Part shown: positions 1 to 64,000 of the stretch, piece after piece | Position numbering within the stretch: the first letter of the stretch is position 1 | Layout of the letters: each line of letters opens with the position of its first letter | DNA from: Elusimicrobiota bacterium | GTDB lineage: Bacteria > Elusimicrobiota > Elusimicrobia > UBA1565 > UBA9628 | Direction: 5' to 3' | DNA length: 64,000 bases | Assembly (NCBI GenBank): GCA_016234805.1 | Contig: JACRNU010000030.1 | Location: 91,406 to 155,405, forward strand | Notes under the pieces: generated by a model | What the model was told of the DNA's origin: nothing | Databases searched by the model: none | The model's input: only the letters and a program-made list of their open reading frames with translations | Made by a program: the position numbers and the translations under genes

Positions 1-1056
1 TCCCTCGAGGGCATCAGCGGCAGGGTGGATGGCAAGGTCGTCCTGGACCTGGAGCTTGTCAATTCCAAGAACTGGGCCATCGTATGGTCGAGGACCTTCA
101 CCGGGGTCGCTGTCGGGTCCGACTACCAGACCGTGTTTGCCGCGGCCTTCCAGGACTTGAAGTCCTCCATGGACAAGGACGACAGCATCCTGGCCATGAA
201 GCCCGCGTTCCTGGCAGCCGGGGGCAGGCTCCCGACGGCCTCCGTGGAGACCGCGGATGCCGCCGCGCCTGCCGAGTCCACGCAGGTTTCCTCGGACGTC
301 GATGACGCTGCCCGGCCCGGGCCCCGGAAGCCCGATGACTACGCCCTGATCATCGGCATCGACAAGTACCAGGCCCTGCCCGCCGCCCAGTACGGCGAAC
401 GCGACGCGGCGGCCTTCAAGAAGCACGCGCAGAAGACCCTCGGCGTGCCCGAGGAGAACACGATCTTCCTGACCGGTTCGCGCGCGACCAAGACCGGCAT
501 CGAGAGGTACATCGAGGAATGGCTGCCGCGCAACGTGGGAGAGGACTCGCGCGTGTATTTCTACTACTCCGGGCACGGCTCGCCCGACCCGCAAAAAGGA
601 ACGGCGTACATCATCCCCTGGGATGGAGACGCGTCCTACCTGCAGACCAGCGCCTATCCCGTGCCGCGCCTCTACGAGCGTCTGGCCGGCCTCAAGGCCA
701 GGGAGGTCGTCGTGCTCCTGGATTCCTGCTTCTCCGGAGCGGGAGGGCGGTCGGTGATCGCCAAGGGCGCCCGGCCTCTGGTCCCCGTGGCCGAGGCGGT
801 CGTGCCCGAAAAGCTCGCTGTCCTGACAGCCGCCTCGAGCGACCAGATCGCCGGGGGCCTCGATGAGCAGGGCCACGGCATGTTCACCTATTTCCTCCTG
901 AAGGGCCTCCAGGGCGCGGCCGGCAAGGACGGGCACCTGTCTTTGGCCGAGCTGCATTCTTACATCAAAGAGAACGTCCTGCGCTCCGCCCGCAGGCAGA
1001 ACCGGGAGCAGACTCCCGGGCTCTTTTCGTCGCGCCGCGAGCTCAGCCTGTATTAG
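1..1056 (+). CDS. Caspase-like (peptidase C14) protein, 5' end outside window
   Basis: The reading frame is open from the first base, so the true start lies upstream; the GTG at 25 is probably internal. The first ~100 residues form an accessory domain followed by an acidic, Ala/Pro-rich linker. A caspase-like fold follows: ALIIGIDKY begins the core, the probable catalytic His is in YYSGHGSPD (codon 574-576) and the probable catalytic Cys in LLDSCFSGAGGRS (codon 727-729). This places it in the clan CD, peptidase C14 family. The block after the Cys (SVIAKGARPLV) is nearly identical in two more genes here (46929-48149 and 55601-57019), so the three are paralogues. The two complete copies begin with lipoprotein signals, so this one is probably also exported. 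Substrate unknown. Confidence 0.85.
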   Translation, partial: SLEGISGRVDGKVVLDLELVNSKNWAIVWSRTFTGVAVGSDYQTVFAAAFQDLKSSMDKDDSILAMKPAFLAAGGRLPTASVETADAAAPAESTQVSSDVDDAARPGPRKPDDYALIIGIDKYQALPAAQYGERDAAAFKKHAQKTLGVPEENTIFLTGSRATKTGIERYIEEWLPRNVGEDSRVYFYYSGHGSPDPQKGTAYIIPWDGDASYLQTSAYPVPRLYERLAGLKAREVVVLLDSCFSGAGGRSVIAKGARPLVPVAEAVVPEKLAVLTAASSDQIAGGLDEQGHGMFTYFLLKGLQGAAGKDGHLSLAELHSYIKENVLRSARRQNREQTPGLFSSRRELSLY

Positions 1057-1186
1057 CCTGTCCTTCCCGCCCTTTCCCGGAGTTCTCCGATTCCTCCTGG
1101 CTTTGGGTTGGACTTTGGTCCCATTTTGGCCTCATTGAAGGGAACTAATTTGCCCCTCGCTCGTATATAGAGTGGAGGCTATGGCC

Positions 1187-1831
1187 ATGACTAACGGCGT
1201 CTTGATATTGTATCCAAATAAGAGTACACTTGTACTGCAAATGGAAAACAATCCCGGTTTCTTTCTCGGCCTGCACAAGTCCAGGGCGCGCCGGTCGCTT
1301 TTCGCCCTGTTCTTCACCAACCCGGAGGCTGAGTATTTCCCAAGGCAGCTCGAAAGGGTGACAGGTGTCCTCGTCGGGAATCTTCAACGCGAACTCGTCC
1401 GCATGGAGGCCGCGGGCCTGCTTTCCTCCCGCAGGCTGGGCAAGCTCAAGCTCTACAAGCTGAATGTCGAGCATCCGCTCTATCCTGAGCTCAAGGGCTT
1501 GGTAGCCAAGACCGTGGGCTTGGAAGAGGCGATCCGCGGCTGGCTCTCGGGGGTCGATGGAGTCGAGGCTGTTTGCATCTACGGTTCCTTCGCCCGGAAC
1601 CGGGAGAGAGCTGATAGCGACCTGGACCTCCTGGTCATCGGCGACGTTGATGAGAAGCCGCTGATACAATCGGTCAAGGAGTTGGAAAAGCAGTTGCAGA
1701 GGGAGGTCAACTACACCCTCTATTCCAGGCAGGACTGGATCAAGCGGCGGCATGGCCGGGATTCCTTCGTGGCCGAGGTGCTCAAGAGTCCCAGAATCCG
1801 CATCATGGGCGACATCGATGGCATCCGCTGA
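1187..1831 (+). CDS. HTH-nucleotidyltransferase (MNT-type antitoxin-like)
   Basis: An N-terminal winged-helix-like region (about residues 20-85, with QLERVTG and REL..MEAAGLL) is followed by a pol-beta-superfamily minimal nucleotidyltransferase domain. The signature GSFARNRERADSDLDLLV starts near residue 133 and supplies the GS motif and the DxD metal ligands. The start at ATG 1187 is preferred over GTG 1172 or ATG 1181 because GGAGG at 1174-1178 sits 8 nt upstream. It overlaps the following HEPN gene by 14 bp, the usual arrangement of MNT/HEPN pairs. In characterised MntA/HepT systems the nucleotidyltransferase AMPylates and silences the HEPN RNase. The extra DNA-binding domain could give autoregulation (inference). 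Base composition is somewhat less GC-rich than nearby housekeeping genes. Confidence 0.75.
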   Translation: MTNGVLILYPNKSTLVLQMENNPGFFLGLHKSRARRSLFALFFTNPEAEYFPRQLERVTGVLVGNLQRELVRMEAAGLLSSRRLGKLKLYKLNVEHPLYPELKGLVAKTVGLEEAIRGWLSGVDGVEAVCIYGSFARNRERADSDLDLLVIGDVDEKPLIQSVKELEKQLQREVNYTLYSRQDWIKRRHGRDSFVAEVLKSPRIRIMGDIDGIR

Positions 1832-2288
1832 CCTCATCCGGCAACTTATTGATGGCGGCTTCCTCAAGGTACATCCAAGGGATGCGTCCCAGGCAGGCAA
1901 GCTCCTGGCACGCGCTCTGCGCGATATTAAGACGGCGAAGGCCAATCTCGACATAGACGAGGAGGCTGCCTATACTTTCGCTTACCTTGCCATGCTCCGG
2001 GCGGGCCGTGGCTTGATGTTCCTCAAGGGCTATCGGCCGGCTGACGGCCGGCAGCACAAAACCGTGGTGGACCTCGCCGGCCATTTTCTCGGAACGGCGT
2101 ATGAGAATCTGGCCTACCAGTTCGAGCGGATGCGACGCAAACGAAACCAATTCACCTACGAGCCGGATCTGCCGCTTGGGCTCAAAGAGGCCCAAGAAGC
2201 GCTCGAAACAGCCCGAGAGTTCGTGCGCCAGATTCTCAGATTGTCCCGCCAGGAAAGCCCGCAGCTCGAGCTCGGAACGGAAGACTGA
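1818..2288 (+). CDS. HEPN-domain protein (toxin-like partner of nucleotidyltransferase)
   Basis: A 156-residue, all-helical protein. It has an N-terminal segment rich in Asp/Lys (ALRDIKTAKANLDID), a central helix with AYTFAYLAMLRAGRGLM, and a C-terminal RMRRKRNQFTYEP motif. That layout is typical of HEPN proteins in which R-x(4)-RN..Y replaces the usual R-x(4-6)-H. The ATG at 1818 is used because the preceding stop lies at 1829-1831, giving a translational-coupling overlap, and the upstream extension is not HEPN-like. By family analogy it would be the RNase/toxin of a type VII toxin-antitoxin pair. Whether the variant motif is catalytic here cannot be told from sequence. Confidence 0.7.
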   Translation: MASADLIRQLIDGGFLKVHPRDASQAGKLLARALRDIKTAKANLDIDEEAAYTFAYLAMLRAGRGLMFLKGYRPADGRQHKTVVDLAGHFLGTAYENLAYQFERMRRKRNQFTYEPDLPLGLKEAQEALETAREFVRQILRLSRQESPQLELGTED

Positions 2289-2370
2289 TCCGCTACGCTG
2301 TCGTCCGATATTTACGGTCGGCAAAAGCCGGCCTTCCGAAATCGTGAAAAATGCTTAAATCTACGGCGAA

Positions 2371-2454
2371 GGGCAGGTGGCGGAACTGGCAGACGCAGCG
2401 GACTTAAAATCCGCTGCCCGAAAGGGCGTGTGGGTTCGAGTCCCTCCCTGCCCA
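2371..2454 (+). tRNA. tRNA-Leu (anticodon UAA)
   Basis: The acceptor stem pairs GGGCAGG (2371-2377) with CCTGCCC (2447-2453), with A as discriminator base. The anticodon stem GCGGA/TCCGC encloses CTTAAAA, giving anticodon TAA. A long variable arm (GCCCGAAAGGGC) and a GGTTCGAGTCC T-arm mark it as a class II tRNA of leucine type. CCA is not encoded. The psd gene begins 8 nt downstream, so it is probably co-transcribed and released by tRNA processing. No integrase or duplicated 3' end is nearby, so it shows no sign of use as an attachment site. Confidence 0.97.
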
Positions 2455-2461
2455 GGTTCGA

Positions 2462-3109
2462 GTGAACATGCAGATAGCCAAGCCGGGTCTGACTTACATC
2501 GGGTACGCGGCCGCGGTGGTGGTCGCGGGCTTCGTCATCGGCAGGATATCCGCGCTCAACGCGTTCGGGGTCCTGCTGTCGTTCCTGGGCCTGGTGTTCA
2601 TGCTGTTCTGCGCCTATTTCTTCAGGGACCCGGAACGGATCCTGCCGGCTGACCCGAACAAGCTCTACTCTCCGGGCGACGGGGTGGTGCTGAGCGTGGC
2701 GGACGAGGGCTCGGGCGGCACGGTCCTGCGGGTCTTCCTCTCGATCTTCGACGTGCACGTCCAGCGCTCGCCCTGCGAAGGCACGGTGGAACTGGTCCAA
2801 AGGCACGAGGGCTCCTTCCTGCCTGCCATGAAAGACGACGCGAAGTCTAACTTCCGGGTGGAGATGCGGGTGAAGCCGGACGGCCGCGAGGCTGTGACGG
2901 TCGAGCAGATCACGGGCATCATCGCGCGGCGCATCGAGTGCTGGGTCAAGGCCGGTGACAAGCTCTCCTCGGGACAGCGCTACGGCATCATCCATTTCGG
3001 CTCGCAGGCGGCGGTGCGCTTCCCGGCCACGGCCAAGTGCTTGGTCAAGCCCGGGGACAAGGTGTTCGGCGGGATCACGGAGATCGGGGAATGGACCGGC
3101 AAGCGCTGA
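2462..3109 (+). CDS. psd: Phosphatidylserine decarboxylase proenzyme (short, archaeal type)
   Basis: Converts phosphatidylserine to phosphatidylethanolamine at the membrane. The protein is 215 residues, the usual size of the short PSD form. Two N-terminal hydrophobic segments (about residues 10-30 and 35-52) are followed by FFRDPER. The core contains SPGDGVV, FLSIFDVHVQRSP and the self-cleavage region YGIIHFGSQAAVRFP, in which the GS bond is expected to be cut and the Ser converted to the pyruvoyl group. Starts are GTG 2462 or ATG 2468. The 3' end overlaps pssA by 19 bp, so substrate synthesis and decarboxylation are coupled. Confidence 0.93.
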   Translation: MNMQIAKPGLTYIGYAAAVVVAGFVIGRISALNAFGVLLSFLGLVFMLFCAYFFRDPERILPADPNKLYSPGDGVVLSVADEGSGGTVLRVFLSIFDVHVQRSPCEGTVELVQRHEGSFLPAMKDDAKSNFRVEMRVKPDGREAVTVEQITGIIARRIECWVKAGDKLSSGQRYGIIHFGSQAAVRFPATAKCLVKPGDKVFGGITEIGEWTGKR

Positions 3110-3948
3110 AGCGGTCAGGCCGCCTCTTGGCGCCTTCGTTCTTCACCATCGGGAACATGGCGTGCGGGTTCTACGCCCTCATGGCGTCGCACCGCATGGA
3201 GCTCTCGGCCGCGGCCTGGGCCATCTTCCTGGGCATCATCTTCGACGTCCTCGACGGCCGGGTGGCCCGGCTCGTGCACGGGGAATCCACCTTCGGCATC
3301 GAGATCGACTCGCTCGCGGATTTCCTGACATTCGGCATCGCGCCCGCGCACATGATGTACGCCTTCATCCTGAAGGACTACGGGCCGTGGGGCTCGTTCA
3401 TGGCTTTCCTTTTCGCCATGTGCGGGGGCCTGAGGCTCGCGCGGTTCAACGCCCTGGTGCACGATTCAGGCGGGAGCAAGACCACGTTCACCGGCCTGCC
3501 CATACCGGCCGCGGCCTCGTTTTTGGCCGCGCTCATCCTGCTCTACCAGATCATGGAGCAGGGGAAGCCCTCCCACACCTGGAAGGTCCTCATGAACCAG
3601 CTCCCGTGGATCTACACCCTGGCCCCGCTCATGGTGGTGGCCATCGCCTTCCTCATGGTGTCCACCATCCCCTACGCGGCTTTCAAGACCGGCACCCTGT
3701 GGCAGAGGCACGAGATCGGGGACGCGGAGAACGGGTCTGAGAGCGGCATCTATCCGCCGAGGAACGTCCTGGTCCTGCTCGCCGGCACGGCCGGGGCTTT
3801 CCTGTTCTTCGTCTACCCGCAGAGCGTGCTGTTCCTGGCGAGCGTCATCTACGTGGTCTCGGGCCCGGTCCTTTGGCTGGGACGGGCCCTGGGCCTGGTG
3901 TCCCGGGCACAGCCAGCTCCACCAGAAGAACACGGCCATCCGTCCTGA
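3091..3948 (+). CDS. pssA: CDP-diacylglycerol--serine O-phosphatidyltransferase
   Basis: Integral membrane enzyme making phosphatidylserine from CDP-diacylglycerol and serine, the step before Psd. It carries the CDP-alcohol phosphatidyltransferase signature DG-x2-AR-x8-G-x3-D-x3-D, seen here as DGRVAR followed by G-IEI-D-SLA-D (about residues 50-75). Several hydrophobic segments follow, including two near the C-terminus. ATG 3091 lies inside the end of psd (stop 3107-3109). The last ~100 bp overlap the 3' end of the convergent LssY-like gene. Confidence 0.93.
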   Translation: MDRQALKRSGRLLAPSFFTIGNMACGFYALMASHRMELSAAAWAIFLGIIFDVLDGRVARLVHGESTFGIEIDSLADFLTFGIAPAHMMYAFILKDYGPWGSFMAFLFAMCGGLRLARFNALVHDSGGSKTTFTGLPIPAAASFLAALILLYQIMEQGKPSHTWKVLMNQLPWIYTLAPLMVVAIAFLMVSTIPYAAFKTGTLWQRHEIGDAENGSESGIYPPRNVLVLLAGTAGAFLFFVYPQSVLFLASVIYVVSGPVLWLGRALGLVSRAQPAPPEEHGHPS

Positions 3949-4609
3949 ACGCGTAGCCCTTGTCATTGGCCCCGCTCAAGGGGATCTGGGGCAGGGTGTG
4001 GCGCGACAGCTTCCTCACCAGGGCAGAGCCTTCCAGGGACTTTGCGATGAACTCCCGCTCGGCATCCATGTCCGGGTCCGGCCTGTGGGAGAGGTCCGAC
4101 CAGCGGATGGAAAGGTCCCTGTTGCCCGAGCCCCACCAGAGTTGGCGGCCTCCCCTGTCCGTGAACCCGGTGCGCCACAGCCTGAAGTGATGCCGCGAGA
4201 CCAGGGGCTTGTCCACCATGGCCCAGTTCATGTCCTGGGTCCTTGAGAGGACCTGATAGAGGTTGAACGGCGGAAACATGGTGACCTTCCTGCCTGTGAG
4301 GAGCTGGGCCGTTCCAGCGCGGAGGCTCGCTCCCAGGCGCAGGGGGACCTCGGTCCAGCCTGTTCCTTGAAGAGCTTCCCGCACTTCCCCGTCCGTGCCC
4401 CAGAACGCGAGGTTCATGGGGTCGCCTTCGCGTGTGCCCCGGCCGATGTCGCGGCCAGGCAGGACTTTGAGGAGGGAATGGAGGTCTGTCGAGGTCACGG
4501 TCCTGGGTGAAGGATATGTGGAGCCCAGGGGGAAAAGGATGTCGCTGAAGAAGACGGCTGTGATGCTCCCGAAAAGGATGAAGGCGCCGATCGCGGCGAG
4601 TTTTTTCAT
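3845..4609 (-). CDS. LssY C-terminal-domain-like membrane-anchored protein
   Basis: A 254-residue protein with an N-terminal hydrophobic anchor (IGAFILFGSITAVFF) and an exported remainder. The segment LSRTQDMNWAMVDKPLVSRHHFRLW resembles the RxQD...RHH.R.W signature of the LssY_C domain, found in DedA- or PAP2-associated envelope proteins; no enzymatic role is established for it. The tail is Pro/Gly-rich. Last gene of the leftward glycosyltransferase operon: its ATG overlaps the GT4 stop by 4 nt. Its 3' end runs 104 bp into pssA on the opposite strand, which is unusual, so the real stop context merits care. Confidence 0.6.
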   Translation of the reverse strand: MKKLAAIGAFILFGSITAVFFSDILFPLGSTYPSPRTVTSTDLHSLLKVLPGRDIGRGTREGDPMNLAFWGTDGEVREALQGTGWTEVPLRLGASLRAGTAQLLTGRKVTMFPPFNLYQVLSRTQDMNWAMVDKPLVSRHHFRLWRTGFTDRGGRQLWWGSGNRDLSIRWSDLSHRPDPDMDAEREFIAKSLEGSALVRKLSRHTLPQIPLSGANDKGYAFRTDGRVLLVELAVPGTPGPGPVPAKGPGPRPRR

Positions 4610-5649
4610 TCGAGGCTGTAGTAGAGGCGGCGATAGCGTCGGGCGATGGCGCTCCAGGCGGATCTTTCAGCGGATGCGGCAGCCCTTCTGCCCAGGCGCA
4701 GGCGCAGTCCCTGGTCTTGGGCAAGGCGTTCCATGGCTTTGGTCAGTCCCGTGGCGTCTCCGGCTCGGACCAGGAGCCCGTCCTTGTCGTGCCGGACCGC
4801 TTCCGGGATGCCGCCGACCCTGGACGCGATCACAGCCTTGCCTTGGGCCATGGCCTCAAGGAGGGCCATGGGCATGTTCTCTTTGCGCGAAGGCAGGACG
4901 AAGAAGAGGCAGTCGGCCAGCAATCGGCTCACCTGGCCAGGCGTCCGTGTTCCGGGCAGGTGGATTCTGTCCGAGAGTCCCAGTCTTCGGATGAGTCTGG
5001 TGATGGCGCCTTGGGTCTGGTCCGGGCCAGCGATGACCAGGTCGAGGTCATGCCCGCGGGCCAGGAGGCCGGCGAAGGCCATGACCAGGATGTCGGTCCC
5101 CTTGTACGCTGCCAGGCGGCTGACGCAGAGAATGTGATTCCCGCGCTTGCGCGGGGATTCCGTTCTCATGGTTCGGCTCTTTTTCGGCAGGTCCGTTCCG
5201 TTCGGGATCACGCAGGATTTGGACCGTATCCAGGGCATGGCGGCGACGAGCTCGCGCAGTCCCGCCCGGGACACCGTGGTCACTGCCGCGGCTCTGCGCG
5301 CCAGAGCGTGGAAAGCCTGAGGATGCTCCATCAGGGCGAGGGAAGCCCCTTGGTGAGTCAAAACGACGCGCGTTTCTTGCGGGAAACGCGCGGGCAGGAG
5401 CCAGCCGAGGCCTCTGCTGAAGAACTGGATGTGGCAGATGCCGGCCGGCTCGCGGGAGAGCAGGGATGCGAGCTTCTTGCGGGCAGTGCCGGGCGTTATT
5501 CCCGGGCTCGGAGCGAACACCGTGGTCTTGAACCCTGACTTGGACAGGAGCGGGGCGAGCGAGTCAGCGACCCTGCGATGGGCCGGGTCTGTCGAAGACG
5601 GAAGGACCAGGACCACCGGCCTGTTGGTTTTCCCTGGCCGCGGTCTCAT
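4606..5649 (-). CDS. GT4-family glycosyltransferase (GT-B fold)
   Basis: A 347-residue retaining-type glycosyltransferase. The N-lobe contains FFSRGLGWLLPAR and TVSRAGLRELV; the C-lobe has ILCVSRLAAYKGTDILV, the donor-site FFVLPSRKENMPMALLEAMAQG and VIASRVGGIPE. These are standard GT4 nucleotide-sugar binding elements (E-x7-E). The C-lobe is strikingly similar to those of the two GT4 genes on the other side of the divergent promoter (11367-12419 and 12406-13530), implying local duplication. Donor and acceptor are unknown. It overlaps the HPr-kinase-like gene by 4 nt. Confidence 0.88.
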   Translation of the reverse strand: MRPRPGKTNRPVVLVLPSSTDPAHRRVADSLAPLLSKSGFKTTVFAPSPGITPGTARKKLASLLSREPAGICHIQFFSRGLGWLLPARFPQETRVVLTHQGASLALMEHPQAFHALARRAAAVTTVSRAGLRELVAAMPWIRSKSCVIPNGTDLPKKSRTMRTESPRKRGNHILCVSRLAAYKGTDILVMAFAGLLARGHDLDLVIAGPDQTQGAITRLIRRLGLSDRIHLPGTRTPGQVSRLLADCLFFVLPSRKENMPMALLEAMAQGKAVIASRVGGIPEAVRHDKDGLLVRAGDATGLTKAMERLAQDQGLRLRLGRRAAASAERSAWSAIARRYRRLYYSLE

Positions 5650-6683
5650 GGTCGTGCCATGAAATCAGCCAAGGCTGCTGCGTTGTCAGCAGGGTCATTG
5701 CTGAGCAGGAACCTGCGGCACCGGGCATGAGCCGAGGAAGCAAGAGCCGCGGATGTCCTTCGGGCTGCGATGCCTGCCAAGCGCAGGCCTCCTGGCAGGT
5801 ATGGGGGCAGGGGAAGCATGAGCTCAAGGACCTGGGGAAGACCGATTCCGAGCACCATGTGGGACATGAGCGCTCCTGCTGCTGCTGCCCTGGAACAGGG
5901 TTCGATGGCTGGCCTGCCCGGATCTCTGCGGCCTCCGATGAGCAGGCATGAGAGCGGAGCCGAGGCCGCTATCTTGTCGCGGAAGTAATCCACGTCCACC
6001 AGGTGCTTGAGCCCGAACCTCCGTCTTTTGAAGGGACGGACGAAGCGCTCCGGCACTCCCCGCCAGTCATCCCCGCGCAAGCCCAGCCTCAAGGGGAATG
6101 CGACGAGCGTGCGGCCCTTCCCGTCCAAAAGGGGGATATCGTCCGAGAGGAGCTTGAACCCTTCGTGCCGCAAGAGCTCGAGGCCCAGCCTGGATTTGCC
6201 GCCATGCATGGGCAAAAGGAGCAGGGCGCCCCTGCCTTGAAAAGAGAAGCCCAGGCTGTGCACGCGGTGGAGGCTCTTGCGGTCGAGCAGGTCTCCAACG
6301 CGCGAGAGCACCGCCAGGTAGGCGAGTTCGTGCATGAGGTCCGGGTCCTCGCTCCAAAGGACGCCGCGTTCGGCCTTGAGGTCGTATTCGAGCAAGGCCC
6401 GGCCCTCATAGTCCACTCTGCGCAGGGAGCCCTCGGATGAGATGGAGGAGGAACGCCAGCGCAGCCCTTGTCGCGCGGGGAGCCTGTTTTTTGGCGGAGC
6501 GCAGGCGCGGAGCTCAAGGCTGCTGTCAGCCTGGTCCGCGGTACGGCCAGGGCTTGCCAGGGCGCTGTGGTCAGGGACCGCGAAATAGGCGAAGTCCCTG
6601 GCCAGGTTCTTCAGCAGGTCCGGAGAATCACTGGAGATGGATACTGTGGTCCCGTGGAAATCGAGTTCCAAACCTGCTGACAT
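5646..6683 (-). CDS. HPr kinase-like P-loop protein
   Basis: A 345-residue protein. The central part reads LLLPMHGGKSRLGLELLRH followed by LLSDDIPLLDG, matching the P-loop and SDD region of HprK-related kinases found with PqqD proteins and lasso peptide genes rather than true catabolite-control HprK. The P-loop is degenerate (HGGKS in place of GxxGxGKS). Some HprK-like proteins in lasso clusters phosphorylate the precursor peptide; that role here is inference, supported by the PqqD gene 3 kb away and the short leader-like peptide at 15253. N-terminal ~130 residues are not recognised. Confidence 0.65.
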   Translation of the reverse strand: MSAGLELDFHGTTVSISSDSPDLLKNLARDFAYFAVPDHSALASPGRTADQADSSLELRACAPPKNRLPARQGLRWRSSSISSEGSLRRVDYEGRALLEYDLKAERGVLWSEDPDLMHELAYLAVLSRVGDLLDRKSLHRVHSLGFSFQGRGALLLLPMHGGKSRLGLELLRHEGFKLLSDDIPLLDGKGRTLVAFPLRLGLRGDDWRGVPERFVRPFKRRRFGLKHLVDVDYFRDKIAASAPLSCLLIGGRRDPGRPAIEPCSRAAAAGALMSHMVLGIGLPQVLELMLPLPPYLPGGLRLAGIAARRTSAALASSAHARCRRFLLSNDPADNAAALADFMARP

Positions 6684-6686
6684 CGG

Positions 6687-7754
6687 TCAGGACCGGGCCT
6701 GGCGCGGGCCCTGCTGGCGCGAAAGCCTGTCCCATGCTCCTGCCAGCAGACCGGCGGCATAGCACAGGTGCGCTGATGGCACGAGGCAGAACAGCCATGT
6801 GAGAGCGGAGAGAGGCTCCTCCGGGTGGCGGCTCAGGAGGAGCAGGCCATTGGCCAGACAGGCCAAGCTATAGACTGTCAGCACGGGGAAGAACACGGCA
6901 GGCATGAAGAGGCTGCCCAGGACGCATGCGCTTGCCAAAAGCGGGCCAAGATGGAAGGGCCGAAGCGAGCCTGGGGACTTGAGGGTCATCTGCAGCCTGC
7001 CCCAGCCTGAGAGGAAGCACTGGCGGCAGAATCCAGGCAGATCTGGTCTGCGCTCGTGGAACACGAAGAGCCCGGGGTCGTGCAGGGCGGTCTTGCCCGA
7101 GGCGAGGAGTCTTGCCAGGAGCAGGTTCTCTTCGTTGCGCACCAATTCCTCGTCAAAGCTCCAGCCTCCGGCCATGAGGGCTTCGCGGTCGAGCACGAGG
7201 TTGCAGAGGATGAAGCCCCGGTCATCGGTCCAGGTCCGGTCCGGGAAGCCGCGGCCATGCCTGCGGATGGGACCTGAGCCCAACGGAGAATCGAGCACAT
7301 GGCCCACGCTTCGCTGGAACAGGGAGCTCCCGGAAGGCGTGCGGTCAGGGCCTCCGAGGACAGCGGCTTCAGGATGCAGGCGGAGCGTTTCGGAAAGCCG
7401 GGTGAAGTAGCCGGGTGGGACCACGACATCGTCGTCGAAGAAGCACAGCCAGCGGCTTTCTGCTTCAGCCAGGGCGCGGTTGCGGCCCTGTCCCAGGGAG
7501 AGGCGGTCTCCGCGCAGGATCTTGAGGCCGGCTAATCGGTCGCGGAAAGAGAAGGCCGCCTTGGAGCATTCCTCCTCCCGGCTGTTGAGCACGAGAAGGA
7601 CCTCTTTGGCTGACGGGTCCTGCTGGCGGCTGAGGCTTTCCAGGCACCTGTCCAGAGCCTCGGGCCTCGAGCAAAGGATGATGACCCCAGCGTCCAGGCA
7701 GCTCTTCCGCCCCTGGTCAGGTGTTCGAATGGGAGACGGACACAACGCCGGCAT
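6687..7754 (-). CDS. GT2-family glycosyltransferase with C-terminal membrane segments
   Basis: Begins with a GT-A fold: VIILCSRPEALDRCLESLSRQ, then FFDDDVVVPPGYF carrying the DDD metal/nucleotide-sugar motif, and NEENLLLARLL later. Two to three hydrophobic segments occupy the last ~100 residues (ACVLGSLFMPAVFFPVL, SALTWLFCLVPSA), so it is probably a membrane-bound inverting transferase. It sits 3 nt after the TMTC-like gene and 3 nt before the HPr-kinase-like gene in one leftward operon. The true start may be internal, because the first ~20 residues are not part of the fold. Confidence 0.85.
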   Translation of the reverse strand: MPALCPSPIRTPDQGRKSCLDAGVIILCSRPEALDRCLESLSRQQDPSAKEVLLVLNSREEECSKAAFSFRDRLAGLKILRGDRLSLGQGRNRALAEAESRWLCFFDDDVVVPPGYFTRLSETLRLHPEAAVLGGPDRTPSGSSLFQRSVGHVLDSPLGSGPIRRHGRGFPDRTWTDDRGFILCNLVLDREALMAGGWSFDEELVRNEENLLLARLLASGKTALHDPGLFVFHERRPDLPGFCRQCFLSGWGRLQMTLKSPGSLRPFHLGPLLASACVLGSLFMPAVFFPVLTVYSLACLANGLLLLSRHPEEPLSALTWLFCLVPSAHLCYAAGLLAGAWDRLSRQQGPRQARS

Positions 7755-7757
7755 ATT

Positions 7758-9680
7758 TCAGCGCCTCTTCTTGCCAGGTTTGCGTTGGAGTTCAACGAGC
7801 CGCTGCTTGGCGGGCTCGAATGACTCGTCTTTGGCCAGGGCTTCGCGGAAAAGAGACACAGCCTTGTCTCGTTGGCCGGTCTTTTCCAGAAGGACCGCGT
7901 AAGAATAATAGGGGACCGGGTCGGCTGGGGACAGGGCCAGGGCTTTCTCGTAGCACGACTTGGCCTCCTTCAACCTTCCGCTGTCGCGGTACAGGGCGCC
8001 GAGGTTGACCCATGCCTGGGTATACGCGGGGTCGAGGTCCAGGCTGAGCCGGTACCTTTTGACGGCAGCGGTCTTGTCCTTGTCCGCGGCGAGGAAGAGG
8101 GCGTAGCCGAACTGGAACACCGGGCTGCCAGGCAAGAGGGTCACGGCTTTCTCATAGCAGAAGGCCGCGGCCTTGCGGTCTCCGGCCGCGGCATGCGCCA
8201 TGCCGAGGTTCAGCCAGGCTTCAGCGAACCCGGGGTCCGTTCGCAGGGCCTGGATGTATTCCCTGGAAGCCTCGGCGAGCTTTCCCTCCTGCCTGAGGAT
8301 ATTGCCGCGGATGAAGGAAGCCCTGGCGGTCTGATCCGCGAGCGGCGCCTTCAGGAAAAGCGTACGGTCGCTTTCCCAGTCATGGTTGCGGGCGTGGGTC
8401 CGGAAGCCGAATGCCGCGAGCATGAGCGCGGCCAGGATCCCGGCAGCGGGCAAGGCCCATCTCGGCCGAGACTCCGCCAGGGTTGCGATCCCTGAGCCCA
8501 CGGCCCAGCAGGCTCCGGCCATCACCATATAGAGGTAGCGCTCCGCGATGGGGTTGAAGAGGGGAAGTATCCCGGAGACCGGGATGAGGCTCATGAAGCA
8601 CCACGCGACTCCGAACGAAGACATGGGATGCGTAGGCCGCAGGACAACGGCATAAAGGATGAGCAGTCCCAGGAGAGCCAGGGAGGAGAAGACCCTGAAG
8701 CTGAACATGGGGAACAGGCCAGGGGAACGGTCCACCACCAGGGGTTCAGGGAAGATCATCAGCCTGAAGTACTCGTTGAAGGCAACGGACATGGTCCAGA
8801 GCCATGCCGTGCGGTCCTTGTAGAGCCTTTCCGATTCCGAAGAGGCGCGCGAGAAGAACCGGCTTTCCCAGAGCTTGGGCACCGCGGGCTTGGCCGTGGA
8901 GCCGGGTTCATGGACCGAGGAGGCGTAGCTGTCGATGGCTGAGCGCAGGGCCGGTGTGCTGCCGAGTCCTGAGTATTGGAAACGCGGCGCCCAGAACGCG
9001 GCATAGGCCGCGACGATCAGGACGCACAGCGCCGCGGTCCAGGCCAGGCGGGCGCGCCTGCGAGCCTCCAGCGGAAAGCACGCCTCGGCCAGCAGCACGA
9101 GCAGGGGAAGGCTCGCGGCCATCTCCTTGGAGAGCAGTCCCAGGCCGAAGAGGCCCGCGCAGGCCGCGATCACCAGCGGCGTCCGTGAAGCGGAGGAGGC
9201 TCGCGTCTTGAGATAGACCCAGAGTCCCGCGAACACGAAGAAGGCGGCCAGGAGGTCCGGCCTGAAGCAGACGGCATTGACCGCCTCGGTTCCTAGGGGA
9301 TGAAGCCCGAACAAGAGTCCCGCGAGCAGAGCAGCGGGCCAGGACGCGGTCATCAATAATGCCAGGGCATAGACCCAGAGGCTGTTGGCGGAGTGGATGA
9401 GCAGATTGGTGAGGTGATAGCCCGCCGGGTTGAAGCCCCAGACCGTGCGGTCCAAGACCAGGGAGGCGAGGAACACGGGCCTGTTGCCTGCCAGGACCCA
9501 GGGGGAAGAAGCGTAGAATTTCGGGTCGAGCAGGAACCGGATGTTCCCCGGTTCTCCCAGGAAAGGGTTGTTCAGCACATAGAGGTGGTCGTCCCAGACA
9601 AAGCCGTTGCGCAGGGAGTTGGAGTAGGCTGCGAAGACCGCTGCGAGGATGAGGGCTCCGGCCAGAACATGGCGCCTCAT
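7758..9680 (-). CDS. TMTC-like O-glycosyltransferase: GT-C membrane domain plus TPR repeats
   Basis: A 640-residue protein. The first ~430 residues are polytopic, with the first loop reading FVWDDHLYVLNNP (GT-C acidic motif) and later NLLIHSANSLWVYAL and NPIAERYLYM. The rest is a series of TPR units (AWLNLGMAHAAAGDRKAA, AWVNLGALYRDSGRLKEA, PYYSYAVLLEKTGQRDKA). This is the architecture of TMTC-type O-mannosyltransferases, which use a polyprenyl-phosphate sugar on exported proteins. ATG 9680 is chosen over an upstream start. TATGAT at 9690-9695 (minus strand) lies only 9 nt upstream, so its mRNA leader would be very short. First gene of the leftward operon. Confidence 0.82.
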   Translation of the reverse strand: MRRHVLAGALILAAVFAAYSNSLRNGFVWDDHLYVLNNPFLGEPGNIRFLLDPKFYASSPWVLAGNRPVFLASLVLDRTVWGFNPAGYHLTNLLIHSANSLWVYALALLMTASWPAALLAGLLFGLHPLGTEAVNAVCFRPDLLAAFFVFAGLWVYLKTRASSASRTPLVIAACAGLFGLGLLSKEMAASLPLLVLLAEACFPLEARRRARLAWTAALCVLIVAAYAAFWAPRFQYSGLGSTPALRSAIDSYASSVHEPGSTAKPAVPKLWESRFFSRASSESERLYKDRTAWLWTMSVAFNEYFRLMIFPEPLVVDRSPGLFPMFSFRVFSSLALLGLLILYAVVLRPTHPMSSFGVAWCFMSLIPVSGILPLFNPIAERYLYMVMAGACWAVGSGIATLAESRPRWALPAAGILAALMLAAFGFRTHARNHDWESDRTLFLKAPLADQTARASFIRGNILRQEGKLAEASREYIQALRTDPGFAEAWLNLGMAHAAAGDRKAAAFCYEKAVTLLPGSPVFQFGYALFLAADKDKTAAVKRYRLSLDLDPAYTQAWVNLGALYRDSGRLKEAKSCYEKALALSPADPVPYYSYAVLLEKTGQRDKAVSLFREALAKDESFEPAKQRLVELQRKPGKKRR

Positions 9681-9709
9681 GGCATCCCAATCATACCAAT
9701 TGCCGCTGA

Positions 9710-9739
9710 TTGAAGGCCCTGAGCGCAAAGAGCTATAGT
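9710..9739 (+). promoter_or_regulatory. Putative sigma70 promoter of the PqqD/radical-SAM operon
   Basis: TTGAAG (9710-9715) and TATAGT (9734-9739) are separated by 18 bp, 25 bp before the PqqD start codon. The 84-bp gap between divergent genes must hold promoters for both directions. Confidence 0.5.
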
Positions 9740-9763
9740 AACTCGATAAAGGGAGGTCACGAC

Positions 9764-10051
9764 ATGCCCAAGACCGAGACGCGCAAGCCGCAAGCGTTCA
9801 AGCATTCCAGCCGGGTGGCTTGGCGCAAGGTGGCTGACGAAGCCGTCATCCTCGATGTCGAGACCGCGGCCTACTACTCCCTGAGCGGGACCGGCCTGCG
9901 CATCTGGGAGCTCCTCGGCGAGGGAAAGCTCGTGGAGGACATCGTCTCGCGGCTGGGCGCCGAGTTCGACGCCTCTGAAGACGTCATCCGGCGCGACTGC
10001 CGGGAGCTCGTCGAGCGCCTGCGCCGGGAGAAGATGATCGAGCCGGCGTGA
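9764..10051 (+). CDS. PqqD-family peptide chaperone (RiPP recognition element)
   Basis: A 95-residue PqqD-like protein: VAWRKVADEAVILDVETAAYYSLSG forms the beta-hairpin and GLRIWELLGEGKLVEDIVSRL the following helices of the winged-helix RRE. Such proteins bind the leader of a ribosomally made peptide and present it to a modifying enzyme. GGGAGG at 9751-9756, 7 nt upstream, fixes the ATG at 9764. The stop overlaps the next gene, a radical SAM enzyme, by 4 nt (GTGA), so the two products are made together. A candidate client peptide with a YxxPxLxxxG motif is encoded at 15253-15378. Some PqqD-like proteins in polysaccharide loci have no known peptide client, so the pairing is inference. Confidence 0.82.
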   Translation: MPKTETRKPQAFKHSSRVAWRKVADEAVILDVETAAYYSLSGTGLRIWELLGEGKLVEDIVSRLGAEFDASEDVIRRDCRELVERLRREKMIEPA

Positions 10052-11370
10052 GCAGCGGCTGCCGGGCCGCGGTCAGTGGCCGCTTCGTGTTCGTGGACCC
10101 CCCGAGTCCTCCCGGCTTCATCAGCTTCAAGCACTCCCACGCCGGGTTCGGCGAGTTCTGCAAATCCAGCCGTCTGCGCCTGCCCACGCTCGACCTTTTC
10201 CACGGCGCGACCCTGCTGATCGAGAACAACGTCCGGGCCGAGGTCGTGGATGCTCCGCTCCTCGGGCTCGACGACCGCTCCTGCTGCGCCGAGGTCCTTG
10301 CCCGGCGCCCTTCTCACGTGGCGATCAGGACAGGAGGGTTCTCCCTTCCCCGCGACCTCGCGTGGGCGGCGCTCCTGAGGCGGTCGTTCAAGGGACGCAT
10401 CCTGTTCTTCGGCCCTGCCGCGGACGCGGAAAGCCGGGCCATCCTTGACTCGGGCGCGGCTGACGCCGTGGTGGTGGGAGACGGGCCGGCCGGCTTCCTT
10501 GACCTGGCCAGGAGCGGAAGGCTCTGGAAGGCCGAGGGGGAGGCGGGGAGCAGAGAGCTTCCCGCGGACATGGATTTCCTCCCTGTGCCGGCTTGGAACC
10601 TCACGGACTACCGGCGCTACTCCTTCGTGACGGCGCAGACCTCCTGGGGCTGTCCCATGGTCTGCGGGTACTGCCCGCAGCCGCTCAGCCAGGGTTCGAA
10701 GGTCCGCGCCAGGTCCGTGGGCTCCGTCGCGGCCGAGTTCTCGGCGCTCAGGTCGCGTTACGGCCTGCGCTTCGTCCAGCTGAGGGACCCGGACTTCTGC
10801 GTTGACCGCGCCAGGGCCGAGGCGCTCTGCGAGGCCCTGGTCCGGGCCGGCGCGCCCCTGGCCTGGGGCTGCGAGACCAGGCTCGAGCGGCTCGACAAGG
10901 GCCTGATGAGGCTGATGGCTGAGGCCGGCTGCCTGCGCGTCGCCTTCGGGGTCGAGTCCATGAGCCCGGCGGTCCTCAAGGCCATTGGCAGGAGCCACCC
11001 CGGCCCTGCCTTCATCCGGCGCCAAGTCCAGGCGCTGAAGGCGGCCGGCATCCTGACCTATGGGCTTTACATGGTCGGACTTCCGGGCGAGACCCGGGAG
11101 AGCGCGCTCGCGCTCATCGACTTCGCGTTGAGCCTGGACACCGAGGCCGCCTCCTTCTCCATGGCCATGCCCTTCCCGGGAACGGCGCTCGAACGGCGCG
11201 CGGCTGCCGAGGGCTGGATCGAGGCTCCCGGCCCCTGGAGGCTGACGAGCTGCGTGCCCTCCATGCGCAACGAGAACATGGACTCCCGGGAGATCGAAGA
11301 GCTCTTCCTTCTTGCCAAGCGGCGATGGCATGAGCGCCCCAGGAGAGCGGAGGTCGCTGCCGGCCGATGA
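10048..11370 (+). CDS. B12-binding-type radical SAM enzyme
   Basis: A 440-residue protein. An N-terminal Rossmann-like region (ILFFGPAADAESRAILDSG) resembles cobalamin-binding domains and is followed by the radical SAM core with CxxxCxxC in SWGCPMVCGYCPQ (about residues 205-215). Later motifs include VQLRDPDFC, LRVAFGVESMSP and YGLYMVGLPGETRES, typical of the class B/B12-radical SAM group. These enzymes often methylate or otherwise modify unactivated carbons. GTG 10048 overlaps the PqqD stop, so it is the best candidate partner of that chaperone. Substrate unknown. Confidence 0.85.
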   Translation: MSSGCRAAVSGRFVFVDPPSPPGFISFKHSHAGFGEFCKSSRLRLPTLDLFHGATLLIENNVRAEVVDAPLLGLDDRSCCAEVLARRPSHVAIRTGGFSLPRDLAWAALLRRSFKGRILFFGPAADAESRAILDSGAADAVVVGDGPAGFLDLARSGRLWKAEGEAGSRELPADMDFLPVPAWNLTDYRRYSFVTAQTSWGCPMVCGYCPQPLSQGSKVRARSVGSVAAEFSALRSRYGLRFVQLRDPDFCVDRARAEALCEALVRAGAPLAWGCETRLERLDKGLMRLMAEAGCLRVAFGVESMSPAVLKAIGRSHPGPAFIRRQVQALKAAGILTYGLYMVGLPGETRESALALIDFALSLDTEAASFSMAMPFPGTALERRAAAEGWIEAPGPWRLTSCVPSMRNENMDSREIEELFLLAKRRWHERPRRAEVAAGR

Positions 11371-12419
11371 GGATCGCCCTGGCTTGGATCGACCCGGGAG
11401 ACCCCACGGATGCCGCTGTGGCGTCCGGTCTGGCCGCAGCCCTGGAGGCCCTCGGCCACGAGCTTGTCTTGGTGGGGCCAAGGCGCCACGGCGGGGTCCC
11501 CAGCCGGGCCGGAAGGTTCCGCTTCGCGAGCGCCGGGACCGTATCCGAGCTTCGAGGGCTCCAGCAGCGCTTCGGATTCGACCTTTGGCATTGCCACGTA
11601 TTCGGGCGGTCCCACCGGCTCCTGGTGCGGGCGCTGGAGCTCGAGCGCTGGCCCATGATCGCGAGCCTGCATCTCGTGCTGCCGGACTACCTGCGCTTCG
11701 CCGGAGGCGTGAGCGGACTGGGAGCGCTCCTGCGGCGGGCGCGGCACGCGACCGCGGTGTCGGCTTCGAGCCTGGACGAGGCGGAGCGGCTCTGGCCCTT
11801 CCTTCGGGGCCGGTCGTCGGTCGTGACATGCGGGGTGGCGGAGGCCCTGCCGGATTTCAAGGCCGCCCGAGTCCGAATCCCGCGATCACCTTACATCTTC
11901 TGCGCCGCCAGGCAGGCGCCCTACAAGGGCCTCGACATCCTGCTCATGGCCTTCTCCAAGTTGAGGGAGGCCAGGCCTGACCTCAAACTGGTCATCGCGG
12001 GCAGGGACCAGCTGGACGGAGCCTTGCCCCGCTTCGCAGAGAGGCTGGGCTTGGACGGGAGCGTGCTCTTCTCCGGCGCCCTTGCCCCAGCCGAGGTGCG
12101 GCGTCTCATCCGGGGCTGCCTCCTCTTCGTCCTGCCCTCCCGCAGGGAGGCCTTGGGCATGGCTCTCCTCGAGGCCATGGCTGAGGGCAAGGCGTGCGTC
12201 GCTTCCCGGGTCGGCGGCATCCCGGAGGCCGCCGGACACGGCAAGCACGCCCTGTTGGTGCCCTCCGGCGACGTCCCGGCCCTGGCCAGCGCCATGGAAA
12301 GGCTCGCTTCGGACGCGGCCTTGAGGGAGCGCCTTGGAAGGGCCGCGAGGCAGAGGAGCCTGCGATTCAGCTGGGGGAAGGCCGCGGCCGCCTTCAGCGT
12401 CCTCTATGACCGAGCCTGA
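11367..12419 (+). CDS. GT4-family glycosyltransferase
   Basis: A full-length GT-B enzyme of 350 residues: N-lobe with DLWHCHVFGRSHRLLVRAL and TAVSASSLDEAERL, C-lobe with FCAARQAPYKGLDILLMAF, LFVLPSRREALGMALLEAMAEG and VASRVGGIPEAAGHG. Its ATG overlaps the radical SAM stop by 4 nt and its own stop lies inside the next gene. The C-lobe is close to that of the GT4 at 4606-5649. Specificity cannot be read from sequence. Confidence 0.88.
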   Translation: MRIALAWIDPGDPTDAAVASGLAAALEALGHELVLVGPRRHGGVPSRAGRFRFASAGTVSELRGLQQRFGFDLWHCHVFGRSHRLLVRALELERWPMIASLHLVLPDYLRFAGGVSGLGALLRRARHATAVSASSLDEAERLWPFLRGRSSVVTCGVAEALPDFKAARVRIPRSPYIFCAARQAPYKGLDILLMAFSKLREARPDLKLVIAGRDQLDGALPRFAERLGLDGSVLFSGALAPAEVRRLIRGCLLFVLPSRREALGMALLEAMAEGKACVASRVGGIPEAAGHGKHALLVPSGDVPALASAMERLASDAALRERLGRAARQRSLRFSWGKAAAAFSVLYDRA

Positions 12420-13530
12420 GCGGGTGAGGCTCGAGGACTGGGCCAGGGTCCCGGACCCGGGCTGGGACAGGAAGGGCACGGGCCGCCTCATGGACGCGGC
12501 CTGGTCCGTGAACGCCAACTCGGCCTGGACCAAGGCGTACACCGGGTACTGGTGCCCGCGGCACGCGCGGGGCATCAAGGTCGTCTACTACGGCGCGCCC
12601 GTGGTCGCGCGGGAGGCGCCCCGGCCGGCAGGGCCGTCCTTGCCCTGGCCGTACATCCTCTGCGCCGCCAGGCTCGGGGAATACAAGGGCGTCGACGTGC
12701 TCGCCATGGCTTTCGCCGAGGTCGCCTCCCGCGTGGACCGCGTCCGGCTGGTCCTGGCCGGAGCCGACCATTCGGAAGGGAAGCTCTTTGCGTTCACCGA
12801 GAGGCTCGGGCTCGGCGACAGGGTGGTCTGGCTGGGGCAGCAGTCCCACCCAAGGGTCCTCGGACTCATGCGAGGGAGCCTTTTCTGCGTTCTGCCGAGC
12901 AGGCGCGAGAGCCTGGGAGGGGCCGTCATCGAGGCCATGGCCATGGGCAAAGCGGTCGTGGCCTCTCGGACAGGAGGGATCCCGGAGCTCGTGACGCACG
13001 GCCGTTCAGGGCTTCTCGTGGAGCCCAAGGACCCGGCAGCCCTGGCCCGGGCCATGCTCAGGCTCCTGAAGGACCCGGCAAAGACCGCGAGGATGGGCTC
13101 CGCGGCCCGGCGCAGGAGCCGCCGATTCTCCTGGGACCGCGCCTTGGACGGCTACGCCCGTGAGTGGGCTTCGCATCCCTCCTGGCGGCCTGGAGGCGCG
13201 GTGGGGTTCGCTGTCTGGGATTCGGGAGCGGACCAGACCTGCGGGGCCATCGCCAAGAGCGTGATGGAGGGCCTGCGCCGCCGGAGACAGCCTTTCGTCC
13301 TGTGCTGTTGGCGCTCGGAGGCAGGCGAGCCTTTCAGGCAGGAGGTCCCCGGAGGGGTCGTCTACAGGCTCGGTCCGTATCCTCGGGTGATCTCGGCCCA
13401 ACTCGGCCGCATCGCCCGGACCGAGGATGTCGCGGTCTGGCATCTGCTGGTCATCCGCTACCGGCGCTTGCAGGGGCTCTTGGAGTTCCTCAGGGCCGCA
13501 AGGGTCCGGCCGGTGGTGACCCTGGCCTAG
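12406..13530 (+). CDS. Rearranged GT4-like protein (C-lobe followed by an N-lobe start)
   Basis: A 374-residue product in an odd order. It opens with the tail of an N-lobe (SVNANSAWTKAY, KVVYYGAP), continues with a complete C-lobe (ILCAARLGEYKGVDVLAMAF, FCVLPSRRESLGGAVIEAMAMG, VVASRTGGIPELV) and, after residue ~260, adds ~110 residues that look like the beginning of another GT4 N-lobe (VGFAVWDSGADQTCGAIAKSVMEGL), stopping at VVTLA. A recombination or deletion between tandem GT4 genes explains this; a working permuted enzyme is less likely. ATG 12406 overlaps the preceding gene by 14 bp. Confidence 0.7.
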   Translation: MTEPERVRLEDWARVPDPGWDRKGTGRLMDAAWSVNANSAWTKAYTGYWCPRHARGIKVVYYGAPVVAREAPRPAGPSLPWPYILCAARLGEYKGVDVLAMAFAEVASRVDRVRLVLAGADHSEGKLFAFTERLGLGDRVVWLGQQSHPRVLGLMRGSLFCVLPSRRESLGGAVIEAMAMGKAVVASRTGGIPELVTHGRSGLLVEPKDPAALARAMLRLLKDPAKTARMGSAARRRSRRFSWDRALDGYAREWASHPSWRPGGAVGFAVWDSGADQTCGAIAKSVMEGLRRRRQPFVLCCWRSEAGEPFRQEVPGGVVYRLGPYPRVISAQLGRIARTEDVAVWHLLVIRYRRLQGLLEFLRAARVRPVVTLA

Positions 13531-13538
13531 GAACTGCC

Positions 13539-14582
13539 ATGTTCTCGATCATCATCCCCACGCTCAACCGGTCACGGTCCCTTATCCGAGCTCTGCGTTC
13601 CCTGAGAGGACAGGATTTTCCCGCCCACGGGTTCGAGGCGCTGATCGTGGACAACGGCTCGACGGATCCGACCCGGAGCGTCGCGGAGGGGTTCATCGCG
13701 CGTCATCCGGGGCATCGGTTCCGGTACATCCATGAGCCGGAGCAGGGGCTCTTGTTCGTTCGGAATCGAGGAGCGTCCGAGGCGCGCGGGGACATCCTGG
13801 TCTTCATCGATGACGACATCGAGCCCGCCTTGGGGTGGCTGAAGGCCATCCAGCGCTCCTTCGTTGACCCAAGCGTTCAGCTCGTGGGCGGCCGCATCCT
13901 GCCCAGGTACGAGGCGCGGCCCCCTGCCTGGCTGGAGTGGTTCTGGACCGGGCATCCCGAAGGCCGGTTCTGCGCCCCCTTGGGCCTGCTCGATTTCGGG
14001 AGCAAGGCCCGGGCGATCGATCCTCAATTCATCTGGGGCGACAATTTCTCGATCCGGAGGAAGACCCTGTTCGATCTTGGAGGATTCCACCCGGAATACC
14101 TCCCTTGGGAGGCGCGGCGATTCGAGGGGGATGGAGAGGTCGGCCTCACCAGGAAGGCCAAGGCGGCTGGGTGCAAGGCGGTCTACCACCCCAAAGCTTT
14201 GGTCCGCCATCGGGTCCCGAAGGAGAGGATGACCCCCGAGTACTTCGAGAAGAGGTTCTTCTTCAGCGGCGTAGGCGGCTCCTTCACCCGGCTCAGGGAA
14301 TCCGGCGGCAGACTCGAAGATGATGGAGCGAAGAGCAGGCGGAAGGACCGTTTGAAGGAGCGCTTCGAGAACATCGGCGCGTTCGACCCGTCCGACCGGG
14401 ATCCGGAGAAACAGGCCCTGGTGGAGCGCTTCAACCGCGCTTATCGGGAGGGCTTCGAGTTCCATCAGGCCGCGGTCCGAAGAAGTCCCGCGCTCTTGAG
14501 GTGGGTCCTGAGGAAGGACTATTTGGACTGCAAGCTGCCCCGCTTGAGTGCCGGCGGCTTCCTGCCGCGGCTGAGCCCGTGA
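13539..14582 (+). CDS. GT2-family glycosyltransferase
   Basis: An N-terminal GT-A domain of ~230 residues: FSIIIPTLNRSRSLIRALRS, ALIVDNGSTDPT, EQGLLFVRNRG and the metal-binding FIDDDIEP. GDNFSIRRKTLFDLGGF and FEGDGEVGLTRKAKAAG complete the acceptor side. The C-terminal ~100 residues are basic and helical. It begins 8 nt after the preceding stop, and its own stop is overlapped by the methyltransferase start (GTGA). Probably adds one sugar of a surface glycan or glycoconjugate; donor unknown. Confidence 0.87.
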   Translation: MFSIIIPTLNRSRSLIRALRSLRGQDFPAHGFEALIVDNGSTDPTRSVAEGFIARHPGHRFRYIHEPEQGLLFVRNRGASEARGDILVFIDDDIEPALGWLKAIQRSFVDPSVQLVGGRILPRYEARPPAWLEWFWTGHPEGRFCAPLGLLDFGSKARAIDPQFIWGDNFSIRRKTLFDLGGFHPEYLPWEARRFEGDGEVGLTRKAKAAGCKAVYHPKALVRHRVPKERMTPEYFEKRFFFSGVGGSFTRLRESGGRLEDDGAKSRRKDRLKERFENIGAFDPSDRDPEKQALVERFNRAYREGFEFHQAAVRRSPALLRWVLRKDYLDCKLPRLSAGGFLPRLSP

Positions 14583-15226
14583 TCCGCCCCGAGAGGCACG
14601 AGGGTTGGGAGGCCTGCTGGCTTCGCCACCGGCCTTACAACGCGCGCAAGCTGGAACGCTACTTTCGGGTCTTCGACATCGACAGCCTGCCGAAGGACTC
14701 GCGGATACTGGACATCGGGGCGGGACTCGGCGACTCCCTCCGGCTCCTCATGGCCCGCGGATTCCACGATGTGCGGGGCATCGAGCCCAACAGGGTCCTG
14801 CTGGGGCTGGCAGGGGATCTTCCGATGCGCGAGGGCTCCTGCCTCGACCCGGGTTGGGCGCCTCCCGGCAGTTTCGATTGCGTCCTGATCTTCGGGGTAC
14901 TGCACCACCTCGGGTCCCGCGGCGAGGTGGAGACCGCCCTCCGAGGCGCTTTCTCCCTTCTAAGGAAAGGCGGTTTCCTCTGCTGCGTGGAACCGCGGCC
15001 CAGCATCATCAGGAGGGCGGCCATGGCCGTCTTGCCCCTGATCCCGGTGCCGAGGTTCTTCGGGTACGCGTCGACCGCGGCCGAGCTCATGAGGCTGGAG
15101 GGCGAGGGACTGCGCCGCTGGTTCGGCATCCAGCCGAGCCTGCTGAAGACCGCGGAAGCGGCCGGATTCAAGAGCGTGTTCATCCATGATGACTGGCGCT
15201 GCGCCTTCCTCAAGCTTCGGAAATGA
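14579..15226 (+). CDS. Class I SAM-dependent methyltransferase
   Basis: A 215-residue protein with Rossmann methyltransferase motifs: RILDIGAGLGDSLRLL (SAM-binding motif I), GIEPNR (motif II acidic residue) and FDCVLIFGVLHHLGS (motif IV region), then a helix-rich C-terminus. GTG 14579 overlaps the preceding glycosyltransferase stop by 4 nt; the small leader-like peptide gene begins 26 nt after its stop. It could methylate a sugar or the peptide product; sequence alone does not separate these. Confidence 0.82.
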   Translation: MIRPERHEGWEACWLRHRPYNARKLERYFRVFDIDSLPKDSRILDIGAGLGDSLRLLMARGFHDVRGIEPNRVLLGLAGDLPMREGSCLDPGWAPPGSFDCVLIFGVLHHLGSRGEVETALRGAFSLLRKGGFLCCVEPRPSIIRRAAMAVLPLIPVPRFFGYASTAAELMRLEGEGLRRWFGIQPSLLKTAEAAGFKSVFIHDDWRCAFLKLRK

Positions 15227-15252
15227 TATGATGAGGCTGGAGTATATCCGCG

Positions 15253-15378
15253 ATGACCAGGAATGACCACAAGAAGCGCCCGGCCAAGGGCGACAAGCCT
15301 GCGCGCGGGGGCAAGAAGAAGTACAACAAGCCCGAGCTTGAGAAGCACGGGGTCCTCTCCATCGTCGAGGGGGACTAG
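15253..15378 (+). CDS. 41-aa RiPP-precursor-like peptide ending at a lasso-type leader motif
   Basis: A small, highly basic peptide. Its first half is Lys/Arg/Gly-rich and its second half carries YNKPELEKHG, which fits the YxxPxLxxxG leader motif bound by PqqD-like recognition elements in lasso peptide and related RiPP systems. Only eight residues follow (VLSIVEGD), leaving almost no room for a core peptide. GGAG at 15239-15242 lies 10 nt upstream of the ATG. It sits between a methyltransferase and a StrF-like gene, in the same direction as PqqD and three radical SAM genes. Known: the motif is the signature of lasso-type leaders. Inferred: it is the client of the PqqD protein and perhaps of the HPr-kinase-like protein, its Ser or C-terminal Asp being candidate modification sites. 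Confidence 0.68.
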   Translation: MTRNDHKKRPAKGDKPARGGKKKYNKPELEKHGVLSIVEGD

Positions 15379-15442
15379 TTCTCCCCGCTAGGGAGATGCC
15401 CTCGGCCGGGCCCTGCCGGAACCTGGCCAGGATGCCGACCTG

Positions 15443-16282
15443 ATGCTGAGCGTCATCGTCTCTTCCCAAGACCCTGACCTGTCATCAGCGCACCGCGCCC
15501 ATGTGGCCCGGACGGTCGGGACCGGCCACGAATACCGGAGGATCCCCAACCGCGCCGGCCGCATGGGCCTGGCGGCCGCGTACAACCTGGGCGCGGCCCG
15601 ATCGAAGGGAGAGGTCCTGGTGTTCATGCACGATGACGCCTCTTTCCTGACCCGGGGTTGGGGAGCTCTCCTGGAGCGCAAGTTCCGGGCCGACCCCTCC
15701 CTCGGCCTCGTGGGCGTGGCCGGGACCCGCCGCCTGGAACGCGACGACCTGCGCTGGGAAGCGGCAGGCTCTCCCCACCTCAGAGGCCGCGTGGTGGTCG
15801 AGCACCCCGACGGGTCCAAGGCCCTGAGCGTCTTCTCCTGGGACCGGGCCGATGACGATGTCGTGGCCTTGGACGGGCTCTTCCTCGCCGTGCGCCGGGA
15901 GCTCTTCGACTCCGGCCGGGGTCTCGGCCGCGTGAGATTCGATTCGGAGACCTTCGACGGGTTCCATTTCTACGACCTGGACCTGGCCATGCAGGTCCGC
16001 AGGACGCACCGGTGCGTGGCGTCCTGGGACATCCTCCTCAGCCACCGCTCGACCGGCCTGCGGGACGCGGCTTGGGTTTCCGCGGCAGGCCGCTTCCGGA
16101 AGAAATACGACCATGAACTGCCGGCCGTCTGCGCGGGCTCACAGGCCGGCCGGGGCGGCGGCGCCGCGGTGAGGCACTTCGGACTGGAGGGGGAGGGGGA
16201 ACGGGTGTTAAGCCGCCTTGGCCTTCTTCCGGCCGGGGTGGTCGGGCGAACCAGGGGGTCCGCGGGAGGGGCGTCCGGATGA
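15443..16282 (+). CDS. StrF-like GT2 glycosyltransferase
   Basis: A 279-residue protein with a GT-A fold: LSVIVSSQDPDLSS at the N-terminus, GLAAAYNLGAARSKGEVLVFMHDDA with the HDD metal motif, then LGLVGVAGTRRL and VVALDGLFLAVRREL. FHFYDLDLAMQVRR is the acceptor/catalytic region. This matches the glycosyltransferase-like domain first seen in streptomycin biosynthesis protein StrF. The final ~40 residues are Gly-rich and poorly conserved. Its stop overlaps the next radical SAM gene by 4 nt. Confidence 0.75.
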   Translation: MLSVIVSSQDPDLSSAHRAHVARTVGTGHEYRRIPNRAGRMGLAAAYNLGAARSKGEVLVFMHDDASFLTRGWGALLERKFRADPSLGLVGVAGTRRLERDDLRWEAAGSPHLRGRVVVEHPDGSKALSVFSWDRADDDVVALDGLFLAVRRELFDSGRGLGRVRFDSETFDGFHFYDLDLAMQVRRTHRCVASWDILLSHRSTGLRDAAWVSAAGRFRKKYDHELPAVCAGSQAGRGGGAAVRHFGLEGEGERVLSRLGLLPAGVVGRTRGSAGGASG

Positions 16283-17289
16283 TTCTGAAGCGGAGATTCG
16301 GGCTCGGGCATTGGGCCGCGGCCGGCAAGGCGGCCTTCTTGGCCGCGGCATGCGGCAGGCGGACGCCGCTGGCCGTGAGCTACCTCATCACCAACAGGTG
16401 CAACTCCTGCTGCGCCTATTGCGACCGGTGGAGGAAGGCAGGGCCTGAGCTGTCCACGGAACAGGTCTTCGAGCTCCTTTTGGGGCTCAGGCGGCTGGGG
16501 ACCCGGTTCCTCCAGATCACGGGAGGAGAGCCCTTCCTGCGCGAGGACCTCCCCGCGGTCGCGGCGAGGGCCAGGGAGCTCGGCATGCATGTCGGGGTCA
16601 ACACGAACGGCTCCCTCATCGAGGAGCGCGCCGAGGTCCTGAGCTGCCTGGACCATGTCTGCTTGAGCCTTGACGGACCTCCCGAGGTGCACGAGAAGAT
16701 CAGGCCCAGGGGTAGCCACGGGCGGGTGGAGAGGGCCGTCGAGTTCGTCAAGAGCCGGGGAGTCCCGGTCTCCCTGACAGCCACGCTGACCAAGTTCAAT
16801 ACGGACTGCGTGGACTATCTCCTGGACTTCGCCGCGGCAAGGGGAGTGCCCTTGTCGTTCCAGCCCGCGGACGTCCACGCCCTCTCCAGCCTCCGCGACA
16901 ACGAGACGGTTGCGGAAACGGAGCGGGTCCGGGCGGCCTTCGCGCTCCTCGCTGAGCGCAAGGAGCGGCACGACTGCCTCGAGAACGGACTCTTGGAGCT
17001 GGCTTACATGAGGAAGTGGCCGGAGCAGCAGGGGGTCGACTGCGCCGGAGCCAGGCTCTTCTGCCGCATCGAGAGCGACGGCGACGTCATGGTCTGTGGT
17101 CTAAAGGAGCAGGGGAGGAGCCATCCCAACATCCTCAGGGACGGCTTGGCAGCGGCCCTGTCCAGCGTGCCCCTTCCCGATTGCCGCGCGTGCTTCTGCT
17201 CCGCCAGGCTGAGGATGAACATCCTCTACAGCGCGTTCCGCCTCAACCGGCGGGTCCTCCTGGACTTGCTCAAGGGAGGAGGCTGCTGA
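16279..17289 (+). CDS. Radical SAM enzyme with SPASM-like C-terminal cysteines
   Basis: A 336-residue protein. The radical SAM cluster motif is in TNRCNSCCAYCDRW (CxxxCxxC, about residues 40-50), followed by LQITGGEPFLREDL and VNTNGSL. The C-terminal part (CAGARLFCRIESDGDVMVCG and CRACFCSARLRMN) carries the cysteine pattern of an auxiliary iron-sulfur domain of the SPASM/twitch type, common in enzymes that modify peptides. This is the second radical SAM gene of the cluster and sits less than 1 kb after the leader-like peptide, so it is a plausible maturase. A role in sugar modification is the alternative. Confidence 0.85.
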   Translation: MILKRRFGLGHWAAAGKAAFLAAACGRRTPLAVSYLITNRCNSCCAYCDRWRKAGPELSTEQVFELLLGLRRLGTRFLQITGGEPFLREDLPAVAARARELGMHVGVNTNGSLIEERAEVLSCLDHVCLSLDGPPEVHEKIRPRGSHGRVERAVEFVKSRGVPVSLTATLTKFNTDCVDYLLDFAAARGVPLSFQPADVHALSSLRDNETVAETERVRAAFALLAERKERHDCLENGLLELAYMRKWPEQQGVDCAGARLFCRIESDGDVMVCGLKEQGRSHPNILRDGLAAALSSVPLPDCRACFCSARLRMNILYSAFRLNRRVLLDLLKGGGC

Positions 17290-17292
17290 CGC

Positions 17293-18840
17293 ATGAGGGT
17301 GGCCCTGGTCTTCAATCCCTTCTCGTACAAGGTCCACGAGGAGAACCTTCGGGTCGTCCAGAAATACTTCGGCCTGTTCCCGCCCTTGTCCCTGGCCTGG
17401 GTGGCCGCCATGGTGCGGAAGGCGGGCCATGACGTCATCATCGTGGACTGCCGGACCCTGGACCTGTCCAAGCAGGACGCGGCGTCCATCCTGAAGAGGT
17501 GGCGGCCGGACGTCATCGGCGCCATGATGACGACCTACATGTTCCCGGAGACCCTCGGATGGCTGGCGTACCTGCGGTCCGAGCTCGAGTCCTGCGGCAT
17601 GAGGCCCAAAGTCCTCGTGGGCGGCTACAACCTGCGGGTCTATCCCCGGGAATCGGTAGGTCACCCTGAGATAGACTTCGGATGCCTCGAGCATGCCTAC
17701 CACACGGTTCCCGCCCTGCTCCGGGAGCTCGAGCGTCCCTATCCCGACCTCGAGTCCGTTCCCGGGCTGGTGTGGAAGAGGGGCGGCCGAGTCGTGATCA
17801 ACCCTCATCCCCAGGCCGTGGATTTCGACCTGTTCCCCAACCCGGCCAGGGACCTCCTGCCCAACGAGCTCTACGCGGAGTTCCCGACCCAGCGCAAGAA
17901 CTTCACGGTCATGGTGACCTCCCTGGGCTGTCCCCGCCGCTGCGCGTTCTGCGAGGCGGGAGGCACGCCCTACGCGCCGCGCAGCCCGAAGACCGTTCTC
18001 GACGAGATGCAGGAGTGCCGGGAGCGGCACGGCATCCGGGAGATCGACATCTTCGACTACGACTTCACGGCCGGCCGCCGGCGCGTCCTGGACATCTGCG
18101 CCGGGATCGCGGCGCGGAAGCTGGACGTGACCTGGGCCTGCCGGTCCCGGGTGGACAACATGGACGCCGGCCTCCTCGATGCCATGGCGCAAGCCGGGTG
18201 CAGGAGGATCTACTGGGGCATCGAGCACTCCAGCCAGGAGACCCTCGACAGCCTGGGCAAGGGCATCAGACTTTCGGCCGTCCGCGAGATGCTGACGCGG
18301 AGCAGGCGGGCCGGGATCCAGAACCTCGGGTTCTTCCTGGTGGGCGTGCCGGGCGAAACCGAGGCCTCGGTCGCGGCCACGGCCGCGTTCGCGCGGTCGC
18401 TGGACCTCGACTACGCCCAGTTCTCCAAGCTGTTGGCCAAGCCCGGGACCGGCCTGTGGCGCGACATGAAGCGCCGGGGCTGGAGGGACTACTGGGCCGA
18501 CTGGGTCGCGGGCAGGGAGATCGACCGGGAACTGCCCAGGCCGTGGCTGGACGGCCTCGACGGCGAGCGGCTCGACCGGGTCACGCACGACGCATATCTT
18601 AAGTTCGCGCTCCGGCCGGCCTTCCTCCTGCGGCACCTGCTGGCATGCCGGTCCATGGCTGAGGTACTGCGCAAGACCCTGGCCTTCTTCGACATGATGC
18701 TTGGAAAGCTCAGGCCCATGCGCCGGGGCGCCTTCCGCATCCACCACGAGAACCCGGCCGCTACCTTCCTGCGCCGCTGGTCCGTCGCGCGGCAAGGACG
18801 CGTTCCCGCGGGCGCCGCGGCCGGGGATGCTGATGCTTGA
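17293..18840 (+). CDS. B12-binding radical SAM enzyme
   Basis: A 515-residue protein. An N-terminal cobalamin-binding-like domain (FPPLSLAWVAAMVRKAGHDV, later VLVGGYNLR) is followed by the radical SAM motif in TSLGCPRRCAFCEAG (about residue 215), DIFDYDFTAGR, IYWGIEHSSQET and FFLVGVPGETEAS. The C-terminal ~130 residues are helical. Overall it resembles the BchE/MagE-like group, but no substrate can be named. It follows the SPASM radical SAM gene by 3 nt and overlaps the following membrane protein gene by 14 bp. Confidence 0.85.
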   Translation: MRVALVFNPFSYKVHEENLRVVQKYFGLFPPLSLAWVAAMVRKAGHDVIIVDCRTLDLSKQDAASILKRWRPDVIGAMMTTYMFPETLGWLAYLRSELESCGMRPKVLVGGYNLRVYPRESVGHPEIDFGCLEHAYHTVPALLRELERPYPDLESVPGLVWKRGGRVVINPHPQAVDFDLFPNPARDLLPNELYAEFPTQRKNFTVMVTSLGCPRRCAFCEAGGTPYAPRSPKTVLDEMQECRERHGIREIDIFDYDFTAGRRRVLDICAGIAARKLDVTWACRSRVDNMDAGLLDAMAQAGCRRIYWGIEHSSQETLDSLGKGIRLSAVREMLTRSRRAGIQNLGFFLVGVPGETEASVAATAAFARSLDLDYAQFSKLLAKPGTGLWRDMKRRGWRDYWADWVAGREIDRELPRPWLDGLDGERLDRVTHDAYLKFALRPAFLLRHLLACRSMAEVLRKTLAFFDMMLGKLRPMRRGAFRIHHENPAATFLRRWSVARQGRVPAGAAAGDADA

Positions 18841-20530
18841 GTGGCGCCGCCAGACCTGGCTCGTGTTCGCCGGGGTGCTGGCCGTCCATGCCGCGGCCAA
18901 CGCGGTCTGGCTCCGGCAGAACCGCGAGCGCTGCGCCGGCTTCCCGTTCCACCTGCGGCACTTCGTGCCCGCGATGGACCAGTACGGTGACCTCAAGAAA
19001 GGGACCCCGCTGCCCGTGTTCATCAAGACCCTCAACGAGGACGTGTGGCGGCCGGCGCCGCTGCATTCCTTCTGCACCGCAATTGGACTTCTGCTGTCCG
19101 GCAAGGACATCGTGCTGGTTACCTGGGTCTTGAACATGGTCTATCTCGCCATCGCCCTGCTGGGAGTGCTGGCCTTGGCCGGGGAGCTCGGCTATCCTCC
19201 GGAGGTCGGCATCAGCGCCATGGTCCTGCTCTCCCTCTACCCGGCGGTCTACGGCCTGAGCAGGCTCTACGGCGCTTTCGACTTCCAGGTCATGGCAGTC
19301 ATGCCGGCAGCGGTGTGGGCCGCGTTGAGGACCGACGGCTACGCCTCGCGGCGAGCCTGCCTGGTCTTGGCGGCCGGCGCCGCTGCCGGGCTTCTGCTCA
19401 AGGACACCTTCGCCGCCTATTTCCTGCCTGTGTTCCTGGCCACCGCGGCCGCGTCCCTGGCCAAATCCTTCGACAAGCGCAAGCTCGTCAACATGGGGCT
19501 CGTGGTCCTGGTGACCGGCGCCCTGGTCTTCTTCTATTACTCGGCCCCGGTGATCATGCGCAAGGGACTGACCGGGTTCCTTCACGAAGCTGCCGGGCCG
19601 TGGCACGAATTCAGGGCCTGGAAGGTCTACACGCTCGGCCTGTCCGAGACGCTCATGTCCCCGCCTTTCCTGCTGCTGTTCCTCTGCTCCCTGGCCTGGT
19701 TCCTTCTCCGGGAGAGGCGCGGTCCAGGCTTCTGGGCGATCTCGGCGTGGATATCCGCTCCCTGGGCCCTCATCTTCTTCATGCCCCATTTCAAGCAGCC
19801 GAGCTATTTCGTTCCCATCCTGCCCGCGGCTGCCATCGTGTCCGCGGCCGCGCTCTCCAGACTGCCCCGGGGTCCGGTCAGGGTCCTGCTGCCTGTTCTG
19901 GCAGGGGTGGGGATGATCCAGTTCCTGGCCTTCTCGTTCGGGGTGGGGGACGGGCTCGGCCGGCTCCGCCGGCTGCGCTTGCTGAGGCTGACCAACGGCT
20001 ACGAAATGACTTACTTCAAGCCTGATCCCGGGATCGTCTACCACAGAGGAGACGCCGTACCCTTCGACCTCTACAGGGCTGTCGCGGCCAGGGTCGCGGC
20101 CATGGGCCCTGGCCCGGGGATGAAGGAACGGGTCCTGGTCCTGCAGTCCCCGGGCGGGATACACGAATACCATCACGCTTACGACCTGCTGGACTTCCTT
20201 CACGGCTGGCGCTTCGAGACGACCGGCACCTTCGGAGGGATACTCCGGGGCGACTTCCTGGATGGGAGCTACGACAGGGTCATCGTCCCCATGAAGGATG
20301 GCTGGGACATCCGCCGCTATGTGGACGCGGTCTACGCCGATTCGATGTTCGTGGCCAGGGAGACGAATCCGAGCTGGACGCCGGAGTACAAGGCGTCCGT
20401 GGAGGCCGCCGACCCGGTGGGGCTCGCGGAGCGGCTGGAGCGCTTCTTGGCGCCCTTCACGGTCAAGGAGAGGCTCGGGACCGACGGAGAGTCCGACCTC
20501 TGGCTGTTCTCCAGGCCGGGGAGGTCCTGA
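18827..20530 (+). CDS. Polytopic GT-C-type membrane glycosyltransferase-like protein
   Basis: A 567-residue protein with about 9-10 hydrophobic segments in the first ~380 residues, including LVFAGVLAVHAAANAVWL, AIALLGVLALAG and MVLLSLYPAVYGLSRLYGA, and a soluble C-terminal part of ~180 residues. Topology and length suit the ArnT/PMT-like GT-C group that transfers sugars from polyprenyl phosphate on the outer face of the membrane. No canonical DD/DE motif is clear in the first loop, so assignment is by topology and context. The start at ATG 18827 gives a 14-bp overlap with the preceding gene. Confidence 0.6.
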   Translation: MLMLEWRRQTWLVFAGVLAVHAAANAVWLRQNRERCAGFPFHLRHFVPAMDQYGDLKKGTPLPVFIKTLNEDVWRPAPLHSFCTAIGLLLSGKDIVLVTWVLNMVYLAIALLGVLALAGELGYPPEVGISAMVLLSLYPAVYGLSRLYGAFDFQVMAVMPAAVWAALRTDGYASRRACLVLAAGAAAGLLLKDTFAAYFLPVFLATAAASLAKSFDKRKLVNMGLVVLVTGALVFFYYSAPVIMRKGLTGFLHEAAGPWHEFRAWKVYTLGLSETLMSPPFLLLFLCSLAWFLLRERRGPGFWAISAWISAPWALIFFMPHFKQPSYFVPILPAAAIVSAAALSRLPRGPVRVLLPVLAGVGMIQFLAFSFGVGDGLGRLRRLRLLRLTNGYEMTYFKPDPGIVYHRGDAVPFDLYRAVAARVAAMGPGPGMKERVLVLQSPGGIHEYHHAYDLLDFLHGWRFETTGTFGGILRGDFLDGSYDRVIVPMKDGWDIRRYVDAVYADSMFVARETNPSWTPEYKASVEAADPVGLAERLERFLAPFTVKERLGTDGESDLWLFSRPGRS

Positions 20531-20531
20531 G

Positions 20532-21785
20532 ATGGCCTCCGGCTCGCCCCAGCGGAGCGACCTCGTGCTCTGCCGCCTGGCCCTGGCAGGCGGGGCCATG
20601 CTCGCGGGCTTGCTGGCGTTCGAGACCGGCGCGAGGCTCTTCGTCGAGCATTCGGATCGGTGCTGGGGACTCCTCTGGGGCAGGGAGCTTCCGCCGCTCA
20701 GGTTTCCGGTCGGCCTAGAAGAAGGCGTTGTCGCCGGGCCCGGGCAACGTCAGGACATCGTGGTCAAAGGCCGGAGGATCGAGGCCGAGGACCTGTGGGG
20801 CGTCTTCGACAGGGACCCGGAGCTGGGTTACGCACCGAGGGAGAACGCGGCCTCTCCCAACGGCTGGTGGCGGTCGAACAACATCGGCGCCAGGTCCGGG
20901 AGCGGCACGGCCAAGGCCGTGCCGCCGGGCCGGCGGCGCGTGCTCGTGTTCGGGGACTCCTTCACCAACTGCAGCAGGGCGCCCCAGGAGGAGACCTGGC
21001 CCCACTTCCTGAACGCCGGGGTGGAAGGCGTGGAATTCGTCAACCTCGGGGTGGACGGCTACAGCATGGGGCAGTGCCTGCTGAGGTATGAGCGCGTCAG
21101 GGCAAGAGTCGACCACGACGCGGTCATGCTCGTCTTCGTTCCGACCGAGGATCCGTGGCGGGAGGTCAACGTCTACAGGGGGCTGGCCGGCTGGCAGGCC
21201 AGTCCGCCCATGCCGCGATTCGTCGTCAAGGACGGCGGCCTGGAGCTCGTCAAGAGCCCGTACCGGAGTTATGAGGATTTCAGGAAGGACAACAGCGGCC
21301 GGCTCAGCAGCCGCTTCATCGCCCACGAGCGGGCGTACGACAGGTTCTACTTCAGGACGAAGTACGAGTCCCCGCCGCTCGTCGGCGGGTCCATCCTGTA
21401 CAAACTGCTGGCCAGGGCTTGGTACCGCTCCCGGGAGATGCGTCTGGCGGAGGACATGATGCGCCCGGGTTCCGAGGCCGTGTCGATCAGCCTCGGGGTC
21501 ATCAGGAGGATGAAGGAGACCGCGGAGCGGGAAGGGGTGAGGTTCGTCCTAGTCTTCCTGCCCCAGCCGGAGGACATGGAGCGATACAGGAGCGACCTCG
21601 CATTCCGCGGACGCTACGACGGGATGGCCGCGGCCGCCGGCCGGGCCGGGGCGGCCCCCCTCGACCTGATGAAGGGCTTCCTGGAGGCGCGGCCGGAGAA
21701 GTTCGACAGGGGTTATGACGGCACTCACTACGGCCCGAAGGCCAACAAGCTCATCTCCGAGAGCCTGAGGAAGGTCTTCCCATGA
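20532..21785 (+). CDS. Membrane-anchored SGNH/GDSL-like hydrolase
   Basis: A 417-residue protein with one N-terminal hydrophobic segment (ALAGGAMLAGLLAF). A large extracytoplasmic part holds the GDSFTN block I nucleophile region (about residue 140) and DGTHYGPKANKLI near the C-terminus as the Asp/His block V. This is the layout of SGNH hydrolases that add or remove O-acyl groups on cell-surface glycans. It lies between a GT-C protein and a two-domain glycosyltransferase, overlapping the latter by 4 nt (ATGA), so it probably edits the same glycan. Confidence 0.72.
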   Translation: MASGSPQRSDLVLCRLALAGGAMLAGLLAFETGARLFVEHSDRCWGLLWGRELPPLRFPVGLEEGVVAGPGQRQDIVVKGRRIEAEDLWGVFDRDPELGYAPRENAASPNGWWRSNNIGARSGSGTAKAVPPGRRRVLVFGDSFTNCSRAPQEETWPHFLNAGVEGVEFVNLGVDGYSMGQCLLRYERVRARVDHDAVMLVFVPTEDPWREVNVYRGLAGWQASPPMPRFVVKDGGLELVKSPYRSYEDFRKDNSGRLSSRFIAHERAYDRFYFRTKYESPPLVGGSILYKLLARAWYRSREMRLAEDMMRPGSEAVSISLGVIRRMKETAEREGVRFVLVFLPQPEDMERYRSDLAFRGRYDGMAAAAGRAGAAPLDLMKGFLEARPEKFDRGYDGTHYGPKANKLISESLRKVFP

Positions 21786-23770
21786 CTGCCAAGCCGCGCT
21801 TCGTCGTATACGCCAGCAGCCTGGGCAACTCCTTCTTCGAGGAGATCCGGGACCTCCTGGCCTGCGGCTTGAGGGATCTCGGGCTTGACGCCGCTGTCGC
21901 GGACGAGACCAAGGGCTTCGCCCGGGACATGGACTGGCACATGGTCGTGGCGCCTCACGAGTTCTTCCTGATGGGCGCGGGCGTTCGCCTGAGGAAGGGG
22001 CCGCTGCCGGCCAACTTGGTCTTCTATGGGGCGGAGCAGCCTGGCAGCAGGTTCTATTCCCTGGCCCTCCAGCTTTTCCCCAGGGCTAGGGTTGTGTGGC
22101 ACCTGGACAGCCGGGCCGCGGCGCTCCTCGCGGGCCGCGGTCTGGAGTGCCGGCATGTGCCCTTGGGCTATAGCGCTGCGTTCCCTCTCTTCAAGCGCAG
22201 CCCTGAACTGGCCTGGCAGGACCGCGGCGTGTTCCTTGACCCGGCCTTGAGGCCCCGGCAAGGAAGCTGGGCACTCAAGGACCGGCCTATCGACGTCTTC
22301 TTCGCCGGGAGCCTGACCGACCGGCGCAGGGGCTTCTTCTCCCGGGCGGCTGCCTCGCTTTCCAGGCACAGGGCCTCCATTCACCTCGCGGACGAGCGGA
22401 ACCTCATCCGCGACGGTGCCCCTGGTATCCTGGACGGCCGGATGATGGCAGGCCTGGAGCAGCGCTCGAAGATCGTCCTGAACATCCACTCGAGCCAGGC
22501 GCTGTTCTTCGAATGGCACCGCGTGGCCGTGCACGGACTGGGTCAACGAGCCCTGATGGTCACGGAGCCGATGAACCCCGCTCCGCCGCTCAAGGCCGGT
22601 CGTGATTTCATCGAGGCGACCATGGGAGACATCCCCCGGTCGCTTGACTTTTACCTCGGCTCAGGCCGCGGCATGCGCCGGGCCCAGGAGATCGCGGACC
22701 AGGGATTCGAGACTTTCTCGAAATCCTGCCGCATGGCGGATTTCCTGCAGCCGGCGGTGGAGGCATTGCTCTCTTCGGGCGCGCGGCGCAAGCGGCTTGA
22801 GCCAAGACCTCCGCTGGAGGACCATGCCCCGGAGCGCAGGGTCAGCATCCGGCCCCCTGATCCCGGGGAGGCAGATGTCTTGGTCAAGCCAGGGCGGCAT
22901 GGCGCGGCTCCCAAGGTCACGGTGGCGGTGAGCCTCTTCAACTACCGCCGCTATCTGGCTGAGTGCCTCGACTCAGTGGCGCGCCAGACCCTGGCCGGCC
23001 TGGACCTCATCGTGGTGGACGATTCCTCGACCGATGGCTCGGCCGCGGCAGCCCGGCGCTGGCTGGGCCGCCATGGCCGCAGGTTCAGGCGCTGGACCCT
23101 GACGCGGCGCAAGGTGAACGCAGGCCTGTCAGCGGCCCGCAACGAAGCTTTCTCGCTGAGCCGCACGGCCTACGTGTTCGTCCTTGACGCGGACAACAGC
23201 ATCCTGCCTCCGTGCCTGGAGAGGCTCTCCAGGGCGCTGGACGCGACCAAGGCTGATTTCGCCTATTCCTATCTCAGCCGGTTCGGCGAGGAGGAAGGCC
23301 TTTCGAACGTCCGGGTCTGGGACCCGGCGCTCCTCAAGACCCGGGCGTATCTCGATGCCATGGCCCTGGTCCGGAAGGAGGCGTGGGAGAAAGTGGGAGG
23401 GTTCGACACTGCATTGAAGAAGGGCTGGGAGGATTACGACTTTTGGCTGAGGGTCGCCCGCAAGCGCGGCTGGGGCGTCCTGGTGCCCGAGGTGCTCGGC
23501 CGCTACCGGGTCCACTTGGCCTCCATGGTGCACCGGGACAGCGAGCCTCAGGCCGAGGTGCTCAAGCGGCTCTTCAATCGGGAGCACGGGGTGAAGATCG
23601 ACGAGGGTCGCGTGCCCCAGGATTTGGTGGCCGTCAATCTGTTCGGCAATGGGTGGCTGCCCATCCGGGTGGGGTCCCCGGAGGAGGCCCGCGGCGGCGC
23701 GCGGCAGGGGAAATACCTGGTCGCGGCGCTTTCCATCCTGCGCGACCTCAACCGGGACGTCCTGCCCTAG
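21782..23770 (+). CDS. Two-domain glycosyltransferase (GT-B-like N-terminus plus GT2)
   Basis: A 662-residue protein. Residues ~1-340 look like a CgeB/spore-protein-type GT-B domain (FYGAEQPGSRFYSLALQLF, IDVFFAGSLTDRR, KIVLNIHSSQ, RALMVTEPMNP). Residues ~375-600 are a GT2 domain (VTVAVSLFNYRRYLAECLDSV, LIVVDDSSTDGS, FVLDADNS, GWEDYDFWLRVARKRGWG). The protein could therefore add two sugars in succession. It is the last gene of the rightward operon; 18 nt separate it from the convergent metG. Confidence 0.82.
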   Translation: MTAKPRFVVYASSLGNSFFEEIRDLLACGLRDLGLDAAVADETKGFARDMDWHMVVAPHEFFLMGAGVRLRKGPLPANLVFYGAEQPGSRFYSLALQLFPRARVVWHLDSRAAALLAGRGLECRHVPLGYSAAFPLFKRSPELAWQDRGVFLDPALRPRQGSWALKDRPIDVFFAGSLTDRRRGFFSRAAASLSRHRASIHLADERNLIRDGAPGILDGRMMAGLEQRSKIVLNIHSSQALFFEWHRVAVHGLGQRALMVTEPMNPAPPLKAGRDFIEATMGDIPRSLDFYLGSGRGMRRAQEIADQGFETFSKSCRMADFLQPAVEALLSSGARRKRLEPRPPLEDHAPERRVSIRPPDPGEADVLVKPGRHGAAPKVTVAVSLFNYRRYLAECLDSVARQTLAGLDLIVVDDSSTDGSAAAARRWLGRHGRRFRRWTLTRRKVNAGLSAARNEAFSLSRTAYVFVLDADNSILPPCLERLSRALDATKADFAYSYLSRFGEEEGLSNVRVWDPALLKTRAYLDAMALVRKEAWEKVGGFDTALKKGWEDYDFWLRVARKRGWGVLVPEVLGRYRVHLASMVHRDSEPQAEVLKRLFNREHGVKIDEGRVPQDLVAVNLFGNGWLPIRVGSPEEARGGARQGKYLVAALSILRDLNRDVLP

Positions 23771-23788
23771 CGGGCTGCCGGCTTCGTC

Positions 23789-25288
23789 CTACTTTCTGGG
23801 GAACAGGGGCGGCCCTTTCTGGATCTTTTCCGCGAGCAGGCCGTCCGGGACCTGGCGCACCCCGAGCTGGGACTGCATCTTGGCCGCGGTCTGGGGCATG
23901 AAGGGCTCGATCCAGCCCGCGATGATGCGCAGCGAGATCACGAGGTCGAAGAGGATCTCCCGGGTCTTCTCCATGTCGGTCTTGGCCAGGGTCCAGGGCG
24001 CCGTGGTATTGACGTGGCCGTTGAGCCGTCCGACTCCGGCCCAAGCGATGCCGAGCGCGTCCGAGAAGGCCAGCTTCTTCATGGCCTCCCCGAAGGCCGC
24101 GGCCTCGGCCGCGAGCCGGGAGGCCTGGGGCGCTTTGGCCATGTCCGGCCTCTGAGGGAGCTGGCCTTCAAGGTACTTGTCCACCATCTGAAGCACGCGG
24201 CTCAAGAGGTTGCCCAGGTCATTGGCGAGGTCCGCGTTGTAGCGCTTGCGCATGGACTCCGGGGAGTAGTCGCCGTCGTTGCCGAACGGGACCTCCCGCA
24301 GGAGGAAGTAGCGGAACGCGTCCACTCCGTACTCCCGGGTGACGTCGCGGGGGTCCACGAAGTTGCCCAGGGACTTGCCCATCTTCTGCCCGGCAACGGT
24401 CCACCAGCCGTGCGCGAAGACCATGGCCGGCGGCTCGACCTTGAGCGCCAGGAGCATGGCGGGCCAGATCACGGCGTGGAAGCGGTAGATCTCCTTGCCG
24501 ACGATGTGGACGTCCGCGGGCCAGGCCTTGGCGAACATCTCCGGGTCGCGGCCCCAGCCAAGGGCGCTGATGTAGTTGATGAGCGCGTCGAACCATACAT
24601 AGACCGTGTGCCCCGGGTCGTTCGGGACGGGGATGCCCCATTTGACCTTGGTCCTGGAGATGGAGATGTCCTGCAGGCCCCCTTCCACGAAGCGGATGAT
24701 CTCGTTGGCGCGGTGAGCGGGGCTCAGAAAGGAGGACTTGGAGCGGTAGAGGTCGAGGAGGGGCATCTGGTACTTGGAGAGCTTGAAAAAATAGCTTTCC
24801 TCGGCCACCACCCGCAGGGGCTTGCCGCAGTCCGTGTTAGGGCAGGAGCGTTTGCCTTCTTTTTCCGGGGACTCGGTGGCCGTGAAGTATGTCTCGCAAG
24901 CCACGCAGTAGAAGCCTTCGTAGCGGCCCTTGTAGATGTCGCCGTTCTCCTGCAGGGCGGCGAAGACCTTCCGGACGCACTCCGAATGCCTGGGCTCGGT
25001 GGTGCGGATGAAGTCGTCGAAGCGGATGTCGAGGTGCGACCAGAGTTGGCGGAACTTGTCCGCATACTCGTCCGCCCAGGCCTGGGGCGAGACGCCCGCC
25101 GCGAGAGCGGCCTCTTCGATCTTGGAACCGTGCTCGTCCGTCCCGGTCAGCAGGAACGATTCGCGGCCCTGGGCTTTCATGTAGCGGTTGAGGACGTCGG
25201 CCGCGACCGTGCAGTAGGCGTGCCCGATGTGCGGGGCCGCGTTGACATAGTAGAGCGGGGTGGTGATATAGAACCTTTTTGGCTTCAT
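23789..25288 (-). CDS. metG: Methionyl-tRNA synthetase
   Basis: A 499-residue class I synthetase. HIGH is in NAAPHIGHAYC and the KMSKS motif appears as GQKMGKSLGN. The zinc-binding insertion has Cys pairs CVAC and CPNTDC. IYRFHAVIWPAML and WFDALINYISALGW are MetRS hallmarks. The C-terminal EMAP-like tRNA-binding domain of longer MetRS is absent. It overlaps holB by 4 nt and ends a leftward operon of prepilin genes, tmk and holB; tmk-holB-metG adjacency is common in bacteria. Confidence 0.96.
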   Translation of the reverse strand: MKPKRFYITTPLYYVNAAPHIGHAYCTVAADVLNRYMKAQGRESFLLTGTDEHGSKIEEAALAAGVSPQAWADEYADKFRQLWSHLDIRFDDFIRTTEPRHSECVRKVFAALQENGDIYKGRYEGFYCVACETYFTATESPEKEGKRSCPNTDCGKPLRVVAEESYFFKLSKYQMPLLDLYRSKSSFLSPAHRANEIIRFVEGGLQDISISRTKVKWGIPVPNDPGHTVYVWFDALINYISALGWGRDPEMFAKAWPADVHIVGKEIYRFHAVIWPAMLLALKVEPPAMVFAHGWWTVAGQKMGKSLGNFVDPRDVTREYGVDAFRYFLLREVPFGNDGDYSPESMRKRYNADLANDLGNLLSRVLQMVDKYLEGQLPQRPDMAKAPQASRLAAEAAAFGEAMKKLAFSDALGIAWAGVGRLNGHVNTTAPWTLAKTDMEKTREILFDLVISLRIIAGWIEPFMPQTAAKMQSQLGVRQVPDGLLAEKIQKGPPLFPRK

Positions 25289-26205
25289 AGATTTTCCACT
25301 TGCAGGTGCGCCAGGGTCAGGATGGTCCCGGGGTCGGCATTGGAGTGCAGGTGCCGCCGCAGCGCGCCCAGGCCCTGAAGGGCCGGGGCGGCCCGGGTGT
25401 AGCGCACCTCTCCCCGCCGGAGGCGCAGCCGCAGGGACTGCTCGATGCAGAAGATGGAGAGCTCGACCTTGGCGCGCGCAAGATAAAGCTCTCGCGGCAG
25501 TCCTTCGGACGCGTCAAAGGGGTCTGCCACGGCCGCGGGCAGGCCCGCCTCGTGGAGCTCCAGGGCTCTGGAAGCTGAGCCGTCGCAGAGCTCGGAGAGG
25601 TCCCTGGCCTGGCGCTCTTCCAGGCCCCGCTCGATGAGGATGCCTCGGATGACGGCAGGGGAAAGGGGGTTGAAGGGAACGAGGAACGCCCGGGAGCGCA
25701 CCGTGGCCGGGAGGCTCTCCAGCCTGGAGGTGACGAGGATCCAGAGGGTCTTGGGAGGAGGCTCCTCCATGATCTTGAGAAGCGCGCTTGCGCCCGCGAT
25801 GTCCATGGTGTGGGCCGCGGGGATGACCGCGACCTTCCAGCAGCCCATCATGGAGCCGAACTCCATGTCCTTACGCAGGTGCCGCAGGGTGTCCACGCGC
25901 AGGGTCTTCTGCTTGGCCGGGTCCTCTTCGCGCAGGCTGCCCTGATAGTGGGTATCCACGAGCTTGAGGTCCGGGTGCGTCCGCTTGGAGGCCGAGACGC
26001 AGGCCGGGCAGGTCCCGCAGGAGCCGGAAGGGTCCATGGGCCGCTCCGCGCAGAGGAGCGCCTTGGCGAACTCGAGCGCCATCATGGTCTTGCCCACCCC
26101 GTCCGGGCCGTGGAAGACCATGGCCGCCGGGACGCGTCCCTTCTTGAGGAACCTGCCGAGGATGGCCCCTGGCCGCGTCTGCCCCAGGACATCTGAAAAA
26201 GACAT
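25285..26205 (-). CDS. holB: DNA polymerase III delta' subunit
   Basis: Clamp-loader subunit of 306 residues. FHGPDGVGKTMMALEFAKALL is the P-loop, CGTCPACVSASKRTHPD the zinc-binding module, and LLKIMEEPPPKTLWILVTSRLESLPATVRSRA the sensor-1/SRC-like region typical of DnaX/HolB AAA+ proteins. It lies 3 nt after tmk and overlaps metG by 4 nt. Confidence 0.92.
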   Translation of the reverse strand: MSFSDVLGQTRPGAILGRFLKKGRVPAAMVFHGPDGVGKTMMALEFAKALLCAERPMDPSGSCGTCPACVSASKRTHPDLKLVDTHYQGSLREEDPAKQKTLRVDTLRHLRKDMEFGSMMGCWKVAVIPAAHTMDIAGASALLKIMEEPPPKTLWILVTSRLESLPATVRSRAFLVPFNPLSPAVIRGILIERGLEERQARDLSELCDGSASRALELHEAGLPAAVADPFDASEGLPRELYLARAKVELSIFCIEQSLRLRLRRGEVRYTRAAPALQGLGALRRHLHSNADPGTILTLAHLQVENL

Positions 26206-26208
26206 GTG

Positions 26209-26910
26209 TCAGCAGCCCCCAAGTCGCAAGCCTCCCCCACCCGAAGGAGAGCCCTTTAGGGCAGGGGGAGGCGCGCAGTCGTGGAGACCCGTCTTGCTTA
26301 GAAGGGCTTCGACTCTTTTCAGGATCAGCCGTCGCAGGTCCTCAAGCGGCATGCGGCCGTTCACGAGGACCGTCCCGGGCTCGGTGCGGGAGAGACTGCG
26401 ATACGCGTCGCGGACCTTCTTCCTGAAGGCCGAGCCCTCGCGCTCGATGCGGTCCAGCCGACCCCTGGGCCTCGAGCCGAACTCGCTCTCCGGGATGTCG
26501 AGCACCAGTGTCAGGTCCGGGACCAGGCCGAAGGAGGCCACGCGGTTCAAGGTACGGACCACAGGCAGGCCCAGGCCGCGGGCGCAGCCCTGGTAGGCGA
26601 GGCTCGCCATGGCGTAGCGCTCGCTGACGACGATCTGCCCGCGCTTGAGCGCGGGCAAGATAGTCTCGTGGGTGTGTTGCGCCCTTGACGCTTCGTAGAG
26701 GAACAGCTCCGCCAGAGGCACGATGTTCTGCTTGGGGTTGAGAAGGATGCGCCGCACCGCCTCGGCCAGGGAGGTCCCCCCTGGTTCCCGCGTATGGATG
26801 ACGTCCAGGCCTCGTCCGCGCAGGCTGCGGACGAGGAGAGCGGCCTGCGTGGATTTCCCGGATTTATCCGGACCTTCCAGCACGAGGAAGAGGCCTGCCC
26901 GCGGTGGCAT
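26209..26910 (-). CDS. tmk: Thymidylate kinase
   Basis: Phosphorylates dTMP to dTDP. FLVLEGPDKSGKSTQAALL is the P-loop, THTREPGGTSLAE-like IHTREPGGTSLAEAVR the DR/E-P-G-G substrate motif, and VVSERYAMASLAYQG the dTMP-binding DRY-like segment (ERY here). The ATG at 26910 is preferred because it overlaps the preceding pilin stop as TGATG; a start at 26940 would add an unconserved stretch. The last ~20 residues contain ALKGSPSGGGG, encoded by a dispersed 25-bp repeat, and are not part of the normal fold. Confidence 0.93.
   Translation of the reverse strand: MPPRAGLFLVLEGPDKSGKSTQAALLVRSLRGRGLDVIHTREPGGTSLAEAVRRILLNPKQNIVPLAELFLYEASRAQHTHETILPALKRGQIVVSERYAMASLAYQGCARGLGLPVVRTLNRVASFGLVPDLTLVLDIPESEFGSRPRGRLDRIEREGSAFRKKVRDAYRSLSRTEPGTVLVNGRMPLEDLRRLILKRVEALLSKTGLHDCAPPPALKGSPSGGGGLRLGGC
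26231..26271 (-). repeat. In-frame palindromic coding repeat, copy A
   Basis: The 25-bp core (26238-26262) read on the minus strand contains GCCCTAAAGGGC, then TCT, then CCTTCGGG. Complementary arms CCTCCCC/GGGGAGG flank it, so the whole 41 bp can fold. It encodes ALKGSPSG at the C-terminus of Tmk. The core is identical to copies at 44708-44732, 45371-45395 and 50451-50475. Confidence 0.9.
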
Positions 26911-28238
26911 CAGTTCGTGCAGGTCAGCCAGCTCGGCCACTGCCGCTCAGGCAGGTCCTTCCAGGACTCGCGGGTGAGGATCACGCTCGTGGTCTTCATG
27001 TAGTCGCCCGCGTCGTCCCAGTAGTAGAGGTGGAGGGTGTTGGGCGTGACCGTGACCGTGCCTACCACATAGAAGGCCCCGATCATGTCCGCTCCGCCAG
27101 CGCCGCCGATCTGGTTCAAGTTGCCGCCCACGTAGGTGAAGCCCTTGACCATGATGTTGTTGAGGCATTTGTACCTGCCTGCCGCGGACTTGTAGGGTGA
27201 GGTGATGCCCGGGAAGCTCGCTGGAGCGTCAGGGTCGACCGCGGTCGGCGCCCCGCCGCAGGTCATGACCATGTCGCGGTACTGGGCCCATGCGGCCGCG
27301 GTCCTCCCGTACTGCTTCCAAGCCTTGCGGGGCAGCTCCGCGTGCTCGTCTCCGTAGCCCGCGTTGCCGTTGGGAAGGGTCATGTTGCCGGTCACGATGA
27401 GCCTGCCCTGGACGAAGACCTTGCCCTCGATGCACAGGTCCCCCTGGATGTAGTAGGTCTTGTCCGTCTTGCACGAGGTGGCGTCCGAGCAGGTCATGCT
27501 GCAGGCCACGCCGCAGGCAGTGCCTGAGTTCTTGCCCCAGCACTGGTTGCCGACGAAGAGGGTGCCCGAGGAGACCGCGTCGAAGTAGAAGCCGTCCACG
27601 TCGATGCCCGGGTCCGAGGGGATGTCCTGCTCGTAGGAGTGCCAGCCCACGCAGGCCGAGTCGCAGTTGGGCTGGGCGGAGCCGTTGGTGTCGAGGTCGA
27701 TGCTTCCCGCGCTCCAGAACTGGGGGTATTCCCGGGCGTTGACCGTGAGGCTGTTGGGGGAGATGACCGCTCCCCAGTTGACGTCGGTCTGGGAGCCGTC
27801 CAGGACCACCCCGGACTTGCCGTAGACCGCGGTGTCGCCCAGGGGCGAGTTGGTGTAGATGGCCTGGATGGCGCGGGCCTCCTTGCCCGCGGCCTGCTTG
27901 GAGATGGAGATGACCGTGGCCTGGTCCTCGTCCGGGCCGCTGGAGATGCCGATGGCGTAGCAGCCGCCGGTCATGTCCGTGTAGACCTGGTTGAAGTTGT
28001 AGCCCGCGGGGATGGTCCCGGCCATGGCCGCGGCCCAGGTCGTGGTGCTCTCGGAGACCTTGCGGTAGCCGCGGTCGATGCCTCCCTCGGCGAGCTGGAA
28101 GGCGGCCATGTTCTGGGTCTGCTTGACCGACCACTTCGCCTCGTTCTGGGTATAGAGGACCATGACCGGCACGATCACGGCCAGGACCAGCATGAGGAGG
28201 ATGACGCCCACCAGGACCTGCCCACGCCCGCTCTTCAT
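26910..28238 (-). CDS. PilX-like pilus assembly protein with Cys-rich exported domain
   Basis: A 442-residue protein. The N-terminal hydrophobic stretch QVLVGVILLMLVLAVIVPVMV resembles the single transmembrane helix of PilX/minor-pilin proteins, followed by AAFQLAEGGIDRGYRKV, the helix that often follows. The rest is a Gly/Thr/Tyr-rich exported domain with several Cys (CDSACVGW, CWGKNSGTACGVACSMTCSDATSC) able to form disulfides. Bactofilin-like IEGKVFVQGRLIVTGNMTL occurs in the middle. Third of three prepilin-like genes in a row, overlapping the gene before by 1 nt. Confidence 0.7.
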   Translation of the reverse strand: MKSGRGQVLVGVILLMLVLAVIVPVMVLYTQNEAKWSVKQTQNMAAFQLAEGGIDRGYRKVSESTTTWAAAMAGTIPAGYNFNQVYTDMTGGCYAIGISSGPDEDQATVISISKQAAGKEARAIQAIYTNSPLGDTAVYGKSGVVLDGSQTDVNWGAVISPNSLTVNAREYPQFWSAGSIDLDTNGSAQPNCDSACVGWHSYEQDIPSDPGIDVDGFYFDAVSSGTLFVGNQCWGKNSGTACGVACSMTCSDATSCKTDKTYYIQGDLCIEGKVFVQGRLIVTGNMTLPNGNAGYGDEHAELPRKAWKQYGRTAAAWAQYRDMVMTCGGAPTAVDPDAPASFPGITSPYKSAAGRYKCLNNIMVKGFTYVGGNLNQIGGAGGADMIGAFYVVGTVTVTPNTLHLYYWDDAGDYMKTTSVILTRESWKDLPERQWPSWLTCTN

Positions 28239-28747
28239 CAGTTCATGATCCTCACTTTCTGGATGGAGAGCTGCAGGGCTTTCCTGCGCTGCAGGTAGGT
28301 CGGGGCATGCATCGTGACCGCGACCGAGATGATGCTCGGGTCGTAGGTCGCGGGATAGGAGAAGGAGAGATAGGCCAGCCGGTTCGAGAGCGTGGTCGTG
28401 ACCACGGTGGCGCTCGACAGGATCATCTTGAGGTTCTGGCCGCTCTGGTAGAAGGTCACGGTGCCGCCCTTTTCCGGGGTGAAGCTGATGCGCGAGTAGG
28501 GAGGGTCGGTGACGGAGTACTGGTCGATGGTGACCGAGGACGCCTTGGCTTGGCGCAGGTAGCGGTTGACGGTCTCCAGGCAGATGCGCACGTCCCGCTC
28601 GATCTCGTTGCGGGCCGTGGTGAGCCTCCAGAAGTTCGTCATCTGCAGCATGATGGGCGCGGCCACGGACGCGAGGATGCAGACGATGCCCACGGTCATG
28701 AGGGCTTCGGTGAGGGTGAAGCCCCGATTGCGGAGGCGTCTTCTCAT
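28238..28747 (-). CDS. Prepilin-like protein with type IV N-methylation motif
   Basis: A 169-residue protein with a classic prepilin N-terminus, RNRGFTLTEALMTVGIVCIL, where prepilin peptidase would cut after Gly and methylate Phe; Glu5 of the mature protein is present. The remaining domain is beta-rich and resembles PilW/GspJ-type minor pilins. The start at 28747 overlaps the giant pilin stop by 4 nt (ATGA). Confidence 0.85.
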   Translation of the reverse strand: MRRRLRNRGFTLTEALMTVGIVCILASVAAPIMLQMTNFWRLTTARNEIERDVRICLETVNRYLRQAKASSVTIDQYSVTDPPYSRISFTPEKGGTVTFYQSGQNLKMILSSATVVTTTLSNRLAYLSFSYPATYDPSIISVAVTMHAPTYLQRRKALQLSIQKVRIMN

Positions 28748-31503
28748 GGCCAAGTCCCCGAGAAGTCGATGTTGGCGGTGGTCGCGCCCGCGGTCACGGA
28801 CACCTGGGCGGGCGTCTTGTCCTTGCGCTGGAAGGAGAGGGAGCCCGAGTAGGGGTCCGCGAGCGGATAGTAGGCCGCCATGTAGTAGGAGCCGGCCGTG
28901 ACCTCCAGGTTGTAGGTGCCGTCCGATTGGCTCGACACCGAGAAGATCGGGTCGGCCAGGCCGGGCGCGGTCACGCCGGAGATGGCGGGCGGAGGATCGC
29001 TGATGGTCCCCTTGCTGGCCAGCAGGAGCACTCCGGTCGTGATGACGCAGTTCGCGTTGGTCGAGCACAGGGCGTCGGACTTGACCGAGCCCGTGATCCT
29101 GCCCATGCCGCCGCTGACCGTGACCGTGCCCACGAACACGTTGCTGCCCGTGGAGGCGAGGGACGCGGTCATGGGAGACGGGGAGCTGGTGTAGGCCTGG
29201 CCGGAGGCCAGGACAGGCGTGACCGTGTAGGTGAAGGCCGAGGTCGAGGCTCTGATGTAGAAATAACCCGAGGGGTCGGAGTAGCTCTCGTAAGCGGCGC
29301 CGGTCCGGACCGCCTTGGCCACCACGTTGGGCAGGGCCCCGGTGCCTGTGGTGACGTACCCCATGATGACTCCGGACTGGGCCAGGTGGAAGGCCGGGAT
29401 GGTCTGAACCTCCCCGATGCTGAGGGTGGTGGATTGGGAGTCCGGGGAGTAGCTCGCGTTGTCCGTGCTGTAGTTGGCCGTGACCGTGACCGTGCCGCTG
29501 GTGGTGTTCAGGAGGTAGAACCCGTTGGAGTTCGTGCGGCCCGTGACCCCTGATGCCCAGACCAGCAAGTCGTTGAGGGGTGTCCAATAGGCGGTGTCGG
29601 CTCCGTAGACATAGCCCTGGACGAAGCCGCCCGTGGAGGCTGATGTGAGCCGGGTATTGTAGTAGCCGGATGCGGTCCAGGAGGACACGGTGCTGGCGTC
29701 CGGGATGTAGTAGGTCGCGCCCTGGGTGATGGCCACGGTGCCGATCTGGAGCATGTAGGCTCCGGAGGAGACGGTGATGGTCCAGGTCCCGGTGGTCACC
29801 CCTTCGATGAAGATGTCGGCGCGTTCGTTTCCGGTGTCAGGGCTCACGGGATACGCCTGGGAGGCCAGGGAGTAGCCGTCCGGCGCCGCGGCAATGGCGC
29901 CGTGGGCAGGCTTGCCCGCCACCGGCCTCTTCCAGTCATAGGCGTTCGGGTAGACGGTGGTCCCGTCCGAGGCGTTGGCGTAGACCGGGAGGCTGTAGTC
30001 GTCGAGCATGGCCACCATGTAGCGGAAGTTCGAGGCATTGTTGTCCGTGTCGTACGCCGGGCCGTAGGCGGCCTTATAGTCGTTCGGCTCGGTCATGCGC
30101 ACGATGGCGTCCCCGTCCTTCAGGCCATCGGCGTATGTCGGTTGGCAACCAACGGTCCTTTCCGTCAATGCCTCAGGGGCCGTCAGGCCGCCTGTCCTCC
30201 AGGCCACCCGATCCACGTAGACGCCGTTGTATTTGATGCCGATCCCGCCGGGCTGGGCGGTCTGACACCAAGCGCATTGAGCGGGCGGAATATCGACGTA
30301 TTCCTTGATGACGTTCCTGTAATCGTAGGTCCAGTTGTCGAACCCGTTCGCGATGAATTGGGCGTTGGTCCCGTACACCGCGTCTGCTGTCCGTGTGGAG
30401 CCATGGATGCTGATGGGCGTGGTGCTCGCGATCAGGAAGTAATGGTTGGGGCGGAGCGTATTGTTGGTGAAGGCCAGCGGGATTGTTTTGGGGACCGACC
30501 AGTCCTGGTTTCCGTAGAGGATCTGGAAGTTCGTGGAGTCCAGGGTCCAGGTGAAGGTCGTGGGGTTGTAGAGCTCGACGTACTCGACATCCCTTTCGTT
30601 GAGGGGGAGGGGAGCGGCAAGGGTTGCTACATCGTGCAGTGTGCGGTAGCCGGCATCGTCGCTGCCCGGGTCGTCGATGTAGGCTCCGGTGCCGGCCACG
30701 ACCTGGCTGATGACGATGCTCGTGGACATCCACACCGAGGTCTTGAACGCGCCTGTGGCGATCGCCACCATGGCATTGCCTGCTGTGAAGTCCGCGGTGC
30801 CGAAGCCCCCGCGGGGAGCCGAGATGTTCGTCCTAATCTGCTGGTAATAGCCGGTGGAGGAGGCGATGACGGAATAGGTGCCCCTGGACACGGTGAAGGT
30901 GTAGGCGCCGGCGGAGTCGCTGACCGCGGTCCAGTTCGGGTTGCCCACGACCTCGACCACGGCCCCGGTGAGGGCGCCTCCCACGGCTTTGTTGACCGTG
31001 CCGCGGATGCCTGAGTCCATGCCCGTGGCCGCGGGGTTGGCCAGCAGGTTCTTGATGGTCAGCATCTTGTTGTTGTGGCCGTCCTCCCACATGAGGTAGA
31101 CCGTGATCTGCTTCAAGCCCGTGTCCACGGAGGCGTAGGAGACGGTGGTGATCTGAGTGCCCGCCATCTCGGCATAGGCCACGTGGGTCGCGCGGGTGAA
31201 CACTGGGTAGCCCCACATGCTGACCGTCTCGGGGACGTAGGTGACGTCGTCGTATTCGACGCCGTGCGTGGAGTTGACGGCCGTGTGCGTGGTGACGAGC
31301 ATCTGGAAGTAGGAGTAGTTCTTCATCACCTCCATCTTCTCCTGGATGAGGTTGTTGGCCAGGGTCCGGGTGCGGGAGGTGTGGATGGCTTTGGTGATGT
31401 AGCTGAAGCTGCTCATGCCCGCGATGGCGATGACGGTCATGATGGTCATGGCCACGACCAGCTCGACCAGGCTGACGCCGCGGGATGACTGTAATCGTTT
31501 CAT
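28744..31503 (-). CDS. Giant prepilin-like protein with lamin-tail-like and carboxypeptidase-regulatory-like domains
   Basis: A 919-residue protein. SSRGVSLVELVVAMTIMTVIA is a type IV prepilin signal (cleavage after Gly, Glu5 present). Around residues 170-235 lies a carboxypeptidase-regulatory-like beta-sandwich (GTVNKAVGGALTGAVVEVVG). Around 265-470 a segment reads like a lamin-tail domain: IVISQVVAGTG, VEYVELYNPTTFTWTLD, LRPNHYFLIAST. More regulatory-like repeats follow (GFVQGYVYGAD, GVIMGYVTTGTGALPNVV, GRITGSVKSDA). Ordinary pilins are 120-200 residues, so this is probably a pilus-tip or surface adhesin. ATG 31503 is chosen since it gives the short leader usual for prepilins. Confidence 0.75.
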   Translation of the reverse strand: MKRLQSSRGVSLVELVVAMTIMTVIAIAGMSSFSYITKAIHTSRTRTLANNLIQEKMEVMKNYSYFQMLVTTHTAVNSTHGVEYDDVTYVPETVSMWGYPVFTRATHVAYAEMAGTQITTVSYASVDTGLKQITVYLMWEDGHNNKMLTIKNLLANPAATGMDSGIRGTVNKAVGGALTGAVVEVVGNPNWTAVSDSAGAYTFTVSRGTYSVIASSTGYYQQIRTNISAPRGGFGTADFTAGNAMVAIATGAFKTSVWMSTSIVISQVVAGTGAYIDDPGSDDAGYRTLHDVATLAAPLPLNERDVEYVELYNPTTFTWTLDSTNFQILYGNQDWSVPKTIPLAFTNNTLRPNHYFLIASTTPISIHGSTRTADAVYGTNAQFIANGFDNWTYDYRNVIKEYVDIPPAQCAWCQTAQPGGIGIKYNGVYVDRVAWRTGGLTAPEALTERTVGCQPTYADGLKDGDAIVRMTEPNDYKAAYGPAYDTDNNASNFRYMVAMLDDYSLPVYANASDGTTVYPNAYDWKRPVAGKPAHGAIAAAPDGYSLASQAYPVSPDTGNERADIFIEGVTTGTWTITVSSGAYMLQIGTVAITQGATYYIPDASTVSSWTASGYYNTRLTSASTGGFVQGYVYGADTAYWTPLNDLLVWASGVTGRTNSNGFYLLNTTSGTVTVTANYSTDNASYSPDSQSTTLSIGEVQTIPAFHLAQSGVIMGYVTTGTGALPNVVAKAVRTGAAYESYSDPSGYFYIRASTSAFTYTVTPVLASGQAYTSSPSPMTASLASTGSNVFVGTVTVSGGMGRITGSVKSDALCSTNANCVITTGVLLLASKGTISDPPPAISGVTAPGLADPIFSVSSQSDGTYNLEVTAGSYYMAAYYPLADPYSGSLSFQRKDKTPAQVSVTAGATTANIDFSGTWP

Positions 31504-31526
31504 TAATAGGGATTCCAGCACTATGA

Positions 31527-31555
31527 AGTATAGGTGGTTTTTTCCTCCAAATCAA
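31527..31555 (-). promoter_or_regulatory. Sigma70-type promoter of the prepilin-tmk-holB-metG operon
   Basis: On the minus strand TTGATT (31555-31550) and TATACT (31532-31527) are separated by exactly 17 bp, placing transcription start near 31520, about 17 nt before the pilin ATG. A perfect palindrome GTGACGCCAGTCAC lies ~25 bp upstream (31580-31593) and could be a regulator site. Confidence 0.65.
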
Positions 31556-31702
31556 GCGAGGGGGCGGTGTGACAAAAGTCCGTGACGCCAGTCACATTGT
31601 CAGTGCGTGTCAGTGAGCCCCTGGCGCCGCGGTCCGCCCTTGGCGCCTGAGCGACTCCTTGAACGCTCAGGCACCAGGGGAGAGGAGGACGACCTGCCCC
31701 TG

Positions 31703-31754
31703 GCCCATCCGACCCCCTTCCGGGGCTTGTCACGAAGAGGGGGATCGGATGGGC
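31703..31754. terminator. Strong hairpin downstream of nrdJ (possible terminator)
   Basis: GCCCATCCGA (31703-31712) pairs perfectly with TCGGATGGGC (31745-31754), extended inward by CCCCC/GGGGG with one bulged A. It starts 10 bp after the nrdJ stop on the minus strand and also precedes the pilin operon. There is no T-run, so it may be a transcript-end stabiliser or a factor-dependent terminator. The remaining ~240-bp intergenic stretch holds the pilin promoter and no gene. Confidence 0.5.
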
Positions 31755-31763
31755 GCTATCGGG

Positions 31764-34316
31764 TCAGGAGCACTCGGAGAAGCCGCAGTCGTGGCAGGTC
31801 GGGCCCGAGCAGCCCGACTCGTAGGACACGTTGGAGGAGTAGCACTTGGGGCAGTACTCCGCCTTGGGGAGCGCGATGACGTCGAGCTTGGCCTTCTCGG
31901 TCTCGGTCTCGCCCTCGTTGATCCACCCGGTCTTCTTGAGGTGCTGTCTCAGGGCGAGCGAGATGGCGTGCGGGATGGAGTTGACCTTGTTGTCGCCGAG
32001 GCCGATGGGCCGGTCGCCTTTGACCGAGTTCAGGTGCTTGAGGATCTTGATGGGGTCGCCGCCCTCGGCCAGGTACTTGGAGAGCAGGATGCCGACCAGC
32101 GAGGTCAGGCCCGAGATCTCGGTGCCCAGCGGGGGGATGTTGGTGAAGACCTGGTAGGGCCCGCGCTCGTCGTAGTTGATGTGCAGGTGGAGCGGGCCGT
32201 AGCCGGTCTTGACCTGATAGTACTCCGAGGACACGCCGAAGGCCGTGGACGGGTCGCGGCGCTTGGTTTTGGCCGGGCTCGGGGCGAGGTTCAAGACCTG
32301 CTGGGCCTTGGACCCGTCCCGGTAGATGGTGATGCCCTTGCACCCGAGCTCGTAGGCCAGCAGGAGCGCGCCCCGGACGTCTTCGATGGTGGCGGAGTTC
32401 GGGAGGTTGATGGTCTTCGATACCCCGTTGTCCGTGTGCCGCTGGAAGGCGGCCTGGATCTGGACGTGGAAGTCCACGGACACGTCGTGAGCCGTGGCGA
32501 AGAGCTTCTGCACGGCCTCTGGGATCTCCGGGATGCCGCGCACCGACTTGTGGTTGTCGTTGATGCGGCTCCAGAGCCCGGTCTCGGTGAGGCCGAAGAA
32601 GTTGTTCTTCTCCGCCACTGCGCGGAAGAGCGGATTGACCTCGAAGAAGACGTCCGCGGGCTTGGGGGCCTCGCCCTTCTTGATGGCCTCGAGGGCCTTG
32701 GCGTTGTAGCGCGTGTAGGCCACGGCGAAGAAGGGCTCGATGCCGCTGCCCTGCAGCCCGGCCGCGATGGCGATGGTGCCGGTCGGGGCGATGGTCGTGC
32801 GCGCGCAGTGCCGGGGCGCGCGGGTCTCGCCGCGGTAGTAGACGCCGGCCGGGTCGAAGATGGAGTTCTTCCAGTTCGGGAACACGCCGCGCTCGCGGGC
32901 GAGGCCCTCGGACGCGGAGAGGGCGTTGTCGTTGATGAACCGCATGGCCTTGGTCGCGGTCTCGAGGGAGGCTGCGGAGTCATAAGGGATGCCGAGCTTG
33001 ACCAGGGCTTCCGCGAAGCCCATGACGCCCAGGCCGATGCGGCGGTTGCCCTTGGCCATCTTCTCGATCTCGGGCAGCGGGTAGTTGTTGATGTCGATGA
33101 CGTCGTCGAGGAACCGGACCGCCAAGCGGACCGTCTCGCCGAGGCGCTTGTAGTTGAAGATCCCCTCGCCGGGTTTCCCCTCCACGAAGTTCGAGAGGTT
33201 GATGGACCCGAGATTGCACGGCTCCCACGGCAGCAGGGGCTGTTCGCCGCAGGGGTTGGTGGACTCGATGGGCCCGAGCGCCGGCGTGGGGTTCGACCCG
33301 GAGTTGTTGATGCGGTCGAGGACCACGAAGCCCGGGTCGCCGGACTTCCAGGAGTACTCGACCATCATGTCGAAGATCTCCTTGGCGCGCGCCTTGCCCG
33401 CGACCTCCTTGGTGCGCGGGTTGACGAGGTCGTACTCGGCGTCCGCGAGGACAGCCTTCATGAACTTCTCGTCGATGCTCACCGAGACGTTGAAGTTCTC
33501 CATGGTCGAGGACTGCGACTTCATGACGATGAACTCTCTGATCTCGGGGTGGGTGTAGTGCAGGATGCCCATGTTCGCGCCGCGGCGCGTCCCGCCCTGC
33601 TTGACCACGTCCGTCATCTTGTCGAAGATCTGCATGAAGGAGATGGCGCCGCTGGCCACCCCCTGGGTCTTCTTGACGATGTCGCCCTTGGGCCGCAGCT
33701 TGCTGAAGGAGAAGCCCGTCCCGCCGCCGGATTTCTGGATGAGCGACTGCGCGGCCAGCGACTTCGTGATGCCCTCCATGGAGTCCGGCACGGGCAGGAC
33801 GTAGCACGCGGAGAGCTGCTGGAGCTCGCGGCCCGCGTTCATGAGGGTGGGGGAGTTCGGGAGGAAGTCCCACTTCGAGATGGCCTCGTAGTAGCGGGCG
33901 CTCCAGGAGTCCACGAGCTTGCGCGCTTCCGGGTGAGAGGAGCAGGCCGCCTCGAGGTTCTTGACGAGCTTGGCGAAATTGTCGTCCCGCTGGCGGGATT
34001 CGGCGAGGCCCTCGTGGAAGAGGTGGGCGCGGCCGGCCTTCGGGCCGGCGCCGCCGTTGGGAATCAGATGGTGATTGACGCCGCTGAACACGCCCCACTT
34101 CTCGGCGTCGGGGTGGTGGAAGAGCTCCGCAAGCGCGACGTTGTGCGTGACGCCGTCGAGCCACTCCTCTGGGGTGGACGCGTCGCGCAGGTACTTGTCG
34201 CGGATGACCTTGCCCTGGTTCTCCGTCAGGCGCATCTTGGGGAGGGTGCGGCGGGTGTTCTCCGGCTCTTGCTTGTTCTTCAAACTCTCGAACTCCTTGG
34301 CGCTTCTGATTCTCAC
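31764..34316 (-). CDS. nrdJ: Adenosylcobalamin-dependent (class II) ribonucleotide reductase
   Basis: Reduces ribonucleotides to deoxyribonucleotides without oxygen. The 850-residue protein shows the large-subunit core: FLPNSPTLMNAGRELQQLSACYVLP, KSGGGTGFSFSKLRP, GGTRRGANMGIL, ESTNPCGEQPLLPWEPCNLGSINL with the active-site Cys region, and IAPTGTIAIAAG. The C-terminus has two Cys pairs (CPKC, CHDCGFSEC) of the redox/zinc tail usual in vitamin B12-dependent NrdJ. The GTG at 34316 is preferred, because GGAGGG lies 9 nt upstream, over a start 42 bp earlier. No small subunit gene is present, as expected for class II. Confidence 0.95.
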   Translation of the reverse strand: MRIRSAKEFESLKNKQEPENTRRTLPKMRLTENQGKVIRDKYLRDASTPEEWLDGVTHNVALAELFHHPDAEKWGVFSGVNHHLIPNGGAGPKAGRAHLFHEGLAESRQRDDNFAKLVKNLEAACSSHPEARKLVDSWSARYYEAISKWDFLPNSPTLMNAGRELQQLSACYVLPVPDSMEGITKSLAAQSLIQKSGGGTGFSFSKLRPKGDIVKKTQGVASGAISFMQIFDKMTDVVKQGGTRRGANMGILHYTHPEIREFIVMKSQSSTMENFNVSVSIDEKFMKAVLADAEYDLVNPRTKEVAGKARAKEIFDMMVEYSWKSGDPGFVVLDRINNSGSNPTPALGPIESTNPCGEQPLLPWEPCNLGSINLSNFVEGKPGEGIFNYKRLGETVRLAVRFLDDVIDINNYPLPEIEKMAKGNRRIGLGVMGFAEALVKLGIPYDSAASLETATKAMRFINDNALSASEGLARERGVFPNWKNSIFDPAGVYYRGETRAPRHCARTTIAPTGTIAIAAGLQGSGIEPFFAVAYTRYNAKALEAIKKGEAPKPADVFFEVNPLFRAVAEKNNFFGLTETGLWSRINDNHKSVRGIPEIPEAVQKLFATAHDVSVDFHVQIQAAFQRHTDNGVSKTINLPNSATIEDVRGALLLAYELGCKGITIYRDGSKAQQVLNLAPSPAKTKRRDPSTAFGVSSEYYQVKTGYGPLHLHINYDERGPYQVFTNIPPLGTEISGLTSLVGILLSKYLAEGGDPIKILKHLNSVKGDRPIGLGDNKVNSIPHAISLALRQHLKKTGWINEGETETEKAKLDVIALPKAEYCPKCYSSNVSYESGCSGPTCHDCGFSECS

Positions 34317-34351
34317 TGGTTGTGTCCCTCCGGCTGAAAGTGTAAGAGAGT

Positions 34352-34379
34352 TTAACACAGGCCGGGCTCAGGCTGTCAA
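34352..34379 (-). promoter_or_regulatory. Sigma70-type promoter of nrdJ
   Basis: A perfect -35 TTGACA (34379-34374) and TGTTAA (34357-34352) with 16-bp spacing on the minus strand, upstream of the nrdJ ribosome-binding site. No cobalamin-riboswitch-like leader fits in the short space to the start codon. Confidence 0.6.
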
Positions 34380-34464
34380 ATTTCTCGACGAGGACCCCCG
34401 CGTTCGCGACCTCGTGCGGAAAACGCACAAAAAACCAATGCAGTGATAAAACATGGCAATAGAT

Positions 34465-34489
34465 GGAAATCTCTCGTCGAGAGATTTCC
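34465..34489. terminator. Perfect 11-bp hairpin between transposase and nrdJ
   Basis: GGAAATCTCTC (34465-34475) and GAGAGATTTCC (34479-34489) pair perfectly around a GTC loop. It follows the transposase stop (minus strand) by about 20 bp and lies just outside the mobile element. It lacks a run of T, so it may be a terminator or a REP-like hairpin. Confidence 0.5.
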
Positions 34490-34501
34490 CCCGTTCCCCT
34501 G

Positions 34502-34527
34502 CTGGTGTCAGACATTGCGTAACTTGC
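34502..34527 (+). repeat. Left inverted repeat of the transposase element
   Basis: 26 bp beginning CTGGTGTCAGACATTGCG; the exact reverse complement of 35535-35560. It contains the last codons and stop of the transposase. Confidence 0.9.
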
Positions 34528-35404
34528 GTTCGTGGGACGCTTCGCGGGGTCGGACTGCCCTGGAAACGAAAGAGCAATCGCGCTTTAAGAATGCAGCGAT
34601 GCGCGATGGAATGATGCCGTGGCCTAGGGCGCGAGTGGCCAGAAGCCTTCGGGCCTGGGCCAAGTGACTGGTCCTGCTTGGGCCGACTAGGGCGTCCAAG
34701 GGCACACCCGTTTCGAGGCAGGTTTGCCGCGCGAGATTCGACAGGTGTTCCAGGGGGTCTTCATCATGGGTGGGAAGGATGCGTTCTGTGTGGTCGTTCG
34801 GTAGGAGAGTCGTCGTCGAGGCATCGAACGGGTCGGGTGCATTGCGGCAGTCAGCCAGTCCCGCATGGACAAATTCTCGGTAATGGCTTCTGGCGAGGTC
34901 GAGCCGTGCATCGAACATCTCCAGCGGGAATCGTGGGTCGATTAGCGTAGGCTGTGCGGTTCCAAGGAGTTCGCTGTGTCCTGACCATGGCCAGTCCTCC
35001 GGTCGCGCAACGCATCCGGCTCGGACAGGATTGAGGTTGATGTAGCGGAGCAGTTGCAGGAAGTAGGCGTCGCTTGTGCATGAGAGCGACTTGAAGCGAT
35101 CCCTGAACAGGTGGCCTTTGCGGTTGTGTCTCCAGTTGAAGCGCCGTGAGTGGCAGGAAAGGAGCCATTGCATCGTCTTGGAAATCGGTGCGGCCGCGGG
35201 TTCCACCAGCAGGTGCAGGTGGTTGGAGAGAAGGCAGTAGGCATAGACTTTGCAGGCGAAACGGTCTTTGGCCGATTCAAGGAGGCTGAGGAAGTCCAGG
35301 TAGTCTTCTTTCTGAAGGAAGATTTCCCCGTCATCGTTGGCGTGGGCCATGGCATGATGGATTCCTCCTATGATATGAGCTCGGGCAGGGCGTGGCATCC
35401 TCAA
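34508..35404 (-). CDS. REP-associated tyrosine transposase (TnpREP/RAYT, Y1_Tnp family)
   Basis: A 298-residue IS200-like single-strand nuclease. The HUH motif is in YCLLSNHLHLLVEP and the likely catalytic Tyr in LLRYINLNPVRAGCV. GHLFRDRFKSL is the region between them common to RAYT proteins. The C-terminal third, rich in basic residues (FLKRDCSFVSRAV), resembles the DnaA-like helix-turn-helix tail found in some members. RAYTs recognise short palindromic repeats; the flanking inverted repeats are its likely target. The frame is intact. Confidence 0.9.
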   Translation of the reverse strand: MRMPRPARAHIIGGIHHAMAHANDDGEIFLQKEDYLDFLSLLESAKDRFACKVYAYCLLSNHLHLLVEPAAAPISKTMQWLLSCHSRRFNWRHNRKGHLFRDRFKSLSCTSDAYFLQLLRYINLNPVRAGCVARPEDWPWSGHSELLGTAQPTLIDPRFPLEMFDARLDLARSHYREFVHAGLADCRNAPDPFDASTTTLLPNDHTERILPTHDEDPLEHLSNLARQTCLETGVPLDALVGPSRTSHLAQARRLLATRALGHGIIPSRIAAFLKRDCSFVSRAVRPREASHERKLRNV

Positions 35405-35534
35405 CTATATACGATTGACCCCCATGAAAAGTTCCCTTATGAAATGGAATATGAAATGGAATGGGCTGTGCGGGGGCCCGTGAAAAATTGGTGAGGCGGG
35501 TGATTGATTGCGGCAGCGTGGTCGGGCGGGTTAT

Positions 35535-35560
35535 GCAAGTTACGCAATGTCTGACACCAG
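35535..35560 (-). repeat. Right inverted repeat of the transposase element
   Basis: The exact reverse complement of 34502-34527. Its end is immediately upstream of the rplU core promoter, so element sequence occupies the -35 position of that promoter. Confidence 0.9.
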
Positions 35561-35564
35561 TGTA

Positions 35565-35573
35565 TGCTATAAT
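35565..35573 (+). promoter_or_regulatory. Extended -10 promoter of rplU-rpmA
   Basis: TGCTATAAT, a consensus extended -10 element (TATAAT 35568-35573). Transcription would begin near 35580, i.e. at or within 1-2 nt of the rplU ATG at 35581, predicting a leaderless message. No good -35 is seen; the spacer lies in the inverted repeat of the mobile element. Confidence 0.65.
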
Positions 35574-35580
35574 GTCACTA

Positions 35581-35904
35581 ATGTACGCGATCATCGAAAC
35601 TGGCGGAAGGCAGTACTGGGTGCAGCCCGGCACGACGCTTCGGGTGGAAACGCTCAAGCACGAGCCCGGGAAGGAATTCTCCTTGGACGCCCTTTGGGCG
35701 GTGGGAGACGCGGTCGAGGGGGCCGAGCCGACGATCAGCCGGAAAGGCAAGGTCGTCGCCGAGGTCGTCAAGAACCTGCGGGGTCCCAGGCTCATCGTCT
35801 TCAAGCGGCGGACCAAGAAGGCCTACAAGAAGATGCACGGTCACCGGCAGAACCTGACGGAGATCCGGATCAAGACCATCGCCGTGGGCGACAAGGCCGC
35901 GTAA
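35581..35904 (+). CDS. rplU: Ribosomal protein L21
   Basis: A 107-residue L21: [17 protein letters not shown] at the N-terminus and [17 protein letters not shown] plus LTEIRI at the C-terminus are family hallmarks. No Shine-Dalgarno is present before ATG 35581 or the alternative in-frame ATG 35572, which overlaps the -10 box. Translation therefore probably starts on a leaderless mRNA. Followed 13 nt later by rpmA. Confidence 0.95.
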
Positions 35905-35917
35905 CCGGAGGACTCGA

Positions 35918-36178
35918 ATGGCTCACACTAAAGCTCAAGGCTCCAGCTCGAACGGCCGCGACAGCCACGGCCAACGGCTGGGCGTCAAGCGCTACGGCGG
36001 CCAGCTGGTGCGGCCCGGGATGATCATCGCCCGGCAGCGCGGCACCACGTATCTGGCGGGCCTCAACGTCGGGCAGGGCAAGGACGACACGCTGTTCGCG
36101 AAGGCCGTGGGCGTCGTCACCTTCGACTTCGCCTACAAGGGCAAGAAGCGCGTCAACGTCGTCCCGGTCAAGGCCTGA
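35918..36178 (+). CDS. rpmA: Ribosomal protein L27
   Basis: An 86-residue L27, beginning [20 protein letters not shown] with the conserved basic N-terminal tail and lacking the cleavable Firmicutes-type leader. [12 protein letters not shown] is conserved. It has a strong GGAGGA ribosome-binding site, in contrast to rplU. Confidence 0.95.
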
Positions 36179-36183
36179 CCGAA

Positions 36184-36247
36184 ACGCCAAGAAATCCTTC
36201 CGCGGCTTCACTGACCGCCGACGCACGGGTTTCTTGGCGTCTTTATT
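36184..36247 (+). terminator. Intrinsic-type terminator after rplU-rpmA
   Basis: ACGCCAAGAAA (36184-36194) pairs perfectly over 11 bp with TTTCTTGGCGT (36230-36240), followed by CTTTATT. The loop is long (35 nt) and obgE starts 5 nt later, so read-through is possible. Confidence 0.6.
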
Positions 36248-36251
36248 CCTG

Positions 36252-37619
36252 ATGCATACCAACTTCATCGACAGGGTCCGCGTCCACGTGGCGGCGGGGC
36301 CGGGCGGCGACGGCTGCCTGTCCTTCCGGCGCGAGAAGTTCATCGAGTTCGGCGGGCCCAACGGCGCGGACGGGGGCAAGGGCGGGGACGTCTGGTTCGA
36401 GGCCACCGCCGACCTCGCCACCCTGCTCGACGTGGCGCGCAACCCGCACGTCAAGGGCTGCCAGGGCTCCCCTGGCAAGGGCGGCAACAAGACGGGCGCG
36501 GCCGGAGAGGACACCGTCATCCGCGTGCCGCTCGGCACCGTGATCTACGTGCGCCACGGAGAACGGCGGCTCGAGGCTGCGGACCTGTGCGTCCAGGGAC
36601 AGCGGTATCTGGCGGCCCAGGGCGGCCGGGGCGGCCGCGGCAACCTCTCCTTCAAGACCAAGTTCAACACCGCTCCGCGCGTGGCCGAGAAGGGCGAGCC
36701 GGGCAAGGCCTTCACCCTGGACCTCGAGCTCAAGCTCATCGCGGACGTGGGGTTCGTGGGCCTGCCCAACGCGGGCAAGTCCACCCTCCTGGCTCGGATC
36801 TCCGCGGCCCGGCCCAAGATCGCGGACTATCCGTTCACCACGCTCTCGCCGAATCTCGGGGCCGTCTCCCACAAGGGGGTGGAGTTCTCCGCGGCCGACA
36901 TCCCAGGCCTCATCGAGGGGGCCCACGAGGGCAAGGGCCTCGGCATCGAGTTCCTGAGGCACGTGGAGCGCACCCGGATATTGATCCACCTGGTGGACCC
37001 TTCCGGACACGACGGCGTGGACGCGGTCCGGGGCGTCCGGATCATCGAGGCCGAGCTCGCGGCGGTCAGCTCTGAGCTTCTCCGCAAGCCCCGTCTGCTG
37101 GTGGTCACCAAGGCGGACCTCCCCGGCTTCGAGGCAGCGGTGAAAGCCCTCAAGCGGCGCTACCCGAAGCGGGAGGTCCTCGTGATCTCGGCCGCGACCG
37201 GCGCGGGAGTGTCCGCCCTGCTCGACCGCGTCATCAAAACGCTTCCCCGCCGGTCCACCCCCGTGCCGTCGCTGTCCGACCCGCGGGCGTCTGCCGTCGA
37301 GGCCGCGGTGCGCGTCGAACCGGGCTTCCGCGTGCGGGACGCTGGAGGCGGCAGGTTCGTCCTGTCCGGCCCCTTCGTGGAGAGGGCGGCGTCCATGCTC
37401 AAGGCCGAGCTTCCCGAGGCCGTGGAGCGCTTCCAGAAGGCGCTCAAGCGCATCGGCGTGGACCGGGCCCTCAGGCACGCCGGCATCCGGGAAGGCGACT
37501 ATGTTGCGTGCGGCAAGCTCGAGTTCGAGTGGACCGAGATCGGCAAGGCGCCTCCGGGCCTCATCAACCGCCGCGAACGGGCCAAACTGAGGAAGATCCT
37601 CCGCGCGAGAAAGGGATGA
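36252..37619 (+). CDS. obgE: Obg/CgtA GTPase
   Basis: A 455-residue ribosome-associated GTPase. The Gly-rich Obg domain (AAGPGGDGCLSFRREKF, GGPNGADGGKGGD, GGRGGRGN) covers residues ~1-160. The G domain has GLPNAGKSTLLARIS (G1), DYPFTTLSPNLG (G2), DIPGLIEGAHEGKGLG (G3), TKAD (G4) and SAATG (G5). A C-terminal OCT-like extension follows. It overlaps hpnD by 4 nt; rplU-rpmA-obgE is a widely conserved order. Confidence 0.96.
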   Translation: MHTNFIDRVRVHVAAGPGGDGCLSFRREKFIEFGGPNGADGGKGGDVWFEATADLATLLDVARNPHVKGCQGSPGKGGNKTGAAGEDTVIRVPLGTVIYVRHGERRLEAADLCVQGQRYLAAQGGRGGRGNLSFKTKFNTAPRVAEKGEPGKAFTLDLELKLIADVGFVGLPNAGKSTLLARISAARPKIADYPFTTLSPNLGAVSHKGVEFSAADIPGLIEGAHEGKGLGIEFLRHVERTRILIHLVDPSGHDGVDAVRGVRIIEAELAAVSSELLRKPRLLVVTKADLPGFEAAVKALKRRYPKREVLVISAATGAGVSALLDRVIKTLPRRSTPVPSLSDPRASAVEAAVRVEPGFRVRDAGGGRFVLSGPFVERAASMLKAELPEAVERFQKALKRIGVDRALRHAGIREGDYVACGKLEFEWTEIGKAPPGLINRRERAKLRKILRARKG

Positions 37620-38464
37620 AGGTTTCCGAGCCCAAGGAGAAGGGGTCGAGCTTCTACCTGGGCTTCCTGTTCCTTTCCAAGCCCAGGCGGGAAGCCCTCA
37701 ACGCGGTCTACGCCTACTGCCGGCACATCGACGACATCGTCGACTCCGGGGAGCTCACCGCTGAGGCCGCCCGCCACGAGCTGGGGTTCTGGCACGACGA
37801 GCTCGACCGCCTCTTCGGCGGACGGCCGGCCCACCCGGTGGCCCTGCGCCTGGCTCCGCACGTGCGAGGTTTCGGCCTGGTCAAGGAGCCGTTCCTGGAA
37901 ATCCTCAAGGGCTGCGAGATGGACCTGGGGCAGGTGCGCTACGAGTCCTTCCCGGAACTGCAGACCTACATGGCCCGCGTGGCCTCGGCCGTGGGGCTCA
38001 TCGCGGTGGAGATCTTCGGCCACCAGGCCACCCCGCCGGACCGCCTGCGCGAGTTCGCCATGGATTTCGGCTACGCCTTCCAGCTCACCAACATCATCCG
38101 CGACGTGGGCGCGGACCTCGACAAGGGCAGGGTGTACCTGCCGTCCTCGGACATGAAGGAGGCGGGCTATCCTCTCGAGTCCCTGCTGCGGCGCGAGCGC
38201 GGCGACGCGTTCCGGTATCTCATGGAGCTGCAGTACAACCGGGCCAAGACCTTTTATAGGAAGGCGCGGGCGAACCTCGCCCCAGGGGACCGGCGCTCCA
38301 TGCTGCCTGCCGAGATCATGGCGCATATCTACGAGGGACTGCTCGAGGACATCCGCGCCTCGGGATTCGACGTCCTCGGCGCCCCGCGGAGCCAGGGCCT
38401 CCTGAGCAAGACGGGACGAGCGTTCAAGGCCCTGCTCTACTGCCGGGGACTTTCCGGTGCCTAG
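37616..38464 (+). CDS. hpnD: Presqualene diphosphate synthase-like (HpnD, squalene/phytoene synthase family)
   Basis: A 282-residue head-to-head prenyl synthase. The two Asp-rich motifs are RHIDDIVDSG (residues ~37-46) and NIIRDVGADLDKGRVYLP (~155-172). The YESFPELQTYMARVASAVGL region is typical of HpnD. It would condense two farnesyl diphosphates. The partner HpnE follows 29 nt later; no HpnC gene is in this window. Start ATG 37616 overlaps the obgE stop. Confidence 0.85.
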   Translation: MKVSEPKEKGSSFYLGFLFLSKPRREALNAVYAYCRHIDDIVDSGELTAEAARHELGFWHDELDRLFGGRPAHPVALRLAPHVRGFGLVKEPFLEILKGCEMDLGQVRYESFPELQTYMARVASAVGLIAVEIFGHQATPPDRLREFAMDFGYAFQLTNIIRDVGADLDKGRVYLPSSDMKEAGYPLESLLRRERGDAFRYLMELQYNRAKTFYRKARANLAPGDRRSMLPAEIMAHIYEGLLEDIRASGFDVLGAPRSQGLLSKTGRAFKALLYCRGLSGA

Positions 38465-38481
38465 CAGCCATCCCGAACCCC

Positions 38482-38487
38482 TAGGAT
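38482..38487 (+). promoter_or_regulatory. Possible -10 box before hpnE
   Basis: TAGGAT lies 6 nt upstream of the hpnE ATG, the same spacing as at three better-supported leaderless starts in this window. No -35 is visible, so this is weak. Confidence 0.3.
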
Positions 38488-38493
38488 GCGGGG

Positions 38494-39816
38494 ATGGCTT
38501 CTGAGCACTGGGACGCCCTGGTCCTGGGCGGAGGAGTGGCCGGCCTTTCCTGCGCCACGGCCCTGGCCGAGGCGGGCAGCCGCGTGCTCGTTCTGGAGAA
38601 GGGCCCGGCGCTCGGAGGCCGCGCCCGCTCCTTCCAGGACCCGGAGACAGGCCTGACCTGGGATAATGGGCCGCACCTTTTTTCCGGCCGCTGCCACCAC
38701 ATCTTGCGCTTCCTGAAGCGGCTGGACCGCGAAAGCCGGCTCGTCTTCCCGGAGCGCCTGCGCATGGATTTCTTCGACGGTAAGGCCGCGGATTCCCTCA
38801 GGATCCCGGCCACGCTCGGCAACAGGTTCGGCCTTCTCTGGGCCGTGTGGAGCCTGCGCGGCCTCGGGCCCGGGGACAAGTGGGGGACGCTGCGCCTCAG
38901 GAGGGGTCTTGCGGCCGTGGACCTCGCCGCGCTCGCCGGAATCACAGGCCGCGCCTGGTTCGACTCCATGGGGCAGTCCCGGCAGGTGGTCGAACGGCTG
39001 CTCGACCCTCTCTCGCGGATCCTGCTCAACGAGTCCTCCGAGAAGGTCTCGGCCGCTGCCTTGGCTCAGACCCTGAGGGAGCTCATCTTGGGCGGGGGCG
39101 ATGCCATGCGCCTGGGCTGGTCCTCCGTTCCCTTGAGCGAGCTTTATGCCGAACCTGCCCGGGCTTACATCTCGGCGCGGGGAGGCTCGGTCATGCTCTC
39201 CACCGAGGTCACGCGCTTCGTGGAGGACGAGGGCCGCGTGATGGGCGCAGCGGACGAGTGGGGTCAGCGGTTCCTGGCGGACGCGACCGTCGCCACCCTG
39301 CCGCCCTGGGAGCTCAAGCGCCTGGCTTTTCCCCCCAGGCTCAAGGGCCCCTGGGAGGGATTGGATTCCTCCGCCATGGGGACGGTGCACATAGATTTCG
39401 AGACCCCGGTCCTCGACGTCCCGGTCGCTGCCATGACCGGGACCACGGCTTCCTGGGTCCTGGCCCGGCCAGGCCGGACCGGCACGGACCAGCGCCTGTC
39501 CTTGGCCGTATCCGCGGGCCGCGACGTGCTCAAGGCCTCGGACCCCGCGTTCTTCGAAGCCGGCCGGCGCGACCTGGCGAAGTGCCTTCCCGAATCCCAA
39601 AAAGCTAGAATCACAGGCTGGAAAGTCGCTCGGGAGCCTTCGGCGCGGCTCAGCCACCCGCCCGGCTCCGAGGGATTCCGCCCGCGTCCCGGGCGGGTCC
39701 TGCCGGGCCTGAGCCTCGCGGGCGACTGGACCCGGACCGGGTTTCCCGCGTCCATGGAGAGCGCGGCTGCCAGCGGAACGCGCGCCGCAGAGGAGTTGAT
39801 GGAGAGACATGCTTAA
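38494..39816 (+). CDS. hpnE: Hydroxysqualene dehydroxylase-like FAD oxidoreductase
   Basis: A 440-residue flavoprotein of the phytoene-desaturase/amine-oxidase superfamily. The N-terminal dinucleotide fold reads [56 protein letters not shown] follows as in HpnE, and the C-terminal FAD motif is [19 protein letters not shown]. Adjacent to hpnD, so it probably reduces hydroxysqualene to squalene. No clear Shine-Dalgarno precedes ATG 38494. It overlaps dcd by 8 bp. Confidence 0.85.
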
Positions 39817-40384
39817 ATCAGACAAGTGGATCCGCAGGATGTGCAAGGAGCAGGGCATGATCGAGCCCTTCGTGGACCGTCAGGACGGAGGGGGGAAAGT
39901 CAGCTTCGGCCTTTCCTCCTACGGGTACGATATCCGCGTGTCGAGTGAATATAAGATCTTCACCAACACCTTCGTCGCGACCGTGGACCCCAAGGCCTTC
40001 GACGCGCGCTCCTTCGTGGACTTCAAGGGCGAGGTCTGCGTGGTGCCGCCCAACTCCTTCGCCCTGGCCCGGTCCGTGGAGAAGTTCAACATCCCGCGCA
40101 GCGTGCTGGCCCTCTGCCTGGGAAAGTCCACCTACGCCCGGTGCGGCATCATCGTCAACGTGACGCCGCTGGAGCCCACCTGGGCCGGGTTCCTCACCAT
40201 CGAGATCTCCAACACCACGCCGCTTCCGGCCAAGATCTACTCGAACGAGGGCATCGCCCAGCTCCTGTTCCTCGAGAGCGACGAGGTCTGCGAGACCAGC
40301 TACGCGGACCGCAAGGGCAAATACCAGGACCAAGTCGGCGTGGTCGGGCCGAGGATGCTTGCCCGCCCGGACCAGAAACCCTGA
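39809..40384 (+). CDS. dcd: dCTP deaminase
   Basis: A 191-residue trimeric dUTPase-fold enzyme that deaminates dCTP to dUTP. Conserved segments: [37 protein letters not shown] (catalytic region), [23 protein letters not shown] and [11 protein letters not shown]. Length is normal. Overlaps hpnE by 8 bp. Confidence 0.95.
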
Positions 40385-40391
40385 GCGGGCG

Positions 40392-41564
40392 ATGACCGGG
40401 AAAGGTGTCGTCCGCGCGTCGTGTCTGCTGGCCTTCTTCATCGGCGCGTCCTCCGCGGGCGCCGTGCAGGAAGCTGAGGACGCCGATTCCCTGCCCGTCA
40501 CCCTGGGGCCCGAGTACAACGACATCGCCCTGCAACTGGCCGCGGCGAACGGCCGTGCCTACGCTCCCAAGGTTGAGAGGAAGGTCATCGGCCGCGTGCG
40601 CGAGATCCTGAGCGTCGACCAGAACATGCCTCAGGGCGCCGGCCCGCGCGGCCTGGCCATCGTGCGCGAAAAATCAAGCAAGCCAGCGCTCCAGGAGCTG
40701 TTGGAGACTGAGCACCCCGATATGCGGTTCCTGAAGGAGCCGGGATACCGGCTCATCCTCACGGTCCCCGAGCATCTTAAGGCGGTCAAGAAGAACCTGG
40801 ACTGGGTGGACCATCATGTCGGCAGGAAAGGCTACTGGAAGGTGGACCTGGCCGATGTGCGGCGGCGCGTCGTCGATGACCTCGAGGGCGTGGACGCGGT
40901 GGTCTATCTCTATCGGCCCGCCGAATCCCGGCCCGCTTCGGAGTCCCACCAGGGCCCGGCCCCCAAGCTCGCTGCTCCCCGGTCTGAGGACTGGCGCCGC
41001 GACATGCTCTCGGAGATGTGGCAGAGGAGGATCCTCGGCCCGGACATGAACCAGCCGTCGCCCGATGACGAGAGGGTCCTGGGGCTCGTGCGCAAGGCCG
41101 AGGCCGCGGGCGCGGTGGAGGACCTCAGGGCCAAGGGCCTGCCCCTGGCAGGGCTGATGGTCGAGGCCCGGCTTGCGGGCGATCCTGCCAAGCGTTCCAT
41201 GCTCACCAAGGAGGGCTATGACCGCTGGGTATTCCTCCGCTCTCAGGACGCGGTCGCATTCTTCGAGCGCAAGGGCGTGGACGCGAAGTGGGTCTTCAAG
41301 CTCCGGGACATGGACGGCAAGCCCCTGTTCGTCGCCGGCGGATTCCTGACCGAAGCCGGCGACAAGGTCTACCGGCGGGCCTCCCTGGGCATGGCCATGT
41401 TCTGGATGCTGCCTTCTGGCGAGGTCATGGGCACCCGGCCTCCGCCGCAGAGGGCCCAGCCCGCTCCGACTGCCCTTCCTTCAGCCGCCGCTCCCCCGGC
41501 GACCGGGCCCGCAGCAGGGGTTCCAGGAACTCCCCCCCAGGGGGGCGGGGCTCCAGGCGAGTAG
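40392..41564 (+). CDS. Secreted protein of unknown function
   Basis: A 390-residue protein beginning with a signal peptide (VRASCLLAFFIGASSAGA, probable cleavage after the last Ala). The mature part is mixed and charged, with no motif I recognise, and ends in a Pro/Ala/Gly-rich tail of ~50 residues in which a C-run/G-run palindrome is translated as TPPQGGGAPGE. It starts 7 nt after dcd. A soluble periplasmic or surface protein is the safest description. Confidence 0.7.
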   Translation: MTGKGVVRASCLLAFFIGASSAGAVQEAEDADSLPVTLGPEYNDIALQLAAANGRAYAPKVERKVIGRVREILSVDQNMPQGAGPRGLAIVREKSSKPALQELLETEHPDMRFLKEPGYRLILTVPEHLKAVKKNLDWVDHHVGRKGYWKVDLADVRRRVVDDLEGVDAVVYLYRPAESRPASESHQGPAPKLAAPRSEDWRRDMLSEMWQRRILGPDMNQPSPDDERVLGLVRKAEAAGAVEDLRAKGLPLAGLMVEARLAGDPAKRSMLTKEGYDRWVFLRSQDAVAFFERKGVDAKWVFKLRDMDGKPLFVAGGFLTEAGDKVYRRASLGMAMFWMLPSGEVMGTRPPPQRAQPAPTALPSAAAPPATGPAAGVPGTPPQGGGAPGE

Positions 41565-41600
41565 AGGCCTCAAGGCCCGGCCTGGAGGAGAACCTCGGTC

Positions 41601-41630
41601 TTGCCGTCGGGCCCGTCGATAATGTATTAT
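41601..41630 (+). promoter_or_regulatory. Promoter of rplM-rpsI
   Basis: TTGCCG (41601-41606) and TATTAT (41625-41630) with an 18-bp spacer. The ATG pair at 41634/41637 would be at or next to the transcription start. Confidence 0.55.
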
Positions 41631-41636
41631 TGCATG

Positions 41637-42065
41637 ATGACTCAGAAAACCACTCTCACAGACCCCCGCCGGGCCGCCGAGACCCGGAAGTGGCATCACG
41701 TGGATGCCAAGGGGCAGATCCTCGGCCGGATGGCCACTCGCTTGGCGACCCTCTTGCGCGGCAAGCACAAGGTCGAGTACACGCCGTCCACCGACTGCGG
41801 AGATTTCGTCGTGGTCACCAATGCCAAGGAGATACGCCTCACGGGCGACAAGCTCGCGCAGAAGACGTATTTCCGGCATTCGGGCTATGCCCGCGGGGCG
41901 CACGTCACGCCCCTGTTCCGCATGATGGAGAAGGACCCCCGCAAGGTCGTGGCCCTGGCCGTCAAGCGGATGATCCCCAGCAACCGGCTGCGCGACCGGC
42001 AGATGACGCGCCTGCGCATCTTCGTCGACGCCAAAAATCCCTTCGCCCCCAAGGTCAAAGCATGA
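41637..42065 (+). CDS. rplM: Ribosomal protein L13
   Basis: A 142-residue L13, exactly the normal length: KWHHVDAKGQILGRMATRLATLLRG, YTPSTDCGDFVVVTNA and the MRLRIF-like RLRIFVDAKNPF end. ATG 41637 is chosen on length and on its position 6 nt after the -10 box; ATG 41634 is equally possible. No Shine-Dalgarno is visible, so a leaderless mRNA is likely. It overlaps rpsI by 4 nt. Confidence 0.94.
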   Translation: MTQKTTLTDPRRAAETRKWHHVDAKGQILGRMATRLATLLRGKHKVEYTPSTDCGDFVVVTNAKEIRLTGDKLAQKTYFRHSGYARGAHVTPLFRMMEKDPRKVVALAVKRMIPSNRLRDRQMTRLRIFVDAKNPFAPKVKA

Positions 42066-42469
42066 ACCCAAAAGCCAGCCAGCAAATCTGGGCCACGGGC
42101 CGCCGCAAGTGTTCGGTCGCCCAGGTCCGCCTCATCCCTCAGGGGGAGGGCAAGGTCACGATCAACTCCCGGCCCGTCGATGAGTACTTCCTCGGCCAGG
42201 ACCGCCGCAAGCGCGACGTCCTCGCCCCCATCGCCGTGGTCGAAGAGGCCAAGAAGTTCGACTTCGCGGTCAAGGTGTTCGGCGGAGGGGTGACGGGTCA
42301 GGCCGGCGCGGTGCGCCACGCCATCTCGCGCGCCCTCGTCAAGCTCGACCTGAAGAACAAGAAGCCTCTTCGCGTGGAGGGGTTCCTCACCAGGGACTCC
42401 CGCATGGTCGAACGCAAGAAGTCCGGCCAGCCCAAGGCCCGCAAACGCTTCCAGTACTCGAAGCGGTAA
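42062..42469 (+). CDS. rpsI: Ribosomal protein S9
   Basis: A 135-residue S9 with WATGRRKCSVAQVRL, GGGVTGQAGAVRHAISRAL and the basic C-terminal KARKRFQYSKR tail that reaches the ribosomal P-site. Translationally coupled to rplM by ATGA. Confidence 0.96.
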   Translation: MNPKASQQIWATGRRKCSVAQVRLIPQGEGKVTINSRPVDEYFLGQDRRKRDVLAPIAVVEEAKKFDFAVKVFGGGVTGQAGAVRHAISRALVKLDLKNKKPLRVEGFLTRDSRMVERKKSGQPKARKRFQYSKR

Positions 42470-42506
42470 TCGGACCGGGGAACTCCTGGACCCCTTGCCT
42501 CCTGTG

Positions 42507-42809
42507 ATGGAGAGGGTCAAGGTCCGCGGCCTCGGCCGCCTGGCGGCCGCGGTCTTGGGCGGGTGGGGCGCGCTCACGCTGCTCAAGGGCTTCTACGACC
42601 TCTTCATCGGCGAGCCTGAGGCCAACCTCTACTCTCCCGAGCCCTGGATGTTCGTGACCAGAGAGGCCTGGCTGCGCTACGGCGGCTTCGAGCTCGCCTA
42701 CGGCATCGCCTGCGTCTCCCTGGGTTGGGCCGCGCTGCGCTACAGCCGATCCCTCCCTGAGACGGTGGAGCGCGAGCGCCGAGACCAGGATTTCCAGCTG
42801 TTCGAGTAG
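42507..42809 (+). CDS. Small two-helix membrane protein, unknown
   Basis: A 100-residue protein with two hydrophobic helices (LAAAVLGGWGALTLLKGFYDLF and LAYGIACVSLGWAAL) and a charged C-terminal tail. No family recognised. It lies between rpsI and asnB, ending 3 nt before the latter. Start uncertain among GTG 42504 and ATG 42507. Confidence 0.6.
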   Translation: MERVKVRGLGRLAAAVLGGWGALTLLKGFYDLFIGEPEANLYSPEPWMFVTREAWLRYGGFELAYGIACVSLGWAALRYSRSLPETVERERRDQDFQLFE

Positions 42810-42812
42810 CGT

Positions 42813-44666
42813 GTGTGCGGCATCTGCGGCGTCTACAACCTCTCCGGCGAGCCTCCTGACCGGGGGGCCTTGGGCCGCATGCGCTCGGCCCTGGCCCACC
42901 GGGGCCCGGACGACGAGGGGGAGCACTTCGAAGGCGGCCTGGGGCTGGGTTTCCGGAGGCTCTCCATCCTCGACCTGGAAGCCGGGCACCAGCCCATGTC
43001 CACCCCGGACAAACGGCTGACCATCGTCTTCAACGGCGAGATCTACAACCACCTGGACCTGCGGCGAGGGCTCGCGGAATCCGGGGTGGCCTTCCGGACC
43101 CGCTCGGACACCGAGACCCTGCTCCACCTCTACGCCCGCCATGGGACCGGGGCTTTCCGCATGCTCAACGGGATGTTCGCCCTGGCTGTCTGGGACGCTT
43201 CCAGGCGCGAGCTCGTGCTCGCCCGGGACCCCATCGGGGTCAAGCCCCTCTACTGGCTCCACGAGGGAGACAGGGTCGTATTCTCCTCGGAGCTGAGGTC
43301 TCTTCTGGCCGGAGGGTTCGGCCGGGGCTGGGATCACGGCGGAGTCCTCGACTACCTGGCGTTCGCCAAGGCTCATGCCCCGCGGACCGTGGCAGCAGGG
43401 ATCATGAAGCTGCGGCCCGCGCATTTCCTGACCGTCAATCCCTCCGGCGTGCGCGAGGAGCGCTACTGGGCCCTGCCGGGCCGGCGTCCCCGGACGCCCC
43501 CGCTCAAAGAGGCGGTGGAGAGCCTTGACCGGATCCTGTTCGAGGCCGTGAAGGGCAACACCCTTTCCGACGTTCCCGTGGGGACCTTCCTGAGCGGCGG
43601 CGTGGATTCCGCCCTGGTCGCGGCCCTGATGACGCGGCACTTCGGCCCGGGCAAGGTGAAGACTTTCTCCGTGGGCTTCTCCGGCGCGGGCCGCGGCGTG
43701 GACGAGTCCGTCCATGCCCGCAAGGTCGCGGAGCACCTGGGCACGGACCACCACGAGCTCATCCTGCCGCAGGACGTGCTCTCCAGGCTCGACGAGTCCA
43801 TCGGACTGCTCGATGAGCCCATCGGCGACTCCGCCATCCTGCCCACCTTCCTGTTGGCCCGCTTCGCGCGCGAGAAGGTCAAGGTCGTGCTCACCGGAGA
43901 AGGGGCTGACGAGCTCTTCGGAGGCTACAACCGCTACAAGGCGGCGTGGCTGAGCGGAGGCTTGAAGTCCCTGCCCTCGTGGGCCGCGGCCCTGGCCGCT
44001 CCCCTGGCGCGGAGGCTCGGCAAGGGCCGGCTCTTCGACCTCATCCCCTTTGCGGACGCGGCTGCCTGGGCCCAGGCCCAGGCGCATGCCACGCCGGCCG
44101 AGCTCGGCGAGGTTCTGCATCCCGACTGGCGGCCCCGGCTCAGGCCGGGCGCGCCTGATTGGGCCGGAGGCTTCGACCGGATGGATGACCTCAATGACGC
44201 GCTCGGATTCGACTTGGCTACGGTCCTGCCCGACGCTCTCCTCATGAAGGCGGACAAGTCCACCATGCGGGCGAGCCTCGAGGCGCGGGTGCCGTTCCTC
44301 GACAAGCCCGTGGTCGAGTTCGCCGCGTCCCTGCCTGGCTCTCACAAGATCAGGCTCTTCAAGGGCAAGTACATCCTCAGGCGCGTGGCTGAGCGCTACC
44401 TGCCCGCTGATATCGTGTGGCGGCGCAAGCACGGGTTCATCGTGCCGTGGGAGTCCTGGGTGCGCTCGCCGGACAATGCCCTGGTCCGGGATCTCGTCTA
44501 CGGCAGGGGCTTCATGGAGGACGGCATCTTCGATGCGTCCCAGGTCAAGCAGAGGTACGAGAGGCTCGTCCAAGGCGATCGGGGCGTGGATGCGGGGCTG
44601 TTTTTTAGGATCGTCATCCTGGGATTGTGGGCTGAGTCTTTGAAGAAAGAAGGAGTTTCCCTATGA
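42813..44666 (+). CDS. asnB: Asparagine synthase (glutamine-hydrolysing)
   Basis: A 617-residue enzyme. The glutaminase domain starts with Cys2 (MCGICGVYN) and includes AHRGPDDEG, LSILDLEAGHQPM and NGEIYNH. The synthetase domain has the PP-loop FLSGGVDSALVAALM, VGFSGAGRGVDES and LTGEGADELFGGYNRYK. Both halves look complete, as in AsnB, rather than a lasso cyclase, which lacks a working glutaminase. GTG start. It overlaps the next methyltransferase gene by 4 nt. Such enzymes also occur in surface-glycan clusters, amidating sugars or peptides. Confidence 0.9.
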   Translation: MCGICGVYNLSGEPPDRGALGRMRSALAHRGPDDEGEHFEGGLGLGFRRLSILDLEAGHQPMSTPDKRLTIVFNGEIYNHLDLRRGLAESGVAFRTRSDTETLLHLYARHGTGAFRMLNGMFALAVWDASRRELVLARDPIGVKPLYWLHEGDRVVFSSELRSLLAGGFGRGWDHGGVLDYLAFAKAHAPRTVAAGIMKLRPAHFLTVNPSGVREERYWALPGRRPRTPPLKEAVESLDRILFEAVKGNTLSDVPVGTFLSGGVDSALVAALMTRHFGPGKVKTFSVGFSGAGRGVDESVHARKVAEHLGTDHHELILPQDVLSRLDESIGLLDEPIGDSAILPTFLLARFAREKVKVVLTGEGADELFGGYNRYKAAWLSGGLKSLPSWAAALAAPLARRLGKGRLFDLIPFADAAAWAQAQAHATPAELGEVLHPDWRPRLRPGAPDWAGGFDRMDDLNDALGFDLATVLPDALLMKADKSTMRASLEARVPFLDKPVVEFAASLPGSHKIRLFKGKYILRRVAERYLPADIVWRRKHGFIVPWESWVRSPDNALVRDLVYGRGFMEDGIFDASQVKQRYERLVQGDRGVDAGLFFRIVILGLWAESLKKEGVSL

Positions 44667-45400
44667 ATGCCGACCAGGGTCGGCCCCCCCAATCCTCGCC
44701 CCCCCGCGCCCTAAAGGGCTCTCCTTCGGGTGGGGGGGGCTCGGTGCTTGGGAGGCTTGCAAACTGGTATCAATCCTGGAAGACGCGCAGGAAGATGGAC
44801 CGGGTCTTCTCCAGGGGACAGGACCCCTACGGGTACGAGCGGCTTCCTTATGAGACGGGGCGCTTGAAAGCCATGGAGGCAGCCATCGGGGGCCGCCAGT
44901 ACCGGCACGGACTCGAGATCGGCTGCGCCGAGGGCGTGTTCACGGAGAAGATGGCTGCCAGGGCTGAGAGGCTCACCGCGCTCGACATCTCTCCTGTGGC
45001 GCTCGGCCGCGCCCGCCGCCGGCTGGCTGGACGGCAGGGCCTGGTGTTCGTGGAATCCGACCTGCGCGACTGGTCCGGTCCCGGCCAAGGGTCGTGCGAC
45101 CTCATCGTGGTGGGCGACGTGCTTTACTATATGGACAAGCCCATGGTCCAGGACTCCTTCGAAGAGGCGTTCGCTCGCATCCGCGGGTGGCTCGCCCCTG
45201 GGGGATTGCTGGTCCTGGCCCACGGCTTTGCCGGGCCTGACGAGCGCCGCGTGCGCGAGGGCTACCGCGAGCGCTTCGAGCGCCTCGGCCTGCGCCTGGC
45301 GGCCGAGGAGGCGGTGGGCGACCCCGCGGTCTCGGGCGGGGTGCAGTGCCTCGTCTCCGCGCTCTCGGAGGCCCTAAAGGGCTCTCCTTCGGGTGCCTGA
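44663..45400 (+). CDS. SAM-dependent methyltransferase with repeat-derived peptides at both ends
   Basis: A 245-residue protein. The catalytic part (residues ~50-235) has the NodS-like layout: LEIGCAEGVFTEKMAARA (motif I), LTALDISPVALGRAR and DLIVVGDVLYYM. Two copies of the dispersed 25-bp repeat are translated as ALKGSPSG: one at residues ~16-23, the other forming the last residues before the stop. Overlaps asnB by 4 nt and the phosphoribosyltransferase by 1 nt. Substrate unknown. Confidence 0.82.
   Translation: MNADQGRPPQSSPPRALKGSPSGGGGSVLGRLANWYQSWKTRRKMDRVFSRGQDPYGYERLPYETGRLKAMEAAIGGRQYRHGLEIGCAEGVFTEKMAARAERLTALDISPVALGRARRRLAGRQGLVFVESDLRDWSGPGQGSCDLIVVGDVLYYMDKPMVQDSFEEAFARIRGWLAPGGLLVLAHGFAGPDERRVREGYRERFERLGLRLAAEEAVGDPAVSGGVQCLVSALSEALKGSPSGA
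44708..44732 (+). repeat. In-frame palindromic coding repeat, copy B
   Basis: A 25-bp core identical to the other three copies, flanked by seven C on the left and eight G on the right that can pair. Translated as RALKGSPSGGGG near the methyltransferase N-terminus. Confidence 0.9.
45371..45395 (+). repeat. In-frame palindromic coding repeat, copy C
   Basis: The same 25-bp core, read as ALKGSPSG and followed by GCC TGA, so it forms the C-terminus of the methyltransferase immediately before the phosphoribosyltransferase start. Confidence 0.9.
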
Positions 45401-46038
45401 TGTTCCGCGATCGGCGCGAAGCCGGCCGTCAGCTCGCGGCCAGGCTCGGCCATCTCGCCAAGGACCGGCCCGTGGTGCTGGGCCTCCCAAGAGGCGGCGT
45501 TCCGGTCGCCTACGAGATCGCGGCCGAACTCAAGGCTCCGCTCGATGTCCTGGTGGTGCGCAAGCTCGGGGCTCCGCTCCAGCCCGAGCTGGCTGTGGGA
45601 AGCATCGCCTTCGGCCTTGAAGAGCCCATCCTCTACGAGGACCTCGTGGAGAGGCTCGCGGTCTCCAAAGACCACCTTTGCAAGGAGATCGAGGCCGGCC
45701 GCGCCGAAGCCGGCAGGCAGAACGAGCTCTTCAGGGAGGGCCGGCCCTTCCCGGACCTCAAGGGAAGGACCGTGGTGGTGGCTGACGACGGCCTGGCCAC
45801 GGGCATGTCCATGAAGGCCGCGCTCGAAGCCCTGCGCCGCCTCTCCGCAGGCCGGGTCATCGCGGCCGTGCCCGTGGCCGCGCCCGAGGGCCTCCGGGCC
45901 CTGAGCTCCCGGGCCGACGAGGTCGTATGCCTTTCCGAGCCATGGGATTTCATGTCCGTGAGCGGCTACTACGCGGACTTCGCTCCCACGCCCGACGCCG
46001 AGGTCATGTCCCTCCTCCGGGCGGCCCGGGAGCCTTGA
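45400..46038 (+). CDS. Phosphoribosyltransferase-family protein
   Basis: A 212-residue type I PRTase fold. The PRPP-binding loop is VVVADDGLATGMSMKAAL (DDGLATG), with VVLGLPRGGVPVAYEIA and LDVLVVRKLGAP upstream, the arrangement of the family often annotated as dienelactone-hydrolase-linked or erythromycin-esterase-linked PRTases. Substrate base unknown. ATG 45400 shares its A with the preceding TGA stop. Confidence 0.85.
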   Translation: MFRDRREAGRQLAARLGHLAKDRPVVLGLPRGGVPVAYEIAAELKAPLDVLVVRKLGAPLQPELAVGSIAFGLEEPILYEDLVERLAVSKDHLCKEIEAGRAEAGRQNELFREGRPFPDLKGRTVVVADDGLATGMSMKAALEALRRLSAGRVIAAVPVAAPEGLRALSSRADEVVCLSEPWDFMSVSGYYADFAPTPDAEVMSLLRAAREP

Positions 46039-46060
46039 TGAAGGCAAGTAGAAATACTCA

Positions 46061-46089
46061 TTGACAGCGTGTCGGGCTAATGTGATAAT
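46061..46089 (+). promoter_or_regulatory. Strong sigma70 promoter of the lipoprotein-caspase operon
   Basis: A perfect TTGACA (46061-46066), 17-bp spacer and TGTGATAAT with an extended -10 (GATAAT 46084-46089). Transcription would begin near 46097, giving a ~33-nt leader with GGAGG-like sequence before the GTG at 46130. Confidence 0.75.
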
Positions 46090-46129
46090 GCCCTGACTCA
46101 GCGATTCGAATCAGTTCCTGGAGGCGAGC

Positions 46130-46510
46130 GTGAAAAAAGCGAATATCGTGCTGGTCCTGGCCACGGGCCTGCTCCTGCCGTTGGCAGGCGCCGGGTGCAC
46201 CGTGATGCACATGTCCTATCCCGAGGCGCAGTCCCACTTCGACTATCCGAACAGCAACGTGACCCCAATGGGCCACGCGAAAGGCACGGCCACCACGGCG
46301 GGCATGATGCCGGCCATGCAGGACGCGGACCTCGAGGAGCAGGCCATCACCCAGGCCCTGGCCTCCACCGGGGGAGACCTCCTGGTGGACTACCACCTCA
46401 CGACCGACGTCAAGCTCATCCCTCTCATGTTCATCAACTTCTACACGACCACGGTGACGGTCGAGGGCACGGCGGCAAAGATGGAGATCGGCAAGCAGGT
46501 GCTGAAGTAG
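46130..46510 (+). CDS. Small exported lipoprotein-like protein (paralogue 1)
   Basis: 126 residues with a signal sequence (ANIVLVLATGLLLPLAGAGC; the Cys is a probable lipidation site although the lipobox is weak). The mature part has YPNSNVTPMG, LASTGGDLLVDYHL and VEGTAAKMEIGKQ, all of which recur in the next gene, so the two are tandem duplicates. No known family is evident. GTG start with upstream GGAGG. Confidence 0.65.
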   Translation: MKKANIVLVLATGLLLPLAGAGCTVMHMSYPEAQSHFDYPNSNVTPMGHAKGTATTAGMMPAMQDADLEEQAITQALASTGGDLLVDYHLTTDVKLIPLMFINFYTTTVTVEGTAAKMEIGKQVLK

Positions 46511-46536
46511 TTCGACCTTCGTCGAGGAGAATCTTA

Positions 46537-46920
46537 ATGAAATACATCAAAGCGTGGAATGTCGGCATCCTGGGCGCGGTCCTCGCCTCCGTGCTCCTTT
46601 CGGGCTGCACGATCAAGATGGCCGTCCGCAGGACCAGCACCAAGTTCGTCTACCCCAACAGCAACGTGTCGCCGCTGGGCCGGGTCAAGGCGAAGTCCCC
46701 GCAATCCTTCAGCATCTTCGTGCCGAAGTTCTTCGACGCCAAGCAGATCGACGAGCTCTCGGCCCAGGCGCTCGCGCAGAAGGGCGGCGACATCCTGGTC
46801 AACCCGAAGATCGTGGTCAAGACCATCCTCGTCCCGATCATGCTCCCCTTCATGTTCAGCTCCATGGAGATCGAAGGGACCGCGGCCAAGATGGTCATCG
46901 GCAAGCAAGAGCTCCACTAG
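46537..46920 (+). CDS. Small lipoprotein (paralogue 2)
   Basis: 127 residues with a good lipobox (VLASVLLSGC). YPNSNVSPLG, LAQKGGDILVNPKIVVKT and IEGTAAKMVIGKQ match paralogue 1. It precedes the caspase lipoprotein by 8 nt, in one operon from the 46061 promoter, so the three may act together in the envelope (inference). Confidence 0.7.
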   Translation: MKYIKAWNVGILGAVLASVLLSGCTIKMAVRRTSTKFVYPNSNVSPLGRVKAKSPQSFSIFVPKFFDAKQIDELSAQALAQKGGDILVNPKIVVKTILVPIMLPFMFSSMEIEGTAAKMVIGKQELH

Positions 46921-46928
46921 GCGAGCCG

Positions 46929-48149
46929 GTGCGTCGAGAACGGACGGGGGCCCTCCTCTGGGTCCCCGTCTGTCTTTTCCTGACGGGCTGCGCCACCATG
47001 GGCACGGGGCTCTCGCGCGAGCAGTTCGACCTCCTGCCGCGGCAGTCGCCGGACGCCGCTGAGGTCCTCCTCCTGCAGTCGAACGTCAACTGCCAGTTCT
47101 TCGTGGACTCGCAGCCTCTGGCCATCGGCAGGAGGGTCCGCATCGTCGTGACCAAGGCCAGCCACCAGGTGACCTGCAAGCCCGATGGGTACCGGGCCAA
47201 GGAGGAGTACCTCCAGCCTCCCTTCGACCCGAATTATCCCATCGGGTTCACCTTCCTTTTGGAGGACCGGCTCCCGGAGGGCAAGCCTGCGTCCGAGGGC
47301 GCCGCTCCCGCGGCACGGGTGGAGGAGGCGGTCATGCCCTCGGACGCGGATAATCCTCCCAGGACGCGGACCAAGGCCATGAAGGACGCGGCCGCGGTGG
47401 TCATCGGCATCGAGAAATACCGGGACCTTCCCAAGGTCGACTTCGCCGCCCGCGACGCCGAGACCGTGAAGCGCTATCTGGTGGAGTCCATGGGCTACCC
47501 GGAGGAGAACGTGGCCGTGCTCACCAACGAGAGGGCGACGCGCTCGGACCTGGAAGCCTATCTCGGGGCGTGGCTCAAGAACAACGTGACGCCGGGAGGC
47601 AAGGTCTTCGTGTTCTTCGCAGGGCACGGTTCCCCGGACCCGACGAACGGAGACGCCTTCATGGTGCCGTTCGACGGGAACCCCAGCTTCCTGAAATCCT
47701 CCGCCTATCCGCTCAAGAAGCTCTACGCTGACTTGGCCATGCTGCCCACCAAGGACATCCTGGTCGTCATGGATTCGTGCTTCTCCGGCGCGGGGGGGCG
47801 TTCCGTCATCGCCAAGGGCACGCGGCCCCTGGTCACCAAGGTCGATGATTCGGCGCCCGCAGACGGCATCGTGGTCCTCTCCGCGGCGTCTGGAGAGCAG
47901 ATCAGCTCCTTCTATCCGGACAAGCGTCACGGGATGCTGACCTACTTCTTCCTCAAGGGCCTCCAAGGGGAAGCCGACGGGGACCGCAGCGGGAGCGTCA
48001 CCTTGACGGAGCTCTACGACTACCTCAGGCCCAAGGTGACGCAGATGGCCAGGAAGCTCAACAACGTCGAGCAGACCCCGCAGCTCGCGCCTCCGGCGGA
48101 CCGGCTCGGCGACCGCGCCGGGATGACGCTTCTGGACCTGGCGCGCTGA
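46929..48149 (+). CDS. Caspase-like (peptidase C14) lipoprotein
   Basis: A 406-residue protein starting at GTG 46929, with signal and lipobox (LLWVPVCLFLTGC). Residues ~20-110 include a PEGA-like segment (NCQFFVDSQPLAIGRRVRI, CKPDGYRAKEEYLQPPF). The caspase domain starts at AAVVIGIEKYRDLP; probable catalytic residues are His233 (FFAGHGSPD) and Cys284 (MDSCFSGAGGRSVIAKG). It would act outside the cytoplasm, attached to a membrane. The frame is open further upstream, but only this start gives the signal peptide. Confidence 0.88.
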   Translation: MRRERTGALLWVPVCLFLTGCATMGTGLSREQFDLLPRQSPDAAEVLLLQSNVNCQFFVDSQPLAIGRRVRIVVTKASHQVTCKPDGYRAKEEYLQPPFDPNYPIGFTFLLEDRLPEGKPASEGAAPAARVEEAVMPSDADNPPRTRTKAMKDAAAVVIGIEKYRDLPKVDFAARDAETVKRYLVESMGYPEENVAVLTNERATRSDLEAYLGAWLKNNVTPGGKVFVFFAGHGSPDPTNGDAFMVPFDGNPSFLKSSAYPLKKLYADLAMLPTKDILVVMDSCFSGAGGRSVIAKGTRPLVTKVDDSAPADGIVVLSAASGEQISSFYPDKRHGMLTYFFLKGLQGEADGDRSGSVTLTELYDYLRPKVTQMARKLNNVEQTPQLAPPADRLGDRAGMTLLDLAR

Positions 48150-48163
48150 CCCGTAATCTAAGC

Positions 48164-48169
48164 TATAAT
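48164..48169 (+). promoter_or_regulatory. -10 box of a leaderless transcript
   Basis: A consensus TATAAT whose last base is followed by 6 nt and then the GTG at 48176, so transcription is expected to start at or very near the start codon. Confidence 0.5.
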
Positions 48170-48175
48170 CCCGCA

Positions 48176-48748
48176 GTGATATCCGGCGATTCCCTGCAGG
48201 AGCAGGCGCGGGCGTTCTCCGCTTTGGCCGACGCGGCCGCGCGTTTCTTCGCCGAGCCGTCGCAGGCCCAGGCAGGCATCGTGCGCGAGCACCTCGGGAC
48301 CTGCCGGACCAAGGCCGGGGCGGTGCGCAAGGGCGGGGGCAGGGACGGCCGCGAGGACATGATGGTCGTGTCGAGGCACCTTTCAGAGGCCGCTGTCCAA
48401 GCTGCCAAGGCTGTGGAGGAGTGCCTGTTGTTCAAGGTTTCAGCGGGCAAGCCGCTGTCCGCCACGCTCGAGTCCCTGCGCGACGCTGCCAAGGACCTGG
48501 ACCGTTCCGTGAGAAGCCTGGGCAGGGGCGGCAGGGAGCGCTGCGCGGATAGCGTCATCAGCGCGAAAAGGAATGCCCAGCAAGCCTCCAGGCTGGCGGA
48601 TGCCGGCGCCAACGAGGCTTTGCAGATCCCGAACACGGTTGAAAGCATCAAGTTCAAGGAGACGTTCGCCCGGCTCTCCCGGGCCGCTGACGAGGTCCAT
48701 CAGGCAGCGGACCGGCTGGGAGAGATGGCAGCGGTCGCTGATGATTAA
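48176..48748 (+). CDS. All-helical PhoU/DUF47-like protein
   Basis: A 190-residue, Ala-rich, all-alpha protein; regular heptads (DAAKDLDRSVRSL, ARLSRAADEVHQAADRLGEM) suggest a helical bundle. The C-terminal NTVESIKFKETFARLSRAADEV resembles DUF47/PhoU-like accessory proteins of phosphate transport, but no transporter is adjacent. GTG start without Shine-Dalgarno, 6 nt after TATAAT. Overlaps the 5'-nucleotidase by 8 bp. Confidence 0.6.
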   Translation: MISGDSLQEQARAFSALADAAARFFAEPSQAQAGIVREHLGTCRTKAGAVRKGGGRDGREDMMVVSRHLSEAAVQAAKAVEECLLFKVSAGKPLSATLESLRDAAKDLDRSVRSLGRGGRERCADSVISAKRNAQQASRLADAGANEALQIPNTVESIKFKETFARLSRAADEVHQAADRLGEMAAVADD

Positions 48749-50255
48749 ATTACTGTTCGTTTTGCTGGCTTTTTCAGTATATTCCTGGGCGGAGAACATC
48801 CGTGTCGCGGTGTGGCACACCAATGATGTCCACGGTTGGATGATGCCCCGTGAGGCATCATTCAACACCGCTGACCCCAAGAGGATGGTGGGAGGAGCCT
48901 CGGTCCTTGCCAGGGTCCTTGAGAAGGAGAAGGAACCCAAACTCGTCCTTGATGCCGGGGACTGGTATCAGGGCACGCCTGAAGGCACCCTGACCAAAGG
49001 CAAGGCCATGGTGGAGATCTACAATGCCCTCCATTATGACGCCATGGCGCCAGGCAACCACGAATTCGATTATGGGGTGGATAATGTAAAAAGCCTCATC
49101 AAAGGGCTCAAAGCACCGGTGCTGGGGTGCAACACTTATGACCTGAAAACCGGAAAAAGAGTCGATTTTCTCAAGCCTTGGATGATTAAGGAGGTGGCTG
49201 GGGTCAAGATCGGCATCTTCGGCCTGCTCACCACCAAGATGCCAAGGCTCGTGCTGCCCAAACAGTACCAGGGCCTTGAGTTCAGAAGGGAGGTCGACGA
49301 GGCCAAGAAAGCGGTCCGAGCCCTGAAGAAAGAGGGCGCGACCGTCATCATAGCGCTCAGTCACGCCGGGTTCGAGACCCCGGACAGGGAGCCTTTCGAG
49401 GGAGACCAGACCATCGCTGCCTCGGTGCCTGGCATCGATCTTGTCGTGGGCGGTCATTCTCATACTTTCCTTAGAGAGGCTGTTCGGGACGCGACCTATG
49501 GGACCCTGATCGTCCAAGCTGGGGCCAATATGTCCATAGCTGGCCGAACTTTGCTGGAAATCGACCAAAATACTAAAAAAGTAGTTAAGTCAGAAGACAA
49601 ATTGATTGACCTCTGGGTGGATGAGCACGGCCAGGATCCAGCCATCGCTGCCATCGTAGACAGGTACGTCAAGGAGGTCGGCCAGGTCCTGGAAGTCGTT
49701 GTGGCCACTGCGGCCACAGCGATTCCCCATAGCCGCACCATGACCGAGTCGCCCATGGGCGATTGGATGATGGATTGCGCCCGGGATTGGACCAAAACTG
49801 ATGTGGCCTTCCAGAACCCTGGGGGCATCCGGTCCGGCATCTCGGCCGGGCCGGTCACCCTGAGGCATATTTTCAATATCATGCCCTTTGAGAACACCAT
49901 GGTGAACATGACCATGACCGGCAGCCAGGTGCGGGACATCCTCGAGCGCGGGGCTTCGGGCAAAGGCTCGATGCAGCTTTCCGGGATGAGGGTCGTGTTC
50001 GACCCGTCCTTGCCCAAGGGAGGCAGGCTCGTGTCCGCCAGCGTCAACGACCGGGAGCTTCGGCCGGACGGGGCTTATACGGTCACTGCCGTGGATTTCC
50101 TCGTGGATGGAGGGGACGGCTACGACACTTTCCGCTCCGTGAAAAAGAAGGAGTATACTTACAAGTTGCTGCGCGACATCCTCGAGTGGTGCGCCCGCAA
50201 GCAGGGGACCTTGTCCGCCCCGGCGCCGGGACGCATCTGGGTCAAGGGAGGTTGA
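48741..50255 (+). CDS. Secreted 5'-nucleotidase / 2',3'-cyclic phosphodiesterase family (UshA-like)
   Basis: A 504-residue exported enzyme with a signal peptide (LLFVLLAFSVYSWA). The metallophosphatase domain has WHTNDVHGW (DxH), LDAGDWYQGTPEG (GD), PGNHEFDYG (GNHE), LSHAGF and VVGGHSHTFL (GHSH). The C-terminal substrate domain contains FQNPGGIRSGISAG and VDFLVDGGDGYDTF. It would remove phosphate from nucleotides outside the cell. The sequence is noticeably more AT-rich than its neighbours, hinting at transfer. It lies two genes upstream of the deoxyribose-phosphate BMC operon. Confidence 0.88.
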   Translation: MIKLLFVLLAFSVYSWAENIRVAVWHTNDVHGWMMPREASFNTADPKRMVGGASVLARVLEKEKEPKLVLDAGDWYQGTPEGTLTKGKAMVEIYNALHYDAMAPGNHEFDYGVDNVKSLIKGLKAPVLGCNTYDLKTGKRVDFLKPWMIKEVAGVKIGIFGLLTTKMPRLVLPKQYQGLEFRREVDEAKKAVRALKKEGATVIIALSHAGFETPDREPFEGDQTIAASVPGIDLVVGGHSHTFLREAVRDATYGTLIVQAGANMSIAGRTLLEIDQNTKKVVKSEDKLIDLWVDEHGQDPAIAAIVDRYVKEVGQVLEVVVATAATAIPHSRTMTESPMGDWMMDCARDWTKTDVAFQNPGGIRSGISAGPVTLRHIFNIMPFENTMVNMTMTGSQVRDILERGASGKGSMQLSGMRVVFDPSLPKGGRLVSASVNDRELRPDGAYTVTAVDFLVDGGDGYDTFRSVKKKEYTYKLLRDILEWCARKQGTLSAPAPGRIWVKGG

Positions 50256-50258
50256 GCC

Positions 50259-50876
50259 GTGCTCCAGAAAGCCAAGGCAGAGGTCGAATACTGGTTGAGA
50301 GTCGTCAAGAGGGTCGTGGGCTTTCTCATGGTGTGGGGCCTGATCTTCAGCCTCGTGACCATCGCCAAGCTCGGGGTGGCCTTCGATTACGACGACACCC
50401 TGGTCTTCTCCACGCCGGCCTACGAGAAGGCCTTCGCTTCCGCGCCCCAGGCCCTAAAGGGCTCTCCTTCGGGTGCCATGAGCCGGCAGTTCTGGTCCGT
50501 GGTCAACCAGGCATACGATCTGGAGAGGCCCAAGATCGTGCCGCTCTCAGCGGCCTGGCTCTTCCGCGTCCTCGGGTTCAGGGTGGCCATCCTGGCTTCC
50601 CGGCCGGACACGGACGGGGAAGCCCTCAGGAAGGAGTGGCGCAGGCTCGTGCCCAAGCCGCGCTTCATCTTCGCGGGCGATGGGGCCGATAAGCGCCGCC
50701 ACCTCGAGGACGGCAACTTCGTGCTGTATTTCGGGGACTCGGACATGGACATCTCCGAGGCGCGCAAGGCCAGCGTGTTCCCGGTCCGCGTCAAGCGCAG
50801 TCCGCAGTCGTCCTACAAGGAAGACTACCACCCTGGCACGATGCGCGAGTTCGTGCTTCCCCTGTCGCAATACTGA
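50259..50876 (+). CDS. HAD-superfamily phosphatase (class B acid phosphatase-like) with inserted repeat peptide
   Basis: A 205-residue protein with an N-terminal hydrophobic anchor (VVGFLMVWGLIFSLVTIA). HAD motif I is FDYDDTLVFSTPAY, motif II ILASRPDTDG, and FGDSDMDISEA gives the motif IV acidic residues. The layout follows AphA-type class B phosphatases. Between motif I and the following FW helix, a 25-bp repeat inserts ALKGSPSG (residues ~65-72), apparently in a tolerant loop. GTG start 3 nt after the 5'-nucleotidase; the two may act in sequence. Confidence 0.75.
   Translation: MLQKAKAEVEYWLRVVKRVVGFLMVWGLIFSLVTIAKLGVAFDYDDTLVFSTPAYEKAFASAPQALKGSPSGAMSRQFWSVVNQAYDLERPKIVPLSAAWLFRVLGFRVAILASRPDTDGEALRKEWRRLVPKPRFIFAGDGADKRRHLEDGNFVLYFGDSDMDISEARKASVFPVRVKRSPQSSYKEDYHPGTMREFVLPLSQY
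50451..50475 (+). repeat. In-frame palindromic coding repeat, copy D
   Basis: Core identical to copies A-C and in the same reading frame (ALKGSPSG), here in the middle of a HAD phosphatase rather than at a terminus. Confidence 0.9.
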
Positions 50877-50881
50877 GTCGG

Positions 50882-50902
50882 TGGTGTTAACGTCTGACAC
50901 CA
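50882..50902 (+). repeat. REP-like palindrome upstream of tpiA
   Basis: TGGTGT ... ACACCA form a 6-bp stem around a 9-nt loop. The right half, GTCTGACACCA, matches the end of the transposase inverted repeats at 34502 and 35535, suggesting a non-autonomous relative of that element. It abuts the -35 box of tpiA. Confidence 0.55.
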
Positions 50903-50931
50903 TTGACAAGCGCCGCTGCGCGCGGTATAAT
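50903..50931 (+). promoter_or_regulatory. Consensus sigma70 promoter of tpiA and the BMC operon
   Basis: TTGACA (50903-50908), a 17-bp spacer and TATAAT (50926-50931): both hexamers perfect. Transcription would start near 50938, with a ~44-nt leader containing GGAGG at 50967-50971. No operator is obvious, so expression may be constitutive or controlled later by RNA hairpins. Confidence 0.85.
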
Positions 50932-50981
50932 CTGATATAGGGGCTGTGGCCTAAATGGCCACACCTGGAGGCCGATCGACC

Positions 50982-51770
50982 ATGGGTTCGTCTTTGAGAA
51001 AGTCGTTCATCGCCGGCAATTGGAAGATGCACCTGACGCTGTCCGAATCCGCGGCCCTGGCCAGGGAAGTCCGGGGCGCGGCCTCGGAGGCAGGACCTGA
51101 AGTCGCGCTCTGCGTGCCCTTCACCGCCATCGGCGTGGTGAAGGACGCGGTCCAAGGCGGCCCAGTCCAGGTGGGCGGCCAGGATATGCACTGGGAGCCG
51201 CAGGGCGCTTTCACCGGAGAGATATCGGCCCGGCAGCTCGTGGACGCGGGCTGCAAGGTCGTGGTCATCGGCCACAGCGAGCGGCGCCGCTATTTCGGGG
51301 ACACGGACGAGACGGTCAACAAGAAGCTCAAGGCCGCTCTCGGAGCCGGCCTGCTCCCGATCGTCTGCATCGGAGAGACCCTGGACGAGAGGGAGTCTCA
51401 GAAGACCTACCGGGTCCTGGAAACTCAGGTGAAGGGAGCTTTCTCCGGGTTCAAGCCGCAGGACCTTTCCACCACCGTGATAGCCTACGAGCCCGTGTGG
51501 GCCATCGGCACGGGCAAGACAGCCACGCCTGCCCAAGCTCAGGACGCGCACACCTTCATCCGCAAGCTCGTGGCCCGGACCGTGGATGAGAAGCTCGCCG
51601 CGCGCATGCGCATCCTCTACGGCGGCTCGGTCAAGGCGGACAACATCGATTCCCTGATGGCGGAGCCCGACCTCGACGGCGCCCTCGTGGGCGGCGAGAG
51701 CCTCAAGGCCGCGAATTTCGTCAGGATCATCCAATTCAAGACGCAGGCGGGGAAGGAAAGGAAGGCTTAG
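50982..51770 (+). CDS. tpiA: Triose-phosphate isomerase
   Basis: A 262-residue TIM barrel. Active-site residues: Lys in FIAGNWKMHLT, His in VIGHSERRRYFG, Glu in IAYEPVWAIGTGKTA; the phosphate loop is ILYGGSVKADN. ATG 50982 is supported by GGAGG 10 nt upstream. Its stop overlaps the PduL start by 1 nt. In this setting it can convert the glyceraldehyde-3-phosphate released by deoxyribose-phosphate aldolase into dihydroxyacetone phosphate. Confidence 0.96.
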   Translation: MGSSLRKSFIAGNWKMHLTLSESAALAREVRGAASEAGPEVALCVPFTAIGVVKDAVQGGPVQVGGQDMHWEPQGAFTGEISARQLVDAGCKVVVIGHSERRRYFGDTDETVNKKLKAALGAGLLPIVCIGETLDERESQKTYRVLETQVKGAFSGFKPQDLSTTVIAYEPVWAIGTGKTATPAQAQDAHTFIRKLVARTVDEKLAARMRILYGGSVKADNIDSLMAEPDLDGALVGGESLKAANFVRIIQFKTQAGKERKA

Positions 51771-52468
51771 TGAAACGGTTCTATCCCCCCGACGCAGGCA
51801 GCCCCCCCGTGGGGGGGGCTGCCGACGCGGGGGCTGCCGACGCGGGCCTCGCGGCGGGCATCGCCGAGGAGATCTCCCGGCGCCTGGCGCGGTCCGCGAT
51901 CCCCATCCCGGTGGGGGTCTCGAACCGGCACCTCCACCTGAGCGCGGAACACCTCGAGACCCTCTTCGGCAGGGGCTCGGAAATGACGGTGCTTCGGCCC
52001 CTGGGCCAGCCCGGCCAGTTCGCGTGCGGCCAGACCGTGGACCTCGAGGGGCCCAAGGGCAGGGTGAGGGGAGTGCGCGTCCTCGGCCCGGTCCGGCCCT
52101 TGACGCAGATCGAGGTCTCTCTCAGCGACGCGCGGGCCCTGGGCATCGACCCGCCTCTGCGCCAGTCAGGGTCGCTCGAAGGCGCGGTCGGGGTGCGCCT
52201 CATCGGGTCCGCGGGCGCGGTGGAGGCTCCGGGTTCGGTCATCATCGCCCAGCGGCACCTGCACCTCCACCTCGCGGACGCGGCGAGGCTGGGCCTCAAT
52301 GATGGCGAGATCGTGCGGGTCCGCGCCGGGAACCCCTCGCTGCGTCCGACCGTTTTCGAGAACGTGGTCGCGCGCGTCTCGGAGAAGTTCGCTTTGGAGT
52401 TCCATCTGGACACCGACGAGGCCAACGCCGCGTGGGTGAAGACGGGCGACGTGGCGCACATCGCATGA
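51770..52468 (+). CDS. pduL: PduL-type phosphate acyltransferase
   Basis: Converts acyl-CoA and phosphate to acyl phosphate and recycles CoA inside microcompartments. The two His-rich metal sites are [14 protein letters not shown] and [35 protein letters not shown] is also conserved. The N-terminal ~28 residues are a Pro/Gly/Ala/Asp-rich tail ([17 protein letters not shown]) produced by a translated palindrome, followed by a short helix that may serve as a targeting peptide. GTG start overlapping tpiA by 1 nt. Confidence 0.93.
51797..51823 (+). repeat. In-frame G/C palindrome within pduL
   Basis: GGCAGCCCCCCC (51797-51808) and GGGGGGGCTGCC (51812-51823) form a 12-bp perfect stem 27 nt inside the gene, followed by two direct copies of GGGCTGCCGACGC. 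It is read through as [15 protein letters not shown]. Confidence 0.75.
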
Positions 52469-52484
52469 ACCGAGGAGGCATGAA

Positions 52485-52781
52485 ATGATGTCATTGGGAA
52501 TGATCGAGACCCGCGGGCTGGTCGCCGGCATCGAGGCGGCGGACGCGGCGGTGAAGGCGGCGGATGTCAGGATCGTGGGCTACGAGAAGGTCGGGACGGG
52601 GCTGGTGACCGTCCTCTTCCGCGGCGAAGTCGCGGCCTGCAAGGCCGCTTGCGACGCGGGCGCGGCCGCGGCCCAGAAGGTCGGGGAGCTCGTGGCGGTG
52701 CACGTCATCCCGCAGCCGCACCCGGACCTCGAAGGCAAGATGCCGATCTCGCTGCCTGAGACCCTCAACAGGAAGCGCTAG
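52485..52781 (+). CDS. BMC-H hexameric shell protein
   Basis: A 98-residue single BMC domain: [48 protein letters not shown] and [18 protein letters not shown]. This is the PduA/EutM type that tiles the facets of the shell. Strong GAGGAGG ribosome-binding site. It ends directly before the BMC-P gene. Confidence 0.96.
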
Positions 52782-53069
52782 ATGATTTTCGCTCGGGTCA
52801 CGGGCAACGTCGTCTGCACCGCCAAGGACGAGAAGCTCGTCGGCGCCAAGCTGATGCTGGTCCAGCCGGTGGATGTCGCCGGCGCGGCCAAGGGCAACCC
52901 CCTGGTCGCGGTGGACTCGGTCGGCGCGGGCGAAGGCGAGCTCGTCCTGCTGGTGCAGGGGTCGAGCGCCCGGCAGACGTCCCGGACGAAGGACAACCCG
53001 GTCGACGCGGTCATCTTCGCCATCGTTGACAGCGTCGAGCAGGGCGGTTCGATCGTCTTCAAGAAGTAA
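52782..53069 (+). CDS. BMC-P pentameric vertex protein (EutN/CcmL family), first of three
   Basis: A 95-residue EutN/CcmL protein: IFARVTGNVVCTAKDEKL, KLMLVQPVD, VAVDSVGAGEGELVLLVQGSSAR, and VDAVIFAIVDSVE. Pentamers cap the icosahedral vertices. Two more BMC-P genes occur at 57016 and 57279; three vertex paralogues is the pattern described for SPU-type loci. Confidence 0.95.
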   Translation: MIFARVTGNVVCTAKDEKLVGAKLMLVQPVDVAGAAKGNPLVAVDSVGAGEGELVLLVQGSSARQTSRTKDNPVDAVIFAIVDSVEQGGSIVFKK

Positions 53070-53100
53070 GGAAGCCGCTGGTCTTTCCGGCGCCGTCTTC

Positions 53101-53134
53101 CGGCGCCGGGGATGGAGTCTCGTCCCCGGCGCCG
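53101..53134 (+). promoter_or_regulatory. Perfect 12-bp RNA hairpin between shell and aldehyde dehydrogenase genes
   Basis: CGGCGCCGGGGA (53101-53112) pairs with TCCCCGGCGCCG (53123-53134) around a 10-nt loop, in the ~100-bp gap that interrupts an otherwise tightly packed operon. A processing or stability element that sets the shell-to-enzyme ratio is a reasonable guess. Confidence 0.5.
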
Positions 53135-53173
53135 AGAGGAGACGGGTAGGCGTCGAGGGGAGGGAGACGAAGC

Positions 53174-54579
53174 ATGCAGAACGACGACATAGCGCGCATC
53201 GTCGGAGAAGTGCTCAAGCGCCTCGAGTCCAACGAGGGGCTCAAGACCGCTTTGGCCGCGGCCGGGGCTCCCGCGAAGCCGGACGGAGACCGTGACGGGG
53301 TCGTGTTCGGGACCGTGGACGCGGCCGTTTCCGCGGCAGGCGCGGCGCAGAAGACTTTCCACGGCCTGGGCTTGGAGGCCCGGGCGAAGATCATCAAGGC
53401 CATGAGAGCCGCCGCGGTAGAGAACGCCGAGCGCTGGGCGGCCATGGCGGTCTCGGAGACCGGCATGGGGCGCGTGGAGGACAAGATCCAGAAGAACCTC
53501 CTCTGCGCCCGGCGCACGCCGGGGATCGAGGACCTGTGCTCCCGCGCCTACACCGGGGACAAGGGGCTGACCCTGGTGGAGCACGCGCCCTACGGCGTCG
53601 TGGCCGCGGTGACTCCCTCGACCAATCCCACGCGGTCGTCTTTGCCCCGCATCCCGCCGCGGTGAAGGTGTGCACCGAGGCCATGAGGGTCCTGTCCCAG
53701 GCCATCGCCGGCGCCGGGGGCCCCGCGGGTCTCATCACTACCGTCGCTCCGGCGAGCCAGGAGACCACCAAGGCCCTGCTGGCGCATCCCGGGGCCAGCG
53801 TCAACATGGTGACCGGCGGGCCGGCCATCGTCAAGGTGGCCATGACCGTGGGCAAGACCTGCAAGACCATCGCGGCCGGGCCCGGCAACCCCCCGGTGGT
53901 GGTGGACGCCACGGCCGAGTTCCCGAAGTGCGCGTCGGACATCATCTTCGGAGCGAGCTTCGACAACAACGTGCTGTGCACCGCGGAGAAGGAGGTCATC
54001 GTCACTGAGGACTGCAGGTCTCGCTTCTTGGAGTCCATGCGCAGGGACCCGCGGGCCTTCGAGCTCAGCCGCGCCCAGGCCGAGGCGGTGACGAGGCTCG
54101 TCATCAAGGAGGGCGGCCGGGGCTGCAAGGACCCGGTCATGAACCGCGACTACGTGGGCCGGGACGCCGCAATCATCGCCAAGGGCGCGGGCATCGAGGT
54201 CCCGCCCGCCACGCGTCTCTTGTGGGCCGAGGTGCCCAACGACCACCCGCTCGTGTGGACGGAGCAGCTCATGCCGGTCCTGCCGGTCACCACGGTCCCG
54301 GACGTGGAGAAGGCGGTCGAGCTGGCCTACGAGGCCGAGGGCTCCAACCACCACACCGCGGCCATGTACTCGACCGACGTGCGCAGCCTGACCCTGATGG
54401 CGCGGCGGATGCAGTGCTCCATCTTCGTCAAGAACGCGCCCACCCTCTACGGCCTGGGGATGGGGGAGGGCTGGGCGTCCATGACCATCGGCACGCCCAC
54501 GGGGGACGGCATTACAAAGGCCTCGCATTTTGCGAGGCCTTTGCATTGTTGTCTGGTCGGTTATTTTCGAATAGCATGA
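53174..54579 (+). pseudogene. CoA-acylating aldehyde dehydrogenase (PduP/EutE type), frame broken
   Basis: Would oxidise acetaldehyde to acetyl-CoA inside the compartment. The N-terminus (DDIARIVGEVLKRLES) is an amphipathic helix of encapsulation-peptide type, and the fold runs normally to VAAVTPSTNP at 53629. The frame then shifts: from 53632 the other frame continues AVVFAPHPAAVKV, VNMVTGGPAIV, GNPPVVVDATA, the catalytic-Cys region FDNNVLCTAEKEVIV and a normal C-terminus. Family members have ~15 residues between TNPT and AVVF, so about 46 nt are missing. Either a real deletion or an assembly error; no other aldehyde dehydrogenase is in the window. Confidence 0.85.
54515..54543 (+). promoter_or_regulatory. 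13-bp hairpin inside the 3' end of the aldehyde dehydrogenase gene
   Basis: CAAAGGCCTCGCA and TGCGAGGCCTTTG form a perfect 13-bp stem with a TTT loop, within codons for the conserved C-terminus and ~50 nt before the BMC-T gene. No T-run follows, so attenuation, RNA stability or processing is more likely than full termination. Confidence 0.5.
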
Positions 54580-54589
54580 GGGAGAAAAC

Positions 54590-55141
54590 ATGCAAGCCAA
54601 CATAGCCATCGGTCTGCTGGAGCTGAGTTCCATCGCCAAGGGCATCGAATCCGCGGACGCCATGTGCAAGATGGCGTCGGTCACCCTGGTCAAGACCAGC
54701 GTCATCGCGCGCGGGAAGTACACGGTCCTCATCTCGGGGCCCTTGGGCGAGGTAGAGTCGTCCCTGCGCGCGGGGCGCGAGATCGCGGGAAAGGCGCTCA
54801 TCGACGAGGTCATCATCCGCAACGTGCACTCCGGGGTGCTCGCGGCCCTGGAGACGAGGATCCCCGTGGAGAAGATCGAGGCCCTGGGCATCATCGAGAC
54901 CAAGGAGGCCGTCAGCGCGGTGCGCGCCGCGGACGCCGCGGCCAAGGCGGCCCAGGTGAGCATCATCGAGGTCCGCACCTCGGTCGGCGGCGGCAAGGGC
55001 CTCGTGACCCTCTCGGGCGAGCCCGGGGCCGTGCGCTCGGCCGTGGCCGCGGGCATCTCCGCGCTTCCGGAGGGGATGCTCGTGTCCCAGGTCATCATCC
55101 CGCAGGCGGACCCGCAATTGCTGGGGCCTGTCGGCAAGTAG
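54590..55141 (+). CDS. BMC-T tandem-domain (trimeric) shell protein
   Basis: 183 residues made of two fused BMC domains: IAIGLLELSSIAKGIESADAMC..VEVIS-like first half and EALGIIETKEAVSAVRAADAAAKAAQV second half, each ending in a VI(I/P) strand. PduT-like in size. Such trimers form larger pores and may carry a metal centre. A Cys is present in the first domain (ADAMCKMAS), but its position does not allow a firm call. Confidence 0.9.
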   Translation: MQANIAIGLLELSSIAKGIESADAMCKMASVTLVKTSVIARGKYTVLISGPLGEVESSLRAGREIAGKALIDEVIIRNVHSGVLAALETRIPVEKIEALGIIETKEAVSAVRAADAAAKAAQVSIIEVRTSVGGGKGLVTLSGEPGAVRSAVAAGISALPEGMLVSQVIIPQADPQLLGPVGK

Positions 55142-55154
55142 GGAGGCAAGCGGC

Positions 55155-55604
55155 ATGAAACTGGTCATCGGCTCGGACCACGGCGGCTTCAAGGCCAAGG
55201 AGTTCGTAAAGGGGTTCCTCCAGAAGGCCGGCCATGACGTGACGGACTTCGGCTGCTATTCCGAGGAGTCCGTGGATTACCCGGACATCGCCCAACTTGT
55301 CGGCGAGGCCGTGGCCCGGCGCGACTACGACAAGGGCGTCCTCATCGACGGGTTCGGCGGCGCGGTGTGCCTGGCGGCCAACAAGGTCCCGGGCGTGCGC
55401 GCCGTGGCCGCGTACAACTCCGTGGCCGCGCGCTTCGCGGCCGGCCACGACGACGCCAACGTCCTGTGCCTCGGCGGCAAGACGCACGGCGAGGCGGCCT
55501 TAGCCGAGATCCTGCAGGTCTTCTTCGCCACGGTCTTCGAGGGGGGGCGGCACGCCGGGAGGCTGGCTAAAATCGCGGAAATCGAGAGGAAGTACTCAAG
55601 ATGA
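55155..55604 (+). CDS. rpiB: RpiB-family sugar-phosphate isomerase with altered active site
   Basis: 149 residues, normal RpiB length. IGSDHGGFKAKE, VDYPDIAQ, AANKVPGVRAV and NVLCLGGKTHGE are conserved, with EGGRHAGRLAKI at the end. The loop that in typical RpiB reads CGTGIG is DGFGGA here: Asp65 replaces the catalytic Cys and Phe67 the Thr. RpiB is a marker of SPU-type microcompartments along with DeoC. The change suggests altered chemistry or substrate (e.g. a deoxy sugar phosphate), or loss of activity. Overlaps the caspase gene by 4 nt. Confidence 0.85.
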   Translation: MKLVIGSDHGGFKAKEFVKGFLQKAGHDVTDFGCYSEESVDYPDIAQLVGEAVARRDYDKGVLIDGFGGAVCLAANKVPGVRAVAAYNSVAARFAAGHDDANVLCLGGKTHGEAALAEILQVFFATVFEGGRHAGRLAKIAEIERKYSR

Positions 55605-57019
55605 GATCGCCGTCCCGCCGCCTGCCGCGTCTGGCGACGTTGCTGGCCTGTGCCGGCCTCCTCGCGGCTTGCGCCACTCCCGCCATAGTCCTCAAGTATC
55701 AACCGGATACTCCTCTCACTGCGTGGGAAGGCAGGAAGCCGAAGATTCATTTTTCCGGAGTGACAGACCGTACTAATGGTTTCTCGGCGGTTGGCATAGA
55801 TAGGGTCAATAGGGGTGGAAGTCCTCCACGCCTAGTGGCATTGACGCCCTCCGTAGATCGAGTTCTTGGCGATGCATTCATCAGCGAATTGAAGCGTCTT
55901 GATGTTCCTCTGGTTGAGGTTCGGGAGGCCGACGCCCAAATTTCATTGGTGCTTGGGGAGGCGCGGGCATCGTGGGTGATAGGGCACGCCGTGCGGGATG
56001 AAGGCGTCATCAAGTTTGCGTTGATCGTCAGGGGACGAGACAATAGGATTATTCGGAAGGATGAGGTGATTGGGAAGGGACAGAGCAGTCGCACGCATGC
56101 TGGATGTTGTCCTGGAAACGGTCCCAACGAAGCAATCAACAATGCCTTGGCCGATGCGATGAATCAGATCGACGACCTGTTCATCAATGGAGACTTGGCT
56201 GCGCAAATTTTCGGTGATCAACGGCAGGCTCTGATAGCTCCGCAACCCGCCCAAGCCGCGTCCTTGTCAGATATCGACGAGGTGCCCAGCGCCAAGCCGG
56301 CGCGCCGCAAGGCCCACGCGGTCGTCATCGGGGTGGAGAGATACCGCCACCAGCTTCCGACGGCCGACTTCGCCGCCGCCGACGCGCACCTGATGTCCAA
56401 GTACCTGACTGAGGTGCTGGGCTTCCCGCCGGACAACGTCGCTGTCTTGGTCAATGACGGGGTGACCAAGGGCGACATCGAAAAGTACGTCGAGCGCTGG
56501 CTGCCCAACCGGGTGGAAGCCGGGGACGAGGTCCTGGTCTACTACTCGGGGCACGGGGCGCCCAATTCGGCCACCGGAGAGGCCTATCTGGTCCCTTACG
56601 ACGGGGATCCGATGTATCTGGAGCAGACCGGCTACCCGCTCGACAAGCTCTACGAGCAGTTGGCCAAGCTCCCTTCGAAAGAGGTGACCGTCGTGCTCGA
56701 TTCCTGCTTCTCCGGGGCTGGCGGACGATCTGTCATCGCCAAGGGCGCTAGACCGCTGGTCAACGTGGCTGCGAAACAAGCGCTCCCGGGGAACGTGAAA
56801 GTCCTCTCAGCTGCGGCCGGCAACCAGCTCAGCCAGAGCTATCAGGAAATGGGGCACGGCCTATTCACCTACTTCTTCCTGAAGGGGCTCGGCCGGCAGG
56901 CCCAGAAAGGAGAGGTGAATCTCAGGCAAGCTTTCGATTTCGCGGCGCCTCAGGTAAGGCAGACTGCGCGCCGCGAGTACAACACCGACCAGGTGCCGCA
57001 ATGGCAGGAGGGACGGTGA
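55601..57019 (+). CDS. Caspase-like (peptidase C14) lipoprotein inside the BMC operon
   Basis: A 472-residue protein with signal and lipobox (LLACAGLLAAC). Residues ~40-205 form a unique domain whose DNA (about 55690-56270) is clearly richer in A/T than everything around it. From residue ~235 the caspase domain (HAVVIGVERYRHQLP) is GC-rich like the neighbours, with probable catalytic His318 (YYSGHGAPN) and Cys369 (VLDSCFSGAGGRSVIAKGARPLV). The gene looks chimeric. It overlaps rpiB (ATGA) and the next BMC-P (GTGA), so it is truly part of the operon, yet its product should be exported, away from the compartment. Confidence 0.88.
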   Translation: MRSPSRRLPRLATLLACAGLLAACATPAIVLKYQPDTPLTAWEGRKPKIHFSGVTDRTNGFSAVGIDRVNRGGSPPRLVALTPSVDRVLGDAFISELKRLDVPLVEVREADAQISLVLGEARASWVIGHAVRDEGVIKFALIVRGRDNRIIRKDEVIGKGQSSRTHAGCCPGNGPNEAINNALADAMNQIDDLFINGDLAAQIFGDQRQALIAPQPAQAASLSDIDEVPSAKPARRKAHAVVIGVERYRHQLPTADFAAADAHLMSKYLTEVLGFPPDNVAVLVNDGVTKGDIEKYVERWLPNRVEAGDEVLVYYSGHGAPNSATGEAYLVPYDGDPMYLEQTGYPLDKLYEQLAKLPSKEVTVVLDSCFSGAGGRSVIAKGARPLVNVAAKQALPGNVKVLSAAAGNQLSQSYQEMGHGLFTYFFLKGLGRQAQKGEVNLRQAFDFAAPQVRQTARREYNTDQVPQWQEGR

Positions 57020-57282
57020 AACTTGGCAGGGTCGTCGGCAGGGTCTACTGCGCGCGCCAGACCCCGTGCGCGGACGGCAAGAAGTTCCTGCTCGTCCAGC
57101 CCCTGCGCTGGGAGGACTCCCAGCCCGTCGGCGACCCGGTCGTGGCCGCGGACGCGGTCGGCTCGGGAGCGTCGGAGACGGTGTTCTGGGTCGCTTCGCG
57201 CGAGGCCATCGTGGCCTTCGAGGACGCGCCGTGCGTGGACGCGGCCGTGGTGGGGATCGTGGATAAAGTGAAAGTGGAATGA
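57016..57282 (+). CDS. BMC-P pentameric vertex protein, second of three
   Basis: 88 residues from GTG 57016 (VKLGRVVGRVYCARQ), the usual beginning of EutN/CcmL proteins; an in-frame ATG at 57001 would add five residues. AGGAGG lies 4 nt before the GTG. FLLVQPLRWE, VAADAVGSGASETVFWVASREA and VDAAVVGIVDKV follow. Overlaps the caspase stop by 4 nt. Confidence 0.93.
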   Translation: MKLGRVVGRVYCARQTPCADGKKFLLVQPLRWEDSQPVGDPVVAADAVGSGASETVFWVASREAIVAFEDAPCVDAAVVGIVDKVKVE

Positions 57283-57572
57283 TCATCGCGAAAGTCATCG
57301 GCAGCACCTGGGCGACCCGCAGGCATCCCCACATCAACGGGAAGCTCCTGCTCGTGCAGCCCATGGACCCCATGACCGAGAAGTCCCTGGGGGACGCGGT
57401 CATGGCCGTGGACGGAGGGGTGGATGCCGGGCCGGGAAGCGTGGTGCTGGTGCTCGACGAGGGCGGATCCGCGCGGGCGATCCTCGGGGATCCGAAGGCG
57501 CCGGTGCGGACCGTGGTCTGCGGCATCGTGGACCACGTATCTTCAGGCGGGAAGATGAAAAAATATGCGTGA
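57279..57572 (+). CDS. BMC-P pentameric vertex protein, third of three
   Basis: 97 residues: [55 protein letters not shown] and [12 protein letters not shown]. It overlaps the BMC-P before it by 4 nt and deoC by 8 bp. The three paralogues differ enough to form mixed or distinct vertices. Confidence 0.93.
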
Positions 57573-58608
57573 ACAAGAGCTGCGCAAAGTCATCGAAGAG
57601 GTCGTCCGGGCCTTGGCTCAGAAAGGCCTGCTCGAGGAAGGCGGGCCCCCCTCCAGGAGCGGAGAACGGCCGCCTTCCGGGGACCTGGCCCCCGAGGGCC
57701 AGGCAGGTCAGCAGAAGCCCATGGCCACCACGTTCGGGACGGCCGGCAAGGTCTTCTCGAGCGAGTACAGCCTCGGGTTCAAGGGCCTGCCGCCAGGGCG
57801 GCAGGTCCCCGGAGGGGGCGCCGAGGAGGATGAGCGCTCCTCCGGGTGCCGCGGGTGCGGGGGGAAATCCTCCGCAGCCGAGTGCCCGCTGCAGTCGAGC
57901 GGGGCGGACCGCCTCGGCGTGTGCCGGCCGACCAAGCAGTGCTCCAAGGTCGCGCGCATGGTGGACCACACGCTCCTCAAGGCCAATGCCACGCAGGAGG
58001 AGGTCGCCAAGCTCTGTTCGGAGGCCCGGACCTACTGCTTCGCCTCGGTCTGCGTCAACCCGAGCTACGTCTCCCTGGCGTCCCAGCTCCTGCGGGGGTC
58101 CGGGGTCAAGGTCTGCACGGTCATCGGGTTCCCGCTGGGCTCGACGACCTCCACGGTCAAGGCGGTCGAGGCCCGCGACGCCATCGCCAACGGCGCCGAC
58201 GAGATCGACATGGTGATCAACGTCGGGGCCTTGAAGTCCGGCAACGACGCGGCGGTCTACGAGGACATCCGCGCGGTGCGCGAGGCCACGCGGGGCCGGG
58301 TGCTCAAGGTCATCCTCGAGACCGCGCTGCTGAGCAAGGAGGAGAAGGTGCGCGCCTGCCTGCTCTCGAAGAAGGCGGCCGCGGACTTCGTGAAGACATC
58401 GACCGGCTTCAGCACGGGCGGGGCCACGGTCGACGATGTGCGGCTCATGCGCGAGACCGTGGGCCCGGCCATGGGCGTCAAGGCCTCGGGCGGCATCCGG
58501 GACGCCAAGATCGCCCAGGCCATGATCGAGGCCGGGGCCACCCGCCTGGGGACCTCGGCGTCGGTCGCCATCGTGACCGGAGAGGCCGGGGGAGGCAAGG
58601 GGTACTGA
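57565..58608 (+). CDS. deoC: Deoxyribose-5-phosphate aldolase with BMC-targeting and Cys-rich N-terminal extension
   Basis: Cleaves 2-deoxyribose-5-phosphate to acetaldehyde and glyceraldehyde-3-phosphate; the signature enzyme of SPU-type compartments. The aldolase domain (residues ~130-340) has [27 protein letters not shown], Schiff-base Lys277 in [15 protein letters not shown] and Lys306 in [10 protein letters not shown]. Residues ~1-25 ([19 protein letters not shown]) are an amphipathic helix of encapsulation-peptide type. Between them lies a Gly/Pro linker with two translated palindromes and six Cys (CRGC, AEC, GVC, KQC among them) that could bind zinc or an iron-sulfur cluster. Normal DeoC is ~220-260 residues. 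Confidence 0.93.
57684..57703 (+). repeat. In-frame palindrome in the deoC linker, first
   Basis: CCTGGCCC and GGGCCAGG form an 8-bp stem around CCGA, translated as part of DLAPEGQAG. Confidence 0.6.
57783..57808 (+). repeat. In-frame palindrome in the deoC linker, second
   Basis: CCTGCCGCC and GGCGGCAGG (9 bp, 2-nt loop) with GGG/CCC outside, translated as GLPPGRQVP. Confidence 0.6.
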
Positions 58609-58609
58609 C

Positions 58610-58912
58610 ATGACCAAGAGCAAGCCGGCCAAGTTCACCCTGTCCATCGACATCCAGTGCGGGACCTGCGGGTCCCTCCTGCACCAGGGCGAGGGCTTCC
58701 CGAAGTTCTGCCCCTGCTGCGGCTCGGGCCTCGAGCGCTATTGCCTGCGCTGCCAGCGCAAGGCGGAGATGTTCTTCGAGGAGTGGTGGCCGCAGGAGGA
58801 CCACTGCATCAGGACTTATTCCCCGGCCAAGCGCTGCAGCCGGTGCAACGCCATGCTGGAGATGGAGGGGGAGGGCCGCGGGCACGAGGATCACGAGGAA
58901 CGTCAGAATTGA
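58610..58912 (+). CDS. Small double zinc-ribbon-like protein of the BMC operon
   Basis: 100 residues with many Cys pairs: CGTC, CPCC, YCLRC and CSRC, plus a Cys in EDHC. This pattern suggests two treble-clef or rubredoxin-like metal sites. The rest is charged, ending in a His/Glu-rich tail. No named family recognised. It starts 1 nt after the deoC stop; DeoC's own Cys-rich linker makes a shared metal or redox role conceivable. Confidence 0.7.
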
Positions 58913-58937
58913 AATGACCCATCAGGAGGAGAACAAC

Positions 58938-59237
58938 ATGGCGGAAACGAGAGACGCGCTGGGATTGGTCGAGACCAAGGGCTTCGTCGGCATGATCGAG
59001 GCTTCCGACGCGATGGCCAAGGCCGCGAAGGTCAGGCTCCTGGGCTATGAGCGGATCGGCTCGGGCCTGGTGACCACGCTCTGCCGGGGAGAGGTGGGCG
59101 CGGTGCGGGCCGCCATCGAGGCCGCGTCTGCCGCGGCGCAGAAGGTGGGCGAGCTCGTCAGCGTCCACGTCATCCCGCGGCCGCATGAGGACCTGGAGAA
59201 GTACCTGACCCAGATCTCCATCCGCGTCGAGAAGTAG
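58938..59237 (+). CDS. BMC-H hexameric shell protein, second
   Basis: A 99-residue BMC domain: [48 protein letters not shown] and [21 protein letters not shown]. Close to the BMC-H at 52485. ATG 58938 is preferred to an upstream ATG because AGGAGGAG precedes it by 6 nt. Confidence 0.96.
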
Positions 59238-59239
59238 GC

Positions 59240-59563
59240 TTGCTGACGCGCGACGATCTCGTCGACATCATCCTGGAGCACTTGGCGCAAGAGCGCCATG
59301 CCCTCGCAGGGGACCCGCGCAGCGGGCCCTTTCCGCGGGGCTCCAAGGACGCCAGCCGGCCGGAGGCCGGACGGCCCCGGCAGTCGGCGAGGGGTCCCGC
59401 TCGACGGCCGGAGGCCCCTTCCAGGCTGTTCCTGTCCGAGTATGACGTGAAGAGGAGATTGACTCCCTCCACCCAAGAACTTAAAATACCCAAGGATGCC
59501 ATCCTGAGCCCCCTGGCCCTCGACTGGTTGGTGCTAAGAGGAATAAGTATAGTCAGGGAGTGA
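59240..59563 (+). CDS. Small BMC-associated protein with EutT-like C-terminal segment
   Basis: 107 residues in three parts. An N-terminal amphipathic helix (TRDDLVDIILEHLAQER) looks like an encapsulation peptide. A 40-residue Arg/Pro/Gly linker contains GC palindromes. The C-terminal YDVKRRLTPSTQELKIPKD followed by AILSPLALDWLVLRGISIV resembles the N-terminal segment of EutT-like and other BMC accessory proteins (L..LTPxA.D.....I.I). Function unknown; a cargo linker or scaffold is plausible. Last gene of the BMC operon. Confidence 0.65.
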   Translation: MLTRDDLVDIILEHLAQERHALAGDPRSGPFPRGSKDASRPEAGRPRQSARGPARRPEAPSRLFLSEYDVKRRLTPSTQELKIPKDAILSPLALDWLVLRGISIVRE

Positions 59564-59613
59564 TCGCATTGCGTCCGCAACAGCGTTAGTTTTCTCTAAA
59601 TTCGGAGGGTTCG

Positions 59614-60735
59614 ATGGCCATTGATGTCAACGCGCTTCTTAAATTGATGGTCCAGAAGGAGATCTCGGACATCCATTTCAAGGCGGATTCCCACCCGGCC
59701 TTGAGGTTCCAGGGCATGATGATCCCGGCAGCGAACCTGCCCAAGCTCTCGGGCGACGACATCAAAGTCGCGGCCTACCAGCTCATGAGCCCCGACCAGC
59801 AGAAGGAGTTCGAGAAGGAACTCGAGCTCGACATCGCCTACGGCCTCGAGGGCATCTCCCGCTTCCGCGTCAACGTCTTCCGGCAGAAAGGGACCATCGG
59901 CCTGACCCTGCGCGTGGTGCCGGTCAAGATCCGGCCCTTCGAGGAGCTCAACCTGCCGATCGGGCCGCTCAAGAAGCTCGCCGGGGAGAGCCGCGGCCTC
60001 ATCCTGTTCGCGGGCATCACGGGCGCGGGCAAGACCACCACCCTCAACAGCTTCGTGCATCACCTCAACAACAACTGCCAGTACCGCATCATCACCGTGG
60101 AGGACCCCATCGAGTTCTACCACGCCGACGCCAAGTCCAGCATCGTCCAGCGCGAGGTGGGCAAGGACACGCGCTCCTTCGCCAACGCGCTCAAGCACAT
60201 CCTGCGCCAGGACCCGGATGTCGTCGTGATCGGCGAGATGCGCGACCACGAGACCATGGCCGCCGCCTTGAACGCCGCCGAGACCGGCCACCTCGTGCTC
60301 TCGACCATCCACACCCTGAACTCCTCGCAGACCGTGGACCGCATCGTGGACTCCCACCCGGTGCACCAGCACAACCAGGTGCGCCAGCAGATCGCCAACA
60401 CCCTGAAGGGCGTCATCGGCCAGCGCCTCGTGATCTCCAAGGACCACAAGAGCCGCTACCCCGCGACCGAGATCCTCCTCGTCAACAGCGTCATCCGCCG
60501 GCACCTCGTCGAGGGCCATGCCACCGAGGTCTACAAGGTCATCGAGAACGGCGCCTACTACGGGATGCACTCCTTCGACCAGGACCTGCTCCGGCTCTAT
60601 TCCGAGGGCAAGATCGACGAGGCGACCGTGATCGAGAACTCCAACAACCCCGAGGACGTGGGGCTCAAGCTCAAGAACATAGCGACCGGTCAGCAGATGG
60701 GGGAGAATCCCATCAATCAGACCTTCAATGGCTGA
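59614..60735 (+). CDS. pilT: Twitching-motility retraction ATPase PilT
   Basis: A 373-residue hexameric ATPase that depolymerises type IV pili. ISDIHFKADSHPALR is the N-terminal PilT signature, FAGITGAGKTTTLN the Walker A, VVVIGEMRDHETM the Walker B region and ETGHLVLSTIHTLNSSQTVDRI the His box/AIRNLIRE-like area. A strong GGAGGG precedes the ATG. It overlaps the next gene by 8 bp, so the proline-rich and DnaA-like proteins are made with it. Confidence 0.94.
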   Translation: MAIDVNALLKLMVQKEISDIHFKADSHPALRFQGMMIPAANLPKLSGDDIKVAAYQLMSPDQQKEFEKELELDIAYGLEGISRFRVNVFRQKGTIGLTLRVVPVKIRPFEELNLPIGPLKKLAGESRGLILFAGITGAGKTTTLNSFVHHLNNNCQYRIITVEDPIEFYHADAKSSIVQREVGKDTRSFANALKHILRQDPDVVVIGEMRDHETMAAALNAAETGHLVLSTIHTLNSSQTVDRIVDSHPVHQHNQVRQQIANTLKGVIGQRLVISKDHKSRYPATEILLVNSVIRRHLVEGHATEVYKVIENGAYYGMHSFDQDLLRLYSEGKIDEATVIENSNNPEDVGLKLKNIATGQQMGENPINQTFNG

Positions 60736-61744
60736 TGACCCCGAGAAGGACAGAGAGGACAAAGTCCAGGATATCCTAGCGGACCTGGACTCAATCCTCT
60801 CGATCGGGGACCCTCCGCCGGGCAAGTCGTTCGACGACGTCGCGACCGGGTTGGGGGCCGCGGTGCCGCCCCCGGGGAATCTTCCGTCCAGGCCGCCGGT
60901 GCCGGCCAAGGCTCCTCCCGGGCCTCAATTCCCGCCCAAGGCCGGTCCCCCGGCGCCGCCTCCGGTCTCCGTCCCGCCCGCAGCCAGGCCTCCGGCCGCA
61001 GCGCCGCCTCCGGTCTCCGTCCCGCCCGCAGCCAGGCCTCCGGCCGCAGCGCCGCCTCCGGTCTCCGTTCCGCCCGCAGCCAGGCCTCCGGCCGCGGCGC
61101 CGCCTCCGGTCTCCGTTCCGCCCGCAGCCAGGCCTCCGGCCGCAGCGCCGCCTCCGGTCTCCGTCCCGCCCGCAGCCAGGCCTCCGGCCGCAGCGCCGCC
61201 TCCGGTCTCCGTCCCGCCCGCAGCCAAGCCTCCCGCTGCTGCGCCTCCTCCGCCGGCTTCGGCCCCGCCCAGCGCGGATCCGACTCAGCCTGCGCCGGCT
61301 GCTTTCGGCCGCCGGTCCGCTGACGTGGGGGGGGAAGAGGAGCTCGTCGACACCGTTCCTACGGACGCGCCCAAGAGCCAGATCCGGCGCATCGGTTATA
61401 TCTATTCGGCCGCCAACCGCAGGGAGATGGACCTCTTCCTCAGGAGCCTCGACGAGGTCATCGGTACCGTGTCGAAGAAGCCGCTCTTCACGAGGAAGGT
61501 CCTGCTCGTGGCCGTAGACGAGGGCACCGAGGTCGCGGCCATGGTGGCCAAGCTCAAGGGCTTGAAGGCGGTCGGCGTCCTGGCGGTCGTGGTCAATCCA
61601 AAGGACCCGAAGATCGTGGAGCTATCCAAGGCCTGTGAGGCTGCCAAGATCAAGTTCATGATCGTCCCGGCTCCCGACGTGCAGAAGAGCGCGGTCCTGC
61701 GCGACGTGGCCGTGGACATCATGCTCCGACCTTCGGAAATGTGA
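60728..61744 (+). CDS. Proline-rich repeat protein with C-terminal Rossmann-like domain
   Basis: A 338-residue protein. Residues ~1-60 are acidic and helical; ~60-190 are Pro/Ala-rich, including six 16-residue repeats (PPPVSVPPAARPPAAA). Residues ~215-338 (IRRIGYIYSAANRREMDLFL, KVLLVAVDEGTEVAAMVAKL, VGVLAVVVNPKDPKIVEL) alternate beta and alpha like a receiver or flavodoxin fold, without a recognised catalytic site. Operon position between pilT and a DnaA-like ATPase suggests a role in pilus positioning or control (inference). Confidence 0.7.
   Translation: MADDPEKDREDKVQDILADLDSILSIGDPPPGKSFDDVATGLGAAVPPPGNLPSRPPVPAKAPPGPQFPPKAGPPAPPPVSVPPAARPPAAAPPPVSVPPAARPPAAAPPPVSVPPAARPPAAAPPPVSVPPAARPPAAAPPPVSVPPAARPPAAAPPPVSVPPAAKPPAAAPPPPASAPPSADPTQPAPAAFGRRSADVGGEEELVDTVPTDAPKSQIRRIGYIYSAANRREMDLFLRSLDEVIGTVSKKPLFTRKVLLVAVDEGTEVAAMVAKLKGLKAVGVLAVVVNPKDPKIVELSKACEAAKIKFMIVPAPDVQKSAVLRDVAVDIMLRPSEM
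60953..61240 (+). repeat. Six tandem 48-bp repeats
   Basis: Nearly identical 48-bp units starting GCGCCGCCTCCGGTCTCCGT at 60953, 61001, 61049, 61097, 61145 and 61193. Differences are mostly third-position (T/C in CCGTt/c, GCA/GCG). Unit length is a multiple of three, so copy number can change without breaking the protein. Confidence 0.92.
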
Positions 61745-63795
61745 CGATGGAGAAGTGGGCCGTCGAGGCTGTCCCGACCGAGAAGGATCCCTGCCGCTAC
61801 GCCCTGCTGTTCAAGGGAGACCTCAAGGACATACTTGCCGTGATCCGGGAGTTCGGCTCCAAGTGCGGCCGCCCTCGCCGGACGGACAGCAGCGAGGGCT
61901 TCAACTACCAGCTCTTCATCTCCTACCTCGACCAGGGGGAGCTCGACAGGCTCACCGGCATGCTCACGGAGTTCGCTCCGGGCAGGGGTCCTGAGCGGGG
62001 AGAGCCGTTCGCGGACAAGCCGGCTCCATCGGTTCCGGAGCCGGTCGTTGCGCCGCCGGCTCCGGAACCGGCCGCGCCGGAGCCCGTTGCTCCGCCGCCG
62101 CAGGCCGCGCTGCCGCCTGCGGTGATCGAGGCGCCGTCGCCTGCCTCGCCACCTCCCACGGTCATGGCTTCACTGCCGGTCCCGCGTCAGGAGGAGCCGC
62201 CTCCCACGATCTTCGTGAAGCTCTCCGACCTGCCTCCGCCCTCTTCTTCCCTCCCTCCGCTGATCATCGAGCAGCTTCCGCTCACCCAGTCCACCGAGGC
62301 TCCTGAGCCGGTCAAGACCGCCGCAGTGCAGGTGCCGTCCACGCCCGAGCCTTTCCTCGCCGGGCCGGAACTGCCGGCTCTGGCCGGCCAGCCGCCGTTG
62401 TTTGCTCCTCTGCCCGCGACTCCTTCCGCGCCCATCCCCACCCCCACGGGCAGCCGGGCCCCCATGCCGCCCACGCCAGGTCTCCCACAGCCCGGGGCGC
62501 CTGAGATGGCCGGCGCAGCCGCGGGCCAAGCCCCTTCCCCGGCTCCGGCTCCGACCGTCTCCCTCACCCGCCCCACCCGGGCGACCAAGCCGCTCTGGGG
62601 CCTCGGGATGGCGCTCGACGAGAAGACCAATCTGGAGTCCATCCTCGTCGGGCCCTACAACCGCTTCAGCCACGCCGCCGCGGCGTCGGTCGTGGGCGCG
62701 CCGGGGAACATGTACAATCCCCTGTTCGTCTTCGGCCCCAGCGGGGTCGGCAAGTCGCATATGCTCCGGGCCATCGGGACCGGGCTGGAGAGCGCGCTGG
62801 GAGGGAGCGTCCTTTTCACCTCGGGCGTCCGGCTCGCCAATGCCGTGGGCCGCAGCCTCGAGGAGGGCAAGTACCCGGAGCTCGAGAAGCGCTTCGCGCA
62901 ATCCAAGGCCTTGCTTGTCGACGACCTGCACCTGCTCAATGTCACGGACCTGAACAAGGCCTCACTGGCCAAGATCTTCGGATTGTTCTTCAGCAAGAAC
63001 ATGCAGGTCGTGCTGACCTCCTATTATCCGGCGCGTTCGCTCGGCTCCCTGGAGGAGAGCCTCAAGATCTCCCTGCGCAAAGGCTGGTCCGTGGACATGA
63101 AGCTGGCCAGCGGCGACGCCCAGAAGGACATGGTGCTGGCCGCCTTCACCCGGTCGAAGACCGAGCTCACCAACGACGAGGTCGGCCTGTTCGTCACCCG
63201 GATCGGCAAGAACTATGCCGACCTCTCGAAGTGGGTCCGCCGCTTCATCACGCTCCGGACCCTGCTGGAGGCTCAGGAAGTGCCCTCGGCCTTCGACAAG
63301 GTGCTCCAGATGCTGTTCCCCGGGGACCCGGCGGAGGACGCCAAGGAGATCCCCACCCCGCAGGAGGCCGAGGCCGCCAAGAAGACGCCGTCCCCCGCGC
63401 CCGGAGCCAACCCCGCCAATCTCGCCTTCGTGTTCCCCAAGGGCGTCGAGTTCCTGGCCTCGTTCGTCACGGCCCAGTTCTACGAGATCGCGGCCAGGAA
63501 CCGCATCGCGGCTTCCTACAAGCACGTCCTCTTCGGCAGCTACGACGCGGACCAGCCGCTCGGGGTGCCGTTCCAGATCGGGGAGATGTGCCGGAAGGCC
63601 GGCGCGGACGCGGCCCTGGTGGTGGGCCCGCCCTCGATCTCGAAGCTCGCCCCGAGGCTCGGCGAGTTCTCCCACGCAGTGGGGCACATCCTCGACGAGC
63701 TTGAGATCCCCTGCGCCTGGCTCCCCCACGACGGGCTGAAGGTCTCCGGCAACTACCTGCGCGCCCACTTGGACTTCATGGCGAGGATGGAATGA
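61741..63795 (+). CDS. DnaA/Hda-like AAA+ protein with long Pro-rich linker
   Basis: A 684-residue protein. Residues ~1-80 form a small alpha/beta domain; ~85-290 are Pro/Ala-rich. A DnaA-type AAA+ domain follows: PYNRFSHAAAASVV, Walker A FGPSGVGKSHMLRAIG (near residue 335), Walker B ALLVDDLHLL, and VVLTSYYPARSLGSLEESLKISLRKG as sensor/arginine region. No DnaA domain IV DNA-binding helix-turn-helix is seen; instead ~120 residues of an unknown alpha/beta domain close the protein. GTG 61741 overlaps the preceding stop; ATG 61747 is an alternative. Confidence 0.75.
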   Translation: MTMEKWAVEAVPTEKDPCRYALLFKGDLKDILAVIREFGSKCGRPRRTDSSEGFNYQLFISYLDQGELDRLTGMLTEFAPGRGPERGEPFADKPAPSVPEPVVAPPAPEPAAPEPVAPPPQAALPPAVIEAPSPASPPPTVMASLPVPRQEEPPPTIFVKLSDLPPPSSSLPPLIIEQLPLTQSTEAPEPVKTAAVQVPSTPEPFLAGPELPALAGQPPLFAPLPATPSAPIPTPTGSRAPMPPTPGLPQPGAPEMAGAAAGQAPSPAPAPTVSLTRPTRATKPLWGLGMALDEKTNLESILVGPYNRFSHAAAASVVGAPGNMYNPLFVFGPSGVGKSHMLRAIGTGLESALGGSVLFTSGVRLANAVGRSLEEGKYPELEKRFAQSKALLVDDLHLLNVTDLNKASLAKIFGLFFSKNMQVVLTSYYPARSLGSLEESLKISLRKGWSVDMKLASGDAQKDMVLAAFTRSKTELTNDEVGLFVTRIGKNYADLSKWVRRFITLRTLLEAQEVPSAFDKVLQMLFPGDPAEDAKEIPTPQEAEAAKKTPSPAPGANPANLAFVFPKGVEFLASFVTAQFYEIAARNRIAASYKHVLFGSYDADQPLGVPFQIGEMCRKAGADAALVVGPPSISKLAPRLGEFSHAVGHILDELEIPCAWLPHDGLKVSGNYLRAHLDFMARME

Positions 63796-64000
63796 TCGAG
63801 CTGACCCCCCTGGAATTCGGCATCTGTCTGGGCCTGACCGCCGCGACCTTCGCGTTCGCGGCGTACTGGTACATGCGGTTCTTCCGCGTGCTCCACCTGG
63901 ACCGGAAGGCCCGGCGCGCCGCGGGCGAGGCCCGCGAGGTCAAGGATTTCGCGACCGAGGTCATGGACCTCGGGGTCGCGGGCAACACCTCGCAGGCCAT
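63792..64000 (+). CDS. Membrane-anchored protein, 3' end outside window
   Basis: ATG 63792 overlaps the preceding stop (ATGA) and the frame stays open to the end of the window. The first ~70 residues include one transmembrane helix (FGICLGLTAATFAFAAYWYM) followed by a charged, probably coiled-coil region (LDRKARRAAGEAREVKDF). Part of the pilT operon; function unknown. Confidence 0.65.
   Translation, partial: MIELTPLEFGICLGLTAATFAFAAYWYMRFFRVLHLDRKARRAAGEAREVKDFATEVMDLGVAGNTSQA

Follow-up and report, generated by a model that had tools for sequence, protein, structure and literature searches.

The peptide gene and its surroundings

The stretch of DNA analysed here (the window, 64,000 nucleotides) contains a short open reading frame that lies within an array of genes for a PqqD protein, a radical SAM protein and several glycosyltransferases. 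The features that matter for the following are these.

9710..9739, + strand: promoter-like match of the sigma-70 type upstream of pqqD (by consensus only)
9764..10051, + strand: pqqD, a discrete RRE and predicted leader-binding protein (PF05402, E 2.9e-18; TbiB1, E 5.6e-13; Asp equivalent to LppB D70)
10048..11370, + strand: rSAM1, an AprD4-like radical SAM protein (PF04055; AprD4 6fd2); its start overlaps the pqqD stop
11367..12419, + strand: GT4a glycosyltransferase; its orthologue in the relatives directly follows the peptide gene (clade support 98/97)
12406..13530, + strand: GT4b glycosyltransferase, in one clade with GT4s that lie behind GT4a in four other clusters
13539..14582, + strand: GT2 glycosyltransferase, between GT4b and the peptide gene in the window genome
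14579..15226, + strand: methyltransferase-fold protein, last gene before the peptide (PF13489, E 4.4e-13)
15239..15242, + strand: GGAG, a possible ribosome-binding site; 10 nt separate it from the ATG (direct reading)
15253..15378, + strand: PEP, gene of the 41-aa proposed precursor peptide, ATG to TAG, 41 codons (homologues; synonymous-only changes at the conserved end)
15253..15321, + strand: Lys/Arg-rich N-terminal part, residues 1-23 (composition kept in the alignment, sequence not)
15322..15351, + strand: leader motif YNKPELEKHG, residues 24-33 (alignment; class consensus [YW]xxPxLxKHG)
15352..15375, + strand: invariant tail VLSIVEGD, residues 34-41, the proposed core (identical in 7/7 genomes, with synonymous codon changes)
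15443..16282, + strand: PF13712 glycosyltransferase-like protein, directly after the peptide (domain match)

The peptide reading frame begins 26 nt after the methyltransferase gene and ends 64 nt before the PF13712 gene. Since all genes from pqqD (9764) to about position 23770 are on the + strand and mostly overlap or are separated by short gaps, a single transcription unit over this range is likely. In the domain search GT4a is a normal group 1 glycosyltransferase. The PF13712 gene beside the peptide was not found in the clusters of the six relatives described below.

Two more radical SAM proteins, one plain and one B12-binding, are encoded after the peptide at 16279-18840; orthologues of the two are absent from the six other clusters, and they may belong to another pathway. 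Farther downstream the - strand (26913-31521) encodes large proteins, two of them with a prepilin-like N-terminal methylation motif, and one of these two, of 925 aa, has a CarboxypepD_reg domain. Homologues of these large proteins occur near the peptide cluster in loci L033, L035 and L037.

The peptide is conserved at its C-terminal end

The reading frame at 15253-15378 translates to MTRNDHKKRPAKGDKPARGGKKKYNKPELEKHGVLSIVEGD. As the earlier note had observed, it contains the stretch YNKPELEKHG, which fits the pattern YxxPxLxxxG, and eight residues follow up to the C-terminus. One short reading frame with [YW]xxPxLxxxG near its C-terminus is present in the window. The motif alone is not significant and is weak evidence for a peptide gene, because about 0.5 such frames are expected on average in Markov-simulated windows of the same composition. 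A search of NCBIfam with the peptide found no model for it, the best match being lasso_cyano at E 0.17, far below the cut-off.

What decides the matter is conservation. Clear homologues (E 2.1e-9 to 2.1e-5) were found in six genomes among 57 relatives searched, and these belong to the same order and to two other families. A profile built from the seven sequences was run against 341 genomes of the phylum Elusimicrobiota and matched exactly seven of them, with E values from 1.9e-19 to 1.9e-17; beyond these the scores fall to about 1e-5, where the peptides have only the leader in common. The C-terminal KHGVLSIVEGD, followed by the stop codon, is identical in all seven genomes and thus in three families. 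At 7 of the 11 codons for this end the genomes differ, and all of these differences are synonymous, so that selection acts on the protein. The earlier note had proposed to look for the frame and for Y, P, L and G of the motif in relatives. P, L and G are indeed invariant, while the motif tyrosine (Tyr24) is Y in four sequences and W in three (G035, G037 and G043); such a Tyr/Trp exchange is tolerated by RRE leaders (PMC12710340, PMC13381572). The N-terminal half varies in sequence and length across the seven-sequence alignment and has its Lys/Arg richness as the common feature.

We also scanned the GTDB r220 contigs, a set that possibly does not include the window's own genome, for HGxxS[IV]VEGD before a stop codon. 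This returned six Elusimicrobiota relatives and one Microvirga. The Microvirga reading frame (L063 3084-3299, ending HGVVTVVEGD) runs antisense to a beta-lactamase-like gene and was judged a chance match. Taken together, the reading frame at 15253-15378 is a real peptide gene under selection.

Gene order and partner proteins in relatives

Five relatives have the genes arranged as pqqD, rSAM1, a DegT/DnrJ aminotransferase gene (DegT, family PF01041), the peptide gene and GT4a, usually followed by more GT4 genes. The same order is spread over two contigs in G043, where the two ends of DegT lie at the edges of the contigs, and pqqD stands beside rSAM1 on the contig that ends inside DegT. In the six intact clusters pqqD is at most 6 kb from the peptide gene and overlaps rSAM1 by stop and start codons (6/6), and in three clusters (L034, L035 and L038) the peptide stop overlaps the start of GT4a. 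Of the genes that the earlier note suggested looking for next to the same short gene in relatives, the one for PqqD is there; for an HprK-related kinase the matches are only weak and below cut-off, with none in the window genome.

The window differs from this arrangement in two respects. DegT is missing at the cluster, the window genome being the one of the seven that lacks it and has only paralogues elsewhere, and the peptide gene does not adjoin GT4a but lies farther downstream, behind GT4b, GT2 and the methyltransferase gene. The window GT4a and PqqD still group with the partners of their class, with clade supports of 98/97 and 88/74, respectively.

An orthologue of rSAM1 occurs in exactly the seven peptide genomes among the 341 (567-764 bits, compared to 237 bits for the next match), and the sole other genome of the same genus has neither the peptide nor rSAM1. 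The seven genomes are not independent draws, as these genes travel together; nonetheless the match between peptide and rSAM1 is exact. The peptide is thus tied to PqqD, rSAM1 and GT4a by genomic coupling and by the exact co-occurrence with rSAM1.

The closest solved relative of the window PqqD by sequence is the lasso B1 protein TbiB1 (5v1u, E 5.6e-13). This supports the earlier note where it saw a RiPP-like peptide whose leader carries the lasso motif; the gene of the peptide stands in one array with that of PqqD. A fold search with a PqqD-peptide chain from the relative L076 also placed TbiB1-leader complexes at the top, with the match covering the PqqD part; in the single-chain read-through model of this chain the peptide is undocked, with a pLDDT of about 50. 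In LppB the aspartate D70 forms a hydrogen bond to the leader tyrosine (PMC13381572), and an aspartate is found at the equivalent position in 17 of the 18 Elusimicrobiota PqqDs aligned, so that the pocket would be compatible with leader binding. We considered whether the choice of W or Y in the leader goes along with the PqqD residue equivalent to N33, which is A, A and, in L107, T with WxxP, and S, N, D or T with YxxP. The residues overlap and are too few, and we make no such claim. The window genome encodes five PqqDs in all. Two further PqqD-family proteins are encoded outside the window on contig C84 of this genome, G000 (47469-50826, L085); 3 kb lie between the two, and radical SAM-like genes are found in their vicinity.

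The nearest solved relative of rSAM1 is AprD4 (6fd2), by sequence (E 3.7e-38) as well as by predicted fold (E 2.2e-23). However, rSAM1 reaches 161 bits against the AprD4 model NF033070, far below its cut-off of 500.

Related peptides share the leader and differ in the tail

Other Elusimicrobiota peptides of 34-51 residues have the same basic start and a leader of the form Y-x-[KR]-P-x-[LIV]-x-x-HG, followed by different constant tails. The tail classes are xLxxTALA[HR]SY, xLxxxxAxFxxxY and K[IL]S[ED]VASAFKP. Peptides of the first two classes are usually encoded directly upstream of a GT4 gene (L042, L043/L079, L069, L070, L072-L074, L078 and L189-L191), and their C-terminal tyrosine recalls that of MftA. 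In the K[IL]S[ED]VASAFKP class (34-40 aa) the peptide starts at the end of pqqD, immediately after it in every locus examined. The one annotated locus of this class (L184 7356-10680) encodes a radical SAM protein, PqqD, the peptide, an acyltransferase-like protein and an AAA-type protein; the latter two genes were seen in L184 only, while the peptide also occurs in L185-L188, L192, L193 and L197. Two related peptides have odd tails, LLSMAAFPGGAMAQSWWGWW (L076 4035-4187) and LLPILSETASGTA (L039 9681-9797), and adjoin pqqD/GT4 or radical SAM/GT4 genes.

A probable precursor peptide with a short core

We consider it rather likely that the reading frame encodes a precursor of the RiPP type whose core, at the C-terminus, is very short, in the manner of mycofactocin. 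The frame is short and conserved, and its leader motif is of the RRE-binding kind. Our strongest argument for the tail as the substrate is that the leader is common to all these peptides, while the constant tails are specific to each class. Since the tail is in addition the most conserved part of the peptide, it is probably the core. The view of a leader-only peptide, which the earlier note had put forward, has to be given up for the same reasons. Of the three options it offered, a tiny product fits best; a function in the basic N-terminal half fits worst, because this half varies in sequence and length.

From what is established about RREs, PqqD would bind the [YW]xxPxL stretch of the leader and present the peptide to the co-encoded rSAM1. 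The GT4 glycosyltransferase and, in six of the seven genomes, the DegT aminotransferase would act in the same pathway. All or part of VLSIVEGD would be the substrate, with rSAM1 and GT4 presumably acting on the tail, and Ser36 is the obvious candidate for glycosylation because it is the only hydroxyl residue there. Release of the core might then give a small product. The exact sequence of the tail may be required by the enzymes or by the final product and for this reason be kept invariant, like the C-terminal Val-Tyr of MftA. Several points speak against the precursor reading. There is no known product, and a peptidase or exporter common to the clusters was not found among the conserved neighbours. 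In the window itself the peptide gene stands apart from GT4a, being separated by two genes even from GT4b, and the cluster has no DegT. Furthermore, rSAM1 may act on a sugar, with an indirect link to the peptide, since AprD4 itself works on a pseudodisaccharide.

Beyond this, we tentatively propose, with less than even confidence, a new class of RiPPs that is restricted to some of the Elusimicrobiota. Here PqqD would deliver the peptide, and its VLSIVEGD tail would be turned into a small glycosylated molecule by the AprD4-like radical SAM protein together with an aminotransferase and a GT4, as one of several parallel Elusimicrobiota pathways that share the leader and differ in their short constant cores.

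Other explanations

The main rival to the precursor reading would make the peptide a carrier or primer, since each partner enzyme has relatives that act on sugars: AprD4, the PF01041 aminotransferases and GT4. The tail would then be a handle that holds a sugar-like or amino-sugar product during its assembly by rSAM1, DegT and the GT4s, before the product is released or transferred; the peptide itself would not be the product. This would agree with the invariant acidic C-terminus and with the position of the peptide directly upstream of GT4 in most loci of several tail classes. However, a ligase able to load a carrier is not common to the clusters, the coupling of PqqD to rSAM1 is of the kind found in systems that modify peptides, and the KISEVASAFKP class has a radical SAM and an acyltransferase-like gene instead of an adjoining GT4. 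We regard a carrier as rather unlikely. It is less probable still that we deal with a glycopeptide of a polysaccharide locus, where GT4 would O-glycosylate Ser36 and the modified peptide, leader included, would be a surface or envelope component that PqqD only delivers. The surroundings are rich in glycosyltransferases, the tail has an invariant serine, peptide and GT4 genes overlap, and large prepilin-like proteins are encoded close by in several clusters; yet the exact co-occurrence with rSAM1 would be left unexplained, no secretion signal is apparent in the peptide, and the hydroxyl residues differ in several tails of other classes.

The free peptide could also be a regulator, devoid of any substrate, whose role is to titrate PqqD or a different RRE, as the encoding of PqqD in the same array and the five PqqDs of the genome might suggest. 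Titration would need the leader only, but it is the tail that is most conserved and whose sequence follows one enzyme set, which makes this explanation very improbable. The YxxPxLxxxG motif and the B1-like PqqD might finally point to the precursor of a lasso peptide, or to what degeneration has left of one. A stretch of eight residues is too short to form a ring plus a threaded tail, the B2 protease (PF13471) is found in none of the seven genomes above cut-off and not at all in the window genome, and no cyclase gene is among the conserved neighbours, while strict purifying selection on the tail argues against a remnant. The lasso pathway was rejected for its missing protease and short core, and we give this origin hardly any chance.

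If the precursor reading is correct, the locus represents a precursor family with an invariant eight-residue core and the enzyme set PqqD, AprD4-like radical SAM protein, DegT and GT4, in a phylum of mostly uncultured bacteria. In the literature searched we found no description of such a combination, and nothing relevant on PqqD or RiPPs in Elusimicrobiota. Invariant short cores are typical of peptide-derived cofactors, such as mycofactocin with its Val-Tyr, so that an antibiotic role is no more likely than one within the producing cell. The several tail classes behind one leader are also a natural test set for the pairing of RREs and modifying enzymes.

Comparison with known systems

Judged from its genes, the system is RiPP-like, and its enzyme set matched no RiPP family tested. 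With the lasso peptides that use a discrete B1 RRE (TbiB1, FusB1) it shares the [YW]xxPxL leader and a B1-like PqqD. It differs from them in that the cluster has no B2 protease and no cyclase among the conserved neighbours, and the eight residues after the leader glycine compare with a core of a 7-9 residue ring plus tail.

The linear polyphosphorylated peptides (LppA/LppB) have a YxxP leader as well, with a histidine and a hydrophobic residue at equal spacing (YxxPxVLxHQxI compared to YxKPxLxKHGxL here), a discrete RRE and a glycosyltransferase-rich locus (PMC13381572). However, their tail is long and variable, whereas the tail here is short and constant. The association with an HprK-related kinase was dropped, as the matches to TIGR04352 are only weak and below cut-off, and the window genome has none at E 0.001.

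Among solved structures, AprD4, a radical SAM 1,2-diol dehydratase of aminoglycoside synthesis, comes nearest to rSAM1 in sequence as in fold. No PqqD partner is known for AprD4, whereas rSAM1 is encoded with pqqD and scores far below the AprD4 family cut-off.

Mycofactocin differs in its enzymes and its core. MftC is a SPASM-type enzyme, and rSAM1 matches AprD4 best; the MftA core is Val-Tyr, and the proposed core here is VLSIVEGD. The glycosyltransferase of mycofactocin is a GT2 and the one here a GT4, and counterparts of MftD and MftE were not found among the conserved neighbours of the clusters. The general plan is nevertheless similar. Mycofactocin is made from a 31-residue precursor with a dipeptide core by an RRE, a radical SAM protein and a glycosyltransferase (PMC7491314), and the genes of MftA, MftB, MftC and MftF, like those described here, bring a short precursor, a discrete RRE, a radical SAM protein and a glycosyltransferase together in one cluster. 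In both systems constant C-terminal residues form the core, or in our case the proposed core (PMC7491314).

Follow-up and report, generated by a model that had tools for sequence, protein, structure and literature searches.

A 24-bp DNA unit apparently copied recently, and inserted precisely, through the genome of an Elusimicrobiota bacterium

Judging from comparisons between orthologous sequences, a unit of exactly 24 bp, GCCCTAAAGGGCTCTCCTNCGGGT, is precisely inserted and recently copied mobile DNA in the draft genome studied here. Its length is fixed by orthologous empty sites, and hardly any recorded mobile element is smaller than these 24 bases. A whole-genome pattern search found 43 units at 31 sites in 3.42 Mb of sequence (128 contigs), the two strands carrying 19 and 24 units. 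The genome is probably metagenome-assembled and 92% complete, and the absent part might hold a master locus. Where units lie in genes, they appear to persist almost only in a reading that adds the apparently harmless peptide ALKGSPSG.

Four copies lie in the 64-kb window, the whole stretch of DNA that was analysed. The 23-bp core, GCCCTAAAGGGCTCTCCTTCGGG, is present in exact form at 26240-26262 (minus strand) and at 44708-44730, 45371-45393 and 50451-50473 (plus strand), where shuffled sequences lead to an expectation of zero chance matches. The four identical repeats noticed in an earlier, sequence-only reading of this DNA are thus real and located where that reading had placed them. The features concerned are as follows.

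26209-26940, minus strand: tmk open reading frame, host of copy A (Pfam/NCBIfam)
26230..26273, minus strand: pre-existing GC palindrome CGCCTCCCC-CT^GGGGGAGGC, its loop occupied by copy A; forms lacking the unit occur elsewhere in the source genome and in the same-genus relative
26239..26262, minus strand: copy A, a 24-bp unit in the C-terminal tail of tmk, read ALKGSPSG
44663-45400, plus strand: methyltransferase open reading frame, host of copy C and, if it starts at 44663, of copy B
44694..44744, plus strand: palindrome CCTCGCCCCCCCGC^GGGGGGGGCTCGG around copy B (from the sequence and the fold of the joined flanks)
44708..44731, plus strand: copy B, a 24-bp unit close to the methyltransferase 5' end, within a C/G palindrome loop
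45371..45394, plus strand: copy C, a 24-bp unit in the last methyltransferase codons, ending ...ALKGSPSGA before the stop
50259-50876, plus strand: AphA-like HAD phosphatase open reading frame, host of copy D
50451..50474, plus strand: copy D, a 24-bp unit inside the AphA-like HAD phosphatase

For copy B to be coding, the methyltransferase must start at ATG 44663; codon scoring favoured a start at 44795, and the earlier ATG is plausible because AAGGAG lies upstream of it. The repeat had been described as 25 bp long. However, its 25th base, the one following the unit, is G at 31/31 sites and belongs to the target, leaving a unit of 24 bp. The additional C/G arms described at copies A and B are indeed present, but they are not parts of the unit. 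The commonest palindrome of this kind, CGCCTCCCC-GY-GGGGGAGGC, occurs often in unit-free form both in the source genome and in a relative of the same genus (G001), and GC palindromes that pre-exist without the unit therefore explain these arms.

A looser search of the whole genome placed the family at 0-2 mismatches, followed by a sharp gap and then background, so the family is either young or very uniform. Nearly all of the variation is held by position 19 (N19), which is T in 28, G in 11 and C in 4 of the 43 units, while variants at other positions occur in 1-3 copies each. The 31 sites comprise 20 single, 10 double and one triple, with arrays running head-to-tail at a period that is always 24 bp. 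N19 variants are mixed within 4/11 arrays, a poor match to simple slippage which suggests that new units landed beside old ones, with point mutation also possible. In 333 kb of sequence sampled around the copies no similar repeat is conspicuous, and an Rfam search of the tested loci returned tRNAs only, with no match at the unit or the palindrome.

Evidence for insertion comes from the empty sites. Orthologous sequences in G001 are shorter by exactly 24 nt at C24:45326 (an intergenic hairpin), C110:66013 and window position 50451. At the protein level, exactly 8 aa are missing from orthologues at window position 50451, where the residues are absent from three relatives, as well as at C110:66013 and C109:95081, and 16 aa are missing at double sites in a subtilase (C40) and in RseP (C125). 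Exact empty sites total six in the source genome, with insertions of 24 or 48 bp. The comparison of host proteins with orthologues that the sequence-only reading had proposed has therefore yielded orthologues lacking exactly 8 or 16 residues. No target duplication was seen at the empty sites or in the flanks of the 31 sites, and no donor flank had been transferred at the six exact sites. Moreover, the flank motif was already present in the orthologues wherever flanks could be aligned.

A further insertion was found in G006, a draft MAG from a different genus of the same family. Its nuoN gene (named by eye) holds GTCCTAAAGGACTCTCCTTCGGGT, exactly 24 nt beyond the gene of four congeners compared at 91-92% protein identity. 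In this copy a C-G stem pair has been replaced by a T-A pair (GTCC-TAAA-GGAC), which preserves the hairpin GCCC-TAAA-GGGC; this compensatory change is a single pair and is not significant against shuffles. Among 44 family genomes G006 alone, besides the source genome, carries the unit, in one copy, and the same-genus relative G001 has none. G006 also holds the sole other exact core match among 235 class genomes, the remaining matches having 1-2 mismatches and being near background. In a contig collection covering 84,980 species, the pattern matched only the G006 contig and one unrelated archaeal contig, whose lone match lacks the GGGT end and was taken as chance. No copy was found in viral contigs.

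The insertion sites share a recognisable target, with C at -5 in 29/31 sites and G at +1 in 31/31. At eight sites the unit occupies the loop of a CCCC^GGGG palindrome. The junction is spanned by a strong stem at 9/31 sites, compared to 0.8% of 4000 genomic control sites sharing the same short motif (37x, p about 2e-12). The 21 sites without a following GGGG read C(19) G(10) G(15) G(15) N ^ G(21) C(14) C(14), and this non-hairpin target, CGGGN^GCC, resembles the tandem junction of the unit, CGGGT^GCCC. GC skew was positive at 12 sites and negative at 19, a measure confounded by gene strand that gives no clear strand bias. A lone 24-nt unit shows no unusual folding against shuffles (RNA z -0.6, DNA z -1.4), while tandem and hairpin-embedded forms fold better (RNA z -2.4 and -3.3; DNA z -3.0 and -3.2). 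The variable base N19 corresponds to the N in a cUNCGg cap, which hints at RNA or hairpin structure. Folding of the unit into one long hairpin is disfavoured, as N19 variants break its A7-T19 pair with no compensatory change.

Genes were called with our own iterated codon model, and most hosts have Pfam support. Ten of the 31 sites are intergenic (9 if the copy at 44708 is coding) and 21 are in called genes (22 if so). Of the 21 genic sites, 13 are read in sense frame 0 as ALKGSPSG, one is read in another sense frame (three units in PheT, PKGLSFGC...) and 7 are antisense, the latter occupying two open frames and all lying within 90 nt of a gene end. The sequence-only reading held that every copy is genic, in one orientation and one frame. 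This is true of the window, where the four copies in open reading frames are sense ALKGSPSG (conditionally for 44708), but it fails genome-wide given the 9-10/31 intergenic sites, the 7 antisense sites and PheT. Many intergenic or other-frame copies had been named as evidence against such a rule, and this proved partly so: the rule survives in gene interiors only. There, 9/10 sites are in sense frame 0, as against 14-26% under a null of open readings at target-motif sites in the same genes, which varies with the motif (p at most 5e-5; p 2e-6 to 5e-5 for a null of 19-26%). Edge sites show a different pattern from interior ones (Fisher p 0.024). Several frames through the unit are open, as had been remarked (4/6 readings lack a stop), and stop-containing frames were found at 0/21 genic sites (p 1e-5 to 6e-4).

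The hosts are unrelated and include PheT, RseP, Tmk, a biotin carboxylase, an RNase R-like protein, XdhC and the AphA-like phosphatase. Inserts are found at termini, in linkers and after domains, with few inside domains. The commonest change, at N19, swaps an amino acid (S, A or P), and the peptide itself is therefore not what is conserved. The pattern is most simply read as insertion in every reading, after which only the mildest peptide was kept in protein cores; the frame bias of the interiors looks like survival of a tolerable reading rather than targeted insertion.

By function, the unit is closest to the small dispersed repeats (SDRs) of Nostoc and the GC clusters of yeast mitochondria. 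The former are reportedly dispersed, recently mobile repeats of 21-27 nt that insert inside other repeats. SDR1-8 of Nostoc and relatives are attributed to Elhai et al. 2008 (Genome Res 18:1484) in PMC3116915 and PMC4390886, and SDR5 inserts precisely at a fixed point within the palindrome HIP1 (PMC4390886). Our unit resembles SDRs in being 24 bp long, within the size they are said to have, and in its 31 genic and intergenic sites. It also shares recent mobility, seen as precise presence or absence at 24/48-bp empty sites, and it enters the loop of a GC palindrome as SDR5 enters HIP1. With respect to the compensatory structure of SDRs, it shows one compensatory pair, not significant against shuffles. 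Unlike SDRs, it occurs in another bacterial group, has a target resembling its own junction and has a large share of its copies in genes in one frame.

Yeast mitochondrial GC clusters and fungal double-hairpin elements are short GC-rich hairpins with lineage-specific copies, the yeast clusters being mostly intergenic, commonly 32-42 nt long and flanked by AG or ACT duplications (PMC4478555). Several begin with ACTCCTTCGGGGT, close to the CTCTCCTTCGGGT of the unit. In contrast, the unit is bacterial, often genic and without flanking duplication at the 31 sites, and the likeness of the UUCG hairpins may be convergence.

The sequence-only reading had likened the repeat to the Rickettsia palindromic elements, with different size and sequence. 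The latter are in-frame inserts in unrelated genes (PMC10969869), about 100-150 bp long and CGTC-tagged (PMC3733652), and they encode longer peptides. As an analogy this stands, since the unit lies in frame in unrelated genes (PheT, RseP, AphA-like, XdhC and others) whose orthologues can lack exactly 8 or 16 residues, but the unit has 24 bp, 8 aa and no CGTC. It is a small palindromic repeat like REPs and REPINs, and a gene for a Y1 REP-type transposase lies in the window. However, neither strand of the unit carries GTAG or CGTC, 21-22/31 sites are in genes rather than mainly extragenic, and the units form direct tandem arrays and do not flank the RAYT gene of the window. Lacking the tag, the size and the extragenic habit by which REPs and Rickettsia elements are defined (PMC3733652; PMC10969869), the unit is not a member of the tested families. 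It also differs from MITEs in having neither a transposon-type terminal inverted repeat nor a target-site duplication.

We consider that the 24-bp unit probably spread recently by copy-and-paste, perhaps via a hairpin-forming single strand, at junction-like targets or hairpin loops. The unit enters precisely and without target duplication, either at CGGGN^GCC, like its own junction, or at the apex of a GC hairpin, and insertion next to itself would produce the 24-bp arrays. As 24 is divisible by 3 and 4/6 readings are open, genic insertions need not break genes. Selection would then purge most interior insertions except those in sense frame 0, the surviving peptide being short and hydrophilic (A L K G S P S/A/P G). 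The intermediate may be single-stranded, short and able to form a hairpin, possibly a 24-nt circle or a copy of one repeat period; its junction sequence would pair with a single-stranded target (a hairpin loop or a replication fork) and be joined by a putative strand-transfer enzyme encoded in trans. More tentatively, this could be a new type of transposition, in which an end-less 24-nt unit is moved as a single-stranded hairpin or minicircle and finds its targets, CGGGN^GCC-like sites or hairpin loops, via junction pairing, either through an enzyme that belongs to none of the known transposase or reverse transcriptase classes or through template switching alone.

Spread by template switching with no enzyme at all, from a stalled fork ending in CGGGN that pairs with a donor junction, copies one 24-nt period and returns, is somewhat less likely again. 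Every copy, with CxGGN to the left and a CGGGT end, would be a possible donor, and this would fit a target that is like the unit junction on both sides, the preference for hairpin loops, the lack of a dedicated enzyme linked to the element and the differing units within an array. However, the wide spread of one 24-mer is left unexplained when nothing comparable stands out in the 333 kb sampled around the copies, G001 has the same palindromes yet no copies, and no donor flanks have co-moved at the six exact sites.

We think it improbable that the unit is a REP-like element, a non-autonomous hairpin cut and joined as ssDNA by a RAYT (Y1 tyrosine transposase). The source genome does have two Y1 transposase genes, of which the one in the window (34508-35404) is 8 kb from copy A and is nearest to a REP-associated model, and IS200/IS605 enzymes insert on the 3' side of a conserved short target and leave no target duplication. 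Yet G006 has a copy but no Y1_Tnp match, G001 has three Y1 genes and no copies, and the inverted repeats on either side of the window transposase are 26 nt long and bear no relation to the unit, which has neither GTAG nor CGTC tag and lies mostly in genes.

Slightly less probable still is spread through RNA, with a transcript bearing a hairpin and a UNCG tetraloop being reverse transcribed and inserted. Such an RNA/reverse-transcription route has reportedly been suggested for the Nostoc SDRs. It would suit the variable base, as the N of cUNCGg in an RNA-type hairpin cap, and the retention of hairpin 1 in G006 through a paired change, and the yeast clusters with ACTCCTTCGGGGT have been discussed as RNA-mediated (PMC4478555). 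Against this, a single unit folds no better than shuffles, and no RVT_1 reverse transcriptase match was found in the genome, which is 92% complete. With no Y1 gene in G006, three in G001, a window gene that has its own unrelated repeat and no RVT_1, neither enzyme class tracks the element.

A useful ALKGSPSG, making the element a selected protein module, is very doubtful: 13/21 coding sites and 9/10 in interiors read this peptide, but the 31 sites include 9-10 intergenic and 7 antisense ones, the substitution seen most often (N19, S/A/P) is non-silent, the hosts are unrelated and orthologues without the peptide exist. An assembly artefact, a chance repeat or a translational-bypass cassette is scarcely credible, for although the source is a draft assembly of 128 contigs and yeast mitochondria have bypass elements of about this size, zero matches are expected by chance, many sites have orthologous flanks on both sides, a second, separate genome has an insertion, unit variants differ, and skipping ribosomes would tolerate the stop-containing frames seen at 0/21 sites.

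This family is young and near-uniform, has exact empty sites and a readable target rule, and is present in two genera, which makes models of tiny mobile DNA, and of how elements of some 20-40 bp move in bacteria, testable. Moreover, selection on orientation and frame is visible among the surviving copies, and short peptides have been added to essential proteins (PheT, Tmk, RseP) in 24-bp steps.

Beside the 24-bp unit, a small mobile repeat of the source genome, an XdhC/MobA protein of that genome (L065:5838, contig G000:C100) carries approximately 20 extra residues, which are rich in Gly/Ala and absent from the same-genus orthologue.

Three separate proteins containing a caspase domain (PF00656) lie in the window, inside a span of 57 kb. 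A transposase gene is bracketed by perfect 26-nt inverted repeats, the whole occupying 34502-35560. Near-identical 48-bp repeats form an array within a further ORF, for which Pfam returned no match.

25-1056, caspase-domain protein
34508-35404, minus strand, REP-associated tyrosine transposase
46998-48149, caspase-domain protein
55601-57019, caspase-domain protein
60728-61744, repeat-array ORF

A leader hairpin recurs around the palindrome CGCCTCCCC-GY-GGGGGAGGC in both the source genome and its same-genus relative (for example at loci L085, L089, L112 and L116), with a further example at L053:5315-5370. In this layout CCCCC[AT]C is followed by CGCCTCCCC-GY-GGGGGAGGC-TTGC and then, 3-5 nt downstream, by ATG. 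The ATG was present at 11 of 18 palindromes sampled, 10 of which open a frame of at least 60 aa. The palindrome had no Rfam match at the loci tested. Because the Shine-Dalgarno sequence GGAGG sits within the stem, these look like a family of 5′ hairpins that would control translation in this genus.
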